This document shows positions 1 through 48,233 of a DNA stretch of 48,233 nucleotides, piece by piece. The position numbers and the translations under genes were made by a program. The stretch is from Xanthobacteraceae bacterium (lineage in GTDB: Bacteria > Pseudomonadota > Alphaproteobacteria > Rhizobiales > Xanthobacteraceae), in NCBI GenBank assembly GCA_022841625.1, contig JALHRD010000036.1, positions 1 through 48,233 on the forward strand, given 5' to 3'. Numbering within the stretch: the first letter of the stretch is position 1; the number at the start of each line of letters is the position of its first letter. Under the pieces are notes generated by a model. The model was not told the origin of the DNA. It worked only from the letters and a program-made list of their open reading frames with translations, and did not search any database.

Positions 1-280
1 GATCATCCTCTCAGACCAGCTACTGATCGTCGCCTTGGTGAGCCGTTACCTCACCAACAAGCTAATCAGACGCGGGCCGCTCCATCAGCGATAAATCTTT
101 CCCCGTAAGGGCGTATCCGGTATTAGCCCAAGTTTCCCTGGGTTGTTCCGAACTGATGGGCACGTTCCCACGTGTTACTCTCCCGTCTGCCGCTGCCGTA
201 TTGCTACGGCCGCTCGACTTGCATGTGTTAGGCCTGCCGCCAGCGTTCGCTCTGAGCCAGGATCAAACTCTCAAGTTGGA
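1..280 (-). rRNA. rrs: 16S ribosomal RNA, 5' part (runs off the left edge)
   Basis: The reverse complement reads as the start of a bacterial 16S rRNA. The universal 27F site (AGAGTTTGATCCTGGCTCAG) lies at about 256-275, followed by the helix-6 region and the GGCGGACGGGTGAGTAA-like segment, here in the alphaproteobacterial form with AGACGGGAGAGTAACACGTG. Only about the first 280 nt are present and the rest lies outside the window. The exact 5' end near 278-280 is inferred from the usual distance to the 27F site. The sequence type fits Hyphomicrobiales. Confidence 0.97.
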
Positions 281-686
281 TGAGATCTGATCTCGGCTGG
301 TTATATCACGTTTTGACGAGGTCCCACTCTTGTACGTACGCGCTCAAGCATGCACGTGATTGCTCACGCTTATACCCGCCGCTTTACGAGCAAGGGTGTT
401 GACCTAAAACGTGTACCGCCGAAGTCTCGTCCACCGCACCTTGATCGAGGCACAAGTCCCCAATCGAAGACGCGGCGCGCAAGGACTCCGCCGTCCACGT
501 TTCTCTTTCTTCCTATTCACTTGTCAAACAACCCGGAACCGTAGCGGTCCCGCTCCCCGGAAAACCGGGAAACCGTCGAAGCACAAGGCCCCCGATCGAG
601 ATCGGAAGCCGTTTTCACTATCGTCAGTGAGGAGCTTCGAAGGCGCGCAGTCGCACCGTTAAGCGGACGGCGCGCCGTACGGCCGA
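281..686 (-). other. rRNA operon leader (pre-16S region)
   Basis: About 400 nt lie between the predicted rrn promoter and the 16S 5' end. On the minus strand near 490-530 there is an A/G-rich stretch (GAATAGGAAGAAAGAGAAAC) after TTGTTTGACAAG. It resembles the leader found before 16S genes in Rhizobiales, which takes part in antitermination and RNase III processing of the precursor. No open reading frame here looks coding. Confidence 0.6.
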
Positions 687-716
687 TATATAGTCGCGGC
701 GGCATTCGGGTGTCAA
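687..716 (-). promoter_or_regulatory. Predicted rrn promoter
   Basis: The minus strand shows TTGACA (711-716), 18 bases, then TATATA (687-692). This is a near-consensus housekeeping promoter aimed at the 16S gene. The predicted transcription start is near 678-680, giving a leader of about 400 nt. Confidence 0.65.
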
Positions 717-1118
717 CACCTAAGCCAGCAAAATTGCGGATTTTCGCACTGCGGCATGACCCATACGCGGGCGACCGCAGCACCGATATTGGATATCCTT
801 GAACGGCCGCAGGAATCACGGATTTTGCGCTCCTCAGCCGCTGTAAACGGGGTGCCGCACTTGGGCCACATTCATCCAACCTACTTTGCTCTGGCAGAAG
901 GTGTCGGTTCGGGGGGGGGTGGTCGCCGGCGACCTATCGGTAGTGTCGGTTTGTACTTCCCGGAATTAAACGAGGACGAAGGGGCTCGGTTCGTTGACGA
1001 ACCGCGCCAACCCAAGATCATAGCTCGGCTTGGGGGATTGTTTGTCGGCCGCGTTATGGGCACTTTGCGTTTGAGTTTTTGACAAGCCACCCGCCGATTG
1101 CGTGTGGAGGGGTCAGTT
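717..1118. other. Intergenic region upstream of rrn and the M23 peptidase gene
   Basis: No credible gene is seen. The region contains a run of nine G at 911-919. It should hold the promoter of the M23 peptidase gene, but no clear promoter boxes were identified for it. Confidence 0.5.
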
Positions 1119-3110
1119 TTGGATCACGGCAGGCGACGCGGCGCATATCGCACAAGTGGAGAGGCCGATCGCATTGATCTTGGCTTCGAGCCACCGCTGT
1201 CCGTCGATGGCGAATCGCACGATATCGTCGACCGTCGGCGCGTTTCGGTGCAATGGTTTAGCGGAACGATCCTGACTGGCTTGTGCGGCGCGGCTTTAAT
1301 GGGCGGCGCCGTTTTTGCGTCGCTTGACGGCCAGAGTAATTTTGCAACCGTCCCAGAGCGCGTACAGCCCGCGCTGCGAAACTCGACCGATCGCCCGATC
1401 ACTGCCCGCAAGGCCGACCGTTTGCCGCCACCCACTGAGTCCGAAAGCCAACGTCGGGTGATCCGCGATACGCAGACCAGCCGCGTCGGCAACCGGGAAA
1501 TCGTCCGCGTGCGCGCCTTCGTGCGCGTCGCCAGCAATCTTGCGCTTTCAACATCTGAATTGTCGGCGAACATTCCTCCGTTCAACCCACTGCGGCTGCA
1601 GGCGGCGGAATTGACCGATGTGGCCGCCGCTGACAACGCCCCCAATGCCGAAGTCGACGCGGAGGTTTCATTCGTCACCACCGACCTCACGAGCGTGCTG
1701 CCACGCGCCAAAGTCGCAGCCGTTTTGACAATCGACGATGTGCTGGGCCGCGTGCGCGAAGCCGTCAATTGGACGGGCAGCGTACCCTCACGGCAGCTCC
1801 CGCCCGAGCTTAATCGCGGTGCGCGCTTGGCTTATGCGGTCGAAGGGAACCAGGATCCTTATGCTGGCTTTGAGGCTCGCATTGCTCCCGAGAACGTAAC
1901 GCTGGCGCCCAAGACAACGACACAAGTTACCGGCGGCACCTCATGGACCGAGCGCACCATTGCCGTCCGCAAGGGCGACACGGTCACCAGCGTCTTGCGC
2001 GACCTCGGCGCGCGCGCCGACGACATTAAAGCCATTACGGCGGCGCTGGGCGCGCGCGGTCGCGAAGGCGGGGTTCGAGAAAATCACAAGCTGCGCATCT
2101 TGCTGGCGCCCACCAGCGATCCAAAACTCATGCACCCGATCCGGGTCGTGATCGCCAATGACAGCACCGTTGAGGCGGTCATCGCCTGGTCCGAACAGGG
2201 TCGCTATGTTCCGGTCGATATCCGCAATCTTGAGACCGAGGTTGCGCGGTCACGCCAGCAACAGCAGCAGGAGGACGAAGAAGACGACGGCAGAGGCGTG
2301 CGTCTCTATCAAAGCATTTATGAAACCGCCCTGCGCAATCATGTCCCGCGGCCATTGATCGAAGATATCATCCGGATTTATTCATACGACATCGACTTCC
2401 AGCGCCGCGCACAACCCGGCGATTCAATCGAGATACTGTTTTCCGAGGATGAAGGCGGCGAAGGCAAGAGCGAAGTGTTGCTCGCATCGCTCACAACCGG
2501 CGGCGAGACCCGTCGGTATTATCGCTTTCAGTCCACGGACGATGGCCTCGTCGACTATTATGACGAGACCGGCAAGAGCGCCAAGAAGTTCCTGGTTCGC
2601 AAACCGCTCGCCGAGGGCATTATGCGATCCGGTTTCGGTAGTCGAAATCACCCGATTCTCCGCTACACTAAAATGCATACCGGCGTAGACTGGGCAGCCC
2701 CGATGGGAACGCCGATCTACGCTTCAGGCAATGGCATTATTGAAAAAATGGGTTGGGAAGGCGGCTATGGCCGCTTCATCCGCATCCGCCATGCCAACGG
2801 CTACCAGACCGCCTACGGCCATATGTCGGCCTTCGCCCGCAACGTCGACGAAGGCAAACGCGTCCGCCAGGGCCAGATCATCGGCTATGTCGGCTCGACC
2901 GGCCTTTCGACCGGCGCGCATCTACATTATGAGATCATCGTCAATGGCCGTCATGTCGACCCGATGAAGCTCAGGCTGCCACGTGGCCGCGTTCTTGAGG
3001 GAACCGCACTTGCGAGTTTCGAGCAGGAGCGCGGGCGGCTCGACAACATGATCACCCGCGCCGGCCCGACACGGACGACCCCGCAGCGGGTGTCGCAGAT
3101 CGCCCGCTGA
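1119..3110 (+). CDS. M23 family metallopeptidase (membrane-anchored LytM endopeptidase)
   Basis: Predicted cell-envelope peptidoglycan endopeptidase of 663 aa. A single membrane anchor lies at about residues 44-68. A LysM/OapA-like segment follows at about 280-340 (VRKGDTVTSVLRDLGA). A C-terminal M23 domain at about 505-615 carries the zinc motifs HTGVDW, GHMS and HLHYE. The start is set at TTG 1119 because GGAGGGG lies 6 bases upstream; a TTG at 1098 is in frame but has no such site. Family members cut peptide cross-bridges during growth or division, or activate amidases. All motif residues needed for zinc binding are visible, so an active enzyme is likely. The substrate is not determinable. 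Confidence 0.93.
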   Translation: MDHGRRRGAYRTSGEADRIDLGFEPPLSVDGESHDIVDRRRVSVQWFSGTILTGLCGAALMGGAVFASLDGQSNFATVPERVQPALRNSTDRPITARKADRLPPPTESESQRRVIRDTQTSRVGNREIVRVRAFVRVASNLALSTSELSANIPPFNPLRLQAAELTDVAAADNAPNAEVDAEVSFVTTDLTSVLPRAKVAAVLTIDDVLGRVREAVNWTGSVPSRQLPPELNRGARLAYAVEGNQDPYAGFEARIAPENVTLAPKTTTQVTGGTSWTERTIAVRKGDTVTSVLRDLGARADDIKAITAALGARGREGGVRENHKLRILLAPTSDPKLMHPIRVVIANDSTVEAVIAWSEQGRYVPVDIRNLETEVARSRQQQQQEDEEDDGRGVRLYQSIYETALRNHVPRPLIEDIIRIYSYDIDFQRRAQPGDSIEILFSEDEGGEGKSEVLLASLTTGGETRRYYRFQSTDDGLVDYYDETGKSAKKFLVRKPLAEGIMRSGFGSRNHPILRYTKMHTGVDWAAPMGTPIYASGNGIIEKMGWEGGYGRFIRIRHANGYQTAYGHMSAFARNVDEGKRVRQGQIIGYVGSTGLSTGAHLHYEIIVNGRHVDPMKLRLPRGRVLEGTALASFEQERGRLDNMITRAGPTRTTPQRVSQIAR

Positions 3111-3168
3111 CAATTCGTAAACGTGCGCCACAAATTTGACGGCACACCACGCGCGACCGGTTCCGCGG

Positions 3169-4239
3169 TTACTTGCTCCGACCGTCCAGAACCTTGAGAT
3201 CCGGCTTGGACCTGGTCGCCTCCGCGAGCCGCGCGATCAATGCCTTGGGCGTCGCGTAGACATCCGCAAGCACCTTTTGCATCTCTTCGCCGGTGAAAGG
3301 ATTGATCTCCTGGTTGAGCTTGTCGGCATCCGCCAGCAAGGTCTTGTCCTTCATTGCCATATCGAACGCGCGACGCAGCGCCGCGACACGATCGGCGGGA
3401 ACGCCATCGGACACGAAATACGGCCGACCGAGTTCGAAGGCGGTGAACTGAACTCTCAGTACCCTACGGATGTCGGGCTCATCGGCGAGATCGAGCACCA
3501 GTGGGACGTTGGGAATATCGGGATGCTTGCGCAGGCCTTGCTGGTAGAGAATGACGAGCTCGCCGGTATCGACCCATTCCTTGAGATGAGGTTTGAGGCT
3601 GGTCCACGAGAACGTGCCGCGACCATCGACTTCGCCGCGCAGCATGGCGAGGTTCATTTCGCTGCCCCCGGGATAACCGGCGATTACGCGAAACTTGAAG
3701 CCGAGCAAGTTGCGCAGAATATACGGCACCGTGACGCTTTCGGTGCCGATTCCGGTGCCGGCGACGATCACATCGTTCTTGCGGGTTCTCAGGTCCTGCC
3801 ACACCTTGACGTCGGTCCGCTTATGCACGACCGCAACGCTGGTGTCGGTGTTGGCGCTGCCAATCCAATTGAGCTTGACCGCGTCGAATTTCGCGTTCGA
3901 GTGATCGCCCAAGAGCGGTTCGAATGGAATGCCGCGCTGCGGCGCACCGATATGCAGGCCATCCTTGTTCGCAACATTGGCGACATAATTAGTCATCACC
4001 AAGCCGCCGCCGCCAGGCATGTTGCGCACGATGACCTGCGGATTGCCGGGGATGTATTTGCCGATATGCCGCGCCACCAACCGCGCATTGACGTCGTAGC
4101 CGCCGCCGGCGGAAAGACCTACATAAAATGTGACGGTCTTGTCCTTAAAGAACTCCGATGGAGCTTGCGCGAGCGCCGGACCAACCGCCACCGTCGCAAC
4201 ACCAAACACCGCCAAGAGGCGCGCCAGATGGAGGTTCAT
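3169..4239 (-). CDS. Tripartite tricarboxylate transporter substrate-binding protein (Bug/TctC family)
   Basis: Periplasmic solute-binding protein of 356 aa with a clear signal peptide (residues 1-25, ending ALAQ). The Bug signature follows: FYVGLSAGGGYDVNARLVAR, then IPGNPQVIVRNMPGGGG. Bug proteins capture carboxylates, amino acids or aromatic acids for TctAB-type transporters or for sensing. No tctA or tctB lies nearby, so it is an orphan here, which is common for this family. ATG 4239 has AGGAG about 11 bases upstream. It converges on the M23 peptidase gene. The ligand cannot be inferred. Confidence 0.92.
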   Translation of the reverse strand: MNLHLARLLAVFGVATVAVGPALAQAPSEFFKDKTVTFYVGLSAGGGYDVNARLVARHIGKYIPGNPQVIVRNMPGGGGLVMTNYVANVANKDGLHIGAPQRGIPFEPLLGDHSNAKFDAVKLNWIGSANTDTSVAVVHKRTDVKVWQDLRTRKNDVIVAGTGIGTESVTVPYILRNLLGFKFRVIAGYPGGSEMNLAMLRGEVDGRGTFSWTSLKPHLKEWVDTGELVILYQQGLRKHPDIPNVPLVLDLADEPDIRRVLRVQFTAFELGRPYFVSDGVPADRVAALRRAFDMAMKDKTLLADADKLNQEINPFTGEEMQKVLADVYATPKALIARLAEATRSKPDLKVLDGRSK

Positions 4240-4348
4240 GTCTTCGTTTTCTCCTAGATAATGACCGAGAGGCCAGTGTCGACACCCCCTCTATACCGTA
4301 TCCCGTCGCCGATCGGCGACGGGATTATCAGCAGCGTCATGAAGTCGC

Positions 4349-6943
4349 TCAGGCGGCCGCGGCCAACTTGCCGTTAAAGGTCAGCCCTTGCTTTCCGGCC
4401 GAAATCAACACCCGGTCGCCGTCCTTGACCGTGCCGGCCAGAACCAATTCGGCCAACGGGTCCTGGATCGCTTTCTGGATCGCCCGCTTGAGCGGCCGCG
4501 CACCATAGGCTGGGTCCCAACCTTTTTCAGCCAGCCACTCGCGCGCCGTCGGCTCCAACACAATCGCGATCTTGCGGTCATCCAACAGCCGGCTCAGCCG
4601 GCCGATTTGGATATCCACGATCCGGGTCATCTCGCCGCGCTTGAGGCGATGGAACAGGATGATCTCGTCAATCCGGTTGATGAATTCCGGCCGGAAGCTC
4701 GCCCGCACGGCCGCCATCACCGGCTCCTTGACCGCATCGGTATCCTGGTCCTCCGGCTGATCCACCAGGAACTGCGAGCCGAGATTCGAGGTCATGACGA
4801 TCAAAGTGTTGCGGAAGTCCACAGTGTGGCCTTGCCCGTCTGTCAGCCGGCCATCGTCGAGCACCTGCAACAGCACATTGAACACGTCCGGATGTGCCTT
4901 CTCGATCTCATCGAACAACACGACCTGGTACGGCCGGCGCCGCACCGCCTCCGTGAGCGCGCCACCTTCCTCGTAACCGACATAGCCAGGCGGCGCGCCG
5001 ATCAGCCGCGCGACAGAGTGTTTCTCCATATATTCCGACATATCGATGCGGATCAGCGCATTCTCGTCATCAAACATGAACTCCGCCAAGGCCTTGGTCA
5101 GTTCGGTCTTGCCGACGCCGGTCGGACCGAGAAACATGAATGAGCCGATCGGGCGGTGCGGGTCCTGCAAGCCGGCCCGCGCGCGTCGCACCGCGGTCGA
5201 CACCGCCTTCACCGCCTCGGCCTGGCCGACGACCCGCTTGCCGATCTGCTCCTCCATGCGCAGGAGCTTTTCCTTCTCACCTTCGAGCATCTTGTCGACC
5301 GGCACGCCGGTCCAACGCGATACCACTTGCGCGATATGATCGGCGGTCACAGCCTCTTCGACCATGGCCCCTTTACCCTCGCCGGCTTCGACCGCCTTGA
5401 GCTTCTTTTCAAGGTCCGGAATGCGGCCATAGGCCAATTCGCCGGCGCGTTGGTACTCGCCCTTACGCTGCGCATTGGCGAGTTCGATGCGCAATCCGTC
5501 GAGCTCGGTCTTGAGTTTCTGTGCGTCGGACAGCTTGTCCTTTTCCGCCTTCCACCGCGCGGTCAGATCGGCCGACTGCTTCTCCAGCGCAATCAACTCG
5601 GCTTCGATATTTTTCAGACGCGACTTGGAGCCGGCATCGCTCTCTTTCTTGAGCGCTTCCTGCTCGATCTTGCGTCGCACGATCTCGCGGTCGATGCTGT
5701 CGAGCTCCTCGGGCTTGGAATCGACCTGCATCTTCAGCCGGGCGCCGGCCTCATCGACCAGATCGATCGCCTTGTCCGGCAGGAAGCGATCGCTGATATA
5801 GCGATTGGACAACGTCGCCGCAGCGACGATCGCGCTATCCGTGATGCGGATGCCGTGATGCGCCTCGTATTTTTCTTTCAGTCCGCGCAGGATCGAGATG
5901 GTATCCTCAACCGTCGGCTCGCTCACAAACACCGGTTGAAACCGCCGCGCCAGCGCCGCATCCTTTTCGACGTGCTTTTTGTATTCGTCGAGCGTCGTGG
6001 CGCCGATGCAATGCAATTCGCCGCGCGCCAGCGCCGGCTTAAGCAGATTCGAGGCATCCATGGCGCCGTCGGATTTACCGGCGCCGACCAGCGTGTGCAT
6101 CTCGTCAATGAACAGAACGATGCCGCCATCCGACGACGTCACTTCCTGCAGCACCGACTTAAGCCGCTCTTCGAACTCGCCGCGGTATTTCGCACCGGCA
6201 ATCAGCGCGCCCATGTCGAGCGCCAAGAGCTTCTTTTCCTGCAGGCTGTCGGGAACATCGCCATTGACGATCCTCTGCGCCAGCCCCTCCACAATGGCGG
6301 TCTTGCCGACGCCGGGCTCACCGATCAGCACGGGATTGTTCTTGGTCCGGCGGGACAGCACCTGAATGGTGCGTCTGATCTCCTCATCGCGACCGATCAC
6401 CGGATCGATCTTGCCGTCGCGCGCCGCTTGCGTAAGGTCGCGGGCATATTTTTTCAATGCGTCATAGGTATTTTCGGCCGATGCCGAATCGGCGGTGCGC
6501 CCCTTGCGCAACGCCTCGATCGCAGCATTGAGATTTTGCGGCGTCACGCCTGCGCGCGTGAAGATTTGCCCTGCCGCATTGTCTTTTTCGAGTGCCAACG
6601 CGAGCAGCAATCGCTCGACTGTGACAAAGCTATCGCCAGCCTTTTCGGCGATCTTTTGCGCCTGGTCGAAGACGCGCGCCAATGCGGGATCGAGATAGAC
6701 CTGACCAGCGCCCGCGCCGGAAACCTTTGGACGCTTGGCAAGCACCGCCTCGACCGCCGACAGCGCTTCGCGCGAGCGACCGCCGGAGCGGTCGATGAGC
6801 CCGGCGGCAAGCCCTTCGGGATCGTCAAGCAGCACCTTGAGCAGGTGCTCGGTGGCGAATTGCTGGTGACCTTCGCGCAGCGCCAGAGATTGCGCGGATT
6901 GAACGAAGCCGCGAGCGCGGTCGGTGTATTTTTCAAAGTCCAT
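4349..6943 (-). CDS. clpB: ATP-dependent chaperone ClpB
   Basis: Hsp100 disaggregase of 864 aa that works with DnaK to solubilise aggregated proteins in the cytoplasm. It has the Clp N domain (start [10 protein letters not shown]), AAA1 with Walker [10 protein letters not shown] and Walker B LFIDEMH, the ClpB-specific coiled-coil middle domain, and AAA2 with Walker [10 protein letters not shown] and [12 protein letters not shown]. Length is typical. ATG 6943 follows GAGGGA at 7 bases; the open frame extends upstream to 7090, but that part does not resemble ClpB. An RpoH-like promoter is proposed at 7113-7137. Confidence 0.98.
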
Positions 6944-7112
6944 TTGCTGCTCCCTCAGCCTGCCCCCTCCGCCCTTGCGCGGCGCGGGAGGAACATCGTC
7001 AATGGGTAACCCCGATTTGCGCGGACCCCGTAAGGCATCCACCGCAATAATGTGGTGGACCGCCGCCGCATCCGGAAGAGGGTGCGGCAAAGGATTTCAC
7101 CGGGCTCTTTTC

Positions 7113-7137
7113 ATAGTTCCCCGCCACGGTTAACAAG
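7113..7137 (-). promoter_or_regulatory. Candidate heat-shock (RpoH) promoter of clpB
   Basis: On the minus strand CTTG (7134-7137) is followed after 17 bases by CTATGAAA (CTAT 7113-7116), which resembles the alphaproteobacterial sigma-32 pattern. It would give a leader of about 160 nt before clpB. The match is partial. The expected regulation of clpB makes it plausible. Confidence 0.4.
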
Positions 7138-7143
7138 ACCGGT

Positions 7144-7905
7144 ATGGCGGACGCCGCAATCCAATCGATCTACCGCTATCCGGTTAAAGGCCTCTCACCG
7201 GAGCCACTGGATGGCGTCACACTCCTGGCCGGGCAAACCCTCCCGTTCGATCGGCACTATGCGATCGAGAACGGTCCGTCCAACTTCAATGCCGCGGCCC
7301 CCCGGCACCAGCCAAAAATGCGCTATCTCATGCTGATGCGGAATGAGCGGCTAGCGACGCTGCGCACCCGCTTCGATGACGCAAGCCATACCCTCGCCGT
7401 CGAATATGAGGGCCGCGAGGCCGCCCGCGGCGACCTGCGCACCGCCGACGGCCGGGCGGCCATCGAACAGTTCTTTGCCTCGTTCAGCGCCGGCGAATTG
7501 CGCGGCCCTCCCAAAATCCTGCATGCGCCCGGCTTCAGCTTCTCGGACGTAGCGGCCAAGGTCTTGTCCGTCATCAACCTGGCTTCGGTTTCCGACCTTG
7601 AGAACTATGTTGGCGCACCGATCGATCCGCTGCGGTTTCGCGCCAACCTCTACATCACCGGATGGCCGGCCTGGCAGGAGTTGGCGATGGTTGGTCGCCG
7701 GATAGCGATCGGAAGCCAGGTGCAGGCCAAGATCGTCAAGCGCATCGTGCGCTGCGCCGCCACCAACGTCGATCCGGCGACCGGGGCGCGCGATCTTGCA
7801 ATTCCAGATACGCTGATGAAGCAGTTCGGCCACGCCGACTGCGGGATCTATGCCGAAATTATAGCGCCTGGCACAGTTGCGGTCGGCGACTGGCTCACGG
7901 GCTGA
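7144..7905 (+). CDS. MOSC domain-containing protein
   Basis: 253 aa with an N-terminal MOSC beta-barrel (IYRYPVKGLSPEPL) and a C-terminal MOSC domain whose conserved cysteine lies in VRCAATNVDP. MOSC proteins bind molybdenum cofactor or carry sulfur and include the mARC/YcbX-type reductases. This is the short stand-alone form without a ferredoxin domain. It is transcribed away from clpB and ends before a strong terminator hairpin (8058-8086). The substrate is unknown. Confidence 0.88.
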   Translation: MADAAIQSIYRYPVKGLSPEPLDGVTLLAGQTLPFDRHYAIENGPSNFNAAAPRHQPKMRYLMLMRNERLATLRTRFDDASHTLAVEYEGREAARGDLRTADGRAAIEQFFASFSAGELRGPPKILHAPGFSFSDVAAKVLSVINLASVSDLENYVGAPIDPLRFRANLYITGWPAWQELAMVGRRIAIGSQVQAKIVKRIVRCAATNVDPATGARDLAIPDTLMKQFGHADCGIYAEIIAPGTVAVGDWLTG

Positions 7906-8057
7906 GCGCTACCGCTAGGTCGAACCGAAAGTACGTTGGTGTAGAACCGGTTAGCGACCCATTGAAATTTCCACCCCACACCATAATTAAAAATCCAGGT
8001 GTGCCGGGCGATCCCATCCCCCCGAATCCCCCGTCGTCCGGTGCGTATGCCTGATGG

Positions 8058-8086
8058 ACCCCAAGCGGCGAAAGCCGTCTTGGGGT
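8058..8086. terminator. Rho-independent terminator between the MOSC gene and metW
   Basis: ACCCCAAGCGGC (8058-8069), loop GAAA, then GCCGTCTTGGGGT (8074-8086) with one bulge, followed on the plus strand by TCATTTTT. It lies between two convergent genes and can serve both. The right arm is part of the 13-bp tandem repeat at 8080-8118. Confidence 0.8.
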
Positions 8087-8118
8087 TCATTTTTGGGGTT
8101 CATTTTTGGGGTTCATTT
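8080..8118. repeat. Three perfect 13-bp tandem repeats
   Basis: The unit TTGGGGTTCATTT occurs three times head to tail (8080-8092, 8093-8105, 8106-8118). The first copy contains the end of the terminator's 3' arm and its T-rich tail. The last copy runs into the metW stop codon. Confidence 0.95.
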
Positions 8119-8800
8119 ATTTGCCGGTTTGCTCGCTGTTCTTGCGGCTCAACAGGAACACCGCCTGTTCGCCGAACAGGTTCCAGAACCACCACGGAAC
8201 CTTGAGTCGGATCGGCGAACCCCAGGCGTTGAGCGCCACCGACTGCTCCATCTTGGCGCCGGCCACCATGCAGAGATCGCGGAAGTCCTTGATGGTGCAG
8301 AAATGGATGTTGGGCGAATCCCACCAGGCATATGGCAGGTTGTCGGTGCGCGGCATTTGGCCGCGGAACAGGATCTGCAGCCGGATCCGCCAATGCCCAA
8401 AATTGGGAAACGATACGATCGCGTGCCGGCCGATCCGCAGCATGTGTTCCAGCACGACTCGCGGCTGGCGGGTCGCCTGCAGCGTCTGGGACAGGATTAC
8501 ATAGTCGAAGGCATCGTTCGGATAATCCGAGAGGTCGGTATCGGCGTCGCCCTGGATTACGGCGAGCCCCTTGGCGACGCCTTCATTGACGCCTTCGCGC
8601 GAAAGCTCGATCCCGCGGCCATCCACCTCGCGGATTTCCGCCAGCAGCCGCAACAGTTCGCCGTCGCCGCAACCGATATCAAGCACTTTCGCTCCGCGCG
8701 CGACCATGTCGGCGACCACCAGCAAGTCGACGCGCGAGCCGCCGGGCATGCGCGCTGCTTCGGCCATGGTGAGGTCGCGTTTGAGGCGTGATAACATCAT
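8117..8800 (-). CDS. metW: Methionine biosynthesis protein MetW
   Basis: 227 aa SAM-methyltransferase-fold protein. The SAM-binding motif is [15 protein letters not shown], followed by GRGIELS and the MetW-typical [11 protein letters not shown]. MetW accompanies MetX in many alpha- and betaproteobacteria and is needed for efficient homoserine acylation; it acts with MetX in the cytoplasm. ATG 8800 overlaps the metX stop codon by three bases (ATGA arrangement), which points to translational coupling. A tandem repeat directly follows its stop. Confidence 0.95.
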
Positions 8801-10032
8801 CGGCGTTGCACGGCGGGAAGCCCGCGCGCCTTTGCTGCACCCTCAAGGAAGCCGCGCACGATCGCAAGCAGTTCCGGCTCGTCGAGCAGAAAAGCATCGT
8901 GCCCTTTGTCGGTCACGATCTCGGCGAACGAGACCCGCGCACCGCCGGCATTGAGCGCATGCACGATGGCGCGGGATTCCGCGGTCGGAAACAGCCAATC
9001 CGAGGTAAACGAGATCACGCAGAAGCGCGTCGAGCTTCCCTTCCACGCATTGGCCAGGACCCCTTCGTAATCCGCGGCCAGATCGAAATAATCCATGGCG
9101 CGCGTAAGGTAGAGATAGGAATTAGCGTCGAAGCGCTCGACAAACGAGATGCCCTGGTGGCGCAGATAGCTCTCGACCTGAAAATCCGCATCGAAAGAGA
9201 ACGTCGGATTATCGCGATCCTGAAAGCGCCGGCCGAATTTGCGGTGCAAGGCGGCGTCCGAGAGGTAGGTGATGTGTGCGCCCATGCGCGCGACCGCGAG
9301 ACCTTTGCGCGGATCCTTGCGCTCGGCGAAATAGCGACCCTTGCACCATTCCGGGTCAGCCATGATCGCCTGCCGGCCAACCTCGTGGAAAGCGATGTTC
9401 TGCGCCGAATGGCGCGTCGCCGCGGCAATTGGCAGCGCCGAAAACACACGCTCAGGATAGCTTGCGGTCCATTGCAGCACTTGCATGCCGCCCATCGATC
9501 CGCCGGCGACCGAAAATACCGATTCGATGCCGAGGTGATCGAGCAGCATGGCCTGCGCGCGCACCATGTCGCGGATGGTAATGACCGGAAAATCGAGGCC
9601 CCAAGGCTGGCCGGTCGCGGGATTGGTCGAAGCCGGCCCCGAACTACCCATACAGGCGCCGATCACATTCGGGCAGATCACAAAATAGCGCTCGGTGTCG
9701 ATCGGGCGGCCGGGCCCGACCATAGTGTCCCACCAGCCGCCCTTGCCGGTGACCGGATGAACATTGGCGACATGCTGGTCGCCGGTCAGCGCGTGGCAGA
9801 TCAGCACCGCATTGGTCCGCGCGGCGTTTAGCGTACCGTAGGTCTGATAGGCAATTTGAAAGGGCGAAAGGTCAACGCCGGCGTCAAGCCGGAGCGGCTT
9901 GTCCGACCCAAAACGGACCACCTCGGAATGCGGCTCGTCCGTCTCGCGGACGCGGTCGACAGGAGCCAGCACAGCCTCAACCATCTCCGACACCTTGACA
10001 GCCATCGCCTTAGAAGGCGGCCGGTTAACCAT
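8797..10032 (-). CDS. metX: Homoserine O-acyltransferase MetX
   Basis: Alpha/beta-hydrolase-fold enzyme, annotated in the family as homoserine O-acetyltransferase (some members use succinyl-CoA). It makes the activated homoserine for methionine synthesis. The nucleophile is in [10 protein letters not shown]; the Asp (TSDWLFP) and His (DKGHDAFLL) complete the triad. The chosen start ATG 10032 gives 411 aa; ATG 10005 is an alternative giving 402 aa. The frame is open to 10143, but that part is the promoter and leader. metW follows with an overlap. Confidence 0.94.
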
Positions 10033-10096
10033 CGGACTGATATTAGCGTACCGCCGTCCCGTTGACTTTAGCTGTGGCGGACACTTTATGCCCGGC

Positions 10097-10143
10097 ATTT
10101 GGCAGGCATCGAGCTTAGATAGGGGTCTGCCCAAATCTGTCAA
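10097..10143 (-). promoter_or_regulatory. metX promoter with overlapping inverted repeat
   Basis: The minus strand has TTGACA (10138-10143), 16 bases, TATCTA (10116-10121). An inverted repeat ATTTGGGCAG (10127-10136) / CTGCCAAAT (10097-10105) straddles the -10 box and the expected start site, so it could be an operator. The predicted leader is about 80 nt. It contains GCTAAAG, which also occurs in SAM-II riboswitches, but the rest of that fold was not found. Confidence 0.5.
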
Positions 10144-10151
10144 TGTTTTCT

Positions 10152-10180
10152 TTGATTTCCTGCTAACCGCCCCCTATCAA
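10152..10180 (+). promoter_or_regulatory. Candidate promoter of the chorismate mutase operon
   Basis: TTGATT (10152-10157), 17 bases, TATCAA (10175-10180), with the start codon at 10215. It is divergent from the metX promoter, whose -35 box is only 8 bases away. Confidence 0.45.
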
Positions 10181-10214
10181 TGTCCGCGCATGCCGACCGT
10201 TTGAACAGCGCGCC

Positions 10215-11066
10215 ATGGCCAAAACGCCCACAACCGAAACACCGTCGCTCGCAGACCTCCGCCGCGAGATCGACCGCATCGACGAGTCCATGCACCGCCT
10301 GTTGATGGAACGCGGCGATATCATCGACCGGCTGATTTCCGTGAAACAAACGCAGGAGAACGGCTCCGCATTTCGCCCCGCACGCGAGGCCGAAATGATG
10401 CGACGGCTGGTCGAGCGCCACAAAGGCATTTTGCCGCTCGACACCGCCGAGAGCATCTGGCGCGTGATCATTGCGACTTTCACCTATGTTCAGGCGCCGT
10501 TCGCGGTGCATGCCGACCTCTCCGCCGGCGAGCCCCATATCCGCGACAGCGCGCGCTTTCACTTCGGTTTCACCGTGCCATTCGTCCCGCATATGGGCGC
10601 GGCCAGCGTGGTTGAGGCGGTGGCGGAATCCAAAGGCGATCTCGGCCTGGTGCCAGCCTTCGCGGTGGCCGGCGCCAGCGCATGGTGGAGCGCCCTCGAA
10701 TTCGACGCCGCCCCAAAGATCATCGCACGGTTGCCGTTCATCGACCGCGCCGACCATCCGGCGGCGCTGCCGGTTTTTGTGATTTCGCGCGCCGCACCCG
10801 ACGCCATGGTGCGTGAGGTTTCGACGTGGAGCATTCGCGTTTCGGGTTGGAGCGCAAAGGCTGCCAATGCCCTCGCGCCGATCGCGGAAGCGGTGGCCGT
10901 ACCTGACGCCGCCTTTGATGGTGCAGCGCTATTGGTTTCGATCCCCCATGGCGGCGCCCTGTCCGCGGTCAATAACGTTCTGGTTAAGGCTGATGTAACG
11001 GTCCGCGCGACGGCCCTCGTCGGAAGCCACGCGACCCGCTATAGGGTCCCGTCCGGGCCGCGTTGA
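10215..11066 (+). CDS. Chorismate mutase (AroQ type) with extra C-terminal domain
   Basis: 283 aa. Residues about 10-95 form an AroQ-alpha chorismate mutase helix bundle (LADLRREIDRIDESMHRLL, ERGDIIDRL, FRPAREAEMMRRL), which converts chorismate to prephenate. Residues about 100-275 form a second domain of unclear role, perhaps related to prephenate dehydratase or a binding-protein fold, but no dehydratase TRF-type motif is visible. It heads a plus-strand operon with an aminotransferase and a prephenate dehydrogenase, so a tyrosine/phenylalanine role is strongly supported by context. Confidence 0.9.
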   Translation: MAKTPTTETPSLADLRREIDRIDESMHRLLMERGDIIDRLISVKQTQENGSAFRPAREAEMMRRLVERHKGILPLDTAESIWRVIIATFTYVQAPFAVHADLSAGEPHIRDSARFHFGFTVPFVPHMGAASVVEAVAESKGDLGLVPAFAVAGASAWWSALEFDAAPKIIARLPFIDRADHPAALPVFVISRAAPDAMVREVSTWSIRVSGWSAKAANALAPIAEAVAVPDAAFDGAALLVSIPHGGALSAVNNVLVKADVTVRATALVGSHATRYRVPSGPR

Positions 11067-11111
11067 GCCCCCGGCACGACGACTGGAAGCCCTCGACAGA
11101 AGTATTCGAAA

Positions 11112-12212
11112 ATGACCGCCAACAGGCCACAACCGCGTCCTGGCGTCCTCGCCATCGATCCCTATGTGCCAGGCAAAAGCGCGGCGCAGGGTGTCGCGCG
11201 GGTTTTCAAACTGTCATCCAACGAGACCCCGCTCGGCCCCAGCCCAAAGGCGATCGAAGCCTACCGGGCGGTTGCCGCCCATCTCGAGGATTATCCCGAT
11301 GGCGCCGCCACCCCGCTGCGCGAGGCGATCGGCAAGCAATTCGGTCTCGATCCCGCGCGCATCGTCTGCGGCGCGGGCTCCGACGATCTCCTGAACCTGT
11401 TGGCAGACGCCTATCTGCAGGATGGCGACGAGGCGATCTACACCACCCACGGATTCCTGGTCTATCCGATCGCAACGTTGGGCTCGGGCGCGACCCCTAT
11501 GGTCGCGGCGGAAAAGAACTACACCGCCGATGTCGACGCCATTCTCGACAAGGTCAGCGAACGCACCAAGATGGTGTTCATCGCCAATCCGAACAATCCG
11601 ACCGGGACCTATATTCCGATCCAGGACGTGAAGCGGCTGCAACGTTCGCTACCGCCGCATGTGCTGCTGGTGCTCGATGCCGCCTATTCGGAATATGTCC
11701 GGCGCAACGATTACGAAGCCGGAATCGAACTGGTCGCTACGTCCGACAATGTGGTGATGACGCGCACATTTTCGAAGATCTACGGGCTCGCGGCGCTGCG
11801 GCTCGGCTGGATGTACGGACCGGCACCGATCGTTGACGCGATCAACCGGATCCGCGGACCGTTCAATGTCAACACTGCGGCGATGATGGCCGGCGTCGCG
11901 GCGATCAATGATGTCGCGCACGTCGAAAAGGCCCGCCTTCACAATGAAAACTGGCTCGGCTGGTTGATCGAACAAGTGCGCGCGCTGGGGCTTGAAGTGA
12001 CGCCGAGCGTGGCGAATTTCCTGCTGATCCACTTTCCGCGCACCAAGGGAAAAACCGCAGCCGAGGCGGACGCATTCCTGACCAGCCGGGGCCTGATCCT
12101 GCGCCGGGTGACGTCCTACCACCTGCCCGATGCGCTGCGCATGACGGTGGGCAGCGAAGAGGCCAATCGTTTGGCGGTCGCGACGCTGGCCGAATTTATG
12201 GGGCGCAAGTGA
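11112..12212 (+). CDS. hisC: Histidinol-phosphate / aromatic aminotransferase (HisC family)
   Basis: 366 aa fold-type I PLP enzyme. The motifs are [34 protein letters not shown] and the PLP lysine in [15 protein letters not shown]. HisC enzymes transaminate imidazole acetol phosphate, and many also use prephenate or aromatic keto acids. Its place between chorismate mutase and prephenate dehydrogenase suggests that the aromatic role dominates here; that is inference. The 3' end carries a 14-bp duplication into the next gene. Confidence 0.94.
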
Positions 12213-12225
12213 TGGGACGCAAGTG
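12198..12225 (+). repeat. 14-bp tandem duplication across the hisC stop
   Basis: ATGGGGCGCAAGTG (12198-12211) is repeated as ATGGGACGCAAGTG (12212-12225), with one difference. The next gene's ATG begins directly afterwards. Without the second copy, the hisC stop and the downstream ATG would overlap, as in tightly coupled genes. Confidence 0.9.
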
Positions 12226-13203
12226 ATGGCCGCGCCAAAGACCACGCCGCTGTTCAATCGTCTGGCGCTGATCGGCGCCGGCCTGATCGGCTCTTCGATC
12301 GCGCGCGCCGCGCGCGAACAGGGCGTGGTGAAGGAAATCGTCGCCACGGCGCGGTCGCAAGCAACGCGCCAGCGCGTAGTCGCGCTCGGCATCGCCGACA
12401 CGGTCGTGGACAGCAACGTCGCCGCCGTTGCCGGCGCCGACCTCGTGATTGTGTGCATTCCGGTGGGCGCCTGTGGCGCGGTCGCCGCCGAAATCGGACC
12501 GCATCTCAAGGCCGGTGCCGTCGTCTCCGATGTGGGGTCGGTCAAGGGCTCGGTGACGCGCGACATGGCGCCTCATTTGCCGGCCGGCATTCATTTCGTG
12601 CCGGCGCATCCGGTGGCGGGAACGGAATATTCCGGCCCCGATGCCGGCTTCGCCGAACTGTTTGTCAACCGGTGGTGCATCCTGACGCCCCCGGAAGGCA
12701 CCGATCCCAAGGCGGTCGAGCGCCTGGCTGCATTTTGGAGCGCATTCGGCGCCAAAGTCGAGACCATGACTGCCGATCACCATGACCTGGTGCTGGCGGT
12801 GACCAGCCATTTGCCGCATCTGATTGCCTACACCATCGTCGGCACCGCATTCGCACTGCGCGAAGTCACGCAGTCGGAAGTGCTGAAGTTCTCCGCCGGC
12901 GGCTTCCGCGATTTCACCCGCATTGCCTCGTCCGATCCCACCATGTGGCGCGACATTTTCCTCGCCAACAAGGAAGCCGTGCTGGAAATGCTCGGCCGAT
13001 TCAACGAGGACGTGTCGGAACTCACGCGGGCAATACGACGCGACGACGGCCAAGCGCTGTTCGACATTTTTTCCGAGCGCCGCGCCATCCGGGGCAGTAT
13101 TGTCGCGATGGGTCAGGATTCCGCCGCGCCCGATTTCGGGCGGCCGCATCCGAACCTGCCGGCCGATCCCTTGCCGAAGCCTTATGCAGCGGATCAAGAT
13201 TAA
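12226..13203 (+). CDS. Prephenate/arogenate dehydrogenase family protein
   Basis: 325 aa from ATG 12226 (GTG 12223 is also in frame). The NAD-binding motif LALIGAGLIGSSIA is followed by the TyrA-family segments SDVGSVKGSV, HPVAGTEYSG and an ETMTADHHDLVLAVTSHLPH-type active-site stretch. The enzyme oxidatively decarboxylates prephenate or arogenate in tyrosine synthesis. It is the last clear aromatic gene of the operon. There is no ACT domain, so feedback control through this subunit is not evident. Confidence 0.93.
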   Translation: MAAPKTTPLFNRLALIGAGLIGSSIARAAREQGVVKEIVATARSQATRQRVVALGIADTVVDSNVAAVAGADLVIVCIPVGACGAVAAEIGPHLKAGAVVSDVGSVKGSVTRDMAPHLPAGIHFVPAHPVAGTEYSGPDAGFAELFVNRWCILTPPEGTDPKAVERLAAFWSAFGAKVETMTADHHDLVLAVTSHLPHLIAYTIVGTAFALREVTQSEVLKFSAGGFRDFTRIASSDPTMWRDIFLANKEAVLEMLGRFNEDVSELTRAIRRDDGQALFDIFSERRAIRGSIVAMGQDSAAPDFGRPHPNLPADPLPKPYAADQD

Positions 13204-13207
13204 ATTC

Positions 13208-14044
13208 ATGCCACCGATTGGACCAGCGACATTCCTTTGCCGCGTAAGTTCGCGCTGGACCCCGATAGCCGCAGCGCTGGCACTTTTGCTGGTCAGCGTC
13301 CCACATGCATCCGCGCAGGTCTGCACCGATCCGACGCTGATGCAGTTCGCGGTGACCGGCAAGATCGTCCGCAGTCGCGTAGGCTTTACGCAAGGCTTGG
13401 AGTTTCGCGACGGCCTGCTCTACGAGAGCACTGGCAATGTCGGCGGCACCACGCAACTCAACACCATCACCCTCGACGGCAAGGTGACGACATTGGCGGA
13501 TCAAGGCCGCAAGGTATTCGGCGAGGGCCTCACCATTCTGAACGACGAGGTAGTGCAATTGACCTGGCAGGAGCGGCAGGTTTTTGTTTACGACCTCAGC
13601 GGCAAGCTGAAACGGCAAATGCGTAATCCGCGCGACGGCTGGGGCCTGTCCCACGACGGCACCAGCTTGCTGTTCACCGACGGCGGCCCCTCACTGTTCT
13701 ATGCCGATCCCAAGACATTCAAGCTCGGGAAGACGGTAGCAATCCGGGCGGGCAAGAACGAAGTCGCTGGCGTCAACGAACTCGAACGCGTCGATGGCAA
13801 ACTTTACGGCAATATCTTTACGACCCGCTCGATCGTGCGTTTCGATCCGGCGACTGGCTGCATCGATGCGGTCGCCGATCTCGCGATGCTATGGAGTGTG
13901 ATGACCCCCGACGAACGGGCGAGCACCAACGATACCGAGAATGTGCTTAATGGCATCGCCTATGACGGCGCGACCGGCCTGTTCTATCTCACCGGCAAAC
14001 GCTGGCGCGCGATCTTTATCGGGCGCTTCCGCGATCTGAAATAG
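13208..14044 (+). CDS. Glutamine cyclotransferase-like secreted protein
   Basis: 278 aa from ATG 13208; an in-frame ATG at 13184 would overlap the preceding gene by 20 bases. A signal peptide (hydrophobic AAALALLLVSV, cleavage after ASAQ) is followed by a five-bladed propeller of the glutaminyl-peptide cyclotransferase family. Typical segments are GFTQGLEF, LTWQERQVFVYD, GWGLSHDG, GVNELERVDGKLYGNI and NGIAYDGATGLFYLTGKRW. The family converts N-terminal glutamine to pyroglutamate outside the cytoplasm. It lies 4 bases downstream of the dehydrogenase gene, so it is cotranscribed with it. Confidence 0.9.
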   Translation: MPPIGPATFLCRVSSRWTPIAAALALLLVSVPHASAQVCTDPTLMQFAVTGKIVRSRVGFTQGLEFRDGLLYESTGNVGGTTQLNTITLDGKVTTLADQGRKVFGEGLTILNDEVVQLTWQERQVFVYDLSGKLKRQMRNPRDGWGLSHDGTSLLFTDGGPSLFYADPKTFKLGKTVAIRAGKNEVAGVNELERVDGKLYGNIFTTRSIVRFDPATGCIDAVADLAMLWSVMTPDERASTNDTENVLNGIAYDGATGLFYLTGKRWRAIFIGRFRDLK

Positions 14045-14077
14045 CCACGCGCGGTGCGGCCTTTCCGGATCGCGCCC

Positions 14078-15196
14078 TCAGAACAGCGACGGCGCGCGGC
14101 CGACCGGAAGCGGACCGAGCATGATCCGTCCGTCTACGAATCGCAGCGGCACACTCAGCGCCGGCTTGCCCTCAAGTGTGGTGCGCTTTCCTATGGCATC
14201 GAGCCCGACCATGATGCCGGGCGCCACGTTCTTGCGCGCGATATTGCCGAGCCCCGGCAGCAGTCGATCGAGCTTGTCGATGGCGGAACCGACCCGGCCC
14301 TGCGAGGCGATGGCTTCGAGATCGAGTTGCTTGAGCACATGCTCGATACCAACCACCGTCAATTGCAATTGACCTTCGAGATTGCCGCTCTCGGTCAGGC
14401 CGAGCGTGCCGGAGCCGACGGCAATGGTCTCGCCCTGCTGCAACCGTCCATTGGCAATTTCAAGCTTGCCACCGCGCGCCTGCAATTCCCGCAGACGCGC
14501 CGACCATGGCTTTGGCGCAAAATCGGCAAGCCCACGAACGATCGCGGAAAGCTCAAGATCGATCGGCGCCGTCATAACGGCGTGGACCTCGGGCGCGGTG
14601 GCGGCCGTGGTGCGTACGCCAAGTTCAATCACCGGATTATCATTGACCGCGCCGCTGACCATCCGGCCATGCAGTTCAAGCCTTTTGGCGCCAAAGCTAA
14701 CCTTGCCACCGCCCGGTTGCTGCACATCGAGATTGTCAAACACCATGGCGCCACGCTGCGGGGCCCGCGGCGTCCCGCGAACACTGGACTGGCCGAGCGT
14801 CCAATTCGCAACATAAGCCGGTGGCTGGCCCGCCTCGGCAATGGTCAACGGGCTCTTAAATTCGCTGATCAGGTGAGTCGGCTGATAGACCTGCGCCAAT
14901 ACGACGAGATCGGCCCCCTTGAGCAGCAGCGGCGCGCCCATGCCGCGCAATTCGACACTGGGCGTGCCGCAGCGCACTTCAATGCGGAACGGAAATCCGC
15001 TGATCGATTCGGAACCGCAGGCATAGACACGGCCCGATTTCGCCTCGCGCGCCCGCCAACCGGCAAGCGCCTGTTCGGCCTTGCCGACGGCAAAGAACCA
15101 GGCGCCGGTCCAGAGCCCCGCAAATACGACCAATAGGCCGAACGGCACGAATATCGGCCACCGGCGGCGACGAGCTGCGGACTGGGTATCGGGCAT
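14078..15196 (-). CDS. DUF2125 domain-containing membrane-anchored protein
   Basis: 372 aa from ATG 15196; the open frame continues upstream to 15358 without family-like sequence. There is an N-terminal membrane anchor (FVPFGLLVVFAGLWTGAWFF), then a repetitive beta-rich periplasmic region with CGSESISGFPFRIEVRC near the start, as in DUF2125 proteins of alphaproteobacteria. The function is unknown; a relation to AsmA-like envelope proteins is possible. It is convergent with the cyclotransferase gene. Confidence 0.85.
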   Translation of the reverse strand: MPDTQSAARRRRWPIFVPFGLLVVFAGLWTGAWFFAVGKAEQALAGWRAREAKSGRVYACGSESISGFPFRIEVRCGTPSVELRGMGAPLLLKGADLVVLAQVYQPTHLISEFKSPLTIAEAGQPPAYVANWTLGQSSVRGTPRAPQRGAMVFDNLDVQQPGGGKVSFGAKRLELHGRMVSGAVNDNPVIELGVRTTAATAPEVHAVMTAPIDLELSAIVRGLADFAPKPWSARLRELQARGGKLEIANGRLQQGETIAVGSGTLGLTESGNLEGQLQLTVVGIEHVLKQLDLEAIASQGRVGSAIDKLDRLLPGLGNIARKNVAPGIMVGLDAIGKRTTLEGKPALSVPLRFVDGRIMLGPLPVGRAPSLF

Positions 15197-15332
15197 CGCT
15201 GTTGCGCTCACAATTTGCGCGTATCGTCGCGCGTTGGGTCTCGCTTGGCTTGGGCGACGTACCCGGCTGCGCTTCTCAAGCCCGTCGAATAAGGCGTTTG
15301 CAAGGAAATAATACCCCCGCGTGGCGTCTCTA

Positions 15333-17663
15333 CTACAGTCTTCCAGCCAGAAGACCAAACAGCCGCGGCGGCGTCACCGGATACTCGCCGATCCGCACCC
15401 CGAACGGCTTGAGCGCGCTTTCGATCGCCGACACAATCGCGGCGGCGGCCGGCACGCAGCCGGATTCGCCGACCCCCTTCACGCCCAGCGGATTGAGCGG
15501 CGAGGGATAAGCGGCGAACGTCACCTCGATGTTTGGAACCTCCATTGCGCCGGGCAGGAGATAATCGCCAAAGGTGGTCGTGGTCGGCTGCGCCTGATCG
15601 TCATAAGCCATCAGCTCAAACAGCGCATTGCCGATGCCATGGGCCACACCACCAACAATCTGACCTTCGACAATCATCGGATTGATCACCCGCCCGCTGT
15701 CGTTGACCACCACATAGCGCAGAAACCGCACGCCGCAGGTGTCGATGTCGACCTCAAGCTCAACCGCGTGACAACCGATGCCATAGGTCAGCGTCGGTGG
15801 AATGAAGTTCTGCATGCTTTCGAGACCCGGCTCAAAATTGCCAGGCAGCGAATAACCCGGCACGCCGGACACCGCCTCCGCCACCATCTGTAATGTCACG
15901 CCGCTGCCCGGCACGCCGGCGACTTCGATACGGCCGGCACGTATTTCAAGATCGCCGGGACTTGCTTCCAGCATGTGGGCTGCGACCGCCAGCGCTTTCT
16001 CACGCACTGCCACCGCGGCGAGATGCACCGCCGAGCCCGCGGTGATTGTCTGCCGGCTGGCAAAGCCGCCCTGCCCGTGTGGAATGACCGCGGTGTCGCC
16101 CGCAACCACCGCGACCGAATCCGGCGCGACGCCGAATTGCTCGGCGCAGATTTGCGCAAGCGCGGTCCGGATACCCTGCCCCATTGGCATGGCGCCGGTA
16201 TAGACCGAGATGCGGCCGGAACGGCCAATGCGCACGATACCGGATTCGAACGGACCGCGGCCGGTGCCTTTCATGCCGCTGGCAAGACCAAGACCGATGT
16301 AACGCCCCTCGGCGTGCGCGCGCGCCTGGCGCGCGGCGAAGCCTCGGTAATCGACCGCGTCCATCGCAAGCTGCTGGCAGTGCGGAAAATCGCCGCTGTC
16401 GAGCGTGATCGCCGATCCGGCGCGTGTCTTCAGCGGCGTGGTGTAAGGAATTTTGTCGGCCGGCACCAGGTTTCGCCGCCGCACTTCGGCGCGGTCGAGC
16501 GCGAGTTCGTCGGCAATAGCGTCGAGCAGGCGCTCCATGGCGAAGGCGCCCTCAGGATAGCCCGCGCCGCGCACCGGCATGGTGGCGACCTTGTTGGTCT
16601 CGACCACCTGCACATCGAGTTCATAGGCCGGCAGCACATAGGGCCCTGGCAACGCCGTCGACGCGTTAAACGGCAGATTGACGCCCTGCGGCGTGTAGGC
16701 GCCCTCGTCATGAATCATGCGGCCGCGCACGCCTAGCAGCCGGCCATCGTTATCGAACGCGACCTCAAGGTCCCAATATTGATCGCGCTCCTGGATTGCC
16801 GACAGAAAATGCTCGCGACGATCCTCGATCCATTTGATTGGCCGCCGCAGCATCAGCGCGGCCGCTGCGACCGCGACTTCTTCCGGATACATGACGAATT
16901 TGGCGCCAAAGCCACCGCCGACTTCGGGCGCGACCACCCGCACCTGATTTTCATCAAGCCGCAAAAGCGTCATCAGAAACGCTCTGACCTCGTGTGCGAG
17001 CTGGGTCGACGACCACACCGTCAGGCGGTCTTCATTGGAGTCATAGGCCGCCAACACGCCGCGGCCTTCGATCGAATGGGCGCCGCCGCGATGCTGCTTG
17101 AGGTTGATTGCGGCCTGGCGCGGCGCGCGGACAAACGCGCCCGCAACGTCGCCATAGGACTGCCGAAACGCATGCATCAGATTGCTGGATTTTTTGCTGT
17201 GTGCGCGCGGCGCGTCCGGCGCCAGCGCGGCGCGGCAGTCCGACGCCGCCGGCAGCGGCTCATAATCCACCGCAACCAGGCTCATCGCGTCCTCGGCAAG
17301 GTAGCGCGTCTGCGCCACCACCATCGCCACCGCCTCGCCAACAAACGCGACTTCATCCTTGGCCAGGACGAATTGCGTGATGTCTCCGGGCAAGGCGGCG
17401 GTGCGAAATTGCAGCGGAATGCGCTCTTGCGACAGCCATGGCGCGAGATCGGCCAATGTGAATACCGCGTGGACGCCGGGCAACCGCCGCGCGGCGCTCG
17501 CATCGATGCTGCGAATCCGCGCATGGGCATGCGGGCTGCGCACAAACGCCGCCTGCACCATATCCGCAATCTGCAAATCGTCGACAAAGCGGGCTTGACC
17601 CCGCAACAGGGGCCGATCCTCGATCCGAGGTACCGATTTTCCGATGTAATGGAGTTCCGTCAT
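15333..17663 (-). CDS. Xanthine dehydrogenase family protein, molybdopterin-binding large subunit (CoxL-like)
   Basis: 776 aa from ATG 17663; a TTG lies nine bases upstream. The N-terminal domain starts GKSVPRIEDRPLLRGQARF. Cofactor-domain motifs are GGGFGAKF, MPVRGAGYPEGAFAMERLLD and the catalytic Glu in GVKGVGESGCVPAA. The active-site loop is of the GAG(R/Y) kind (form II), not the AYRCSFR of true CO dehydrogenase. Such enzymes hydroxylate aldehydes or heterocycles. The FAD (M) and Fe-S (S) subunit genes normally beside it are absent on both sides. Confidence 0.93.
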   Translation of the reverse strand: MTELHYIGKSVPRIEDRPLLRGQARFVDDLQIADMVQAAFVRSPHAHARIRSIDASAARRLPGVHAVFTLADLAPWLSQERIPLQFRTAALPGDITQFVLAKDEVAFVGEAVAMVVAQTRYLAEDAMSLVAVDYEPLPAASDCRAALAPDAPRAHSKKSSNLMHAFRQSYGDVAGAFVRAPRQAAINLKQHRGGAHSIEGRGVLAAYDSNEDRLTVWSSTQLAHEVRAFLMTLLRLDENQVRVVAPEVGGGFGAKFVMYPEEVAVAAAALMLRRPIKWIEDRREHFLSAIQERDQYWDLEVAFDNDGRLLGVRGRMIHDEGAYTPQGVNLPFNASTALPGPYVLPAYELDVQVVETNKVATMPVRGAGYPEGAFAMERLLDAIADELALDRAEVRRRNLVPADKIPYTTPLKTRAGSAITLDSGDFPHCQQLAMDAVDYRGFAARQARAHAEGRYIGLGLASGMKGTGRGPFESGIVRIGRSGRISVYTGAMPMGQGIRTALAQICAEQFGVAPDSVAVVAGDTAVIPHGQGGFASRQTITAGSAVHLAAVAVREKALAVAAHMLEASPGDLEIRAGRIEVAGVPGSGVTLQMVAEAVSGVPGYSLPGNFEPGLESMQNFIPPTLTYGIGCHAVELEVDIDTCGVRFLRYVVVNDSGRVINPMIVEGQIVGGVAHGIGNALFELMAYDDQAQPTTTTFGDYLLPGAMEVPNIEVTFAAYPSPLNPLGVKGVGESGCVPAAAAIVSAIESALKPFGVRIGEYPVTPPRLFGLLAGRL

Positions 17664-18619
17664 AGTCCGCAATTTGGCTGTCAGCGCATCTTGAGTTTCC
17701 AGCGGACAAGGTCAATCGCTATTTGACGCCCAGCCCGGCATGCGCAGGCAGACCGTGGTTGTAACTTCGATTGCAATTAAAACTACGATGACCCTCATTC
17801 TCCGATGAGACGCGGTCTTCGGGCAATGTCGTCAAAGACGCAAACATCGTCTAGGATTGAAAGACGCCGATCCTCAAGACGCCTCAACCAATCACCGCGT
17901 GAGATGCTGTTATGCAGCAACCGTGTACGTATTGGCGGAGGGAGAGGAACTGGGATCCAACATTCTCCTCGTAGGCCAGCGGGCTCCATCGTAGGCCACC
18001 GTACAGGAGCGAATGGCGTAGAAGTGCAACCGCTCTCCAACAATCTCCCAGTACTATCGCGGCGCGCATGCGTCGCTCGAACGTGACTCGAATATTGACG
18101 GATATTTCGGGATGCCGGCGGCGGACTTCCGCGGCCTGATGCGCTTGACAATCCGGCGCGTTGGGTCAGAATTTCATTTTACCATCTCCGGCTCGGAGGT
18201 TGACATGGCTCCATCCAGTCAAATGGCCGCGATGATTGCTGCGGCGCGCGTTTGGATCGCAGCATAGCGGCAAGCACACGAACGGTGCGCCGGGAGCGAC
18301 CATGGTGGGTTGATCGGTTGGGCCAGATGCCCCCCACTGGCCGATAGGCACGACTCCACATTGGCCGCTCCCGGCGGCGCGTCGATTCGGTTTGCATTCG
18401 CGATCGTTCTGCATACCAGCGCGCGGCCATTGCAGGCTTGCGTCAATGCGCCAGCAAGACGGGGCAGACCGGCAGAAGCTGTTTATTGCGCAGTGAGGCG
18501 CGCGAAGCCGGACCATAAGTTCATCATTTGACATGGGTCGGCGACACCGGCCGATGCTCGCTTTGGAGTTGGCGGCGTCGGTCATACACCGCTAGTTCAA
18601 TTGAGGTTGGAGGACTCTC
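17664..18619. other. About 950 bp without a recognisable gene
   Basis: No open frame here shows a family signature. Some minus-strand frames (for example 17795-18151) are open but read like shuffled sequence. A 20-codon ORF (18205-18267) follows a good GGAGG site but is not recognisable. Together with the broken genes just downstream, this looks like decayed DNA. Confidence 0.5.
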
Positions 18620-18788
18620 CTGACCATCATTGCAATGACCCGAGAGATGGGATCACGCGGAAGAGATGTGGCTCTTGGCCTTGCAGATCGTTCGGGATTG
18701 GAAGTCATTCACCACGATCTTGTGGAATGCGACCTTGCCAAGCGCACGCACCTGCCTGAGAGTCAAGTGCATCGGTTCCTTGAAGGGG
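18620..18788 (+). pseudogene. Truncated cytidylate kinase-like protein
   Basis: Only the N-terminal portion remains: TIIAMTREMGSRGRDVALGL, EVIHHDLVE and LPESQVHRFLEG. These match the start of the 'cytidylate kinase-like family' proteins of Bradyrhizobium relatives, normally over 200 aa. GGAGGA lies properly upstream, but the expected start codon reads CTG (18620). After about 18788 the frame runs into antisense acetate kinase sequence, so the gene is cut there. Confidence 0.7.
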
Positions 18789-19166
18789 GTTTTCGCTGTG
18801 GGATCGCTGGGCCTTCGACCGCACGCGTTTCGCTATGCGCCATCCCATGCACAACCCGGTGTCCCACAGCTTGATCGAAGCGAACACCTGCTGCGTTTCA
18901 AGCCAATCCAATAGAAAGGTGACCGCCGAACCGTGATTATCGGTGTCGATGGTACGACTATCCTGCGATTGTCCCGTATAGTCCTTGAAGGTCAAATTCG
19001 TACCGCTCAGACCGACGCGATCCACTTTTCCATCCAGCAGCCGCCGCAACGGTTCACCTTCATCATACAGCGCAAACCGGATGCTCGATGAGCCGCCGTT
19101 AATCGTTAAGAGAGAACGCGACTCGCAGCTTGCCGCCGAGGTTTTAGCGTGTGTGGCCAATCCCAC
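18789..19166 (-). pseudogene. ackA: Acetate kinase fragment with frameshift
   Basis: The N-terminal part of acetate kinase is readable: LLTINGGSSSIRFALYDEG (phosphate/nucleotide-binding start of the AckA fold) and DNHGSAVTFLLDWLE. The expected GHRVVHGM continues only in another frame, placing a single-base frameshift near 18871. Similarity ends near 18800, where the cytidylate kinase-like fragment begins on the opposite strand. More than two thirds of the protein is missing. Confidence 0.78.
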
Positions 19167-19285
19167 TGGGCTTGTTGACCTCTCAAGTGATTATTGAGAT
19201 GAGCATGTAAGGATTTTACTTTGAGCTACGATCACTTGATTCAATAGCCAAAGGTTCGTCTGCGCCGAAATACGGGGCACGAATT

Positions 19286-19399
19286 TCAGCGACGGGACGC
19301 AAGGACAGCGATGCCGACGACGGCCAGAACGAGCACAAGCAGGCCGATTCCTCCGAACCCACCCATTCCCCAGCCCATCCCCCATCCTTCGCCCATCAT
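19286..19399 (-). CDS. Small single-span membrane protein (37 aa)
   Basis: Short ORF starting MMGEGWGMGWGMGGF, followed by one hydrophobic span (LLVLVLAVVGIAVLA) and a basic SRR end. GAGGGAG lies about 9 bases upstream of ATG 19399. Small Gly/Met/Trp-rich membrane proteins of this kind are common in stress regions of Rhizobiales. It is 43 bases downstream of the pyridoxamine oxidase-like gene and likely in the same operon. The function is unknown. Confidence 0.7.
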   Translation of the reverse strand: MMGEGWGMGWGMGGFGGIGLLVLVLAVVGIAVLASRR

Positions 19400-19442
19400 T
19401 TTCGTTCTCCCTCAAAAAGGATTCCGCATATTCAGAGCAATA

Positions 19443-19937
19443 TCAACGCATCGGCACGACGACTTTACGATTCTCGCCGAGATTGGGTTTCTCGCCGGTC
19501 CATGCCACCTTGGCGAATTCGAAAGCCACGCCCGCCGCACTCGACGGCCCGTCCCATAGTTCGGCCATGATCGGCTCTACGCGAAGCAGGCGAACATTCG
19601 GATCGCCCGGCCCGCCCATCAACCAGATGTCGTCGGTCTTGTTCCAGATTTCGTTCGCCTTAACAGTGTCGCGCACCACGGAAGCGCGGCCGGTGATGGA
19701 GAGATAAGCGCGAGCGGCCTCATCGTAGAAGACGAGCCCGATGTCATGGGCCGCGTCGATCTCGTCGTCCTTGGCGCCGCGCACATCGGTCACGAACCAA
19801 ATGATGCCGGCGTCGCGGTCGGCCCGCGCTTCCAATGGCCGCGCGCGCAGGCCGCCGGCAAATCGCGTCGTTAGCATGCCAACGGGCGCTTTCTCGATAA
19901 TATCCCAAACACGGGAGATGGGGTTCTGCTTCGTCAT
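19443..19937 (-). CDS. Pyridoxamine 5'-phosphate oxidase family protein (general stress protein 26-like)
   Basis: 164 aa with a split-barrel flavin-binding fold. It starts ISRVWDIIEKAPVGMLTT; then come IIWFVTDVRGAKDDEI, VFYDEAARAYLSITGRASVV and IWLMGGPGDPNVRLLRV. Members bind FMN or F420 and are often stress-induced; the substrate is unknown. It lies 27 bases after a small secreted-protein gene and upstream of the 37-aa membrane protein gene, forming a probable three-gene operon. Confidence 0.9.
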   Translation of the reverse strand: MTKQNPISRVWDIIEKAPVGMLTTRFAGGLRARPLEARADRDAGIIWFVTDVRGAKDDEIDAAHDIGLVFYDEAARAYLSITGRASVVRDTVKANEIWNKTDDIWLMGGPGDPNVRLLRVEPIMAELWDGPSSAAGVAFEFAKVAWTGEKPNLGENRKVVVPMR

Positions 19938-19964
19938 ATGAACAGAGTTCCTTACATAGTGAGT

Positions 19965-20249
19965 TCAGCCGTTGGGTTTTCCGGCGATGGGAGCGTTCGT
20001 TTCCGGCGGACAATCGTCGCGCACCTCGACGGACTGACCATGGCGCTGCACGGTCGGCGCAGCGGAGGAAGTCTCCCCGCCGACAGACGGCAGAATGATG
20101 CTTTTCTCAGCGGCCTGAGAGTCCCAGGCGGGTGAGCCGTTGGAAGGTGGATGGCAGTTAAGCATTGGCTTTGGCGCACCGTCCTGCGCTGATGCCAATC
20201 CGCTCAACATCAGCGTCGTCGCTGCTGCAAGCACAAATAATTCCGTCAT
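19965..20249 (-). CDS. Small secreted hypothetical protein (94 aa)
   Basis: A signal peptide (MTELFVLAAATTLMLSGLAS, cleavage near ASAQ) precedes a low-complexity mature part with two cysteines (LNCHPP, DDCPP). ATG 20249 has AGGAGAAC about 8 bases upstream. It is not assignable to a family. It heads the probable operon with the pyridoxamine oxidase-like gene. About 90 bases upstream is one copy of a repeated promoter-like element. Confidence 0.7.
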   Translation of the reverse strand: MTELFVLAAATTLMLSGLASAQDGAPKPMLNCHPPSNGSPAWDSQAAEKSIILPSVGGETSSAAPTVQRHGQSVEVRDDCPPETNAPIAGKPNG

Positions 20250-20335
20250 CGCTAAAGTTCTCCTCAAATTTTCGGATTGCGAGGCGAGGCCGGAACGACC
20301 TCCGTGCTTCTCGAATACGGGGGCGCTCGGTAGCC

Positions 20336-20383
20336 AACTCAAAAATCCCGCTTTGGTTCCGGAGCACTGCAAACAAAATTGGA
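20336..20383 (-). repeat. Promoter-like repeated element, copy 1
   Basis: It shares about 48 bases with 21065-21111, including the identical core TCCCGCTTTGGTTCCGGA. On the minus strand it reads GGAAC (20356-20360), 16 bases, AGTT (20336-20339), one base off the EcfG promoter pattern. It lies upstream of the 94-aa secreted protein gene. Confidence 0.6.
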
Positions 20384-20496
20384 ATGAAGACCGCCACTCG
20401 CCGCCACGACGGTCGAACATGGCGTTTCTAGGCCTTCATTGGTCTATTTTCCGAGTCGCACGTCTTCCCTCAGCCGCTCAACTGCGTGACAGTTAC

Positions 20497-20529
20497 GCGG
20501 CACCCGCCACAAAAAGTGGCGGGTGCCGC
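20497..20529. terminator. Strong hairpin after the 90-aa secreted protein gene
   Basis: GCGGCACCCGCCAC, loop AAAAA, GTGGCGGGTGCCGC: a perfect 14-bp stem 15 bases beyond the stop of the minus-strand gene. No T-tract follows on the minus strand, so it may act as an mRNA 3' stabiliser rather than an intrinsic terminator. Confidence 0.7.
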
Positions 20530-20543
20530 TATCTTTCCTCGGC

Positions 20544-20816
20544 TTACTCAACCATGCCCATGGCTTTTTTCATTTGCATCATGCAGCCCTGCATATCCTT
20601 CTTCGCCATCATGCCCTTGGCCATGTCCATCTCCTTCATGGCCGCTGCCCTCTTGGTGGCGTCTTTCATCTTCATCATGGCATCGCTCGCTTTCTGCATG
20701 CTTGCCTCGGAGCAGTCCATGCTCGTCGTGGCACCGGGGGGTTGCGCAAGAGCTGGGACAGCAGCAAACAACGCGGCGGAGAGAGCGACACAAGCCAGCG
20801 GATGGATCGTTTTCAT
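20544..20816 (-). CDS. Small secreted Met/Lys-rich protein (90 aa)
   Basis: A signal peptide (LACVALSAALFAAVPALAQ) is followed by a helical mature protein rich in Met, Lys and Asp (SDAMMKMKDATKRAAAMKEM) with two cysteines. ATG 20816 follows AGGAGGA at 8 bases. Met/Lys repeats of this kind occur in small periplasmic proteins of Bradyrhizobium relatives. Metal or redox buffering is conceivable but unsupported. Confidence 0.75.
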   Translation of the reverse strand: MKTIHPLACVALSAALFAAVPALAQPPGATTSMDCSEASMQKASDAMMKMKDATKRAAAMKEMDMAKGMMAKKDMQGCMMQMKKAMGMVE

Positions 20817-20997
20817 TGGTGATTCCTCCTGAGGATTATTTCTGATCGAATGATCAGAGATCAACTAAGGCGACATACAAATGCTAGAAGCTTTGGCAAC
20901 GGTGCGTCTGTATAAAATTGACCACTAATTTTCTTCGCTTCGAACGGCCTCAATGCGAAATCCCGGACTCCACTCCCCCACCAGCGCTGTTTTCATA

Positions 20998-21044
20998 TTC
21001 AACGCCGTTCAACGCCGGGGTGTGATGCGAATGTGTGATGCGAG
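20998..21044. repeat. Two adjacent short tandem repeats
   Basis: TTCAACGCCG is repeated exactly (20998-21007, 21008-21017). It is followed by a 13-bp unit GTGTGATGCGAAT repeated imperfectly (21020-21032, 21033-21044). The region is noncoding, upstream of the 90-aa protein gene. Confidence 0.85.
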
Positions 21045-21064
21045 TTCTTGGGTGGCATGCCAGT

Positions 21065-21111
21065 AACTCAGAAGTCCCGCTTTGGTTCCGGAAACCCGCA
21101 AAAAAATTGGA
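21065..21111 (-). repeat. Promoter-like repeated element, copy 2
   Basis: Second copy of the element at 20336-20383. The minus strand shows GGAAC (21085-21089), 16 bases, AGTT (21065-21068). It lies 250 bases upstream of the 90-aa secreted protein gene and close behind the stop of the DsbA-like gene. Confidence 0.6.
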
Positions 21112-21125
21112 TCAACAGGCTGTGA

Positions 21126-21818
21126 TCAACACCAGCTGGCTTGGTCGCCACCGGGCACACGCAATAATTCCTGAATATTTGCTTCGATGATCCGGAAGCC
21201 GACATCCCCGTAAAGCTTCTGGCGTCCCTCGTTCAATACGAAGCTTGGACTGCCTTCGATGCGCATCTTGTCAGCCTCTTGGTAGTCCGCAGCCAACCTG
21301 GCAAATGCGGTTCCATCGTGAATGCTTTTTTCAATCGCGCTTATATCAACGCCGAGAGCTTCGGCCAGTTCGCATTGAACGTCCCAACGCGCGACGTTGC
21401 GGCAATCCCGGAAAAACCCACAACGGAATGCCCACATCACCTTATCGAAAATTGATGCCGCCGATCCGCTTTGGCCTTCTTCCCCTCGTCCCTGCTGCCA
21501 ATGCTGGACCGCCGTCATAAACAAATGCGCGCTTGCCGACGTTGGCGAGCGTACTTTCAGCCAGATTTCCGGATGGACTTCGATATGCGGAAACTGTTGC
21601 GCCACTTTTCGCAAATGTAAATTGAACCCGGCATATTCACCCTTGTCTCGCCAAGTCGAAGCAATCTTGCGGGCGGTATCGCCAAAGACGGAGCAGAACC
21701 GATAATCCAATCGAACCGTGTCGCCGAATTTCTCTTTGACCGCATCGATACGAGCCTGCGCGGCATATGCCCAAATGCACAATACGTCTGAAAAGTAAGA
21801 AACCTGGACGACGCTCAT
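21126..21818 (-). CDS. DsbA-family thioredoxin-fold protein with a single active-site cysteine
   Basis: 230 aa. The thioredoxin-fold start VSYFSDVLCIWAYAAQARID corresponds to the CPWC site of FrnE/DsbA-like proteins, but here reads C-I-W-A with only one cysteine. The cis-proline loop is GSPSFVLNEGRQKLYG. There is no signal peptide, so it acts in the cytoplasm. The monothiol site resembles 2-hydroxychromene-2-carboxylate isomerase or GST-kappa relatives more than an oxidoreductase. The ATG overlaps the stop of a 37-codon ORF (ATGA). Confidence 0.85.
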   Translation of the reverse strand: MSVVQVSYFSDVLCIWAYAAQARIDAVKEKFGDTVRLDYRFCSVFGDTARKIASTWRDKGEYAGFNLHLRKVAQQFPHIEVHPEIWLKVRSPTSASAHLFMTAVQHWQQGRGEEGQSGSAASIFDKVMWAFRCGFFRDCRNVARWDVQCELAEALGVDISAIEKSIHDGTAFARLAADYQEADKMRIEGSPSFVLNEGRQKLYGDVGFRIIEANIQELLRVPGGDQASWC

Positions 21819-21928
21819 CTGATCGGCCCTTCACACGGGCTCCCTTCGGTCTCCGCTGGCTGATAAACCGGGGCCATGACTGTCGCCACCGCGCCGCCGA
21901 TAAGGATGATGAATTCTCGCCGTCTCAT
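21815..21928 (-). CDS. 37-aa leader-like ORF, remnant of a binding-protein signal sequence
   Basis: It begins MRRREFIILIGGAVATVMAP, the typical start of the Tat-type signal peptide of Bradyrhizobium ABC substrate-binding proteins, then ends after 37 codons. Its TGA overlaps the ATG of the DsbA-like gene (ATGA), and GGTGGG lies upstream. Either it is a truncated gene that now serves as a translated leader, or it is a chance survivor. No membrane or secretion role can be claimed. Confidence 0.55.
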   Translation of the reverse strand: MRRREFIILIGGAVATVMAPVYQPAETEGSPCEGPIR

Positions 21929-22058
21929 TATACCCACCAAGGTTTGGATTTCGCCGGGTCCACCAGAAAAACTACCACATCAAGCCCTGGACTTGTGTGC
22001 CCTGGAATGGGCAAAGATCCCACTGCGTATCGCTTCGGTCTTGAGTTCCGCCCTGGGT

Positions 22059-22100
22059 CACTGAACGAACCCACTCGCGCGGGAGCGGGTTCGTTCAGTG
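22059..22100. terminator. Long inverted repeat between the DsbA-like and hypothetical genes
   Basis: CACTGAACGAACCCACTC (22059-22076), six-base loop, GAGCGGGTTCGTTCAGTG (22083-22100): 18-bp arms with one mismatch. It stands alone in a gap of about 380 bp, some 200 bases beyond the stop of the 262-aa gene, and has no T-tract. Confidence 0.6.
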
Positions 22101-22306
22101 CTCCGAAAGCGGCGTCATAACGGACATGCCAGCACTTCACGATCGAGCTACGATCGATCAGTCCACGACGCGTCGGCGCAAGCTGAGCCGCCGGGACTAT
22201 CCCGAGCGAAGGTCCAGTGCGGGAACTTTCGACGCATCGGCCGGTCCGCAACCCGGGAACCATTCCACGCCCGGCGTTCGCGACGATGTCCGCATTGGCA
22301 TTGGCA

Positions 22307-23095
22307 TCAATTGAGTTGCCGGATGGCTCCAAAACCTAAAGTCTCGTCATGCTTGGCGCGAAAAATCATCTCCTCCGGCTTCGCGTTGCGATTAAGGGCG
22401 TGCGATCGAATCTGGTCGATTGCAAGAGCGAAGTAATTGTTGGGTGCGGGTGGCAGGCTCCCAAGCCGATTCTTGACCGCATCGAATTGACCGAGCAATC
22501 GATCGAGCTCAGCAGCGATAATCGAGGCAACCCACCAATCTTCCGAGCGACTGGAATCGCTTTTTACGAAAGCGTCAAACTTTTCAATTGCGAGGGCCCG
22601 ATATAGTTGAACCAATGCGGGTTTATCTGACTCGGCTTCCCAGCTTGCTTCTAGATACAGGTTGCCAAGATCGAAGTTATTGTCTTCCAAGCGCTCTTTC
22701 ACATAGGCGACCATATAGCGGTCCGTGTGTTCGCTTCTTGCTTGACGGTACTCGGCGGTCAGTACAATGGCCTTGATCGCCGTAAGTTCGCGGACTGAGA
22801 ACTCATTTTCGTACATAACGAACCCATTTTCGGGACACACTGGAAGCGGATTTGGCGCCGTCAGTGATCCGAGCGGCTTGGAATCGAGGCGGGTGCCTTG
22901 CTGGTAAAACGAACCAACCATTGTGGCCATGAATTGTTTGCCGTCGATTGGGCAAGCCACTTGCGCTTGGAATCTTGTAAGTGCGCTCGCCCCTTGCGTC
23001 GCCAATCCTAGGCTTGCCGCCATGGAAATGACGACGAGAACCGCCTTGGTGGGGTGGCGCATTGGACCGTTCGATAAAGTCGTCGGCGAAGCCAT
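22307..23095 (-). CDS. Secreted hypothetical protein with a CPIDGKQF motif
   Basis: 262 aa from ATG 23095 (AAGGA 7 bases upstream; a TTG at 23101 is also in frame). The signal peptide is AVLVVISMAASLGLATQGASA. The mature protein starts with CPIDGKQF, a cysteine motif that recurs as PVCPENGFVMYE, suggesting a small metal-binding or disulfide unit. A helical part follows (ELTAIKAIVLTAEYRQAR) reminiscent of TPR-like proteins. It resembles DUF2225-type architecture loosely; no function is assigned. Confidence 0.75.
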   Translation of the reverse strand: MASPTTLSNGPMRHPTKAVLVVISMAASLGLATQGASALTRFQAQVACPIDGKQFMATMVGSFYQQGTRLDSKPLGSLTAPNPLPVCPENGFVMYENEFSVRELTAIKAIVLTAEYRQARSEHTDRYMVAYVKERLEDNNFDLGNLYLEASWEAESDKPALVQLYRALAIEKFDAFVKSDSSRSEDWWVASIIAAELDRLLGQFDAVKNRLGSLPPAPNNYFALAIDQIRSHALNRNAKPEEMIFRAKHDETLGFGAIRQLN

Positions 23096-23112
23096 GATCA
23101 ATTCCTTAATCT

Positions 23113-23142
23113 GAACTACGTAGCTTTGAACTACGTAGCTTT
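23113..23142. repeat. 15-bp perfect tandem duplication
   Basis: GAACTACGTAGCTTT occurs twice head to tail. Each copy holds the 8-bp palindrome CTACGTAG. It lies 18 bases upstream of the start of the 262-aa secreted protein gene, in its leader or promoter. Confidence 0.92.
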
Positions 23143-23219
23143 GTGCTTCAATGACTAGGGTCGCGACTCATGTCATGTCCCAGTAAGCAGCCAGCCTGCT
23201 TTGCGCCGCACGCCATTGG

Positions 23220-23525
23220 CTACCAACGCTTTCCCCAATTTCCGCGCCAACCACCTCGCGATCCGGCGCTACCACGAACGAACCTGATGATTAACAACAG
23301 GATCAACGCGCCGATCGTGGCATTGATGATCGCCGCGACGATGCCGGCGCCAAGGCTAATGCCGAGTTGAGGAAGCAGCCAACTACCGATAAGGGCGCCG
23401 ATGATTCCGATGATGATGTCACCGACAATCCCAAATCCGGTGCCTTGCACGACTTGGCCAGCCAGCCATCCAGCAATGAGGCCAACCACCAAAATAATCA
23501 GCAGACTTTCACCCGACATGTACAT
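23220..23525 (-). CDS. GlsB/YeaQ/YmgE family stress response membrane protein
   Basis: 101 aa with three hydrophobic spans and the family signature GWLAGQVVQGTGFGIVGDII, then GIIGALIGSWLLPQLGI. The tail is Arg/Gly/Trp-rich (GWRGNWGKRW). Members are small inner-membrane proteins induced in stress or stationary phase with no defined biochemical role. ATG 23525 has GGAGGA 7 bases upstream. No EcfG promoter is visible upstream. A second member lies at 32293. Confidence 0.92.
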   Translation of the reverse strand: MYMSGESLLIILVVGLIAGWLAGQVVQGTGFGIVGDIIIGIIGALIGSWLLPQLGISLGAGIVAAIINATIGALILLLIIRFVRGSAGSRGGWRGNWGKRW

Positions 23526-23612
23526 CTTGATATCCTCCGTTCGACTATGCTGCGCTTATGCAAAAGTGAAAAACCTTCTCACATCACCAATGACCGAAGC
23601 TTCACAAACGAG

Positions 23613-23637
23613 CCCACCGGGTTTCACGCCCGGCGGG
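23613..23637 (-). terminator. Terminator hairpin behind the Tyr/Asn-repeat protein gene
   Basis: On the minus strand CCCGCCGGG, loop CGTGAAA, CCCGGTGGG, followed by CTCGTTTGTG. It is 33 bases past the stop of the gene at 23670-24008. Confidence 0.6.
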
Positions 23638-23669
23638 TCTGAACTTCAGTTTCAACATGATGTCTGTGG

Positions 23670-24008
23670 CTAGTAGATCCCGAAGCCGAACGGGCCGACG
23701 CCAATGCCCACACTCGGCCGGTCATAGCCGCGATGGCGCCGCTCACCATAGTAACCGTTGTTGTAATAGCCATTGTTGTAATAGCCATTGTTGTAGTGCC
23801 GCGGCGCGACATAGCGCTGTGTCTGGCGGTAGGCGCGGCGATTCGTGTTGTAGCATCGTCCATACTGGTCGCAGACGACGCGAACATCCCGCACGTGGCT
23901 TTCGCCCAGTGCAGCGGACATGTTGTTGAACGGCATGGCGGAGGCACTGCCAATCGAGATCGCGCCAATCGCTGCCGCCGCAAGCAAAGTCAGGGTGACA
24001 CTTTTCAT
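23670..24008 (-). CDS. Small secreted protein with YNNG repeats
   Basis: 112 aa. A signal peptide (TLLAAAAIGAISIGSASA) leads to a mature part with VRVVCDQYGRCYNTNRR, then three tandem NNGYY units encoded by 18-bp DNA repeats (about 23760-23800), and a Gly-rich end (SVGIGVGPFGFGIY). ATG 24008 follows GGAGGA. Similar short Tyr/Gly/Asn-rich secreted proteins are frequent in Bradyrhizobium relatives. A perfect EcfG promoter stands upstream (24088-24112), so it is a likely GSR target. Confidence 0.82.
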   Translation of the reverse strand: MKSVTLTLLAAAAIGAISIGSASAMPFNNMSAALGESHVRDVRVVCDQYGRCYNTNRRAYRQTQRYVAPRHYNNGYYNNGYYNNGYYGERRHRGYDRPSVGIGVGPFGFGIY

Positions 24009-24087
24009 AGTCGATCCTCCGGTACATTTGCAAAAGACTGCTACAAACGTTTTCAATTCAAATCGTTGCACAGTCGGTATGTAGGGA

Positions 24088-24112
24088 AACGCAGCTGCGC
24101 CCCATTTGTTCC
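24088..24112 (-). promoter_or_regulatory. EcfG-type promoter of the YNNG-repeat protein gene
   Basis: Minus strand: GGAAC (24108-24112), 16 bases, CGTT (24088-24091). This is an exact match to the GSR consensus, about 80 bases before the start codon. Confidence 0.82.
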
Positions 24113-24494
24113 AAATCGATGAAGTGACAGAATGAGAGGGGCGCGCGTTCGTTTTGATCTGATGAAATTGCCACTCGCGACGGGCGTAACAGGCAATGCC
24201 CACGACCGGTGCGGTCGTGCCTACCGGTCGGCCGAAAGTGCTAGCGCGCCGACTTCAGCAATTACTTTGTTTAAGCCGACGATCGGAAAAAAGTGCACAG
24301 GAAGCTTGGAACCAAGGCGTGCCATTCGAGTTATCATGGCAACCGGCCTAGCCCCCCCCCCCCCCCGCTCGGGCCGGCCTTGATGGGCGTAGTCGCGTTA
24401 GCGACTGCGCCCATCCTTTGTTCCCGTGAGCGATAGCGACAGTCATGCAAACGGCTTGGCTATGCTTCGATTTCACAATTCACAAAGACGATTT
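24113..24494. other. Gene-free gap with poly-C run and hairpin
   Basis: No coding frame is credible. The gap holds a run of 15 C (24352-24366) and the inverted repeat at 24383-24414. Confidence 0.55.
24383..24414. terminator. Hairpin downstream of the HWE kinase gene
   Basis: ATGGGCGTAGTCGC, loop GTTA, GCGACTGCGCCCAT: a 14-bp stem with one G-U pair. It lies 80 bases past the stop of the minus-strand phyR-kinase operon. No T-tract. Confidence 0.5.
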
Positions 24495-25970
24495 TCAGCG
24501 GATGACCGCTAGCTGCTCCTGGGGTAGTAGGACTTTGCAACTCACACCTTCGGCTGGGAACGCCAAGTCGACCTTGGTATCGAGCCCACGACTGAGATAG
24601 CGCTCGATAACCATGCTTCCAAATCCGCGATGCGCGGGCACTTTCACGGCGGGGCCGCCGCTTTCGACCCAATTTAGCTCGACCCCATTGCTGTCTGCCT
24701 CAGGCAGCCGGTGCCATGCAATGGACACCCGACCCTCAGGCACCGATAGAGCGCCGTATTTGGCGGCGTTGGTGGCGAGTTCGTGCAAGGCAAAGCCTAG
24801 ATTTTGCGCCGCGTCAGGCTTGAGCAACACGATTGGGCCTTCAACGGAAACCTGGGATTCGAATCGATCGAGATATGGACCAAGCTGCAAATGCACCAAA
24901 TCGGCAAGCGAGGCACTTTGCCATTGCTCATTGACCAGGACGTCATGCGAAGTCGAGAGCGCCAGCAGGCGCGCGTTGAACTTTTCGAGAAAGCTCTCCG
25001 TTGAGCCCGAGTAGTGCGCGGTTTGTCGCGCCATCGCCTGGATTACGGCGAGCAGGTTTTTCGAGCGATGGGTGAGCTCCCGCATCAAGAAGTGCAATTT
25101 GGCCTCAACCTCCTTGCGCTCCGTGATATCGCGCGCTGCGGCGAACACACCCTGCAGCGCGCTGCCCCGATCATAAAAGGTGGTCGCGTTGTAGGACACC
25201 ACCGTTTCCTTGCCGTCGCGGGCGCGCGCCGTCAATTCATAGTCGGTGACCTTCTTTTCGCTCAGCACGCGCTTGATTCCCGCTTCGGCCCGCTCCGGAT
25301 CGGTGAAAAAGTTCTTGAACGGCGCGCCGATCAATTCGTCGCGCGTGCAGCCGGTAAGCGACTCCATCTGTGTGTTGACGTCCGTGATGATGCCGGAGGG
25401 GTCGGTGGTCATCAGCGCGTCGATGTTGGATTCGATTAGTGATCGGGTATAGAATTGCTGGTCGCGCAGGCGCTGATCGAGCTTTTTTTGCTCGGCTTCG
25501 ACCTGCTTGCGCGCGGTGTTGTCGGTGCCAATCAACAGATAACCGATGATGGCCTCTTGGGCGTCGCGCAGCGCCGTCACCGACACCACCGCCGGGAACC
25601 GGCTGCCATCCTTGCGGATGTAAGTCAGCTCGTAGATGTCCTCGATTCCGCGCGAAGCCTTGAACACCAGGGCCTCGAAGCCCGGCGTGATCAGGGTTTC
25701 GAGTTCGGCGCTGAGCGCTTTAGCGCGCGCGATTACTTCCCGCGGATCGGAAATATCGGCAGGCGTGATCTTGTTCATCACTTCGGCGGCGGTGTAGCCA
25801 AGCATGCGCTCGGCGCCGACATTGAAGATTTGAATGATGCCCTTAGCGTCGGTTGCGATGCTTGAGAAATTGGCGCTATTGAAGATCGCGCGCTGCAGGG
25901 CTTCTGTCTTAAGCGGCTCCGTTTCCTCAAGCTTGCGAGCCGTCACGTTCTTTACATCAGCCGCAATCAC
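24495..25970 (-). CDS. PAS-domain HWE-family sensor histidine kinase
   Basis: 491 aa, with no membrane span, so a cytoplasmic sensor. Two or more PAS domains lie at about residues 25-290 (IIQIFNVGAERMLGYTAAEV; RDITERK between PAS and kinase). The HWE kinase part follows at about 300-490. The phospho-accepting His is in RELTHRSKNLLAVIQ, the N box is HELATNAAKYGAL, and the HWE-typical W-x-E is in LNWVESGGP. Its ATG overlaps the phyR stop (ATGA). HWE/HisKA2 kinases are the class known to phosphorylate PhyR, so this is the likely partner (inference). Confidence 0.93.
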   Translation of the reverse strand: MIAADVKNVTARKLEETEPLKTEALQRAIFNSANFSSIATDAKGIIQIFNVGAERMLGYTAAEVMNKITPADISDPREVIARAKALSAELETLITPGFEALVFKASRGIEDIYELTYIRKDGSRFPAVVSVTALRDAQEAIIGYLLIGTDNTARKQVEAEQKKLDQRLRDQQFYTRSLIESNIDALMTTDPSGIITDVNTQMESLTGCTRDELIGAPFKNFFTDPERAEAGIKRVLSEKKVTDYELTARARDGKETVVSYNATTFYDRGSALQGVFAAARDITERKEVEAKLHFLMRELTHRSKNLLAVIQAMARQTAHYSGSTESFLEKFNARLLALSTSHDVLVNEQWQSASLADLVHLQLGPYLDRFESQVSVEGPIVLLKPDAAQNLGFALHELATNAAKYGALSVPEGRVSIAWHRLPEADSNGVELNWVESGGPAVKVPAHRGFGSMVIERYLSRGLDTKVDLAFPAEGVSCKVLLPQEQLAVIR

Positions 25971-26767
25971 GCCGACACACGGCTTTTACGCTGCCGTGCG
26001 TTGCGTCCAAAGAAAAGCGCCTGGCTTGCGATTGCAGATACCATCGCCGGCTGGAACGGTTTCGAAATCAGGAAGGTCGGCTCAGGGCGTTCTCCAGTCA
26101 GGAGGCGCTCAGGATAGGCGGTAATGAAAATGACCGGAACTTCGAAGGAGCGCAGCAGCTCGTGCACGGCATCCAGACCGGAGCTTCCATCCGCAAGCTG
26201 AATATCAGCTAGAATGAGGCCTGGTGTTTTCGCTTTCGCGAGCTTGATCGCCTCGGCGTGAGTTCTCGCCACGCCGATCACTTGGTGACCGAGATCCTTG
26301 ACCAACGCTTCGAGGTCGAGCGCGATGAACGCCTCATCCTCAATAATCAGCACATCGGTCGCGATTTCGGCGGCAAGCTCGCGCCCGGCCTCCTCGACCA
26401 AGTGTCGCAATTCCGCAACGTCACAGTCCAGAATGCGCGCCGCCGCCTCTTCTCGGAATCCTTCAAGCGCAACGAGCAGGAAGGCCTGACGCGGTAACGG
26501 GGTCAAATTGGCGATCTTTTGTTCGGGCAGGCTGGCTTCATCGAAGCCCACTGCCGTTCCGTTGAGCGAAATCGAGTTCCAAAGCTTGGTGAACAGCCGG
26601 AACAAAGCGACCCGCGTATCGTTATCATCAAGAACCGACTGGTCCTGGATCAGGGCTTCCAATGTGGCAACGACATAGGCGTCTGCGGATGCCTGATGAC
26701 CCGTCAGCGCCCGTGCGTAGCGTCGCAGGATTGGCAAATACTGTTCAACCCGTTCCGATTTTGACAC
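25967..26767 (-). CDS. phyR: Anti-anti-sigma response regulator PhyR
   Basis: 266 aa. The N-terminal sigma-factor-like domain (residues about 1-130: YLPILRRYARALTGHQASAD, LTPLPRQAFLLVALEGF) is joined to a C-terminal receiver (about 138-258: VLIIEDEAFIALDLEAL, phospho-acceptor Asp in LILADIQLADG, Lys in LISKPFQP). In the known mechanism, phosphorylated PhyR binds NepR and frees EcfG. It is divergent from nepR-ecfG and cotranscribed with an HWE kinase. It has its own EcfG promoter (26804-26828), implying positive autoregulation. Confidence 0.97.
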   Translation of the reverse strand: MSKSERVEQYLPILRRYARALTGHQASADAYVVATLEALIQDQSVLDDNDTRVALFRLFTKLWNSISLNGTAVGFDEASLPEQKIANLTPLPRQAFLLVALEGFREEAAARILDCDVAELRHLVEEAGRELAAEIATDVLIIEDEAFIALDLEALVKDLGHQVIGVARTHAEAIKLAKAKTPGLILADIQLADGSSGLDAVHELLRSFEVPVIFITAYPERLLTGERPEPTFLISKPFQPAMVSAIASQALFFGRNARQRKSRVSA

Positions 26768-26803
26768 GAATCCTCCCCTCAGGAAAAAGTGAGCTACTTA
26801 TAG

Positions 26804-26828
26804 AACGCCTGAAACCAGAAAAAGTTCC
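26804..26828 (-). promoter_or_regulatory. EcfG-type promoter of phyR
   Basis: Minus strand: GGAAC (26824-26828), 16 bases, CGTT (26804-26807). Exact consensus, 37 bases before the phyR start. Confidence 0.88.
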
Positions 26829-26840
26829 GCGCCGATTGAG

Positions 26841-26865
26841 GGAACTATTGTCCGGGTTCTCCGTT
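26841..26865 (+). promoter_or_regulatory. EcfG-type promoter of nepR-ecfG
   Basis: GGAAC (26841-26845), 16 bases, CGTT (26862-26865). Exact consensus, 65 bases before the nepR ATG. Its -35 box lies only 12 bases from the -35 box of the divergent phyR promoter. Confidence 0.88.
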
Positions 26866-26929
26866 ATAGTCGTACGCTAAAAGTGTGCAGATTGACGAAT
26901 TTGCATGGTTTATCAAAGGATTAATCCAA

Positions 26930-27145
26930 ATGAAAGGGCGAAAACCGGGCAAAGCCGGTCAGCAAAAGATGAATATTGCAGACGCCCCTCCATACGGTAG
27001 CGGAACGCTTGGCAGCGATGTCCAGGACGTCATCGGCAAGCAATTGCGGGCCATGTACGACGATCTGGTCAATCAGACCGTGCCGGATCGTTTCAAGGAA
27101 TTGCTGCAAGAGCTCAATAAACGGAAGAATAAAGGAAAATCTTGA
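26930..27145 (+). CDS. nepR: Anti-sigma factor NepR
   Basis: 71 aa from ATG 26930 (AAGGA about 9 bases upstream). The NepR core is visible: DVQDVIGKQLRAMYDDLV followed by VPDRFKELLQELNK, the two helices that clamp EcfG or, when displaced, PhyR. A basic N-terminus (MKGRKPGKAGQQK) and a basic tail are typical. Its stop shares a base with the ecfG start (TGATG), so synthesis of sigma and anti-sigma is coupled. Confidence 0.95.
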   Translation: MKGRKPGKAGQQKMNIADAPPYGSGTLGSDVQDVIGKQLRAMYDDLVNQTVPDRFKELLQELNKRKNKGKS

Positions 27146-27696
27146 TGGGCATCGAGGCGTCGATGCAAGACAAAATTCTTGCGACGCTGCCACGCCTTCG
27201 TGCGTTCGCTATCTCATTGTCTGGGAAAGTCGACCGTGCGGACGACCTCGTCCAAGAAACTCTGGTTCGCGCGTTCACGAACATCAACTCATTCCAGCCG
27301 GGGACCAACCTCCAGGCTTGGCTGTTCACCATCCTGCGCAACCAGTTTCGATCGGAATATCGCAAGCGGCGCCATGAGGTTGAAGACGTTGACGGCCGCT
27401 TTGCCGAGAACCTGACCACACCTCCGGAACAGCAAAGCCGCTTGGAATTCGAGGAGTTCCGGCAGGCGCTGACCGAACTCCCGCTCGACCAGCGGGAAGC
27501 TCTGATCCTGGTCGGTGCATCCGGATTTTCCTACGAGCAAGCCGCACAGATCTGCGACTGCGCCATCGGCACCATCAAAAGCCGTGTCAATCGCGCGCGC
27601 GCTCGACTGGCCGAAATTCTGTCAATCGAGAGTGCGGACGACTTTGGTCCGGATGGTGACATGCAAGCGGCTGTAGCGAGCGCAAGAAGTCGCTGA
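27145..27696 (+). CDS. ecfG: General stress response sigma factor EcfG
   Basis: 183 aa ECF sigma of the EcfG group. Region 2 covers about residues 10-80 (RADDLVQETLVRAFTNINSF, LQAWLFTILRNQFRSEYRKR) and region 4 about 105-160 (LPLDQREALILVGASGFSYE, GTIKSRVNRARARL). EcfG directs RNA polymerase to GGAAC-N16/17-CGTT promoters under osmotic, oxidative, heat and starvation stress. ATG 27145 is coupled to nepR; the frame also opens at TTG 27142. At least eight matching promoters lie in this window. Confidence 0.97.
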   Translation: MGIEASMQDKILATLPRLRAFAISLSGKVDRADDLVQETLVRAFTNINSFQPGTNLQAWLFTILRNQFRSEYRKRRHEVEDVDGRFAENLTTPPEQQSRLEFEEFRQALTELPLDQREALILVGASGFSYEQAAQICDCAIGTIKSRVNRARARLAEILSIESADDFGPDGDMQAAVASARSR

Positions 27697-27754
27697 CAAA
27701 GCAATTTGGATTGACAAGCGAACATTCACTTGCAGCTTGGTCACCTTTCTCGAT

Positions 27755-27779
27755 GGAACCTATTTTTCCGGCATTCGTT
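27755..27779 (+). promoter_or_regulatory. EcfG-type promoter downstream of ecfG
   Basis: GGAAC (27755-27759), 16 bases, CGTT (27776-27779). Exact consensus, 50 bases before the ATG of a 58-aa ORF. Confidence 0.85.
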
Positions 27780-27829
27780 GTGCTGACAGCGCCGGTCTCA
27801 GGTTAGCTTTCATCCAATAAGGAATGGAC

Positions 27830-28006
27830 ATGGACAGAATGGAAACGGACCGATTCGTCTGTGATCGGAATCTGGAAAAGTTTCGAAGGCTTGCGTGCGC
27901 CGCCAATACCGGGGCGGAGCGAGAAATACTTATCGGTCTGTTGGCGGAGGAAGAAGACAAATACTTGAGCTGCAGAAGGCTGAAACCGATCCATTCGGAG
28001 GCGTGA
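27830..28006 (+). CDS. 58-aa hypothetical protein under an EcfG promoter
   Basis: Start ATG 27830 has AAGGA 6 bases upstream; in-frame ATGs at 27824 and 27839 are less well spaced. The protein is charged and helical: FVCDRNLEKFRRLACAAN, then EREILIGLLAEEEDKYLSC. It resembles short Rhizobiales proteins with a (V/L)ERFR-x-LL...LLAEEE pattern, probably a helical hairpin. There is no signal or membrane span. Its position after ecfG with its own EcfG promoter makes it a likely GSR member; the function is unknown. Confidence 0.75.
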   Translation: MDRMETDRFVCDRNLEKFRRLACAANTGAEREILIGLLAEEEDKYLSCRRLKPIHSEA

Positions 28007-28220
28007 GATAATCGCCATCAAGACCGCAACTGCCGCAACCGCAGTGATGCAGATCTGCTCGTAGCAGGGGCCAACCGCTCTGTGACCATGCAACTCCCTT
28101 CACCAGCGCAGGAAGACGGTCACGCTCGGCGGAGCATAGTACCAATAATCAAGTTCGGCGCGAGGTCAAATTTGGTCAATTGCTCGACCACATGTCGCCT
28201 TGCTTTGCTATCTGGTTGCC

Positions 28221-28334
28221 TCAGAACCGCAAGATTCGACCGACGATCCAAGCGGCAACCGCCCAGCCGGCGCCGGTGAAGAAGCCTACGCAGAACCAAA
28301 CACCTATTTGGTAAAGGCTGATGATAGACGGCAT
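28221..28334 (-). CDS. 37-aa membrane peptide
   Basis: ATG 28334 follows AGGAGA at 7 bases. The sequence starts MPSIISLYQIGVWFCVGFFT and continues GAGWAVAAWIVGRILRF: two short hydrophobic segments joined by a glycine turn, with a basic C-terminus. It is likely inserted in the inner membrane. The function is unknown, but the intact frame, good ribosome site and hydrophobic pattern support a real gene. Confidence 0.65.
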   Translation of the reverse strand: MPSIISLYQIGVWFCVGFFTGAGWAVAAWIVGRILRF

Positions 28335-28478
28335 GATAGATTCTCCTGATGTGACAAAGCGGAAAACTGACGACGCCCTTTAACCGAGCATTGAACCGCG
28401 TCGCACTCGACTATGAGGGCCTTGATCGGCACCTTCCGGATCACACCCTATTAAGGGCACCATTCAGGAACTGCCGGG

Positions 28479-28601
28479 TTACTTTTTCTCGATGAAAATG
28501 CCGCTCTTGCCGACATTGATCTGGATGCCGGTGGTCTTGTCCTCGGCTATCCGCGGATCAAGCCGCTTGGATTCGATGGGACAGAGATTGGCGGTGGGCA
28601 C
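28479..28601 (-). pseudogene. Truncated paralogue of the 48-aa protein (cassette A)
   Basis: The last 20 residues, DKTTGIQINVGKSGIFIEKK, match QKTTGIEINIGKGGISIEKR of the intact protein at 37758-37904. The N-terminal membrane anchor is gone, replaced by unrelated sequence starting at GTG 28601 with a weak site. Similarity continues about 90 bases beyond the stop. Most likely a decayed copy. Confidence 0.65.
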
Positions 28602-28603
28602 TC

Positions 28604-28768
28604 CTAAAGCTTGCCGAGCAAAACCAAGACCAACACGATAACGAGTACGAGGCCGAGCCCGCCGCCGCCGTAGTAACCGGTCCCATAGAAAGGACCGCCC
28701 CCCAAGCCGCTAAAACCCCCAAGTAACGCGATGATCAAGATGATGAGCAGGATGGTTCCGAGCGACAC
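28604..28768 (-). CDS. DUF3309 family small membrane protein (copy A)
   Basis: 54 aa starting at GTG 28768: SLGTILLIILIIALLGGFSG, a Gly/Tyr-rich loop (GGGPFYGTGYYGGGG), then a second hydrophobic span (LVLVIVLVLVLLGKL). This is the standard DUF3309 layout. The GTG start with only a weak GAGAT site suggests low expression. A paralogue with ATG and a strong site is at 37185-37349. Confidence 0.82.
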   Translation of the reverse strand: MSLGTILLIILIIALLGGFSGLGGGPFYGTGYYGGGGLGLVLVIVLVLVLLGKL

Positions 28769-28893
28769 GGCATTATCTCATTGGTTGGGATGTGAACATC
28801 ACTCGTCCGAGCAGCGGTAAAGCCGCATCTGCGGGACGCACTTTGATAATTAGTAATTGCTCCGACCACTGATGTCTGAGCAAAATTGCACAC

Positions 28894-28998
28894 TTTCGCC
28901 GTGAGCGCGTCTGTCGGGCCGCCAATGGCGTTCTGAACCTTGCCCTTCATTTTGTCGGTCACGCCACATGCCGCAACTTCAACCGCAAAAGTTTTCAT
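28894..28998 (-). pseudogene. CsbD-family remnant
   Basis: The frame from ATG 28998 contains TDKMKGKVQNAIGGPTDALT, matching KADKVEGKVQNAIGGFKDTV of the intact CsbD proteins at 37429 and 42269. The first half of the protein and the end are unrelated, so only a core segment survives. Confidence 0.65.
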
Positions 28999-29034
28999 GA
29001 TAATTGACTGCTTACGCTTCAGATATCCGCAGCA

Positions 29035-29066
29035 CAGACGTAGAAAGACGTAGAAAGACGTAGAAA
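29035..29066. repeat. 10-bp tandem repeats in the leader of the Crp/Fnr gene
   Basis: The unit GACGTAGAAA is present three times in a row (with the start near 29037), ending in GTAGAAAGGAG. The last copy supplies the ribosome binding site of the gene at 29079. Confidence 0.9.
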
Positions 29067-29078
29067 GGAGAGCCATTC

Positions 29079-29756
29079 GTGGCGGTCAAACGCAAAAAAC
29101 TATTTGATCCGAAAGCATTTCTCGCCAAGATCGGCGAGGGCCGGAGCATCGATAAATACCGCAAGGGCCAGATCGTCTTTTCGCAGGGCGAGCCTGCGGA
29201 CGCGGTCTTTTACATCCAGAAAGGCAAGGTGAAGGTCACCGTCGTTTCGGAACAGGGCAAGGAAGCCGTCGTCGCAATTTTGGGAACGGATGAATTCTTT
29301 GGCGAAGGATGTCTCGCCGCGCAGACGCAGCGCATCGCGAATGTTACGTCCATGACGGACGCTATCATCATGCGCCTGGAGAAAGCGGCAGTTGTCCACG
29401 TGATCCAACAGGAACCGGCGTTCTCCGAGTTGTTTATTGCCCGTCTTCTCAGTCGGACCATCCGCGTTGAAGCGGACCTCGTCGACCAGCTGTTTAATTC
29501 GAGTGAGAAACGTCTCGCGCGCTTGCTCCTGCTGTTGGCGAATTTTGGCCAAGAAGGGCCGCCGGCACCGCTGATCGCAAAAATTAGCCAGGAGACGCTT
29601 GCGGAAATGATTGGAACGACCCGGTCGCGCGTGAGTTTCTTCATGAACAAATTTCGCAAACTAGGCTTCATCCACTACAACGGCGGCATCGAAGTCCACA
29701 GGTCATTGCTGAATGTCGTTCTGCACGACACGCCGCAGATCAAGACCAAGACCTGA
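29079..29756 (+). CDS. Crp/Fnr family transcriptional regulator
   Basis: 225 aa with a GTG start; GAAAGGAG lies 8 bases upstream. The cyclic-nucleotide-binding-like domain (residues about 20-135: YRKGQIVFSQGEPADAVFYI, LGTDEFFGEGCL) is followed by a long helix and a winged helix-turn-helix (about 165-215: ISQETLAEMIGTTRSRVSFF, RKLGFIHYNGGIEVH). No N-terminal FNR cysteine cluster is present, so it is not an oxygen-sensing FNR. Relatives in Bradyrhizobium sit in similar stress regions. The effector is unknown. Confidence 0.94.
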   Translation: MAVKRKKLFDPKAFLAKIGEGRSIDKYRKGQIVFSQGEPADAVFYIQKGKVKVTVVSEQGKEAVVAILGTDEFFGEGCLAAQTQRIANVTSMTDAIIMRLEKAAVVHVIQQEPAFSELFIARLLSRTIRVEADLVDQLFNSSEKRLARLLLLLANFGQEGPPAPLIAKISQETLAEMIGTTRSRVSFFMNKFRKLGFIHYNGGIEVHRSLLNVVLHDTPQIKTKT

Positions 29757-30077
29757 ATCAACTCATTTTGCTGTGATGGCGCGGTCAAGGTGCAGAGTCC
29801 GATCTAATAAAGTTAGCAAGGCGCGGATTGCGATGATCGCTGGTGAGCGATTTTATCCGGCCACCGCTTGGTCGCGGAACTGTGCCTGACAACAAGTAAG
29901 CATCTTCGCTACCTAAACGAGGCGACGGTCGCAATGGGACAGCACTAAACTCGCATACGCGGGCAGCATTTTTATCTCCTAAAGTGAGCAATTTTGCACA
30001 GCTTAAACCCTGGCAAGCGCATAGCGTCGCGCATATCCGGTGGCGAAAATACGTCTCCCAGAAGTTGGAGTGTGACA
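29757..30077. other. Gap of about 320 bp without a gene
   Basis: Nothing recognisable. Frames on both strands lack family signatures, and no EcfG or clear housekeeping promoter boxes were found. Confidence 0.45.
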
Positions 30078-30308
30078 ATGGAGATTCTTATTCAAGCGGT
30101 CGCGCAGCTGGAAAAACTGATAGTTCAAGCCCAATTGGGCGACGATAGGAGTGTCTTGCAGGGCCTGATGGACGCCCAAGATTGCTTGCTTGAACAAATC
30201 TGGCCCGCGGCCAATCAGGCGGATAACGATGAAGTCTGTTCCCACGAAGAGTTTGATCCGGTCGACTCAACGACGCATGACACACGAACGAAGATAACAA
30301 TAAGCTGA
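30078..30308 (+). CDS. 76-aa hypothetical protein
   Basis: ATG 30078 with TTGGAG about 9 bases upstream. It is acidic and soluble: EILIQAVAQLEKLIVQAQLG, then a polar tail rich in Asp and Thr. The N-terminal half should form a helix or short coiled coil. No family is recognised, so coding status rests on the start site and composition. Confidence 0.5.
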   Translation: MEILIQAVAQLEKLIVQAQLGDDRSVLQGLMDAQDCLLEQIWPAANQADNDEVCSHEEFDPVDSTTHDTRTKITIS

Positions 30309-30356
30309 CGTCCTGTTTTTCGAGATCAGACCGCCAAGAAGCTTGACGGGTCTTGC

Positions 30357-30375
30357 AGGGAGCGACTTTCGCTCC
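30357..30375. terminator. Short hairpin
   Basis: GGGAGCGA, loop CTT, TCGCTCCC, about 50 bases beyond the stop of the 76-aa gene. No T-tract. Confidence 0.4.
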
Positions 30376-30603
30376 CATCGGAATGTTCGCGCCCGCTCCG
30401 CCGATATTGTCGATGCACCAGTTTTTGGCGGATTGTCGCTTTTGACCTCGATCAAAACGACCTGGGCTGTCGTTCGGTATGGTTTCCACGAGAAGCGGGG
30501 CTGTCCGCAGCTTATCATTGTAGTCGCAGTGGTTATCTTGGCTTTAGATGGACCGATCTCCGCGTCTAACGTTGCTTTGTGCCAGTAACTCCAGGAGGCG
30601 TTC

Positions 30604-31443
30604 ATGAGTAAAAGAATTACGCGGATAGTACAGGCGACAGGTGCGCTAGCCATTGCCGGCGCGATTGGCTTCACATCGCCCAGCCTTGCGCAAGGCGATG
30701 CGGCTGTGGGCGCAATCAGGCTTGCCGAAGCTGGCCAGGCAGAACAAGGAAAAAAGGCGGGCGCTCCGCGACAGGGCGCTCCGAAACAGGACGCCGCGCC
30801 AAGGCGGGCTGTCACTCCGAGGCAGGTTGACGCTCCGAGACGGGACGTTGCCCCGAGGCGGACGGTCACTCCGAAGCAGGATGGCGCACCCAGGCGATCT
30901 GTCACTCCGAGGCAGGTTGACGCTCCGAGACGGGACGTTACCCCGAGGCGGACTGTCACTCCGAAACGAGAGATCACACCAAGACGGACTGTCACCCCAA
31001 AGCAGGATGTTGCACCCAGGCGGACTGTCACTCCGAAACGAGAGGTCGCGCCAAGGCGGACGGTCACCCCAAAGCAGGATATTGCACCACGCGTTGTTGC
31101 TCCGAGGGACGGCAGCCCGAGGATCGGTACTAGCGGCCCCGGGTTGCGCGCAATCGGTGCTCGCAGCACGGGTAGAGTCTTCGTGCGCGGCCAGAACTAT
31201 ACCGTATGGCGGGGTTCGCACCGTGTGCGTTATGGCAATAGGTGGAGAACTTTTGGCCCGCTGAGCGCATTGAGCGTTTTGTTGATTGGCGGCGCATCTT
31301 ACTACCCTTACGCCTACCTTTCGACGCCCCGACGGGTCTGCGAAGGAGAAACCGAGGACGGCTGCATCCTGCAATGGCAGGAGGTTCCGACGCTTGAGGG
31401 TCCAAGATTGTACCAGTGCGTGGCCTACTGTCCGTGGCAATAG
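30604..31443 (+). CDS. Secreted protein with Pro/Arg/Thr/Lys repeats
   Basis: 279 aa with AGGAGG 5 bases before the ATG. A signal peptide (ALAIAGAIGFTSPSLAQ) is followed by about 115 residues of repeats with a 12-residue unit TPKQDxAPRRTV and an 18-residue variant TPRQVDAPRRDVAPRRTV. The C-terminal domain is RVFVRGQNYTVWRGSHRVRY, a hydrophobic stretch and a cysteine-containing end (CEGETEDGC, YQCVAYCPWQ). That end domain is common in Bradyrhizobium-type secreted proteins. The strongly basic linker could bind cell-wall or surface polyanions (inference). Confidence 0.85.
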   Translation: MSKRITRIVQATGALAIAGAIGFTSPSLAQGDAAVGAIRLAEAGQAEQGKKAGAPRQGAPKQDAAPRRAVTPRQVDAPRRDVAPRRTVTPKQDGAPRRSVTPRQVDAPRRDVTPRRTVTPKREITPRRTVTPKQDVAPRRTVTPKREVAPRRTVTPKQDIAPRVVAPRDGSPRIGTSGPGLRAIGARSTGRVFVRGQNYTVWRGSHRVRYGNRWRTFGPLSALSVLLIGGASYYPYAYLSTPRRVCEGETEDGCILQWQEVPTLEGPRLYQCVAYCPWQ

Positions 31444-31448
31444 CAAGG

Positions 31449-31485
31449 CGCGCCGGATCGCTTCTCAACCAGGCGATCCGGCGCG
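31449..31485 (+). terminator. Hairpin terminator of the repeat-protein gene
   Basis: CGCGCCGGATCGC (31449-31461), 11-base loop, GCGATCCGGCGCG (31473-31485): a perfect 13-bp stem starting 5 bases after the stop. Confidence 0.75.
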
Positions 31486-31549
31486 GCATTAGACGATCAC
31501 GTTTGCCCGGTCCCAACGAATGGCTGTCGAAGACGAAAGACGGGCGAGC

Positions 31550-31921
31550 ATGCAAATTTCTAGAATCACAAAATTCGAACGCCGCGGCCACCCGCTGATC
31601 CCGCCCCACCGTTTCGTAGGCCGAATGCTAAAAGCGATCGGACTATGGTTGGCACTCGCCGTTGTCGGTCTGGGGATCGGGATGGTCGGCTATGCTCAAT
31701 TCGAGCACATGTCGCTCCCAGATGCATTTGTCAACGCGGCCATGATTCTGTCCGGCATGGGCCCCCTGGGAGAGCTGAAAACAACGGCTGGAAAAATCTT
31801 TGCAGGGTCCTACGCGATCTTCTCCGGTCTCGTGATTGTCATCGCGACTGCATTCGTATTGGCTCCGATCTTCCACCGCGTGCTACATCGTTTCCACGTG
31901 GAGACCGGTGAGGAAGATTGA
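31550..31921 (+). CDS. Two-span membrane protein, function unknown
   Basis: 123 aa from ATG 31550; an in-frame ATG at 31520 lacks a ribosome site. A basic N-terminus precedes two membrane spans (GLWLALAVVGLGIGMVGYAQ and the later YAIFSGLVIVIATAFVLAPI). Between them is MSLPDAFVNAAMILSGMGPL, a loop that resembles a pore-loop layout of two-TM channels, but no selectivity-filter TVGYG is seen. It is conserved in type among Rhizobiales; no function assigned. Confidence 0.75.
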   Translation: MQISRITKFERRGHPLIPPHRFVGRMLKAIGLWLALAVVGLGIGMVGYAQFEHMSLPDAFVNAAMILSGMGPLGELKTTAGKIFAGSYAIFSGLVIVIATAFVLAPIFHRVLHRFHVETGEED

Positions 31922-32047
31922 TATGCGCGCGGATGATGGACATTTGTCCGTTCTGTCGAGCAATCAAGGCGCGGAGTCGCAGATTAATCGGAAAATCGGG
32001 CGTGCTACCGGCCGAGGCTGGTGACCGCAGCAGCACAGGAGGCGATT

Positions 32048-32230
32048 ATGCTTTCAGTCTTAATTGGGGTTCTGATTATTTGCATTGTTGGTGCAATTTG
32101 TTTTTGGGCCATCGACAAGTTTGTCAATGATAGTCGGTTAGCAAAACTTCTCAAACTGCTGGTGGTGCTGATTTGCATTGCGGCGATCCTTCAACGGGTA
32201 CTGCCACTGGCGGGAGTTAATTGGCTGTAG
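32048..32230 (+). CDS. Small two-span membrane protein (60 aa, Thivi_2564-like)
   Basis: ATG 32048 follows CAGGAGG at 5 bases. Two hydrophobic helices (SVLIGVLIICIVGAICFWAI and LLVVLICIAAILQRVL) are linked by a polar segment DKFVNDSRLAK. The layout matches the short Thivi_2564 family. The role is unknown. Confidence 0.72.
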   Translation: MLSVLIGVLIICIVGAICFWAIDKFVNDSRLAKLLKLLVVLICIAAILQRVLPLAGVNWL

Positions 32231-32292
32231 CCGCGGCTCATGCATTGGTCTGCAATCTTCAAATGCCCCCCTGCGAATGAAAGGTCTGATCT

Positions 32293-32574
32293 ATGCAAGC
32301 CACCGACCCAATCGTGACGTTTCTCCTGGTTCTCGTCATCGGCATCGCCGCCGGCATTCTCTTCGACCGGCTGGCAGGGCCGTCCTGGCTTGCCCGCCAA
32401 TTCTCCGGATCGACACGCGGCTCCATCACGAGTGCGCTGGTGGGCGTTGCTGGCGCATTCGTCGGCTATCATATCGCCATATTGCTGGCGCTGGGCGGAG
32501 GACTGGTGACGTCGGTTATTGCAGCGGCGGCCGGCGCCGCTGTGGTGCTGTTCGCCTGGCGGATGGCTAAGTAA
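32293..32574 (+). CDS. GlsB/YeaQ/YmgE family stress response membrane protein (second copy)
   Basis: 93 aa with glycine-rich hydrophobic spans: VTFLLVLVIGIAAGILFDRL, SALVGVAGAFVGYHIA and TSVIAAAAGAAVVLFAW. It is more diverged than the copy at 23220. A plausible stress-induced inner-membrane protein; the preceding small membrane protein gene is 62 bases upstream. Confidence 0.8.
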   Translation: MQATDPIVTFLLVLVIGIAAGILFDRLAGPSWLARQFSGSTRGSITSALVGVAGAFVGYHIAILLALGGGLVTSVIAAAAGAAVVLFAWRMAK

Positions 32575-32752
32575 CAAAACATGGCTTGGCTCGCTTTGGC
32601 GCGGCCAGCCAAAGGCCACGCGTGGGGGTTGGACGACCGCGTCTTACAATCAATGCGGGTCAAGCCTGAGCCGCGCTAGATCTATGCAGTTGATCGTTAC
32701 TCGGCCATGAAAGCCTTAGCTTTGATCCGGCGGTCGCGGTGAACGTGCCAAC

Positions 32753-32908
32753 TTACTTTACGAAATGGTAGATGCCGTTGAGCCCCACCAAACCCACCAC
32801 GATGAGGTAGATGGCGACGATGAAAGGCAACAGCCTCGGTATGATCAGGATCAAAATGCCGGCGATAAGGGCAACGAGCGGCGCGATGTGAACGGTGGTG
32901 AGAACCAT
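32753..32908 (-). CDS. DUF3096 family small membrane protein
   Basis: 51 aa: APLVALIAGILILIIPRLLP and FIVAIYLIVVGLVGL, the two-span layout of DUF3096. ATG 32908 has GGAG 6 bases upstream. The stop of the preceding gene is one base before this ATG (TGAAATG), so translation is coupled. It shares the EcfG promoter at 33300-33325. Confidence 0.88.
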   Translation of the reverse strand: MVLTTVHIAPLVALIAGILILIIPRLLPFIVAIYLIVVGLVGLNGIYHFVK

Positions 32909-32909
32909 T

Positions 32910-33239
32910 TCAACTCCATAGCTCGTGAAAGCAGGACCGCAATAAGAGCGTGCTGAGGGCAGAATCGCAATCCACGGTCGGCGCACGCACAGGATTGATC
33001 GGTATCTCACGCGCCGGTTGAGCATTCTGCGAGCGGACGGTCTCGTGCACCATAGGCTTGCTTACATTGATGAGCAGCCGGTCGCCCTTGAGTGTGCGGT
33101 CGACCAACTGCAGCGGAGCGGGCGCGGCAGAGTTCCCGGGAAGCGCAATGCTCTCGACCTTGGCCAAGACAATCGTCAGCAAGACCGGCACCAGCAAGGC
33201 CGGAAGGCCGCCGATAAGCATTGTTTTCAAAATGCGCAT
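32910..33239 (-). CDS. Hypothetical protein with N-terminal membrane anchor or signal
   Basis: 109 aa, ATG 33239 with GAGGGGG 4 bases upstream. A hydrophobic N-terminus (MLIGGLPALLVPVLLTIVLA) is followed by VDRTLKGDRLLINVSKP and a tail with two cysteines. No family recognised. First gene of a two-gene unit with the DUF3096 protein. Confidence 0.7.
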   Translation of the reverse strand: MRILKTMLIGGLPALLVPVLLTIVLAKVESIALPGNSAAPAPLQLVDRTLKGDRLLINVSKPMVHETVRSQNAQPAREIPINPVRAPTVDCDSALSTLLLRSCFHELWS

Positions 33240-33299
33240 GGTCCCCCTCAGAGCTGCAAGTCAGTGCCACATCCGGCATCGTTGAATGATCGCGGGGGT

Positions 33300-33344
33300 A
33301 ACGTTGGAGTGTCGGGATTGGTTCCATAGAAAAAGCTATGGAAC
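33300..33344 (-). promoter_or_regulatory. EcfG-type promoter overlapping an inverted repeat
   Basis: Minus strand: GGAAC (33321-33325), 17 bases, CGTT (33300-33303), about 60 bases before the 109-aa gene. The -35 box forms the left end of a perfect inverted repeat, GTTCCATAG (33321-33329) / CTATGGAAC (33336-33344), so a second GGAAC faces the other way. Confidence 0.8.
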
Positions 33345-33347
33345 TTC

Positions 33348-33692
33348 ATGGAGCACCGAAGCCTCAAGGTCTCGGCAGTACTCCGCGAGATGCGGCGTCG
33401 CGCTGAAGCCAGTCGAATATCGATAACGCCGAAGCAACCGGAACAGTTCCGACGCTCTTCTAAATTTTGCCGTTACAGGGAACAAAAGACCAGGAACGGA
33501 ATTGGTCAATTGATCACCCTAGATGACGAACGTTTAAGCGACCCTCATTCAAAGCAGCGTCGCTATGTAGATGGATTCGTGCAGGACGAAACTGCGACAT
33601 TGATCCACATGTTCGTGGGTCTGGCTCTCGGAGGTCGCGTTTTGAGCAGGCTTGTGACGACGAGGCGTTCAAATCAAGAAGCCGCTCATTGA
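33348..33692 (+). CDS. Doubtful hypothetical ORF
   Basis: 114 codons open between the EcfG promoter and the carboxylate-amine ligase gene. The translation is Arg/Ser-rich without family signature, and no clear ribosome site precedes ATG 33348. It may be noncoding. If it is not a gene, 33345-33740 is an empty gap. Confidence 0.2.
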   Translation: MEHRSLKVSAVLREMRRRAEASRISITPKQPEQFRRSSKFCRYREQKTRNGIGQLITLDDERLSDPHSKQRRYVDGFVQDETATLIHMFVGLALGGRVLSRLVTTRRSNQEAAH

Positions 33693-33740
33693 TGATTATT
33701 CTGAGGCTGCCAGGGCTGGCAACTACAAACGAGGCGCTGA

Positions 33741-34853
33741 ATGGACCAGCCGTTTACGTTCGGGATCGAAGAGGAATACTTTCTGGTCGATGCGGAGACG
33801 AAGCTTGTCGCCCGCCGCATGCCGAAGGGGTTTCTCGCCGCCGCACAGAAAGCCACCAGCGGCCACGTCGCCGGTGAGTTTCTACAGTCGCAGATCGAGG
33901 TTGTATCGTCGAAACACGACAACAGCGCGGACGCGCGCGCGGAGTTGAGGCATCTTCGCCAAACGCTGGCAATGGTTGCAGCCGAGCACGGCCTCGCCAT
34001 CCTAGCCGCCGGAACGCATCCGACCGCGTTCTGGGCCAGCGCGCTGCAGACGCAGACGGGTCATTACGACCAGGTGATGGAAGACCTGCAGATGATCGGG
34101 CAGCGCAACATGCTGTGCGGAATGCATGTGCATGTCGAATTGCCTGATCCGGACGAGCGCATCGATGTGATGCGCCGGATGCTGCCGTACCTGCCGCTGT
34201 TCCTGGCCCTATCGACATCCTCGCCGTTCTGGCAGGCTCGCCCAACCGGACTGAAGGGTTACCGGCTCGCTGCCTATGATGAACTGCCACGCACCGGCGT
34301 GCCCGAATTGTTTCGTACCAAGGAGGAATTCGACTGCTATGTGGCCGCGCTCGTGCGCGCCGGGGTAATTGAGGATTCAAGCCATGTGTGGTGGGCGATC
34401 CGCCCCTCGCTCAAACATCCGACGCTCGAATTGCGTGCGCCCGATTGTTGCACCCTGGTCGAAGATTCGATTGCGATCGCCGCGCTCTATCGTACCGTTG
34501 CGCGCCACCTCTATCACAATCCCTGGCGTAATTTGGACATCGACACGGTGTCCCGCGCCATCGTGGTCGAGAACAAGTGGCGCGCCCAGCGCTATGGTGT
34601 ATTTGGCACATTCGTGACCGAAGAAGGCGCTCTAACAGTTGGTGAGATGCTTGACCGCGTGATCGAGGAAACCTCGGCCGATGCCGCCGCGCTTGACTGC
34701 ATTGACGAGGTCACACGTTGCCGCACGATCGTCGGCGAAGGAACTTCGGCCGATGCGCAGCTTGCGGTGTTCGAAGCCCACAAGGGCAGAAAGAATCGCG
34801 AGGATGCACTGAGGGCCGTTACCAACTGGCTCGCCAGCGCGACCTTGCAGTGA
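33741..34853 (+). CDS. ybdK: Carboxylate-amine ligase (YbdK / glutamate-cysteine ligase 2 family)
   Basis: 370 aa, close to family length. Motifs: FGIEEEYFLVD at the start, FLQSQIEVVSS, NMLCGMHVHVELPD, LSTSSPFWQ and ELRAPDCCTLVEDS. These form the ATP-grasp-like GCS2 fold. E. coli YbdK has weak gamma-glutamylcysteine ligase activity; the physiological substrate is uncertain. Such genes often lie among stress genes, as here. Confidence 0.93.
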   Translation: MDQPFTFGIEEEYFLVDAETKLVARRMPKGFLAAAQKATSGHVAGEFLQSQIEVVSSKHDNSADARAELRHLRQTLAMVAAEHGLAILAAGTHPTAFWASALQTQTGHYDQVMEDLQMIGQRNMLCGMHVHVELPDPDERIDVMRRMLPYLPLFLALSTSSPFWQARPTGLKGYRLAAYDELPRTGVPELFRTKEEFDCYVAALVRAGVIEDSSHVWWAIRPSLKHPTLELRAPDCCTLVEDSIAIAALYRTVARHLYHNPWRNLDIDTVSRAIVVENKWRAQRYGVFGTFVTEEGALTVGEMLDRVIEETSADAAALDCIDEVTRCRTIVGEGTSADAQLAVFEAHKGRKNREDALRAVTNWLASATLQ

Positions 34854-34909
34854 TGTAAATGAGACGGCGTCGCACTCGTCTCTGATTGCGTCATCTTCGC
34901 GGGAAAGCT

Positions 34910-34945
34910 TGACATTGCAGACCCAATTGACATTGCAGACCCAAT
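34910..34945. repeat. 18-bp perfect tandem duplication
   Basis: TGACATTGCAGACCCAAT occurs at 34910-34927 and again at 34928-34945, in the gap between two convergent genes. Confidence 0.93.
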
Positions 34946-35049
34946 CTTTTGAAAGATCGGCGGAGGCACCCCGACGGTAATGAGTGGCAAAATCCTGCGC
35001 TAGCCGATGGCGCGCCCGACCTGCGTTCCAACCGGCAAGGTTTCCAGAA

Positions 35050-37092
35050 TCACGCCACCGGGCGTTTGGGTGGTGAGGTGCTTGCTGCATCGGCGAGGTC
35101 GGTGGCTTTTTCGAAACCCCTGTCGTATCCGCCTGTCCGATAATCGTCGCCTAATTTTTGTCTTTTTGCATTTTTGGGCAAGTCCCCCGCTTTGGGCGGA
35201 ACGTCAGTGGTTTCCCCGCCGAGCCATTTTCGCCAGTCGAGCATCTGGCGGAAAGCCCACGCGCGCGGCCCAGGTTGCAAGCCCAAATGCTCCAAATGCT
35301 CGTCGCGGATCAATTCGGCGCCCTTCGGCCGATGCTCCAGCACCAGCTTGCGGTTGTGAAAAGCCTCGAGCTCGGGCCGGTGGCCAACGCTGATCACGGT
35401 CGCGTGTGGGAGACGCTCGTTAATGAGATGCATCAGGCGCTCTTGGCTTTGGGGATCGAGCGCGGACGTCGCTTCGTCCAGCACAATCAAGTCGGGCTTA
35501 TGGATCACGAGCCGCGCGAATGCGAGCCGCTGCTTCTCGCCGCCTGACAGGGTCTGATCCCATGGCTGTTCATCGTCCAGCCGGTCAACGATATGGCCGA
35601 GACCGACTGCTTCAAGTGCATCCTTGAGGTCTTCGTCCTTGATCAAATCTGCCGCCAGCGGGTAGCTCGCAGCGCGCCGCAGTGAGCCCAGCGGCACGTA
35701 GGGCCGCTGCGGAAGCATCTGCAGCTTGGCATCGCGATGCATGAGAACCTGGCCTTCGCCCCATGGCCAGAGACCGGCGATGGCACGCACCAGAGTGCTC
35801 TTACCGGTGCCGGATTCGCCGACGATCAGTACGCGTTCTCCGGGCGCGATCTCCACGTCGGTTTCGTGAACGACGCAAGTGCCGTCATCGAGCTGGACCG
35901 ACAGGCCTTGCAATTTGAGCGCAGGGGCGTCGTGGTGGCCGCGGTTGATAAGGGTGATGCCGCCAGCTTTCTCGGCGCGCTCAAGCGCCCCAAGGGAGGC
36001 GACCAACGAAGCCACACGCCGCGAATTGGCACTCCAGCTTGCAAAACGCGGGTAGTTGTCGACCAGCCAGCCAAAGGCGGTCTGCACGATCACGAAGGCC
36101 GATGCCGCCTGCATGACCTCGCCAAGCGACATTTGGCCGTTGAGGTATTTGGGCGAGCACAACAGGATCGGGAGCACGCCCGCGACGTACCCGCTTGTCT
36201 GCGACACGAACGTCGTGCGCATCCACTGGCGCATGATGAGCCGCCATGCATCGAGCAGATTGGCGAAATTGCGCGATAGTCCGGCGCGTTCCTCTGTCTC
36301 ACCGCCGAGCAGCGCGATACTCTCGCCGTTCTCCCGCAAGCGGGTCAGAGCATAGCGGAATTCAGCTTCTCTCTGGTTCTGAATTTCGGAGACTCTCATG
36401 AAGCTCTTGCCGATGATCAGCATCGAGCCAGTGCCGAACATCGCATAGACAAACGCGGCGATGACGAGGAAGCCGGGAATGGTGACTTGCGTGCCGCCGA
36501 GCGAAACCTCAAGCGCGCCGCCGACCGACCAAAGCACAAAAATGAAGATCACCGCGGACAGGAACGCCGACAGTATTCCCGCGACGATATCGACCGGCGC
36601 TTCGGTAGCGAGGCGGGTGTCTTCGCCAATGCGGTATTCAGGATTGTCGTGATCGCCCTTCACAAGATTGAGGTGGTAGTAGCGGCCTTTCGACAGCCAA
36701 TGATCAAGCAGGCGATTGGTCAGCCACTCCCGCCACAGCCGTTGCAACGTCATGCGGGCATAGACGTTCACGATCACAAAGAACACACCACCAGCAAGCA
36801 GCGGGATGTAGATCATCGCCTGGAGGAAAGTCCCGGCCGCGTCCTTCTTTTCGAGCGCGTCGAACAGTTCCCGATTCCAGGCATTGATCCGGTAAGAGAT
36901 GAAGAGCTGGATCAGTACAATTGCAACGACCAAGATGGTAAGGATCCAGGCTTTGCGATCGCCGTCCGAGCTCCAGAAGCCGCGGGCGATACGCCAGAAT
37001 TGCCGGGTCAGACGCCGGCGCTGCCCTTCGTCCATTTTTATGGATCGATTGGCATCGACAGCAGCAGCATCCACTGTGGGCTTAGCTTGCAT
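35050..37092 (-). CDS. ABC transporter with SbmA/BacA-like membrane domain fused to ATPase
   Basis: 680 aa. The membrane domain of SbmA/BacA type covers about residues 45-360 (QLFISYRINAWNRELFDALE, RLWREWLTNRLLDHWLSKGR, NPEYRIGEDTRLATEAPVD). The ATPase covers about 395-600: Walker A GESGTGKST, signature LSGGEKQ, Walker B LIVLDEATSAL and the H-loop in SVGHRPE. This is the YddA/BclA layout. In bradyrhizobia, BclA imports antimicrobial peptides and supports symbiosis. The peptide role here is family-based inference. ATG 37092 follows GGGGG. Confidence 0.92.
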   Translation of the reverse strand: MQAKPTVDAAAVDANRSIKMDEGQRRRLTRQFWRIARGFWSSDGDRKAWILTILVVAIVLIQLFISYRINAWNRELFDALEKKDAAGTFLQAMIYIPLLAGGVFFVIVNVYARMTLQRLWREWLTNRLLDHWLSKGRYYHLNLVKGDHDNPEYRIGEDTRLATEAPVDIVAGILSAFLSAVIFIFVLWSVGGALEVSLGGTQVTIPGFLVIAAFVYAMFGTGSMLIIGKSFMRVSEIQNQREAEFRYALTRLRENGESIALLGGETEERAGLSRNFANLLDAWRLIMRQWMRTTFVSQTSGYVAGVLPILLCSPKYLNGQMSLGEVMQAASAFVIVQTAFGWLVDNYPRFASWSANSRRVASLVASLGALERAEKAGGITLINRGHHDAPALKLQGLSVQLDDGTCVVHETDVEIAPGERVLIVGESGTGKSTLVRAIAGLWPWGEGQVLMHRDAKLQMLPQRPYVPLGSLRRAASYPLAADLIKDEDLKDALEAVGLGHIVDRLDDEQPWDQTLSGGEKQRLAFARLVIHKPDLIVLDEATSALDPQSQERLMHLINERLPHATVISVGHRPELEAFHNRKLVLEHRPKGAELIRDEHLEHLGLQPGPRAWAFRQMLDWRKWLGGETTDVPPKAGDLPKNAKRQKLGDDYRTGGYDRGFEKATDLADAASTSPPKRPVA

Positions 37093-37184
37093 ACCCCCGA
37101 GGTAACCTCCCGATATACTTTTCGCTGGCGGTGTGCCGCTACAATGAGTCGTGAAACTTTCAGTGCGGCGCTCCGCCTGTCAGA

Positions 37185-37349
37185 TCAAAGCCTTCCGGTG
37201 AGAACCAGGACGACGAGAATGATCACGATGACGCCGATGACACCGATGCCGCCGTGGCCGTAGCCGTAACCGTAGCCACCGAAGCGGCCGCTGAAGCCAC
37301 CGAGCAAGAAGATGATAAGAACGATGATAAGAATGGTTCCAAGCGTCAT
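37185..37349 (-). CDS. DUF3309 family small membrane protein (copy B)
   Basis: 54 aa: TLGTILIIVLIIFLLGGFSG, a Gly/Tyr/His loop (FGGYGYGYGHGG), then a hydrophobic IVIIILVVLVL-type span ending TGRL. ATG 37349 follows AAGGAG at 8 bases, a far better start than copy A at 28604-28768. It follows a CsbD gene on the same strand. Confidence 0.9.
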   Translation of the reverse strand: MTLGTILIIVLIIFLLGGFSGRFGGYGYGYGHGGIGVIGVIVIILVVLVLTGRL

Positions 37350-37428
37350 GGCTTATCTCCTTTTGGCAGAACTTAATTGGCCACAGTGCCGCTCCAGAAT
37401 CTCCTGGAGACTCGAACGGCTGCGACGC

Positions 37429-37614
37429 CTATTTCCTTTTGAACATATCTTTGACCGTGTCTTTGAAGCCTCCGATGGCGTTCTGAACCTTGCCCTCGAC
37501 CTTGTCGGCCTTACCCTCCGATTCCAGCTTCGCGTCACCAACCGCTTTGCCGACCGCCTGCTTGACGGCACCTTTGACTTGTTTCGCCGATCCGGCGACC
37601 CGGTCTTTATCCAT
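37429..37614 (-). CDS. CsbD family stress protein
   Basis: 61 aa: MDKDRVAGSAKQVKGAVKQ, KLESEGKADKVEGKVQNAIG, then FKDTVKDMFKRK. Typical CsbD, a small charged helical protein induced in stress. GGAGGAAG lies 8 bases before ATG 37614. No exact EcfG promoter is visible directly upstream. Near-identical to the copy at 42269-42457. Confidence 0.95.
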   Translation of the reverse strand: MDKDRVAGSAKQVKGAVKQAVGKAVGDAKLESEGKADKVEGKVQNAIGGFKDTVKDMFKRK

Positions 37615-37715
37615 GATTTCTTCCTCCAATACCCAACCCCTGAACGGGAAGGGAAACCGATGATGAACGTTGAGCTTCTATGCACTCCGACTGTGAAGCA
37701 CTTGATTGGCATTTT

Positions 37716-37746
37716 CCGGATGACGCTTTATTACAGCGCAATCCGG
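37716..37746. other. Hairpin in a DNA segment shared with 28436-28470
   Basis: CCGGAT-GACGCT, loop TTATTAC, AGCGCA-ATCCGG between the 48-aa and CsbD genes. A related segment follows the truncated copy in cassette A (CCGGATCACACCCT ATTA AGGG). There the inner stem CCCT/AGGG replaces CGCT/AGCG, a compensatory change. Confidence 0.4.
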
Positions 37747-37757
37747 GAATTACAGGA

Positions 37758-37904
37758 CTACCTTTTCTCGATGGAAATGCCGCCTTTACCGATGTTGATC
37801 TCGATGCCAGTGGTCTTCTGCCGTTCCTGGTAGAGTTGATACCCGAAGACCGCGGAGGCGACGGCAAGCACGGCGATTACGAGGTAAAGGACGTTGCGAT
37901 TCAT
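37758..37904 (-). CDS. 48-aa membrane-anchored protein
   Basis: MNRNVLYLVIAVLAVASAVF forms a membrane anchor. It is followed by GYQLYQERQK and a soluble end TTGIEINIGKGGISIEKR. This compact layout is widespread in Rhizobiales genomes. ATG 37904 overlaps the stop of the upstream 71-codon ORF (ATGA). The conserved C-terminal tail recurs in the broken copy at 28479-28601. Function unknown. Confidence 0.82.
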   Translation of the reverse strand: MNRNVLYLVIAVLAVASAVFGYQLYQERQKTTGIEINIGKGGISIEKR

Positions 37905-38116
37905 GATTTGACGGACTCCGTCTCAATTTCCAACTGCGCGCGGTTCCAGTGCCACCTTGACTCGTCATGACTGCCGGTCACCGCTTCGAAAAATGCTCCG
38001 GGTGTGCCTGCATGAGCCAGTGGCCGTGGTTCTGCGATAGCTGAGCCGATCCGCAGCAGTGCCCTCGCAACGCTCGGGGCATTCGCGGGCTTCAGTACCA
38101 CCGACTGGAAATTCAT
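37901..38116 (-). CDS. 71-aa hypothetical protein coupled to the 48-aa gene
   Basis: ATG 38116 has GGGGGG about 6 bases upstream, and the stop overlaps the next ATG by ATGA. The sequence (SVVLKPANAPSVARALLRIG, SHDESRWHWNRAQLEIE) shows no signal or membrane span. The frame position supports translation, but no family is recognised. Confidence 0.45.
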   Translation of the reverse strand: MNFQSVVLKPANAPSVARALLRIGSAIAEPRPLAHAGTPGAFFEAVTGSHDESRWHWNRAQLEIETESVKS

Positions 38117-38134
38117 GACGTGCCCCCCTATGCA

Positions 38135-38287
38135 CTACAGTACAGGGATAAGTCTTTGCGACGGCGAATGTTCCAGATAACTGTATTGAATTTGAACAAA
38201 TAAGCATTTGAGATGGCTCAAAGACGCCGTCGGGCGGCTGGCCAAAGCTTTGGAACAGTAAGCGGCCACCAATAGGGTGTTTTTCAT
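38135..38287 (-). CDS. Possible 50-aa ORF, perhaps a truncated secreted protein
   Basis: GGAGGG lies 6 bases before ATG 38287 and the frame begins MKNTLLVAAYCSKALA, like the start of a signal peptide. The rest is unremarkable and stops after 50 codons. Weak case. Confidence 0.25.
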   Translation of the reverse strand: MKNTLLVAAYCSKALASRPTASLSHLKCLFVQIQYSYLEHSPSQRLIPVL

Positions 38288-38399
38288 TTGTATCCCTCCA
38301 ATTTGGCACACTTCCTGCTCTCGGTCTGCTATTGGTATTATTGGAAGGAACGGTAGGCAGCGGGCATTCCGCTGTTTTTTGACCTAGGGCGCGTTAGTT

Positions 38400-39347
38400 A
38401 TGTCTTGGTGGCGGCAAGGTATCCGGTCTCGCGCGTTCGCGTATGGTGCCGCTGCGGCAATGTCTGTTGTCGCCACGGCCGTGCCTTTGACCTTCGGGCT
38501 GTTCGGCGTCCACACTCTGTTTTTCACCCCATATTTTCCTGCCATCTTGTTCGCGACACTGCTCGGCGGAGTCGGGCCCGGCGTTGTCGCCCTCGTGCTT
38601 GGCATCGGCTTTGAGTGGTGGGCCTTCCTGCTTCCAAGTTCTTTCGGATTTGCAGCACCAAACCTAGGCCAGATGCTGCACCTCGCGTTGTATGTCATCG
38701 CGGCCTCATTCGTGATCTGGATCGCCGAAGATTATCGACGTCTTCTGGCTGTCAGCCGGGGCGAGGAAGCGCGCCGGCACCTTTATCTCGGTGAGCTTCA
38801 ACACCGAATCCGCAACATGATGGCCGTCGTGCAGTCGATCGTCAGCCAGGCGCTCCGCGGGAACAAGGACGCTATAGAAAGAATCAACGGCCGGATCGCT
38901 GCGCTCGTTGCAACCAACGACCTCCTCACCCGATCGGAAGAGCAGACTGCCGATCTCAAGGACATTGTCTTGGCGGAGCTGGAGCCGCATGGATCGACAC
39001 GCATTTCGCTGCAAGGCGATACGCACTCGCTTCCTTCAAACCTCGCCGTGGCGTTTGCGCTTGTCATTCATGAACTAGCAACCAATGCCGTCAAGCACGG
39101 CGCGCTCTCGCAAACTCAGGGGAAAGTCGTTGTCACGTGGCGGATCGAAAGAGACCGCCGCCTGGTGCTCGAATGGGTCGAAAGCGGCGGCCCCCCGGTT
39201 ACAGCGCCGGTGCATCAAGGACTCGGAACGCCCCTCATTGCGCGGCTGGTCAGCAGTTTGGACGGCGAAATTACCAACGACTTTCGGCCATCCGGATTGG
39301 CGTGCCGGATCGCATTCGATATTCCGAAACCGCGCGGCCAGCATTGA
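38400..39347 (+). CDS. Membrane HWE-family histidine kinase with DUF4118-like sensor
   Basis: 315 aa. Three to four N-terminal spans of the KdpD/DUF4118 kind (VPLTFGLFGVHTLFFTPYFP, LFATLLGGVGPGVVALVLGI) occupy residues about 15-110. The HWE kinase follows: His in GELQHRIRNMMAVVQSIV, N box HELATNAVKHGAL, W-x-E in LEWVESGGPPV. It could be a second input to PhyR, since this kinase class serves the GSR (inference). No response regulator gene is adjacent. Confidence 0.92.
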   Translation: MSWWRQGIRSRAFAYGAAAAMSVVATAVPLTFGLFGVHTLFFTPYFPAILFATLLGGVGPGVVALVLGIGFEWWAFLLPSSFGFAAPNLGQMLHLALYVIAASFVIWIAEDYRRLLAVSRGEEARRHLYLGELQHRIRNMMAVVQSIVSQALRGNKDAIERINGRIAALVATNDLLTRSEEQTADLKDIVLAELEPHGSTRISLQGDTHSLPSNLAVAFALVIHELATNAVKHGALSQTQGKVVVTWRIERDRRLVLEWVESGGPPVTAPVHQGLGTPLIARLVSSLDGEITNDFRPSGLACRIAFDIPKPRGQH

Positions 39348-39384
39348 AATTATCGGGGTCGGCGCGATCTCATGCGCACTCGGG

Positions 39385-41169
39385 TTAACCGGCCTGGAAC
39401 GGCCAAAACACCGCGATCAGCGGGACACCGACGAGCACCACCATGATCGAGAGCGGCAAGCCCAGCCGCCAATAGTCGCCGAATCGGTAACCTCCCGGCC
39501 CCATCACCAGCGTGTTACATTGGTGGCCAATCGGCGTGAGAAAATCGCAAGCGGCTCCAATCGCCACCGCCATCAGAAAGGCATCCGGTCCATAGCCAAG
39601 CTTGCTGGCAAAGCCCGCCGCGATCGGTGCCATCACCAGAACGGTCGCTGCGTTGTTGAGAAACGGCGTCACCGCCATCGCGGCGATCATGACAAGGCCA
39701 AGTGCTCCGACCGGAGGCAGCAGATTGCCGGCGCTCGACAACCAGCCAGCAATAAGCTCAGTGCCCCCCGTAGTGCGCAGTGCATCGCTGATCGGGATTA
39801 GCGCTCCTAGCATGATAAGGATTGGCCATTCGATCGAGTCGTAGGCTTCCCGCAGCGTCATGGCTCGTATCAACAACATCGCGACGGCAGCACCGAAAAA
39901 CGCGGTCGCCACTGGAACAAGATGTAAACTGACCGCAATCATGGCGACGACCAGCACCAGCAGAGGAAAAATACTGTGCCGTCCGGCGCCGAGACGAAGG
40001 TCGCGCGCCGCCAGCGGGAGGCAACGCAACTCGCCAAGCGTCTCCGGCATGGTGTTAAGGTTGCCTTGCAGCACGAGCACATCGCCTGGCTTGAGCTGGA
40101 CGGACCGCATCTGACGCGTAATCCGCGAACCTCGGCGGCCGACCGCCAAAAGATTCACCTGATAACGCTGGTAGAGTCGCAACTGCGCCGGTGTGCGATC
40201 GACAAGCACCGAATCCGAAGAGATTACCGCCTCCATCACGCCGATATCGTCCTGTGGTGTATCGATCGCGAGCTCTTCTTTGTCGCGCACAAGCTTCAGC
40301 GCGGCTTGGCCAACGACGCGCTCCAGCGCTTCAGGCTCGCCTTCGAGCAGCAGGATGTCGTTGGCCTTGAAGCCGGCACTATCCGGCGGATCATAACGTC
40401 GCACATGATTACGCAGAATCATGAGCACATCGACTTCATTCTCAAATAAGTTTTTTATTTCCCCAACGGTTTTGCCGACGATGGAAGAGTTTTCTGTGAC
40501 CAGAACTTCGGTCGTGTATCCTTCAAAGTCGAAGGCGGCATCCATCGGCGCCTGTCCCTTGCGATCTTGCGGCAGAAGCCGATATCCGACGCTCAGGAAC
40601 AGCACACCGACGACTGCCAACGTGATCCCAACATAGGCAAAGTCGAACATGCCAAATGGCTGGCCAGTGAGCTCTTGGCGCACTCGCGAGACAATGATAT
40701 TGGGCGACGTCCCGATCAGGGTGACAATTCCGCCGAGCAACGAACCGAATGCCATGGGCATAAGGAGCGCAGACACCGGTTTATTGTTGCGCCGAGCGAT
40801 CTGAAAAGCGACCGGCATCATCATGGCCAGCGCGCCAATGTTCTTGACGAAGGCAGAGAGCACCGTCACCGTCGCGGTGAGCACAACGACCTGCACACCG
40901 GTTTGCGTCAGGTACGGACCAAGCGGCCGGATCGCGCGTTCGATGATGCCGGATCGCGCAACAGCTCCGCTCACCAGCAGCGCGCTCGCAACGATGATCA
41001 CGATGTCGTCGGAGAATCCCGAAAATGCCTTGTCGTGAGGCACGATGCCCACAACGATCGCAACGAACAAGCCAACCAATGCAACCAGATCATAACGCAG
41101 TTTCCCCCAAGCGAACATCGCCATCATGGCGAACAGGATGCCGAACGCGAGAGCCTGGGGAAGAGTCAT
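39385..41169 (-). CDS. SLC13-family permease with two RCK_C domains
   Basis: 594 aa from ATG 41169 (AGAGGTG upstream; the open frame reaches 41334 without similarity). The N-terminal anion-transporter half (LRYDLVALVGLFVAIVVGIV, FSDDIVIIVASALLVSGAVA, FVKNIGALAMMMPVAFQIAR) is followed by two TrkA-C/RCK_C modules at about 210-370 (TEVLVTENSSIVGKTVGEIK; VMEAVISSDSVLVDRTPAQL) and a C-terminal transporter half (GADFLTPIGHQCN-like loop). The family moves dicarboxylates, sulfate or related anions with sodium. The substrate is unknown. Confidence 0.93.
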   Translation of the reverse strand: MTLPQALAFGILFAMMAMFAWGKLRYDLVALVGLFVAIVVGIVPHDKAFSGFSDDIVIIVASALLVSGAVARSGIIERAIRPLGPYLTQTGVQVVVLTATVTVLSAFVKNIGALAMMMPVAFQIARRNNKPVSALLMPMAFGSLLGGIVTLIGTSPNIIVSRVRQELTGQPFGMFDFAYVGITLAVVGVLFLSVGYRLLPQDRKGQAPMDAAFDFEGYTTEVLVTENSSIVGKTVGEIKNLFENEVDVLMILRNHVRRYDPPDSAGFKANDILLLEGEPEALERVVGQAALKLVRDKEELAIDTPQDDIGVMEAVISSDSVLVDRTPAQLRLYQRYQVNLLAVGRRGSRITRQMRSVQLKPGDVLVLQGNLNTMPETLGELRCLPLAARDLRLGAGRHSIFPLLVLVVAMIAVSLHLVPVATAFFGAAVAMLLIRAMTLREAYDSIEWPILIMLGALIPISDALRTTGGTELIAGWLSSAGNLLPPVGALGLVMIAAMAVTPFLNNAATVLVMAPIAAGFASKLGYGPDAFLMAVAIGAACDFLTPIGHQCNTLVMGPGGYRFGDYWRLGLPLSIMVVLVGVPLIAVFWPFQAG

Positions 41170-41352
41170 CGGGACACCTCTAGGGCCGCGTACCAGTGAC
41201 CAGAGCAAGCGCGAAAAACCGAAAGTTCCGTGCTTTCGCGCTTCGCTGCAATCGGTGAGCGGGCGCCTGACCGAACAGGTTGGTTCTAGTTTGCGGGCAT
41301 GCCCGATCATAGGACAAACTCCGACGCCGCCCACTCGAAAATGAACTGGTAT

Positions 41353-41378
41353 GGAACCTACCCGGCTCCTTGCCCGTT
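41353..41378 (+). promoter_or_regulatory. EcfG-type promoter of sodB
   Basis: GGAAC (41353-41357), 17 bases, CGTT (41375-41378), 56 bases before the sodB start codon. Confidence 0.82.
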
Positions 41379-41433
41379 ATCTCGTTGCGTCGGTTCATAA
41401 CCCTGCAACTGTTGCTTCCCGAGGAGGAGTTCG

Positions 41434-42036
41434 ATGACATTTTCGCTGCCGGAGCTGCCCTATTCTCATGATGCTCTCGCCCCCTACATGTCGCGCGAGA
41501 CGATCGAGTATCATCACGGCAAGCATCACCTCGCCTACGTCAACAACGGCAACAACCTGCTGAAGGGTACCGAGTGGGAGAACAGGCCGTTGGAGGACAT
41601 TGTGAAGGGCTCGCACGGCAAAAACGCCGGCCTCTTCAACAATGCGGGCCAGCACTACAACCACCTGCACTTCTGGAACTGGATGAAGCCGGGCGGCGGC
41701 GGAGACAAGATTCCGGGAATTCTTGAAAAAACGATCGCTGCGGATCTGGGCTCGGTCGCCAAGATGAAAGAAGCCTTCGTCCAGGCCGGCGTTGCTCAGT
41801 TCGGCTCAGGCTGGTGCTGGCTGGCGCTCAAAGACGGCAAAATCGTTGTGACTTCGACCGCAAACGGAGAAAATCCTCTGGTGCATGGGGCAAGACCGAT
41901 TCTCGGCTGCGACGTGTGGGAGCACTCCTACTACATTGATTACCGCAATCGCCGGCCGGAATATCTCACGGCCTTTGTCGATCACTTGATTAATTGGGAC
42001 TATGTCGCCGACCTGTTCGAGGCGGCGAAACCATAG
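41434..42036 (+). CDS. sodB: Superoxide dismutase, Fe/Mn family
   Basis: 200 aa cytoplasmic enzyme converting superoxide to hydrogen peroxide and oxygen. Metal ligands are visible: first His in ETIEYHHGKHHLAYV, second His in NNAGQHYNHLHFW, Asp and His in CDVWEHSYYIDYRN. GSGWCWLAL and the Gln in AQFGSGW fit the Fe-type or cambialistic group. GAGGAG lies 6 bases before the ATG. The EcfG promoter places it in the general stress regulon. Confidence 0.97.
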   Translation: MTFSLPELPYSHDALAPYMSRETIEYHHGKHHLAYVNNGNNLLKGTEWENRPLEDIVKGSHGKNAGLFNNAGQHYNHLHFWNWMKPGGGGDKIPGILEKTIAADLGSVAKMKEAFVQAGVAQFGSGWCWLALKDGKIVVTSTANGENPLVHGARPILGCDVWEHSYYIDYRNRRPEYLTAFVDHLINWDYVADLFEAAKP

Positions 42037-42120
42037 CCGATGAGCAAGCGCAGCCCACGTTCAGCCGCCCAAGGGCCGAGAGCCATGATTGCCTCTGAAT
42101 TGTTGTTTGCGATCGACGAT

Positions 42121-42204
42121 TCAACTAAGTCCGCCGAAAAGCCAAACCAATAGAATTATCGGAAGAGGAATGCCGATCAGCCACAACAATGCACCGCGTC
42201 CCAT
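42121..42204 (-). CDS. 27-aa membrane peptide, copy 1
   Basis: MGRGALLWLIGIPLPIILLV then WLFGGLS. ATG 42204 has TAGGAG 7 bases upstream. One hydrophobic helix with a proline-containing GIPLPI core. A paralogue with 19 of 27 identical residues is at 43365-43448. Conservation between the two copies at protein level argues that both are translated. Confidence 0.75.
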   Translation of the reverse strand: MGRGALLWLIGIPLPIILLVWLFGGLS

Positions 42205-42268
42205 TGCAGTCTCCTATTTCTGTCTGAAATGTAACGAACTCAAGCAACCTTTCGAACGGTAAAGACGT

Positions 42269-42457
42269 CTATTTTTTCCTTTTGAGCATATCTTTGATCG
42301 TGTCTTTGAAACCGCCGATGGCGTTCAGAGCTTGGCCCTCAACCTTGTCGGCCTTGCCTTCCGATTCCAGCTTGGCGTCACCGGCCGCTTTACCGACCGC
42401 CTGTTTGATTGCACCGTTGACTTGCTTCGCCGATCTGGCGACTCGATCCATGTCCAT
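42269..42457 (-). CDS. CsbD family stress protein (second copy)
   Basis: 62 aa: MDMDRVARSAKQVNGAIKQ, KLESEGKADKVEGQALNAIG, FKDTIKDMLKRKK. GGAGGAAG precedes ATG 42457, with the same leader sequence as the copy at 37429-37614. A third, broken copy is at 28894-28998. Confidence 0.95.
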   Translation of the reverse strand: MDMDRVARSAKQVNGAIKQAVGKAAGDAKLESEGKADKVEGQALNAIGGFKDTIKDMLKRKK

Positions 42458-42581
42458 GATTTCTTCCTCCAATACCCAGCTCCTAAAAGGGAGAGGCGGG
42501 CGACGACGCTTGGGCACTGGTCGAACCACTGATCTAGTGATCAATCGGTGCAACCGCCCACGCCTAAACTCTAAGCAAACT

Positions 42582-42621
42582 GAGAGCGCCTTCCGGTGAC
42601 GTCGTTCCGGAAAGCGCTCTC
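42582..42621. terminator. Terminator-like hairpin behind the PRC-barrel gene
   Basis: GAGAGCGCCTTCCGG, 10-base loop, CCGGAAAGCGCTCTC: 15-bp arms with one mismatch, 14 bases beyond the stop of the minus-strand gene. Confidence 0.7.
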
Positions 42622-42635
42622 AACGAATGCAGAGC

Positions 42636-43139
42636 TTACCTCACTGAAGGCGTCGCTCGTCCGGTCGTCGCCGGTGTCTCCGGCATCCATACCATGGTGG
42701 AACGGTCGTACTTGAACGCCGATGCGCTGTTCAGCGCCTCCTTGGTCGAGTTCATGACCAGGTGCCATTTGTTACCATCTCGGGTCGTGACCCGTACTGC
42801 ATTGTAGGGCACGGCAACGTGCCTCTCGCCGATCCCGAGGAAGCCGCCGACGCCGATAACAAGCGCGACGATCCTGGCTTCGCTATCCACCAGCACATCG
42901 TCGATCTCGCCGATTCGGTTGTTGGACTGATCGTAGACCGGCTGCTTATGCCAGTGCGTGATCGTTGTGGCGTTAGCCGGAATGCTCGTCAGCATTTGCA
43001 CCGCGGATGTCGCCGCGGGCGCCGCCTGCGGCATCGATTTTGGTGCCGGCTGGGATGGCGGCGCGGGTGGTATCGTCTGAGCGCCGGCGATGGTAGTCGC
43101 AAACGCCAGCAGGATTGCGGTTGAGGCGAGTGTACGCAT
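42636..43139 (-). CDS. Secreted PRC-barrel domain protein
   Basis: 167 aa, ATG 43139 with AGGAAAG upstream. The signal peptide (STAILLAFATTIAGAQ) is followed by a Pro/Ala-rich linker and a PRC-barrel at about residues 60-140 (HWHKQPVYDQSNNRIGEIDD, ARIVALVIGVGGFLGIGERH, VAVPYNAVRV). Such exported PRC-barrel proteins are common stress proteins in Rhizobiales. An exact EcfG promoter stands 48 bases upstream. The ligand is unknown. Confidence 0.9.
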   Translation of the reverse strand: MRTLASTAILLAFATTIAGAQTIPPAPPSQPAPKSMPQAAPAATSAVQMLTSIPANATTITHWHKQPVYDQSNNRIGEIDDVLVDSEARIVALVIGVGGFLGIGERHVAVPYNAVRVTTRDGNKWHLVMNSTKEALNSASAFKYDRSTMVWMPETPATTGRATPSVR

Positions 43140-43186
43140 GATTATCTTTCCTGTTTGCAGGGATGATAAATTCATCCACCACAGGA

Positions 43187-43211
43187 AACGCGACGAGCGA
43201 TTGGAAGTTCC
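43187..43211 (-). promoter_or_regulatory. EcfG-type promoter of the PRC-barrel gene
   Basis: Minus strand: GGAAC (43207-43211), 16 bases, CGTT (43187-43190). Exact consensus. Confidence 0.85.
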
Positions 43212-43364
43212 CGTGACGCGGCAAAATTGTTTCTGTGCCTCCGGGTCAACAAGTTGATTGCATTCAAATTGCCAATGTGCGCGGCAGGCAACACCGCGTA
43301 CGCCCCCCCCTGAACACAGCGCATGCGCGGCAAGCGAGCGGTCGCCAATGCATATCTGCGATTC

Positions 43365-43448
43365 TCAGCTCAAAACGCCGAAAGCCCAGAGCAATAGAAC
43401 GATCGGAATTGGAATTCCGATCAACCATAGCAAGAGACCTTTGCCCAA
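43365..43448 (-). CDS. 27-aa membrane peptide, copy 2 (TTG start)
   Basis: Reads (M)GKGLLLWLIGIPIPIVLLL then WAFGVLS, start TTG 43448 with TAGGAG 6 bases upstream; an in-frame stop just before excludes a longer form. It matches the peptide at 42121-42204 in length, stop position and GIPxPI core. Confidence 0.7.
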   Translation of the reverse strand: MGKGLLLWLIGIPIPIVLLLWAFGVLS

Positions 43449-43503
43449 AGCGCGCTCCTATGCCCTGCGAAAAGCCGGTATCCTCAATCAGACGCGACGG
43501 CGG

Positions 43504-44100
43504 TTATGCCGCCTTGACCAACTCGGCAAGCCGCTTGCGCGCGTAAAACATGCGCGTCTTCACGGTCGGCACTGAAATACCGACAAGATTGGCAACCTCT
43601 TTCACCGATTTGTCCTGATAGTAAACGAGATCAATAATCTGCCCGTGCTTGGGTGAAAGCTTAACGAGGCAGCGGCGAATAAATCTGTTTCTGTCATTAT
43701 CCTGCAACGCGATTTCAGGATCATCCGATTGGTCTACGACCAGCTGGGCAGATTCGACGTCCAGCACAACCTCTTTGCGGCAGCGCAGCTCCGACATGGC
43801 TTTTAGCCGGGCAATTGCCATAAGCCAAGTCGAGACCGTCGCCCGTGCCTCATACCCGGCGGCAGCCCGGCGCCAAACATCAAGAAAGACCTCGCTGACT
43901 AAGTCTTCTGACGTAGAATCGTTTCGCACAAATCGCTGGATGAATTTGTGCACGCCGACTCGATGCCGGGAGAAAAGTATGCGCATCGCGAGGGTATCGC
44001 CCCGTGCAATTCTCCCGATCAGTTGTTCATCCGATAACGTTTCAGCCTGGCCAACCCATGCCGACGATTCGGCGACAGCGATCATAATGACCTCATTCAT
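43504..44100 (-). CDS. ECF-type RNA polymerase sigma factor
   Basis: 198 aa. Region 2 at about residues 30-95 (LIGRIARGDTLAMRILFSRH, LVSEVFLDVWRRAAAGYEAR, STWLMAIARLKAM) and region 4 at about 135-190 (LVKLSPKHGQIIDLVYYQDK, VKEVANLVGISVPTVKTRMF). It differs from EcfG in region 2.4 and 4.2, so it should read another promoter. No anti-sigma gene follows or precedes it, unlike most RpoE-like factors. Confidence 0.92.
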   Translation of the reverse strand: MNEVIMIAVAESSAWVGQAETLSDEQLIGRIARGDTLAMRILFSRHRVGVHKFIQRFVRNDSTSEDLVSEVFLDVWRRAAAGYEARATVSTWLMAIARLKAMSELRCRKEVVLDVESAQLVVDQSDDPEIALQDNDRNRFIRRCLVKLSPKHGQIIDLVYYQDKSVKEVANLVGISVPTVKTRMFYARKRLAELVKAA

Positions 44101-44299
44101 CCACCATTTACCAAGATAAGCTTTGACGCCTGAAAAGGTTCCGCGCGTTCAAACGTGACGTTCCAATACGGCCATGGCGCGTTTGGTTGCTTCGAACAAC
44201 CGTCCGGGCTCTGTGCTATTGCCGCATACTTTGCGGGAGCCGGCAGAGGGTGACGTTCGCCGCTTCGCGAACGTTTCTGCGGGAATGAAGTCAAACATT

Positions 44300-44324
44300 G
44301 GAACTTCCAACCAAAGTAGGCGTT
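44300..44324 (+). promoter_or_regulatory. EcfG-type promoter of a 94-aa secreted protein gene
   Basis: GGAAC (44300-44304), 16 bases, CGTT (44321-44324). Exact consensus, 36 bases before the ATG. Confidence 0.85.
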
Positions 44325-44359
44325 GTCACTCCAAGCGCATGAGGCATCCAGGATTCACA

Positions 44360-44644
44360 ATGCTCAGATCCTTCACCGCCAAATTGATCGTCGCCATTGC
44401 CGCTACCGTCCTCGCGGGGAGTTTGGCTGCTTTTTTGAGCTCAGTCGTGCCAGATGCGCATGCTGAGTCACAGCCTGAAGGCACGCTTCATCAACCTCAT
44501 GCCAGGGGTGGCCAACTTCCCGCTCTCGTGAACGGAGCCGCATGTTCGTCGCGCGCTTGGCCTTACTACGAGCAGAGCTGCCAGTTCGATCTCAGAAGGC
44601 CCGCCAACGAAGTGCCGACGATCCGGATCACTGCAATACGATAG
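44360..44644 (+). CDS. Small secreted cysteine-containing protein (94 aa)
   Basis: ATG 44360 has AGGA 7 bases upstream; an in-frame ATG at 44339 is less likely. A signal peptide or anchor (KLIVAIAATVLAGSLAAFLS) precedes a mature part ending in ACSSRAWPYYEQSCQFDLRR, a two-cysteine motif seen in many Bradyrhizobium small secreted proteins. An exact EcfG promoter is directly upstream, so it is a GSR candidate. Function unknown. Confidence 0.78.
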   Translation: MLRSFTAKLIVAIAATVLAGSLAAFLSSVVPDAHAESQPEGTLHQPHARGGQLPALVNGAACSSRAWPYYEQSCQFDLRRPANEVPTIRITAIR

Positions 44645-44805
44645 TGACCTTATTTCTTTCAACTGGTAGTGGTTTAATTGTCCACCAACACGCTTCGTCC
44701 ACGCGTGAAAGCATTTTCAGAAAAATAGAATCTGGTTTTCCGTTCACGAACTTGGCCATTCCGGGGATGGTGTCCATCTGCCCGCAATGCGAAAGAATTG
44801 GTAGC

Positions 44806-45510
44806 TCACTTCGCATACTGAGCCGCACGGTTGCGGGTCTTGCGGGGCACTAGCTCGTCGGCGATCGGCGTCACCGTCTCAGGCTCTGGCTGCCGCGTCA
44901 CCTTTGTTGCCGCCAGGCGGCGACCCAATTCACTCGATGTTGGTTTGATTGGCGTGAACTTCGCGGTCTTGGAACTCTTGCCCCGGTAGGTCGCCAGACC
45001 CTCATTGAGCACAACGATGTCGCCCGGACGCAGCGTGGGATCGGCGCCTAAGCTTAACCGCGCCACACCAAACCCGTCCCTGCCGTTGCAGGTGCAATTA
45101 TCGACGATTTTGGTGCGAAAGGCGAAGGCATGTTCGAGGTCTGCGTAGCGCGTGCCATTGACGGACACCGCGCGATCGATCGTGCTGCCGGAGAACACCA
45201 TGGTCTTGGTGGCCGGGCAGAACGACTTGCAAACTTCGGCGTGTGAAACACCAGCGTGTTGCTGCACCGGAAAGAAGCGGCCGTCACAAGTGCGCACACA
45301 GTAGGTCATCGAAGGCCTACCCACAGGGCCCGCCGACGGGGACGGCTGACTGCCCAGGCCGAACGGATCGGCATAAGGCGACGCCCGCGGCGGTTCTCCG
45401 CGCTCAAAACCGCCGAACAGGCTTTGCGCGGATGCTGGCTGGACCATCACCGATACCGCCAATGTTAAAGCTGCAAGTATAATCCCCGATGTTCGCCGCA
45501 AAACTGTCAT
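44806..45510 (-). CDS. DUF2865 domain-containing secreted protein
   Basis: 234 aa from ATG 45510 (GTG 45519 also in frame). A signal peptide ends at PASAQ. The DUF2865 core follows: TYCVRTCDGRFFPVQQHAGV, CKSFCPATKTMVFSGSTID, then VDNCTCNGRDGFGVARL, six cysteines that probably pair in the periplasm. A basic tail (VPRKTRNRAAQYAK) follows. The family is of unknown function in Rhizobiales. Confidence 0.9.
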   Translation of the reverse strand: MTVLRRTSGIILAALTLAVSVMVQPASAQSLFGGFERGEPPRASPYADPFGLGSQPSPSAGPVGRPSMTYCVRTCDGRFFPVQQHAGVSHAEVCKSFCPATKTMVFSGSTIDRAVSVNGTRYADLEHAFAFRTKIVDNCTCNGRDGFGVARLSLGADPTLRPGDIVVLNEGLATYRGKSSKTAKFTPIKPTSSELGRRLAATKVTRQPEPETVTPIADELVPRKTRNRAAQYAK

Positions 45511-45769
45511 TGCCCACACATTCTACTTTTTCTGCGCGCCTGCGCTCGCGGTCATGCACCGCACGTTACCCACTAAACGCGGTCGGGCCGCAAAAGTTGC
45601 ATGGATTTGAGCGCGCGCTGACCAAGCTCTTGATTTCAAGCAAAGCGGTAGCATTCTAAACGCAGGAACCGTTCCGCCTGCTCACGCATTGAGGTCATGG
45701 CGATGCTCGGGACGGTTCGTGCAAAGCGTAACCGGCAGATCACCTCAATTAGCGCCATAAGGAAACCAA

Positions 45770-46876
45770 GTGGAATTTTGGCGTGCTCAGCGTGAAAGGC
45801 GTTTCGAACTCGGTATCCGCGATCCAAACCCGATCAAAGAGGTCGGCGACATTTGGACATCAACATCGCGAATGGCGACGATCGGCACCTTTCTGCTGCT
45901 GCTAATGGCTGTCCTCTATTTCTCTCGCGGCCTATTGTTGCCAATCTTAACTGCGGTTGTGATCGGCACGACGCTGGCGCCGCTTGTCAACAAGGGCTTC
46001 GGTTATGGAGTTCCCCACTGGTTGACCGCCTTATTGCTTGTAGGCTTGGTCGTCGGCGCGGCATCGATTGTGATCACATTGCTGGCGGGGCCGGTCACCG
46101 ATTGGGTGGCGCGGGCACCGGAAATTGGCGCGATTATCAAGCAAAGACTATTTGTGTTTGACGCGCCGCTTGCCGCCTTTCACGCGCTGCAACAGTCGGT
46201 GACACCAGGCGACAGAAATTTAGTGAAAATGGATTCAGGATTGGCGGATTTCATCACGCCAGCGGTCGCGTTCCTGACACCTGCCGCAGGTCAAACCGTA
46301 TTGTTCCTTGTCACCCTTGTTTTCATGCTGGTTGGACAATTGCACTTTCGGAATTTCATCGTGATGCTATTGGATGGTCACGACGCCAAGCTGCGTTTTC
46401 TGAGGATCAGCAACGACATCGAACGCAATCTCGCGGGCTATCTGACCGTGGTGACGGCAATCAACCTCGCGCTCGGCGCGAGCGTCACCTTGGGGACATG
46501 GCTGATCGGCTTTCCCAATCCATTGATTTTTGGATTGTTGGCGATGTTCCTGAACTACGTGCCCTTTCTCGGCGCGGCCGTCATGGCGTTAATTCTATTT
46601 GCCGTCGGTCTCATCTCGTTCCCGACACTCGGCCACGCGGCGATTGCACCGCTTGGATTCGTTGCCCTTGCGACGATCGAGGGGCAGCTCATCATGCCCA
46701 TGATCATTGGTCGGCGCCTTACGCTCAATCCGCTTGTGATCTTTCTCGCCGTTGCGTTCTGGGCGTGGATGTGGGGACCAGTCGGAGCATTTCTTGCGGT
46801 CCCGCTGTCGATTATCGGGCTGGTGACAATGAATCATATTTTTCCACGAACGGACGATCCAAAACTGCCGGAATGA
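45770..46876 (+). CDS. AI-2E family transporter
   Basis: 368 aa, GTG start with AAGGA 7 bases upstream. Seven to eight hydrophobic spans, with the family pattern LYFSRGLLLPILTAVVIGTT at the start, VTAINLALGASVTLGTWLIG in the middle, then NYVPFLGAAVMALILF and WGPVGAFLAVPLSIIGLV. Members export diverse small molecules or act as Na+/H+ antiporters; the AI-2 role is known only for TqsA. The substrate is unknown here. Confidence 0.92.
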   Translation: MEFWRAQRERRFELGIRDPNPIKEVGDIWTSTSRMATIGTFLLLLMAVLYFSRGLLLPILTAVVIGTTLAPLVNKGFGYGVPHWLTALLLVGLVVGAASIVITLLAGPVTDWVARAPEIGAIIKQRLFVFDAPLAAFHALQQSVTPGDRNLVKMDSGLADFITPAVAFLTPAAGQTVLFLVTLVFMLVGQLHFRNFIVMLLDGHDAKLRFLRISNDIERNLAGYLTVVTAINLALGASVTLGTWLIGFPNPLIFGLLAMFLNYVPFLGAAVMALILFAVGLISFPTLGHAAIAPLGFVALATIEGQLIMPMIIGRRLTLNPLVIFLAVAFWAWMWGPVGAFLAVPLSIIGLVTMNHIFPRTDDPKLPE

Positions 46877-46877
46877 T

Positions 46878-46902
46878 GGAACCATTTTTCGTGACAGCCG
46901 CT
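46878..46902 (+). promoter_or_regulatory. Weak EcfG-like promoter before the DUF883 gene
   Basis: GGAAC (46878-46882), 16 bases, CGCT (46899-46902): one mismatch in the -10 box. It lies 40 bases before the start at 46943. Confidence 0.35.
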
Positions 46903-46942
46903 GGAGGAGCACGCCCTCACATAAATTGCAGGAGTTACTGCC

Positions 46943-47311
46943 ATGACCACTCGATCGTATGGTTCAGAGTCCAAGACCAACGGCAACATGAAGCAGGCGG
47001 CGGTAGCCACCTCGCAGGACATTCAGCAAGACTTCCAGGCGCTTCAGCAGGACGTTGCGAAGTTGAGCGAGCAATTGGCCGGAATGGTGGCGGCCAAAGG
47101 CAGCGAAGCCTGGACGCTCGCCAAGGACAATAATATTGACGGTTTGCTCACCGCCGCCGGCGGCAAAGGCAAAAAAGCTGCCGACGCGGTTGGTGAAATA
47201 CGTGACAACCTTGCAGTGGCCATCGAGGATTCGATCGAGCATCGACCGTATACCACGTTGGCGCTGACACTCGCGGCCGGATTCGTCGCCGGCGCCATGT
47301 GGAAGCGATAA
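46943..47311 (+). CDS. DUF883 (ElaB/YqjD-like) membrane-anchored protein
   Basis: 122 aa, AGGAG 8 bases before the ATG. A helical soluble part (DIQQDFQALQQDVAKLSEQL) leads to a C-terminal anchor with the family end IEHRPYTTLALTLAAGFVAG AMWKR. YqjD of E. coli tethers ribosomes to the membrane in stationary phase; a similar role is possible. The next gene starts 37 bases downstream. Confidence 0.88.
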   Translation: MTTRSYGSESKTNGNMKQAAVATSQDIQQDFQALQQDVAKLSEQLAGMVAAKGSEAWTLAKDNNIDGLLTAAGGKGKKAADAVGEIRDNLAVAIEDSIEHRPYTTLALTLAAGFVAGAMWKR

Positions 47312-47347
47312 TCGTACGCGCAAGTTGAGCAAATCGAGGCGGCCTAA

Positions 47348-47800
47348 ATGATTGAAAACTTGATTCATGGCATCGTCCTGAAAGCCAAAGCCAATACCGG
47401 CGCCAACGGAGAGTTCATTGCTTGGACCTTTGCCGGGGTCGTATTATCAGTAATCGCTGTCGTATTCTTCTCTTTGGCGATTTTTATCTGGCTTGCCGGC
47501 CTCTATGGCGGCGCGTTGGCCGGGCTTGTCGTTGGCGGCGTCCACCTCGCGATGGCGGCCGGCATCATTATGCGGAGCATCTCGGTTCGCAGCCACAACA
47601 GACAACGCGCGCTGGCGCAAATCGAAATCGCCGCGAAGCAACCGGGTTGGCAGATCGATCCAGGCTATGTCGCAATAGGAATTGAGATTCTCAAAGTCGT
47701 CGGTGTCCGCAATCTCATCCCGCTCGCCGCCGCTGGTCTACTGGCGGCCGGCTTGAGCGCCACTCGTAGCAAGCCGGCCGCCCATGGCCGCGCGCCATGA
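47348..47800 (+). CDS. Phage holin-like (DUF1469-type) membrane protein
   Basis: 150 aa with two adjacent hydrophobic spans (AGVVLSVIAVVFFSLAIFIW, LAGLVVGGVHLAMAAGIIM) and a C-terminal hydrophobic stretch (NLIPLAAAGLLAAGLSA). It commonly follows DUF883 genes in proteobacteria, where the pair is chromosomal and stress-linked rather than phage-borne. Function unknown. Confidence 0.75.
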   Translation: MIENLIHGIVLKAKANTGANGEFIAWTFAGVVLSVIAVVFFSLAIFIWLAGLYGGALAGLVVGGVHLAMAAGIIMRSISVRSHNRQRALAQIEIAAKQPGWQIDPGYVAIGIEILKVVGVRNLIPLAAAGLLAAGLSATRSKPAAHGRAP

Positions 47801-47948
47801 GGCGAACGGCGTCGTGGTTGGCCCCGGCTTCTTTTGCGCGCGCAGTTTTCGGCACATGACCTTGATCGCCTTTTTCATGCTCGCGCTCCGAACACCCGAT
47901 GGCCCACTGTCAGGTGATTATGATCTCAGAATAGCGCTCCGGTCGGGC

Positions 47949-48233
47949 CTATTCAGGAATGCTGAAGAGATCGGGTTCATTCGGAACGGCGGGCGTTGAT
48001 ATACGACTCCGGCTCGCCGGCGTGAAGCCAAATTCGGACGCAATCCGCATCATGATTTCGGCTTGACGGTTGGCGATCGAAACGTAGGGCGATTGGATCG
48101 GATAGCCCGATGGCGATTTCACCATTGTGCCGTATTTCTGGATCGCCTCGGTGGCTTCCACCCATAGGGCGTAGGCGCCACAATAGGCGGCAAGCGCGGC
48201 GCGATCGAGGTTGGTCAGAAGATGGAGAGACGC
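47949..48233 (-). CDS. P27-family phage terminase small subunit, C-terminal part (runs off the right edge)
   Basis: 95 codons are visible, open to the window end: LTNLDRAALAAYCGAYALWV, MVKSPSGYPIQSPYVSIANR and MMRIASEFGFTPASRSRIST. This is the conserved end of P27-type small terminases, which recognise phage DNA for packaging. On this strand the large terminase gene should follow, but the DNA to the left is the plus-strand holin-like gene. So the phage segment stops here. Confidence 0.85.
   Translation of the reverse strand, partial: ASLHLLTNLDRAALAAYCGAYALWVEATEAIQKYGTMVKSPSGYPIQSPYVSIANRQAEIMMRIASEFGFTPASRSRISTPAVPNEPDLFSIPE

Follow-up and report, generated by a model that had tools for sequence, protein, structure and literature searches.

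A PhyR–NepR–EcfG general stress response module amid its own predicted regulon, away from the position of the congeners' stress locus

In the whole contig analysed here (48,233 nt; hereafter the window), a complete PhyR–NepR–EcfG general stress response (GSR) module lies amid its own predicted regulon and, judged from consensus sites, little of the genome's recognisable EcfG regulon lies outside the same region. Because the module and nearly all recognisable target promoters are found together, off the position occupied in relatives, the arrangement suggests that a regulator can be exchanged or relocated together with its targets, as a single package. Because their targets are dispersed through the genome, global regulators are thought to be hard to transfer. 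A sigma factor that has its core regulon within about 10–20 kb, together with a genome in which hardly any recognisable regulon lies beyond it, forms a testable case for the loss, regain or exchange of a global stress response.

Regulator genes and consensus sites in the window

The regulator genes are the following:

24495–25970, minus strand: HWE-family histidine kinase with PAS domains, adjoining phyR (Pfam HWE_HK 6e-26, PAS_9 4e-28)
25967–26767, minus strand: phyR, sigma-mimic response regulator (Pfam PhyR_sigma2, PhyR_sigma-like, Response_reg)
26930–27145, plus strand: nepR anti-sigma factor (Pfam NepR 3e-14)
27145–27696, plus strand: ecfG sigma factor (Pfam Sigma70_r2, Sigma70_r4_2; run on 27142–27696)

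EcfG carries sigma regions 2 and 4, and its gene overlaps the upstream nepR, base 27145 belonging both to the stop codon of nepR and to the ATG of ecfG. PhyR combines sigma-like domains with a receiver whose D188, which we take to be the phosphorylated residue, is invariant in 21 sequences. The divergent phyR and nepR–ecfG units, the kinase beside phyR and the EcfG-type promoters before both units are as in the alphaproteobacterial GSR locus (PhyR–NepR–EcfG, ECF15), whose arrangement and autoregulation are described in the accessible text of PMC8103513. No second close EcfG or PhyR was found in this genome; the next match to EcfG, 40% identical, is followed by an anti-sigma-like gene of another type (judged by eye) rather than nepR, and was not taken as a second EcfG.

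Ten exact GGAAC-N16/17-CGTT sites were found in the window, where shuffling gives an expectation of 0.95 and none of 100 shuffles reached ten:

24088–24112, minus strand: EcfG-type promoter before YNNG-repeat secreted protein (23670–24008), 79 bases to ATG
26599–26623, plus strand: match within phyR, on the opposite strand
26804–26828, minus strand: EcfG-type promoter of phyR, 36 bases to GTG
26841–26865, plus strand: EcfG-type promoter of nepR–ecfG, 64 bases to ATG at 26930
27755–27779, plus strand: EcfG-type promoter before 58-aa ORF (27830–28006), 50 bases to ATG
33300–33325, minus strand: EcfG-type promoter before orf109 and DUF3096 (33239 down to 32753), 60 bases to ATG
33425–33450, minus strand: second EcfG-type promoter before the orf109/DUF3096 pair, 185 bases to ATG
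41353–41378, plus strand: EcfG-type promoter of sodB (41434–42036), 55 bases to ATG
43187–43211, minus strand: EcfG-type promoter of secreted PRC-barrel protein (42636–43139), 47 bases to ATG
44300–44324, plus strand: EcfG-type promoter before small Cys-containing secreted protein (44360–44644, 94 aa), 35 bases to ATG

Nine of the ten are intergenic and face an ORF, with 35–185 bases between the last T of the site and the start codon. They comprise all eight of the correctly oriented promoters within about 20 kb that the original prediction had listed, recovered here at 35–79 bases from their start codons, and a further one upstream of the DUF3096 pair, which was missing from that list. The tenth, antisense within phyR, is most likely a chance match. 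Only seven of the ten pass the automatic promoter test, because the 58-aa and 94-aa ORFs downstream of two sites were not called by the coding-potential model. The products of the putative targets include proteins with Pfam matches to DUF3096 (2e-14), Sod_Fe_N and Sod_Fe_C (sodB) and PRC (7e-13). Unlike a typical GSR locus, the region thus holds seven further oriented consensus sites in 20 kb, with almost none elsewhere.

Site density in this genome and around the PhyR loci of relatives

We found 86 exact sites genome-wide, 76 of them off this contig in the other 4.85 Mb, a density about 13-fold lower than that of the window. The rest of the genome predicts 0.76 sites in a 48-kb window against the 10 seen (Poisson 8e-9), and 0.32 against 10 between 24088 and 44324 (2e-12), a stretch delimited by its own sites. 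The proposed clustering with the sigma gene is borne out by these figures, and an equal density throughout the genome, which had been named as the outcome that would count against it, is excluded. Promoter-like sites make up 2/76 (3%) of those outside the window (4/76 under an earlier, looser rule), as against 12/30 and 12/30 (40%) elsewhere in congeners G001 and G003 (Fisher 2e-8), where the samples were the first 30 sites, following the order of the contigs, out of 157 and 151 respectively; several of the 12 in G003 precede genes without an evident stress role. The strict consensus misses degenerate promoters, and flexible −10 boxes have been reported in Sphingopyxis (accessible text of PMC7083833). 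In 397 kb of this genome, the relaxed motif GGAAC-DGTT was found before genes once, against a permuted-control mean of 0.75, and four other relaxed motif classes, scored without controls of their own, gave 1, 1, 2 and 0. Degenerate promoters elsewhere in the genome were rejected on this basis, few being found before genes in the 397 kb under any of the five classes. Both CsbD matches of the genome fall in the window.

Crowding of sites around the module also occurs in relatives. The PhyR regions of 22/22 relatives hold more sites than expected, 19 of them at P<0.05 (autoregulatory sites counted), which rules out a cluster unique to this genome; the highest counts are 11 sites across 22 kb (G010) and 10 across 40 kb (G025), and an EcfG homologue is present in 21 of the 22. 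In each distance bin out to 10 kb at 80 named PhyR loci, promoter-like sites outnumber even the most frequent of 60 control motifs. Site density drops with distance from the core at the 54 non-Bradyrhizobium loci and shows no drop within 10 kb at the 26 from Bradyrhizobium; plotted against distance from ecfG, it gives a way to quantify how a regulon grows by proximity. The crowded sites of relatives mostly adjoin other genes than here. The kinases, phyR, nepR, ecfG and the second sigma factor aside, the 22 regions share few genes with the window, so that a stress island conserved by synteny is ruled out for most of the region, and the window genes recurring in the 80 loci mostly do so at low identity. 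The premise that GSR targets are normally scattered holds only in part, given the crowding around phyR and ecfG in the 22 relatives and 80 loci. Among the titles and abstract openings searched, with most subscription papers outside reach, none reported that EcfG sites are locally enriched around ecfG or that a GSR locus had been replaced.

Position, composition and ancestry of the locus

Three blocks of the window, to which no strand is assigned, bear on its origin:

1104–15148: native chromosomal block of M23, TctC, ClpB, MOSC, MetW, MetX, chorismate mutase, HisC, TyrA, QPCT and DUF2125 (several names by eye)
17700–48233: stress region, richer in AT and sparser in genes (GC 0.568, coding 0.63), reaching the contig end
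44806–47800: block of DUF2865, AI-2E transporter, DUF883-like (named by eye, unmatched in Pfam) and holin-X-like (sub-threshold Pfam match) genes

In G001 and G003 a VOC-type and an ornithine-cyclodeaminase-like gene flank the stress locus, which in G002, G005 and G006 shares one contig with the cyclodeaminase-like gene. Unlike in these five congeners, the stress locus of this genome is elsewhere, and its VOC-type and cyclodeaminase-like genes stand 13 bp apart; around the junction, gene order matches that of the congeners over six genes to one side and 19 to the other (both genes included), mostly at 71–91% identity. The native block of the window is collinear with congeners at 70–93% identity, whole in G001 and limited to MetW to DUF2125 in G003 by the end of the contig. 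At the position of the stress region, G001 and G003 run from DUF2125 to genes like those for ChaC, PlsC and FtsX (named by eye), with no GSR genes after DUF2125 in the stretch examined, so that the region is absent here in these relatives.

The composition of the region deviates as in acquired islands, GC and coding share being 0.619 and 0.86 in the left part (1–17700) as against 0.568 and 0.63; the coding share is from our own gene model, by which small ORFs are missed. Tetranucleotide correlation with native DNA is 0.85–0.88 in the stress region versus 0.895–0.957 in left windows; the region's values lie above those of the genome's ten lowest loci, but DNA from other families reaches similar values, so the measure does not discriminate. 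The 40 ORFs scanned, of which 37 lie in the part of the region on this contig, included no integrase or transposase above cut-off, and a tRNA-bounded island was rejected, the window containing no tRNA. A terminase fragment is present at the contig end. Between 17.4 and 35.4 kb there is no match to other DNA of this genome (0.45 Mb compared), and end overlaps among small contigs gave no usable linkage.

PhyR is 73% identical to that of G003 and 71% to that of G001, which are 92% identical to one another, and its closest counterpart (77%) is in another genus. The kinase beside phyR is 34% identical to the G001/G003 GSR kinase over less than half its length, and the loci that match it best, of 102 compared, belong to other genera. 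When probes from G003's GSR neighbours were used, only the kinase and CsbD (38%) matched this region. In a PhyR+EcfG tree, 7/7 congeners form one clade (100/96) without this genome, which joins another genus (94/81, not starred) on an end branch of 0.65, in a tree that carries long-branch warnings. The TyrA tree places it with G001 and G003 (100/99), the genus not being held together. An AU test of its grouping with the congeners gave p 0.073 and 0.098, so the grouping is not rejected; with these values and the long branch, horizontal transfer of the module is not proven by the sequences.

Proposed origin, alternatives and known systems

We think it probable that the native locus was lost and that a foreign or strongly diverged module with its own local regulon was gained elsewhere. 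A stress-sensing HWE kinase would phosphorylate PhyR, PhyR~P would take NepR off EcfG, and EcfG would transcribe phyR and nepR–ecfG in positive feedback, along with the neighbouring SOD, PRC-barrel, DUF3096 and secreted-protein genes. The native stress locus would have disappeared from the lineage at what is now a clean junction, and the scattered target promoters would have decayed or been lost; the module arriving elsewhere would have brought enough target genes for immediate use. Since targets would accumulate next to ecfG, regulator and core regulon could be inherited or transferred together. More tentatively, a GSR-less lineage may have regained a self-contained regulator and local regulon, the stress response of Hyphomicrobiales perhaps being swappable between genomes, plasmids included. 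The earlier suggestion that the island may move as a unit finds indirect backing in the empty ancestral site, the divergent PhyR, the different kinase, the low GC and the plasmid-borne examples below, but none in integrase, transposase or tRNA genes.

The missing native locus and scattered promoters, the GC drop at about 17.6 kb, the divergent PhyR and the lower tetranucleotide correlation would also be explained by a chimeric contig, in which 1 to about 17.7 kb is the genome's own, the stress region comes from a different organism and the species has no EcfG system. We consider this improbable, given a genome listed as 99.99% complete with 0.58% contamination and no match at 17.4–35.4 kb, in the 0.45 Mb compared, that could mislead an assembler. 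Relocation of the native locus within the chromosome, with fast evolution in a reduced regulon, would require no foreign DNA and accords with the unrejected monophyly and the long end branch; the dissimilar kinase, the near absence of G003's GSR neighbours, the GC and coding density unlike the native block and the nearest PhyR in another genus nevertheless make it unlikely. That this is an ordinary GSR neighbourhood at the high end, its scattered promoters degenerate rather than absent, would fit the crowding in all 22 relatives, yet it seems a poor prospect against the relaxed-motif count near control in 397 kb, the 40% versus 3% of promoter-like sites elsewhere and the locus missing from its ancestral site.

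The module and its surroundings can be set beside known systems. In Bradyrhizobium and Afipia (among loci L170–L207), relatives of the window's holin-X-like, DUF883-like, AI-2E, DUF3309, DUF2865 and CsbD genes lie beside phyR, those of the 44806–47800 block in mirrored order, although identities are low (about 24–51%) and the DUF2865/AI-2E block is 17–20 kb from ecfG here versus about 1–9 kb from phyR there. Plasmids pDSHI02 of Dinoroseobacter shibae and unnamed4 of Rhodobacteraceae S2214 carry kinase–ecfG–nepR–phyR with local EcfG-type sites, as here, but these clusters are on replicons and in Rhodobacterales. The S2214 −10 boxes are AGTT (4) and GGTT (1), with no strict CGTT site. Both clusters include Dps, DUF1328 and Crp/Fnr genes, and that of S2214 also AI-2E, CsbD and holin genes. 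The plasmid gene ecfG2 of Rhizobium etli provides, according to PMC8103513, another EcfG sigma gene on an accessory replicon, but as an extra copy beside a chromosomal system, whereas here the module is the sole system and is accompanied by its regulon.

EcfG-type sites in the window and the genome

The original prediction placed eight EcfG promoters within about 20 kb, and a search of the window for exact GGAAC-N16/17-CGTT matches (strict sites) bore this out, giving 10 where 0.95 were expected. Nine are intergenic and oriented at an ORF, at a distance of 35-79 bases, except that of the two sites upstream of the DUF3096 pair the farther is 185 bases away; the remaining site is antisense within phyR. 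By the automatic gene model, seven of the 10 are promoter-like, two face ORFs uncalled by the model and one is genic.

The draft genome (4,900,319 bases, 71 contigs, the window being all 48,233 bases of contig C36) contains 86 strict sites, of which 76 lie outside C36. The rate on the other contigs predicts 0.76 sites for DNA of this size, compared with the 10 seen (Poisson 8e-9), so the proposed excess over the genome mean was also confirmed; for the 20.2-kb stretch at 24088-44324, which is bounded by its own sites, 0.32 were predicted (Poisson 2e-12). Since a control pattern read backwards matched 155 times across the genome, as against 86 strict sites, the genome-wide total is not above chance and C36 alone stands out.

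We fetched the DNA surrounding all 76 off-contig sites and classified each: 62 were genic, 12 were intergenic without a called start within reach and 2 were promoter-like, preceding a ribosomal L10-like and a TctC-like gene (named by eye). A looser earlier rule had given 4 of 76. When the rule that gave 2 of 76 was applied identically to the first 30 sites listed in congeners G001 (157 sites) and G003 (151 sites), 12 of 30 were promoter-like in each case (Fisher 2e-8 for the off-contig share against the two congeners), several of those in G003 preceding genes with no evident stress role, so that some congener sites may not be real. Relaxed -10 or -35 boxes upstream of genes, in 397 kb of the genome, numbered 1, 1, 1, 2 and 0 in five classes, with a permuted control for the first class only of 0.75 against the 1 found.

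Position and ancestry of the stress locus

A VOC-type gene and an ornithine-cyclodeaminase-like gene flank the stress locus in G001 and G003, where it comprises kinase, small secreted protein, CsbD, DUF883-like, phyR, nepR, ecfG and DUF1328-like genes, the small families being named partly by eye. phyR shares a contig with the cyclodeaminase-like gene in congeners G002, G005 and G006, and the two are on separate contigs in G007; in G004 the cyclodeaminase-like gene was not found at E 1e-120, but the gene normally adjacent to it lies close to ecfG. In the genome studied here, the VOC-type and cyclodeaminase-like genes adjoin with 13 bases between them. Around the pair, congener order is kept for 6 genes to one side and 19 to the other, with the pair counted in, and the genes flanking this empty site mostly share 71-91% identity with congeners, a few being present in G003 only. 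The window itself is collinear with G001 over 1.1-15.1 kb, and with G003 up to its contig end, at 70-93% identity. After DUF2125, G001 and G003 continue with ChaC-, PlsC- and FtsX-like genes, which here are on contig C7. This location, together with the VOC/cyclodeaminase adjacency, indicates that the stress region (17700-48233) is at a new place and that the old place is empty. The cluster therein seems to make up almost all of the recognisable regulon, outside the ancestral location. A main doubt about this reading, if a less probable alternative, is that C36 may be a chimeric contig.

The stress region differs from the DNA left of 17.7 kb in GC content (0.568 vs 0.619) and coding share (0.63 vs 0.86). 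Its PhyR is 73% identical to that of G003 and 71% to that of G001, which share 92% with each other. The best match among the searched relatives is from another genus (77%). When 397 genomes sampled from the order were searched, none of the matches listed, this genome's own aside, was above 72%. A TyrA tree groups the genome with G001 and G003 (100/99), other congeners being placed apart. A PhyR+EcfG tree (49 rows, three of them without EcfG; it draws 21 loci from the 80 described below) unites the seven congeners (100/96) and leaves this genome outside, paired with the genus of the best PhyR match (94/81, not starred). The AU test rejected neither forced grouping, with G001 and G003 (p 0.073) or with all seven congeners (p 0.098), and the branch is long, with long-branch warnings from the program. 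Transfer of the locus, although likely, thus falls short of proof; relocation of the stress locus followed by fast evolution, a less probable alternative, is another main doubt.

Clustering around phyR in relatives and on plasmids

Among 40 relatives searched, 29 had a full or strong partial PhyR match and 22 regions were fetched. Site counts, which include the phyR and nepR autoregulatory sites and rest on rounded genome sizes, were above the prediction from the genome's own rate in 22/22, with P < 0.05, uncorrected, in 19. EcfG-site clustering near phyR is not unusual among relatives. The suggested stress island is upheld in part: the cluster is real, its kind recurrent and its site apparently non-ancestral.

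A second set comprised 80 named PhyR loci, each taken with flanks of at most 10 kb on either side, and 60 permuted motifs served as control.

Number of promoter-like sites at increasing distance from the core (80 loci; permuted mean in brackets)
0-0.5 kb: 94 (0.5)
0.5-1.5 kb: 28 (0.35)
1.5-3 kb: 39 (0.22)
3-5 kb: 29 (0.35)
5-7.5 kb: 27 (0.17)
7.5-10 kb: 10 (0.32)

At least one such site lay past 0.5 kb in 52 loci (none in 28) and past 1.5 kb in 44 (none in 36). The 80 loci share kinship and so do not count as independent; grouped by name label, 18 of 29 outside Bradyrhizobium had a site past 1.5 kb. For the 54 loci outside Bradyrhizobium, density drops with distance from 63 to 0.6 per 100 kb, and it shows no drop in the 26 Bradyrhizobium loci (about 8-13 per 100 kb across 1.5-10 kb). 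Pooling the targets of the 80 loci with those of 23 regions, the window being one of these, gave 316 in 66 clusters, including phyR and nepR; the two sets have at least three genomes in common. Many clusters are limited to one lineage; recurrent small families, judged by eye, are DUF883, DUF1328, holin-like, CsbD and PRC. The region of one relative, G010 (records L125-L126), has eleven strict sites across 22 kb around phyR, one preceding a GCS2-like enzyme 49% related to one at window 33741-34853.

PhyR homologues (E up to 1e-20) occurred in 35 of 72,556 plasmid records, three of which were inspected. D. shibae pDSHI02 has six strict sites in 20.8 kb, four preceding phyR, nepR, Dps and DUF1328 and two preceding no listed gene. 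The S2214 plasmid (Rhodobacteraceae, 78 kb; L367, CP081165.1) bears a complete GSR locus along with genes for Dps, DUF1328, AI-2E, CsbD and Crp. It yielded no strict site in the EcfG-type search, its -10 boxes being mostly AGTT-type; its five GGAAC-N16/17-NGTT sites are each 28-60 bases upstream of a gene (kinase, DUF1328, PLD-like small protein, AI-2E and CsbD). As in the window, EcfG-type sites on these two replicons are local to the GSR locus, although theirs is plasmid-borne. An S. parapaucimobilis plasmid was rejected as a further example (0 strict and 2 relaxed sites).

Predicted regulation and neighbouring features

In the PhyR family, a kinase phosphorylates PhyR, which then binds NepR and frees EcfG. 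In the window, EcfG-type sites lie upstream of both the phyR and nepR-ecfG units, an arrangement usual for the family according to PMC8103513. From their positions we infer that seven other sites would place the SOD, the PRC-barrel protein, orf109-DUF3096 (two sites) and the YNNG protein under EcfG control, and likewise two doubtful small ORFs.

Further features of the stress region
18705-19166: fragment of an acetate kinase (Pfam 3e-7, covering just positions 2-79 of the 392 in the profile)
38400-39347: second HWE kinase, with DUF4118 domain
43504-44100: another ECF sigma factor, matching EcfG at 26%, with no anti-sigma factor noticed alongside
47949-48233: part of a phage terminase small subunit (Pfam Terminase_4, 6e-24), cut off by the contig's right edge

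The acetate-kinase fragment sits in a gene-poor stretch bordering the native block (1104-15148). Going by the terminase fragment, the stress region may be bordered by a prophage or by what is left of one. Both CsbD matches in the genome are within the window. Two similar CsbD and two similar DUF3309 genes (37185-37614, 42269-42457, 28604-28768), none with a strict site upstream, suggest duplication within the region. The second HWE kinase is a possible additional input to PhyR.
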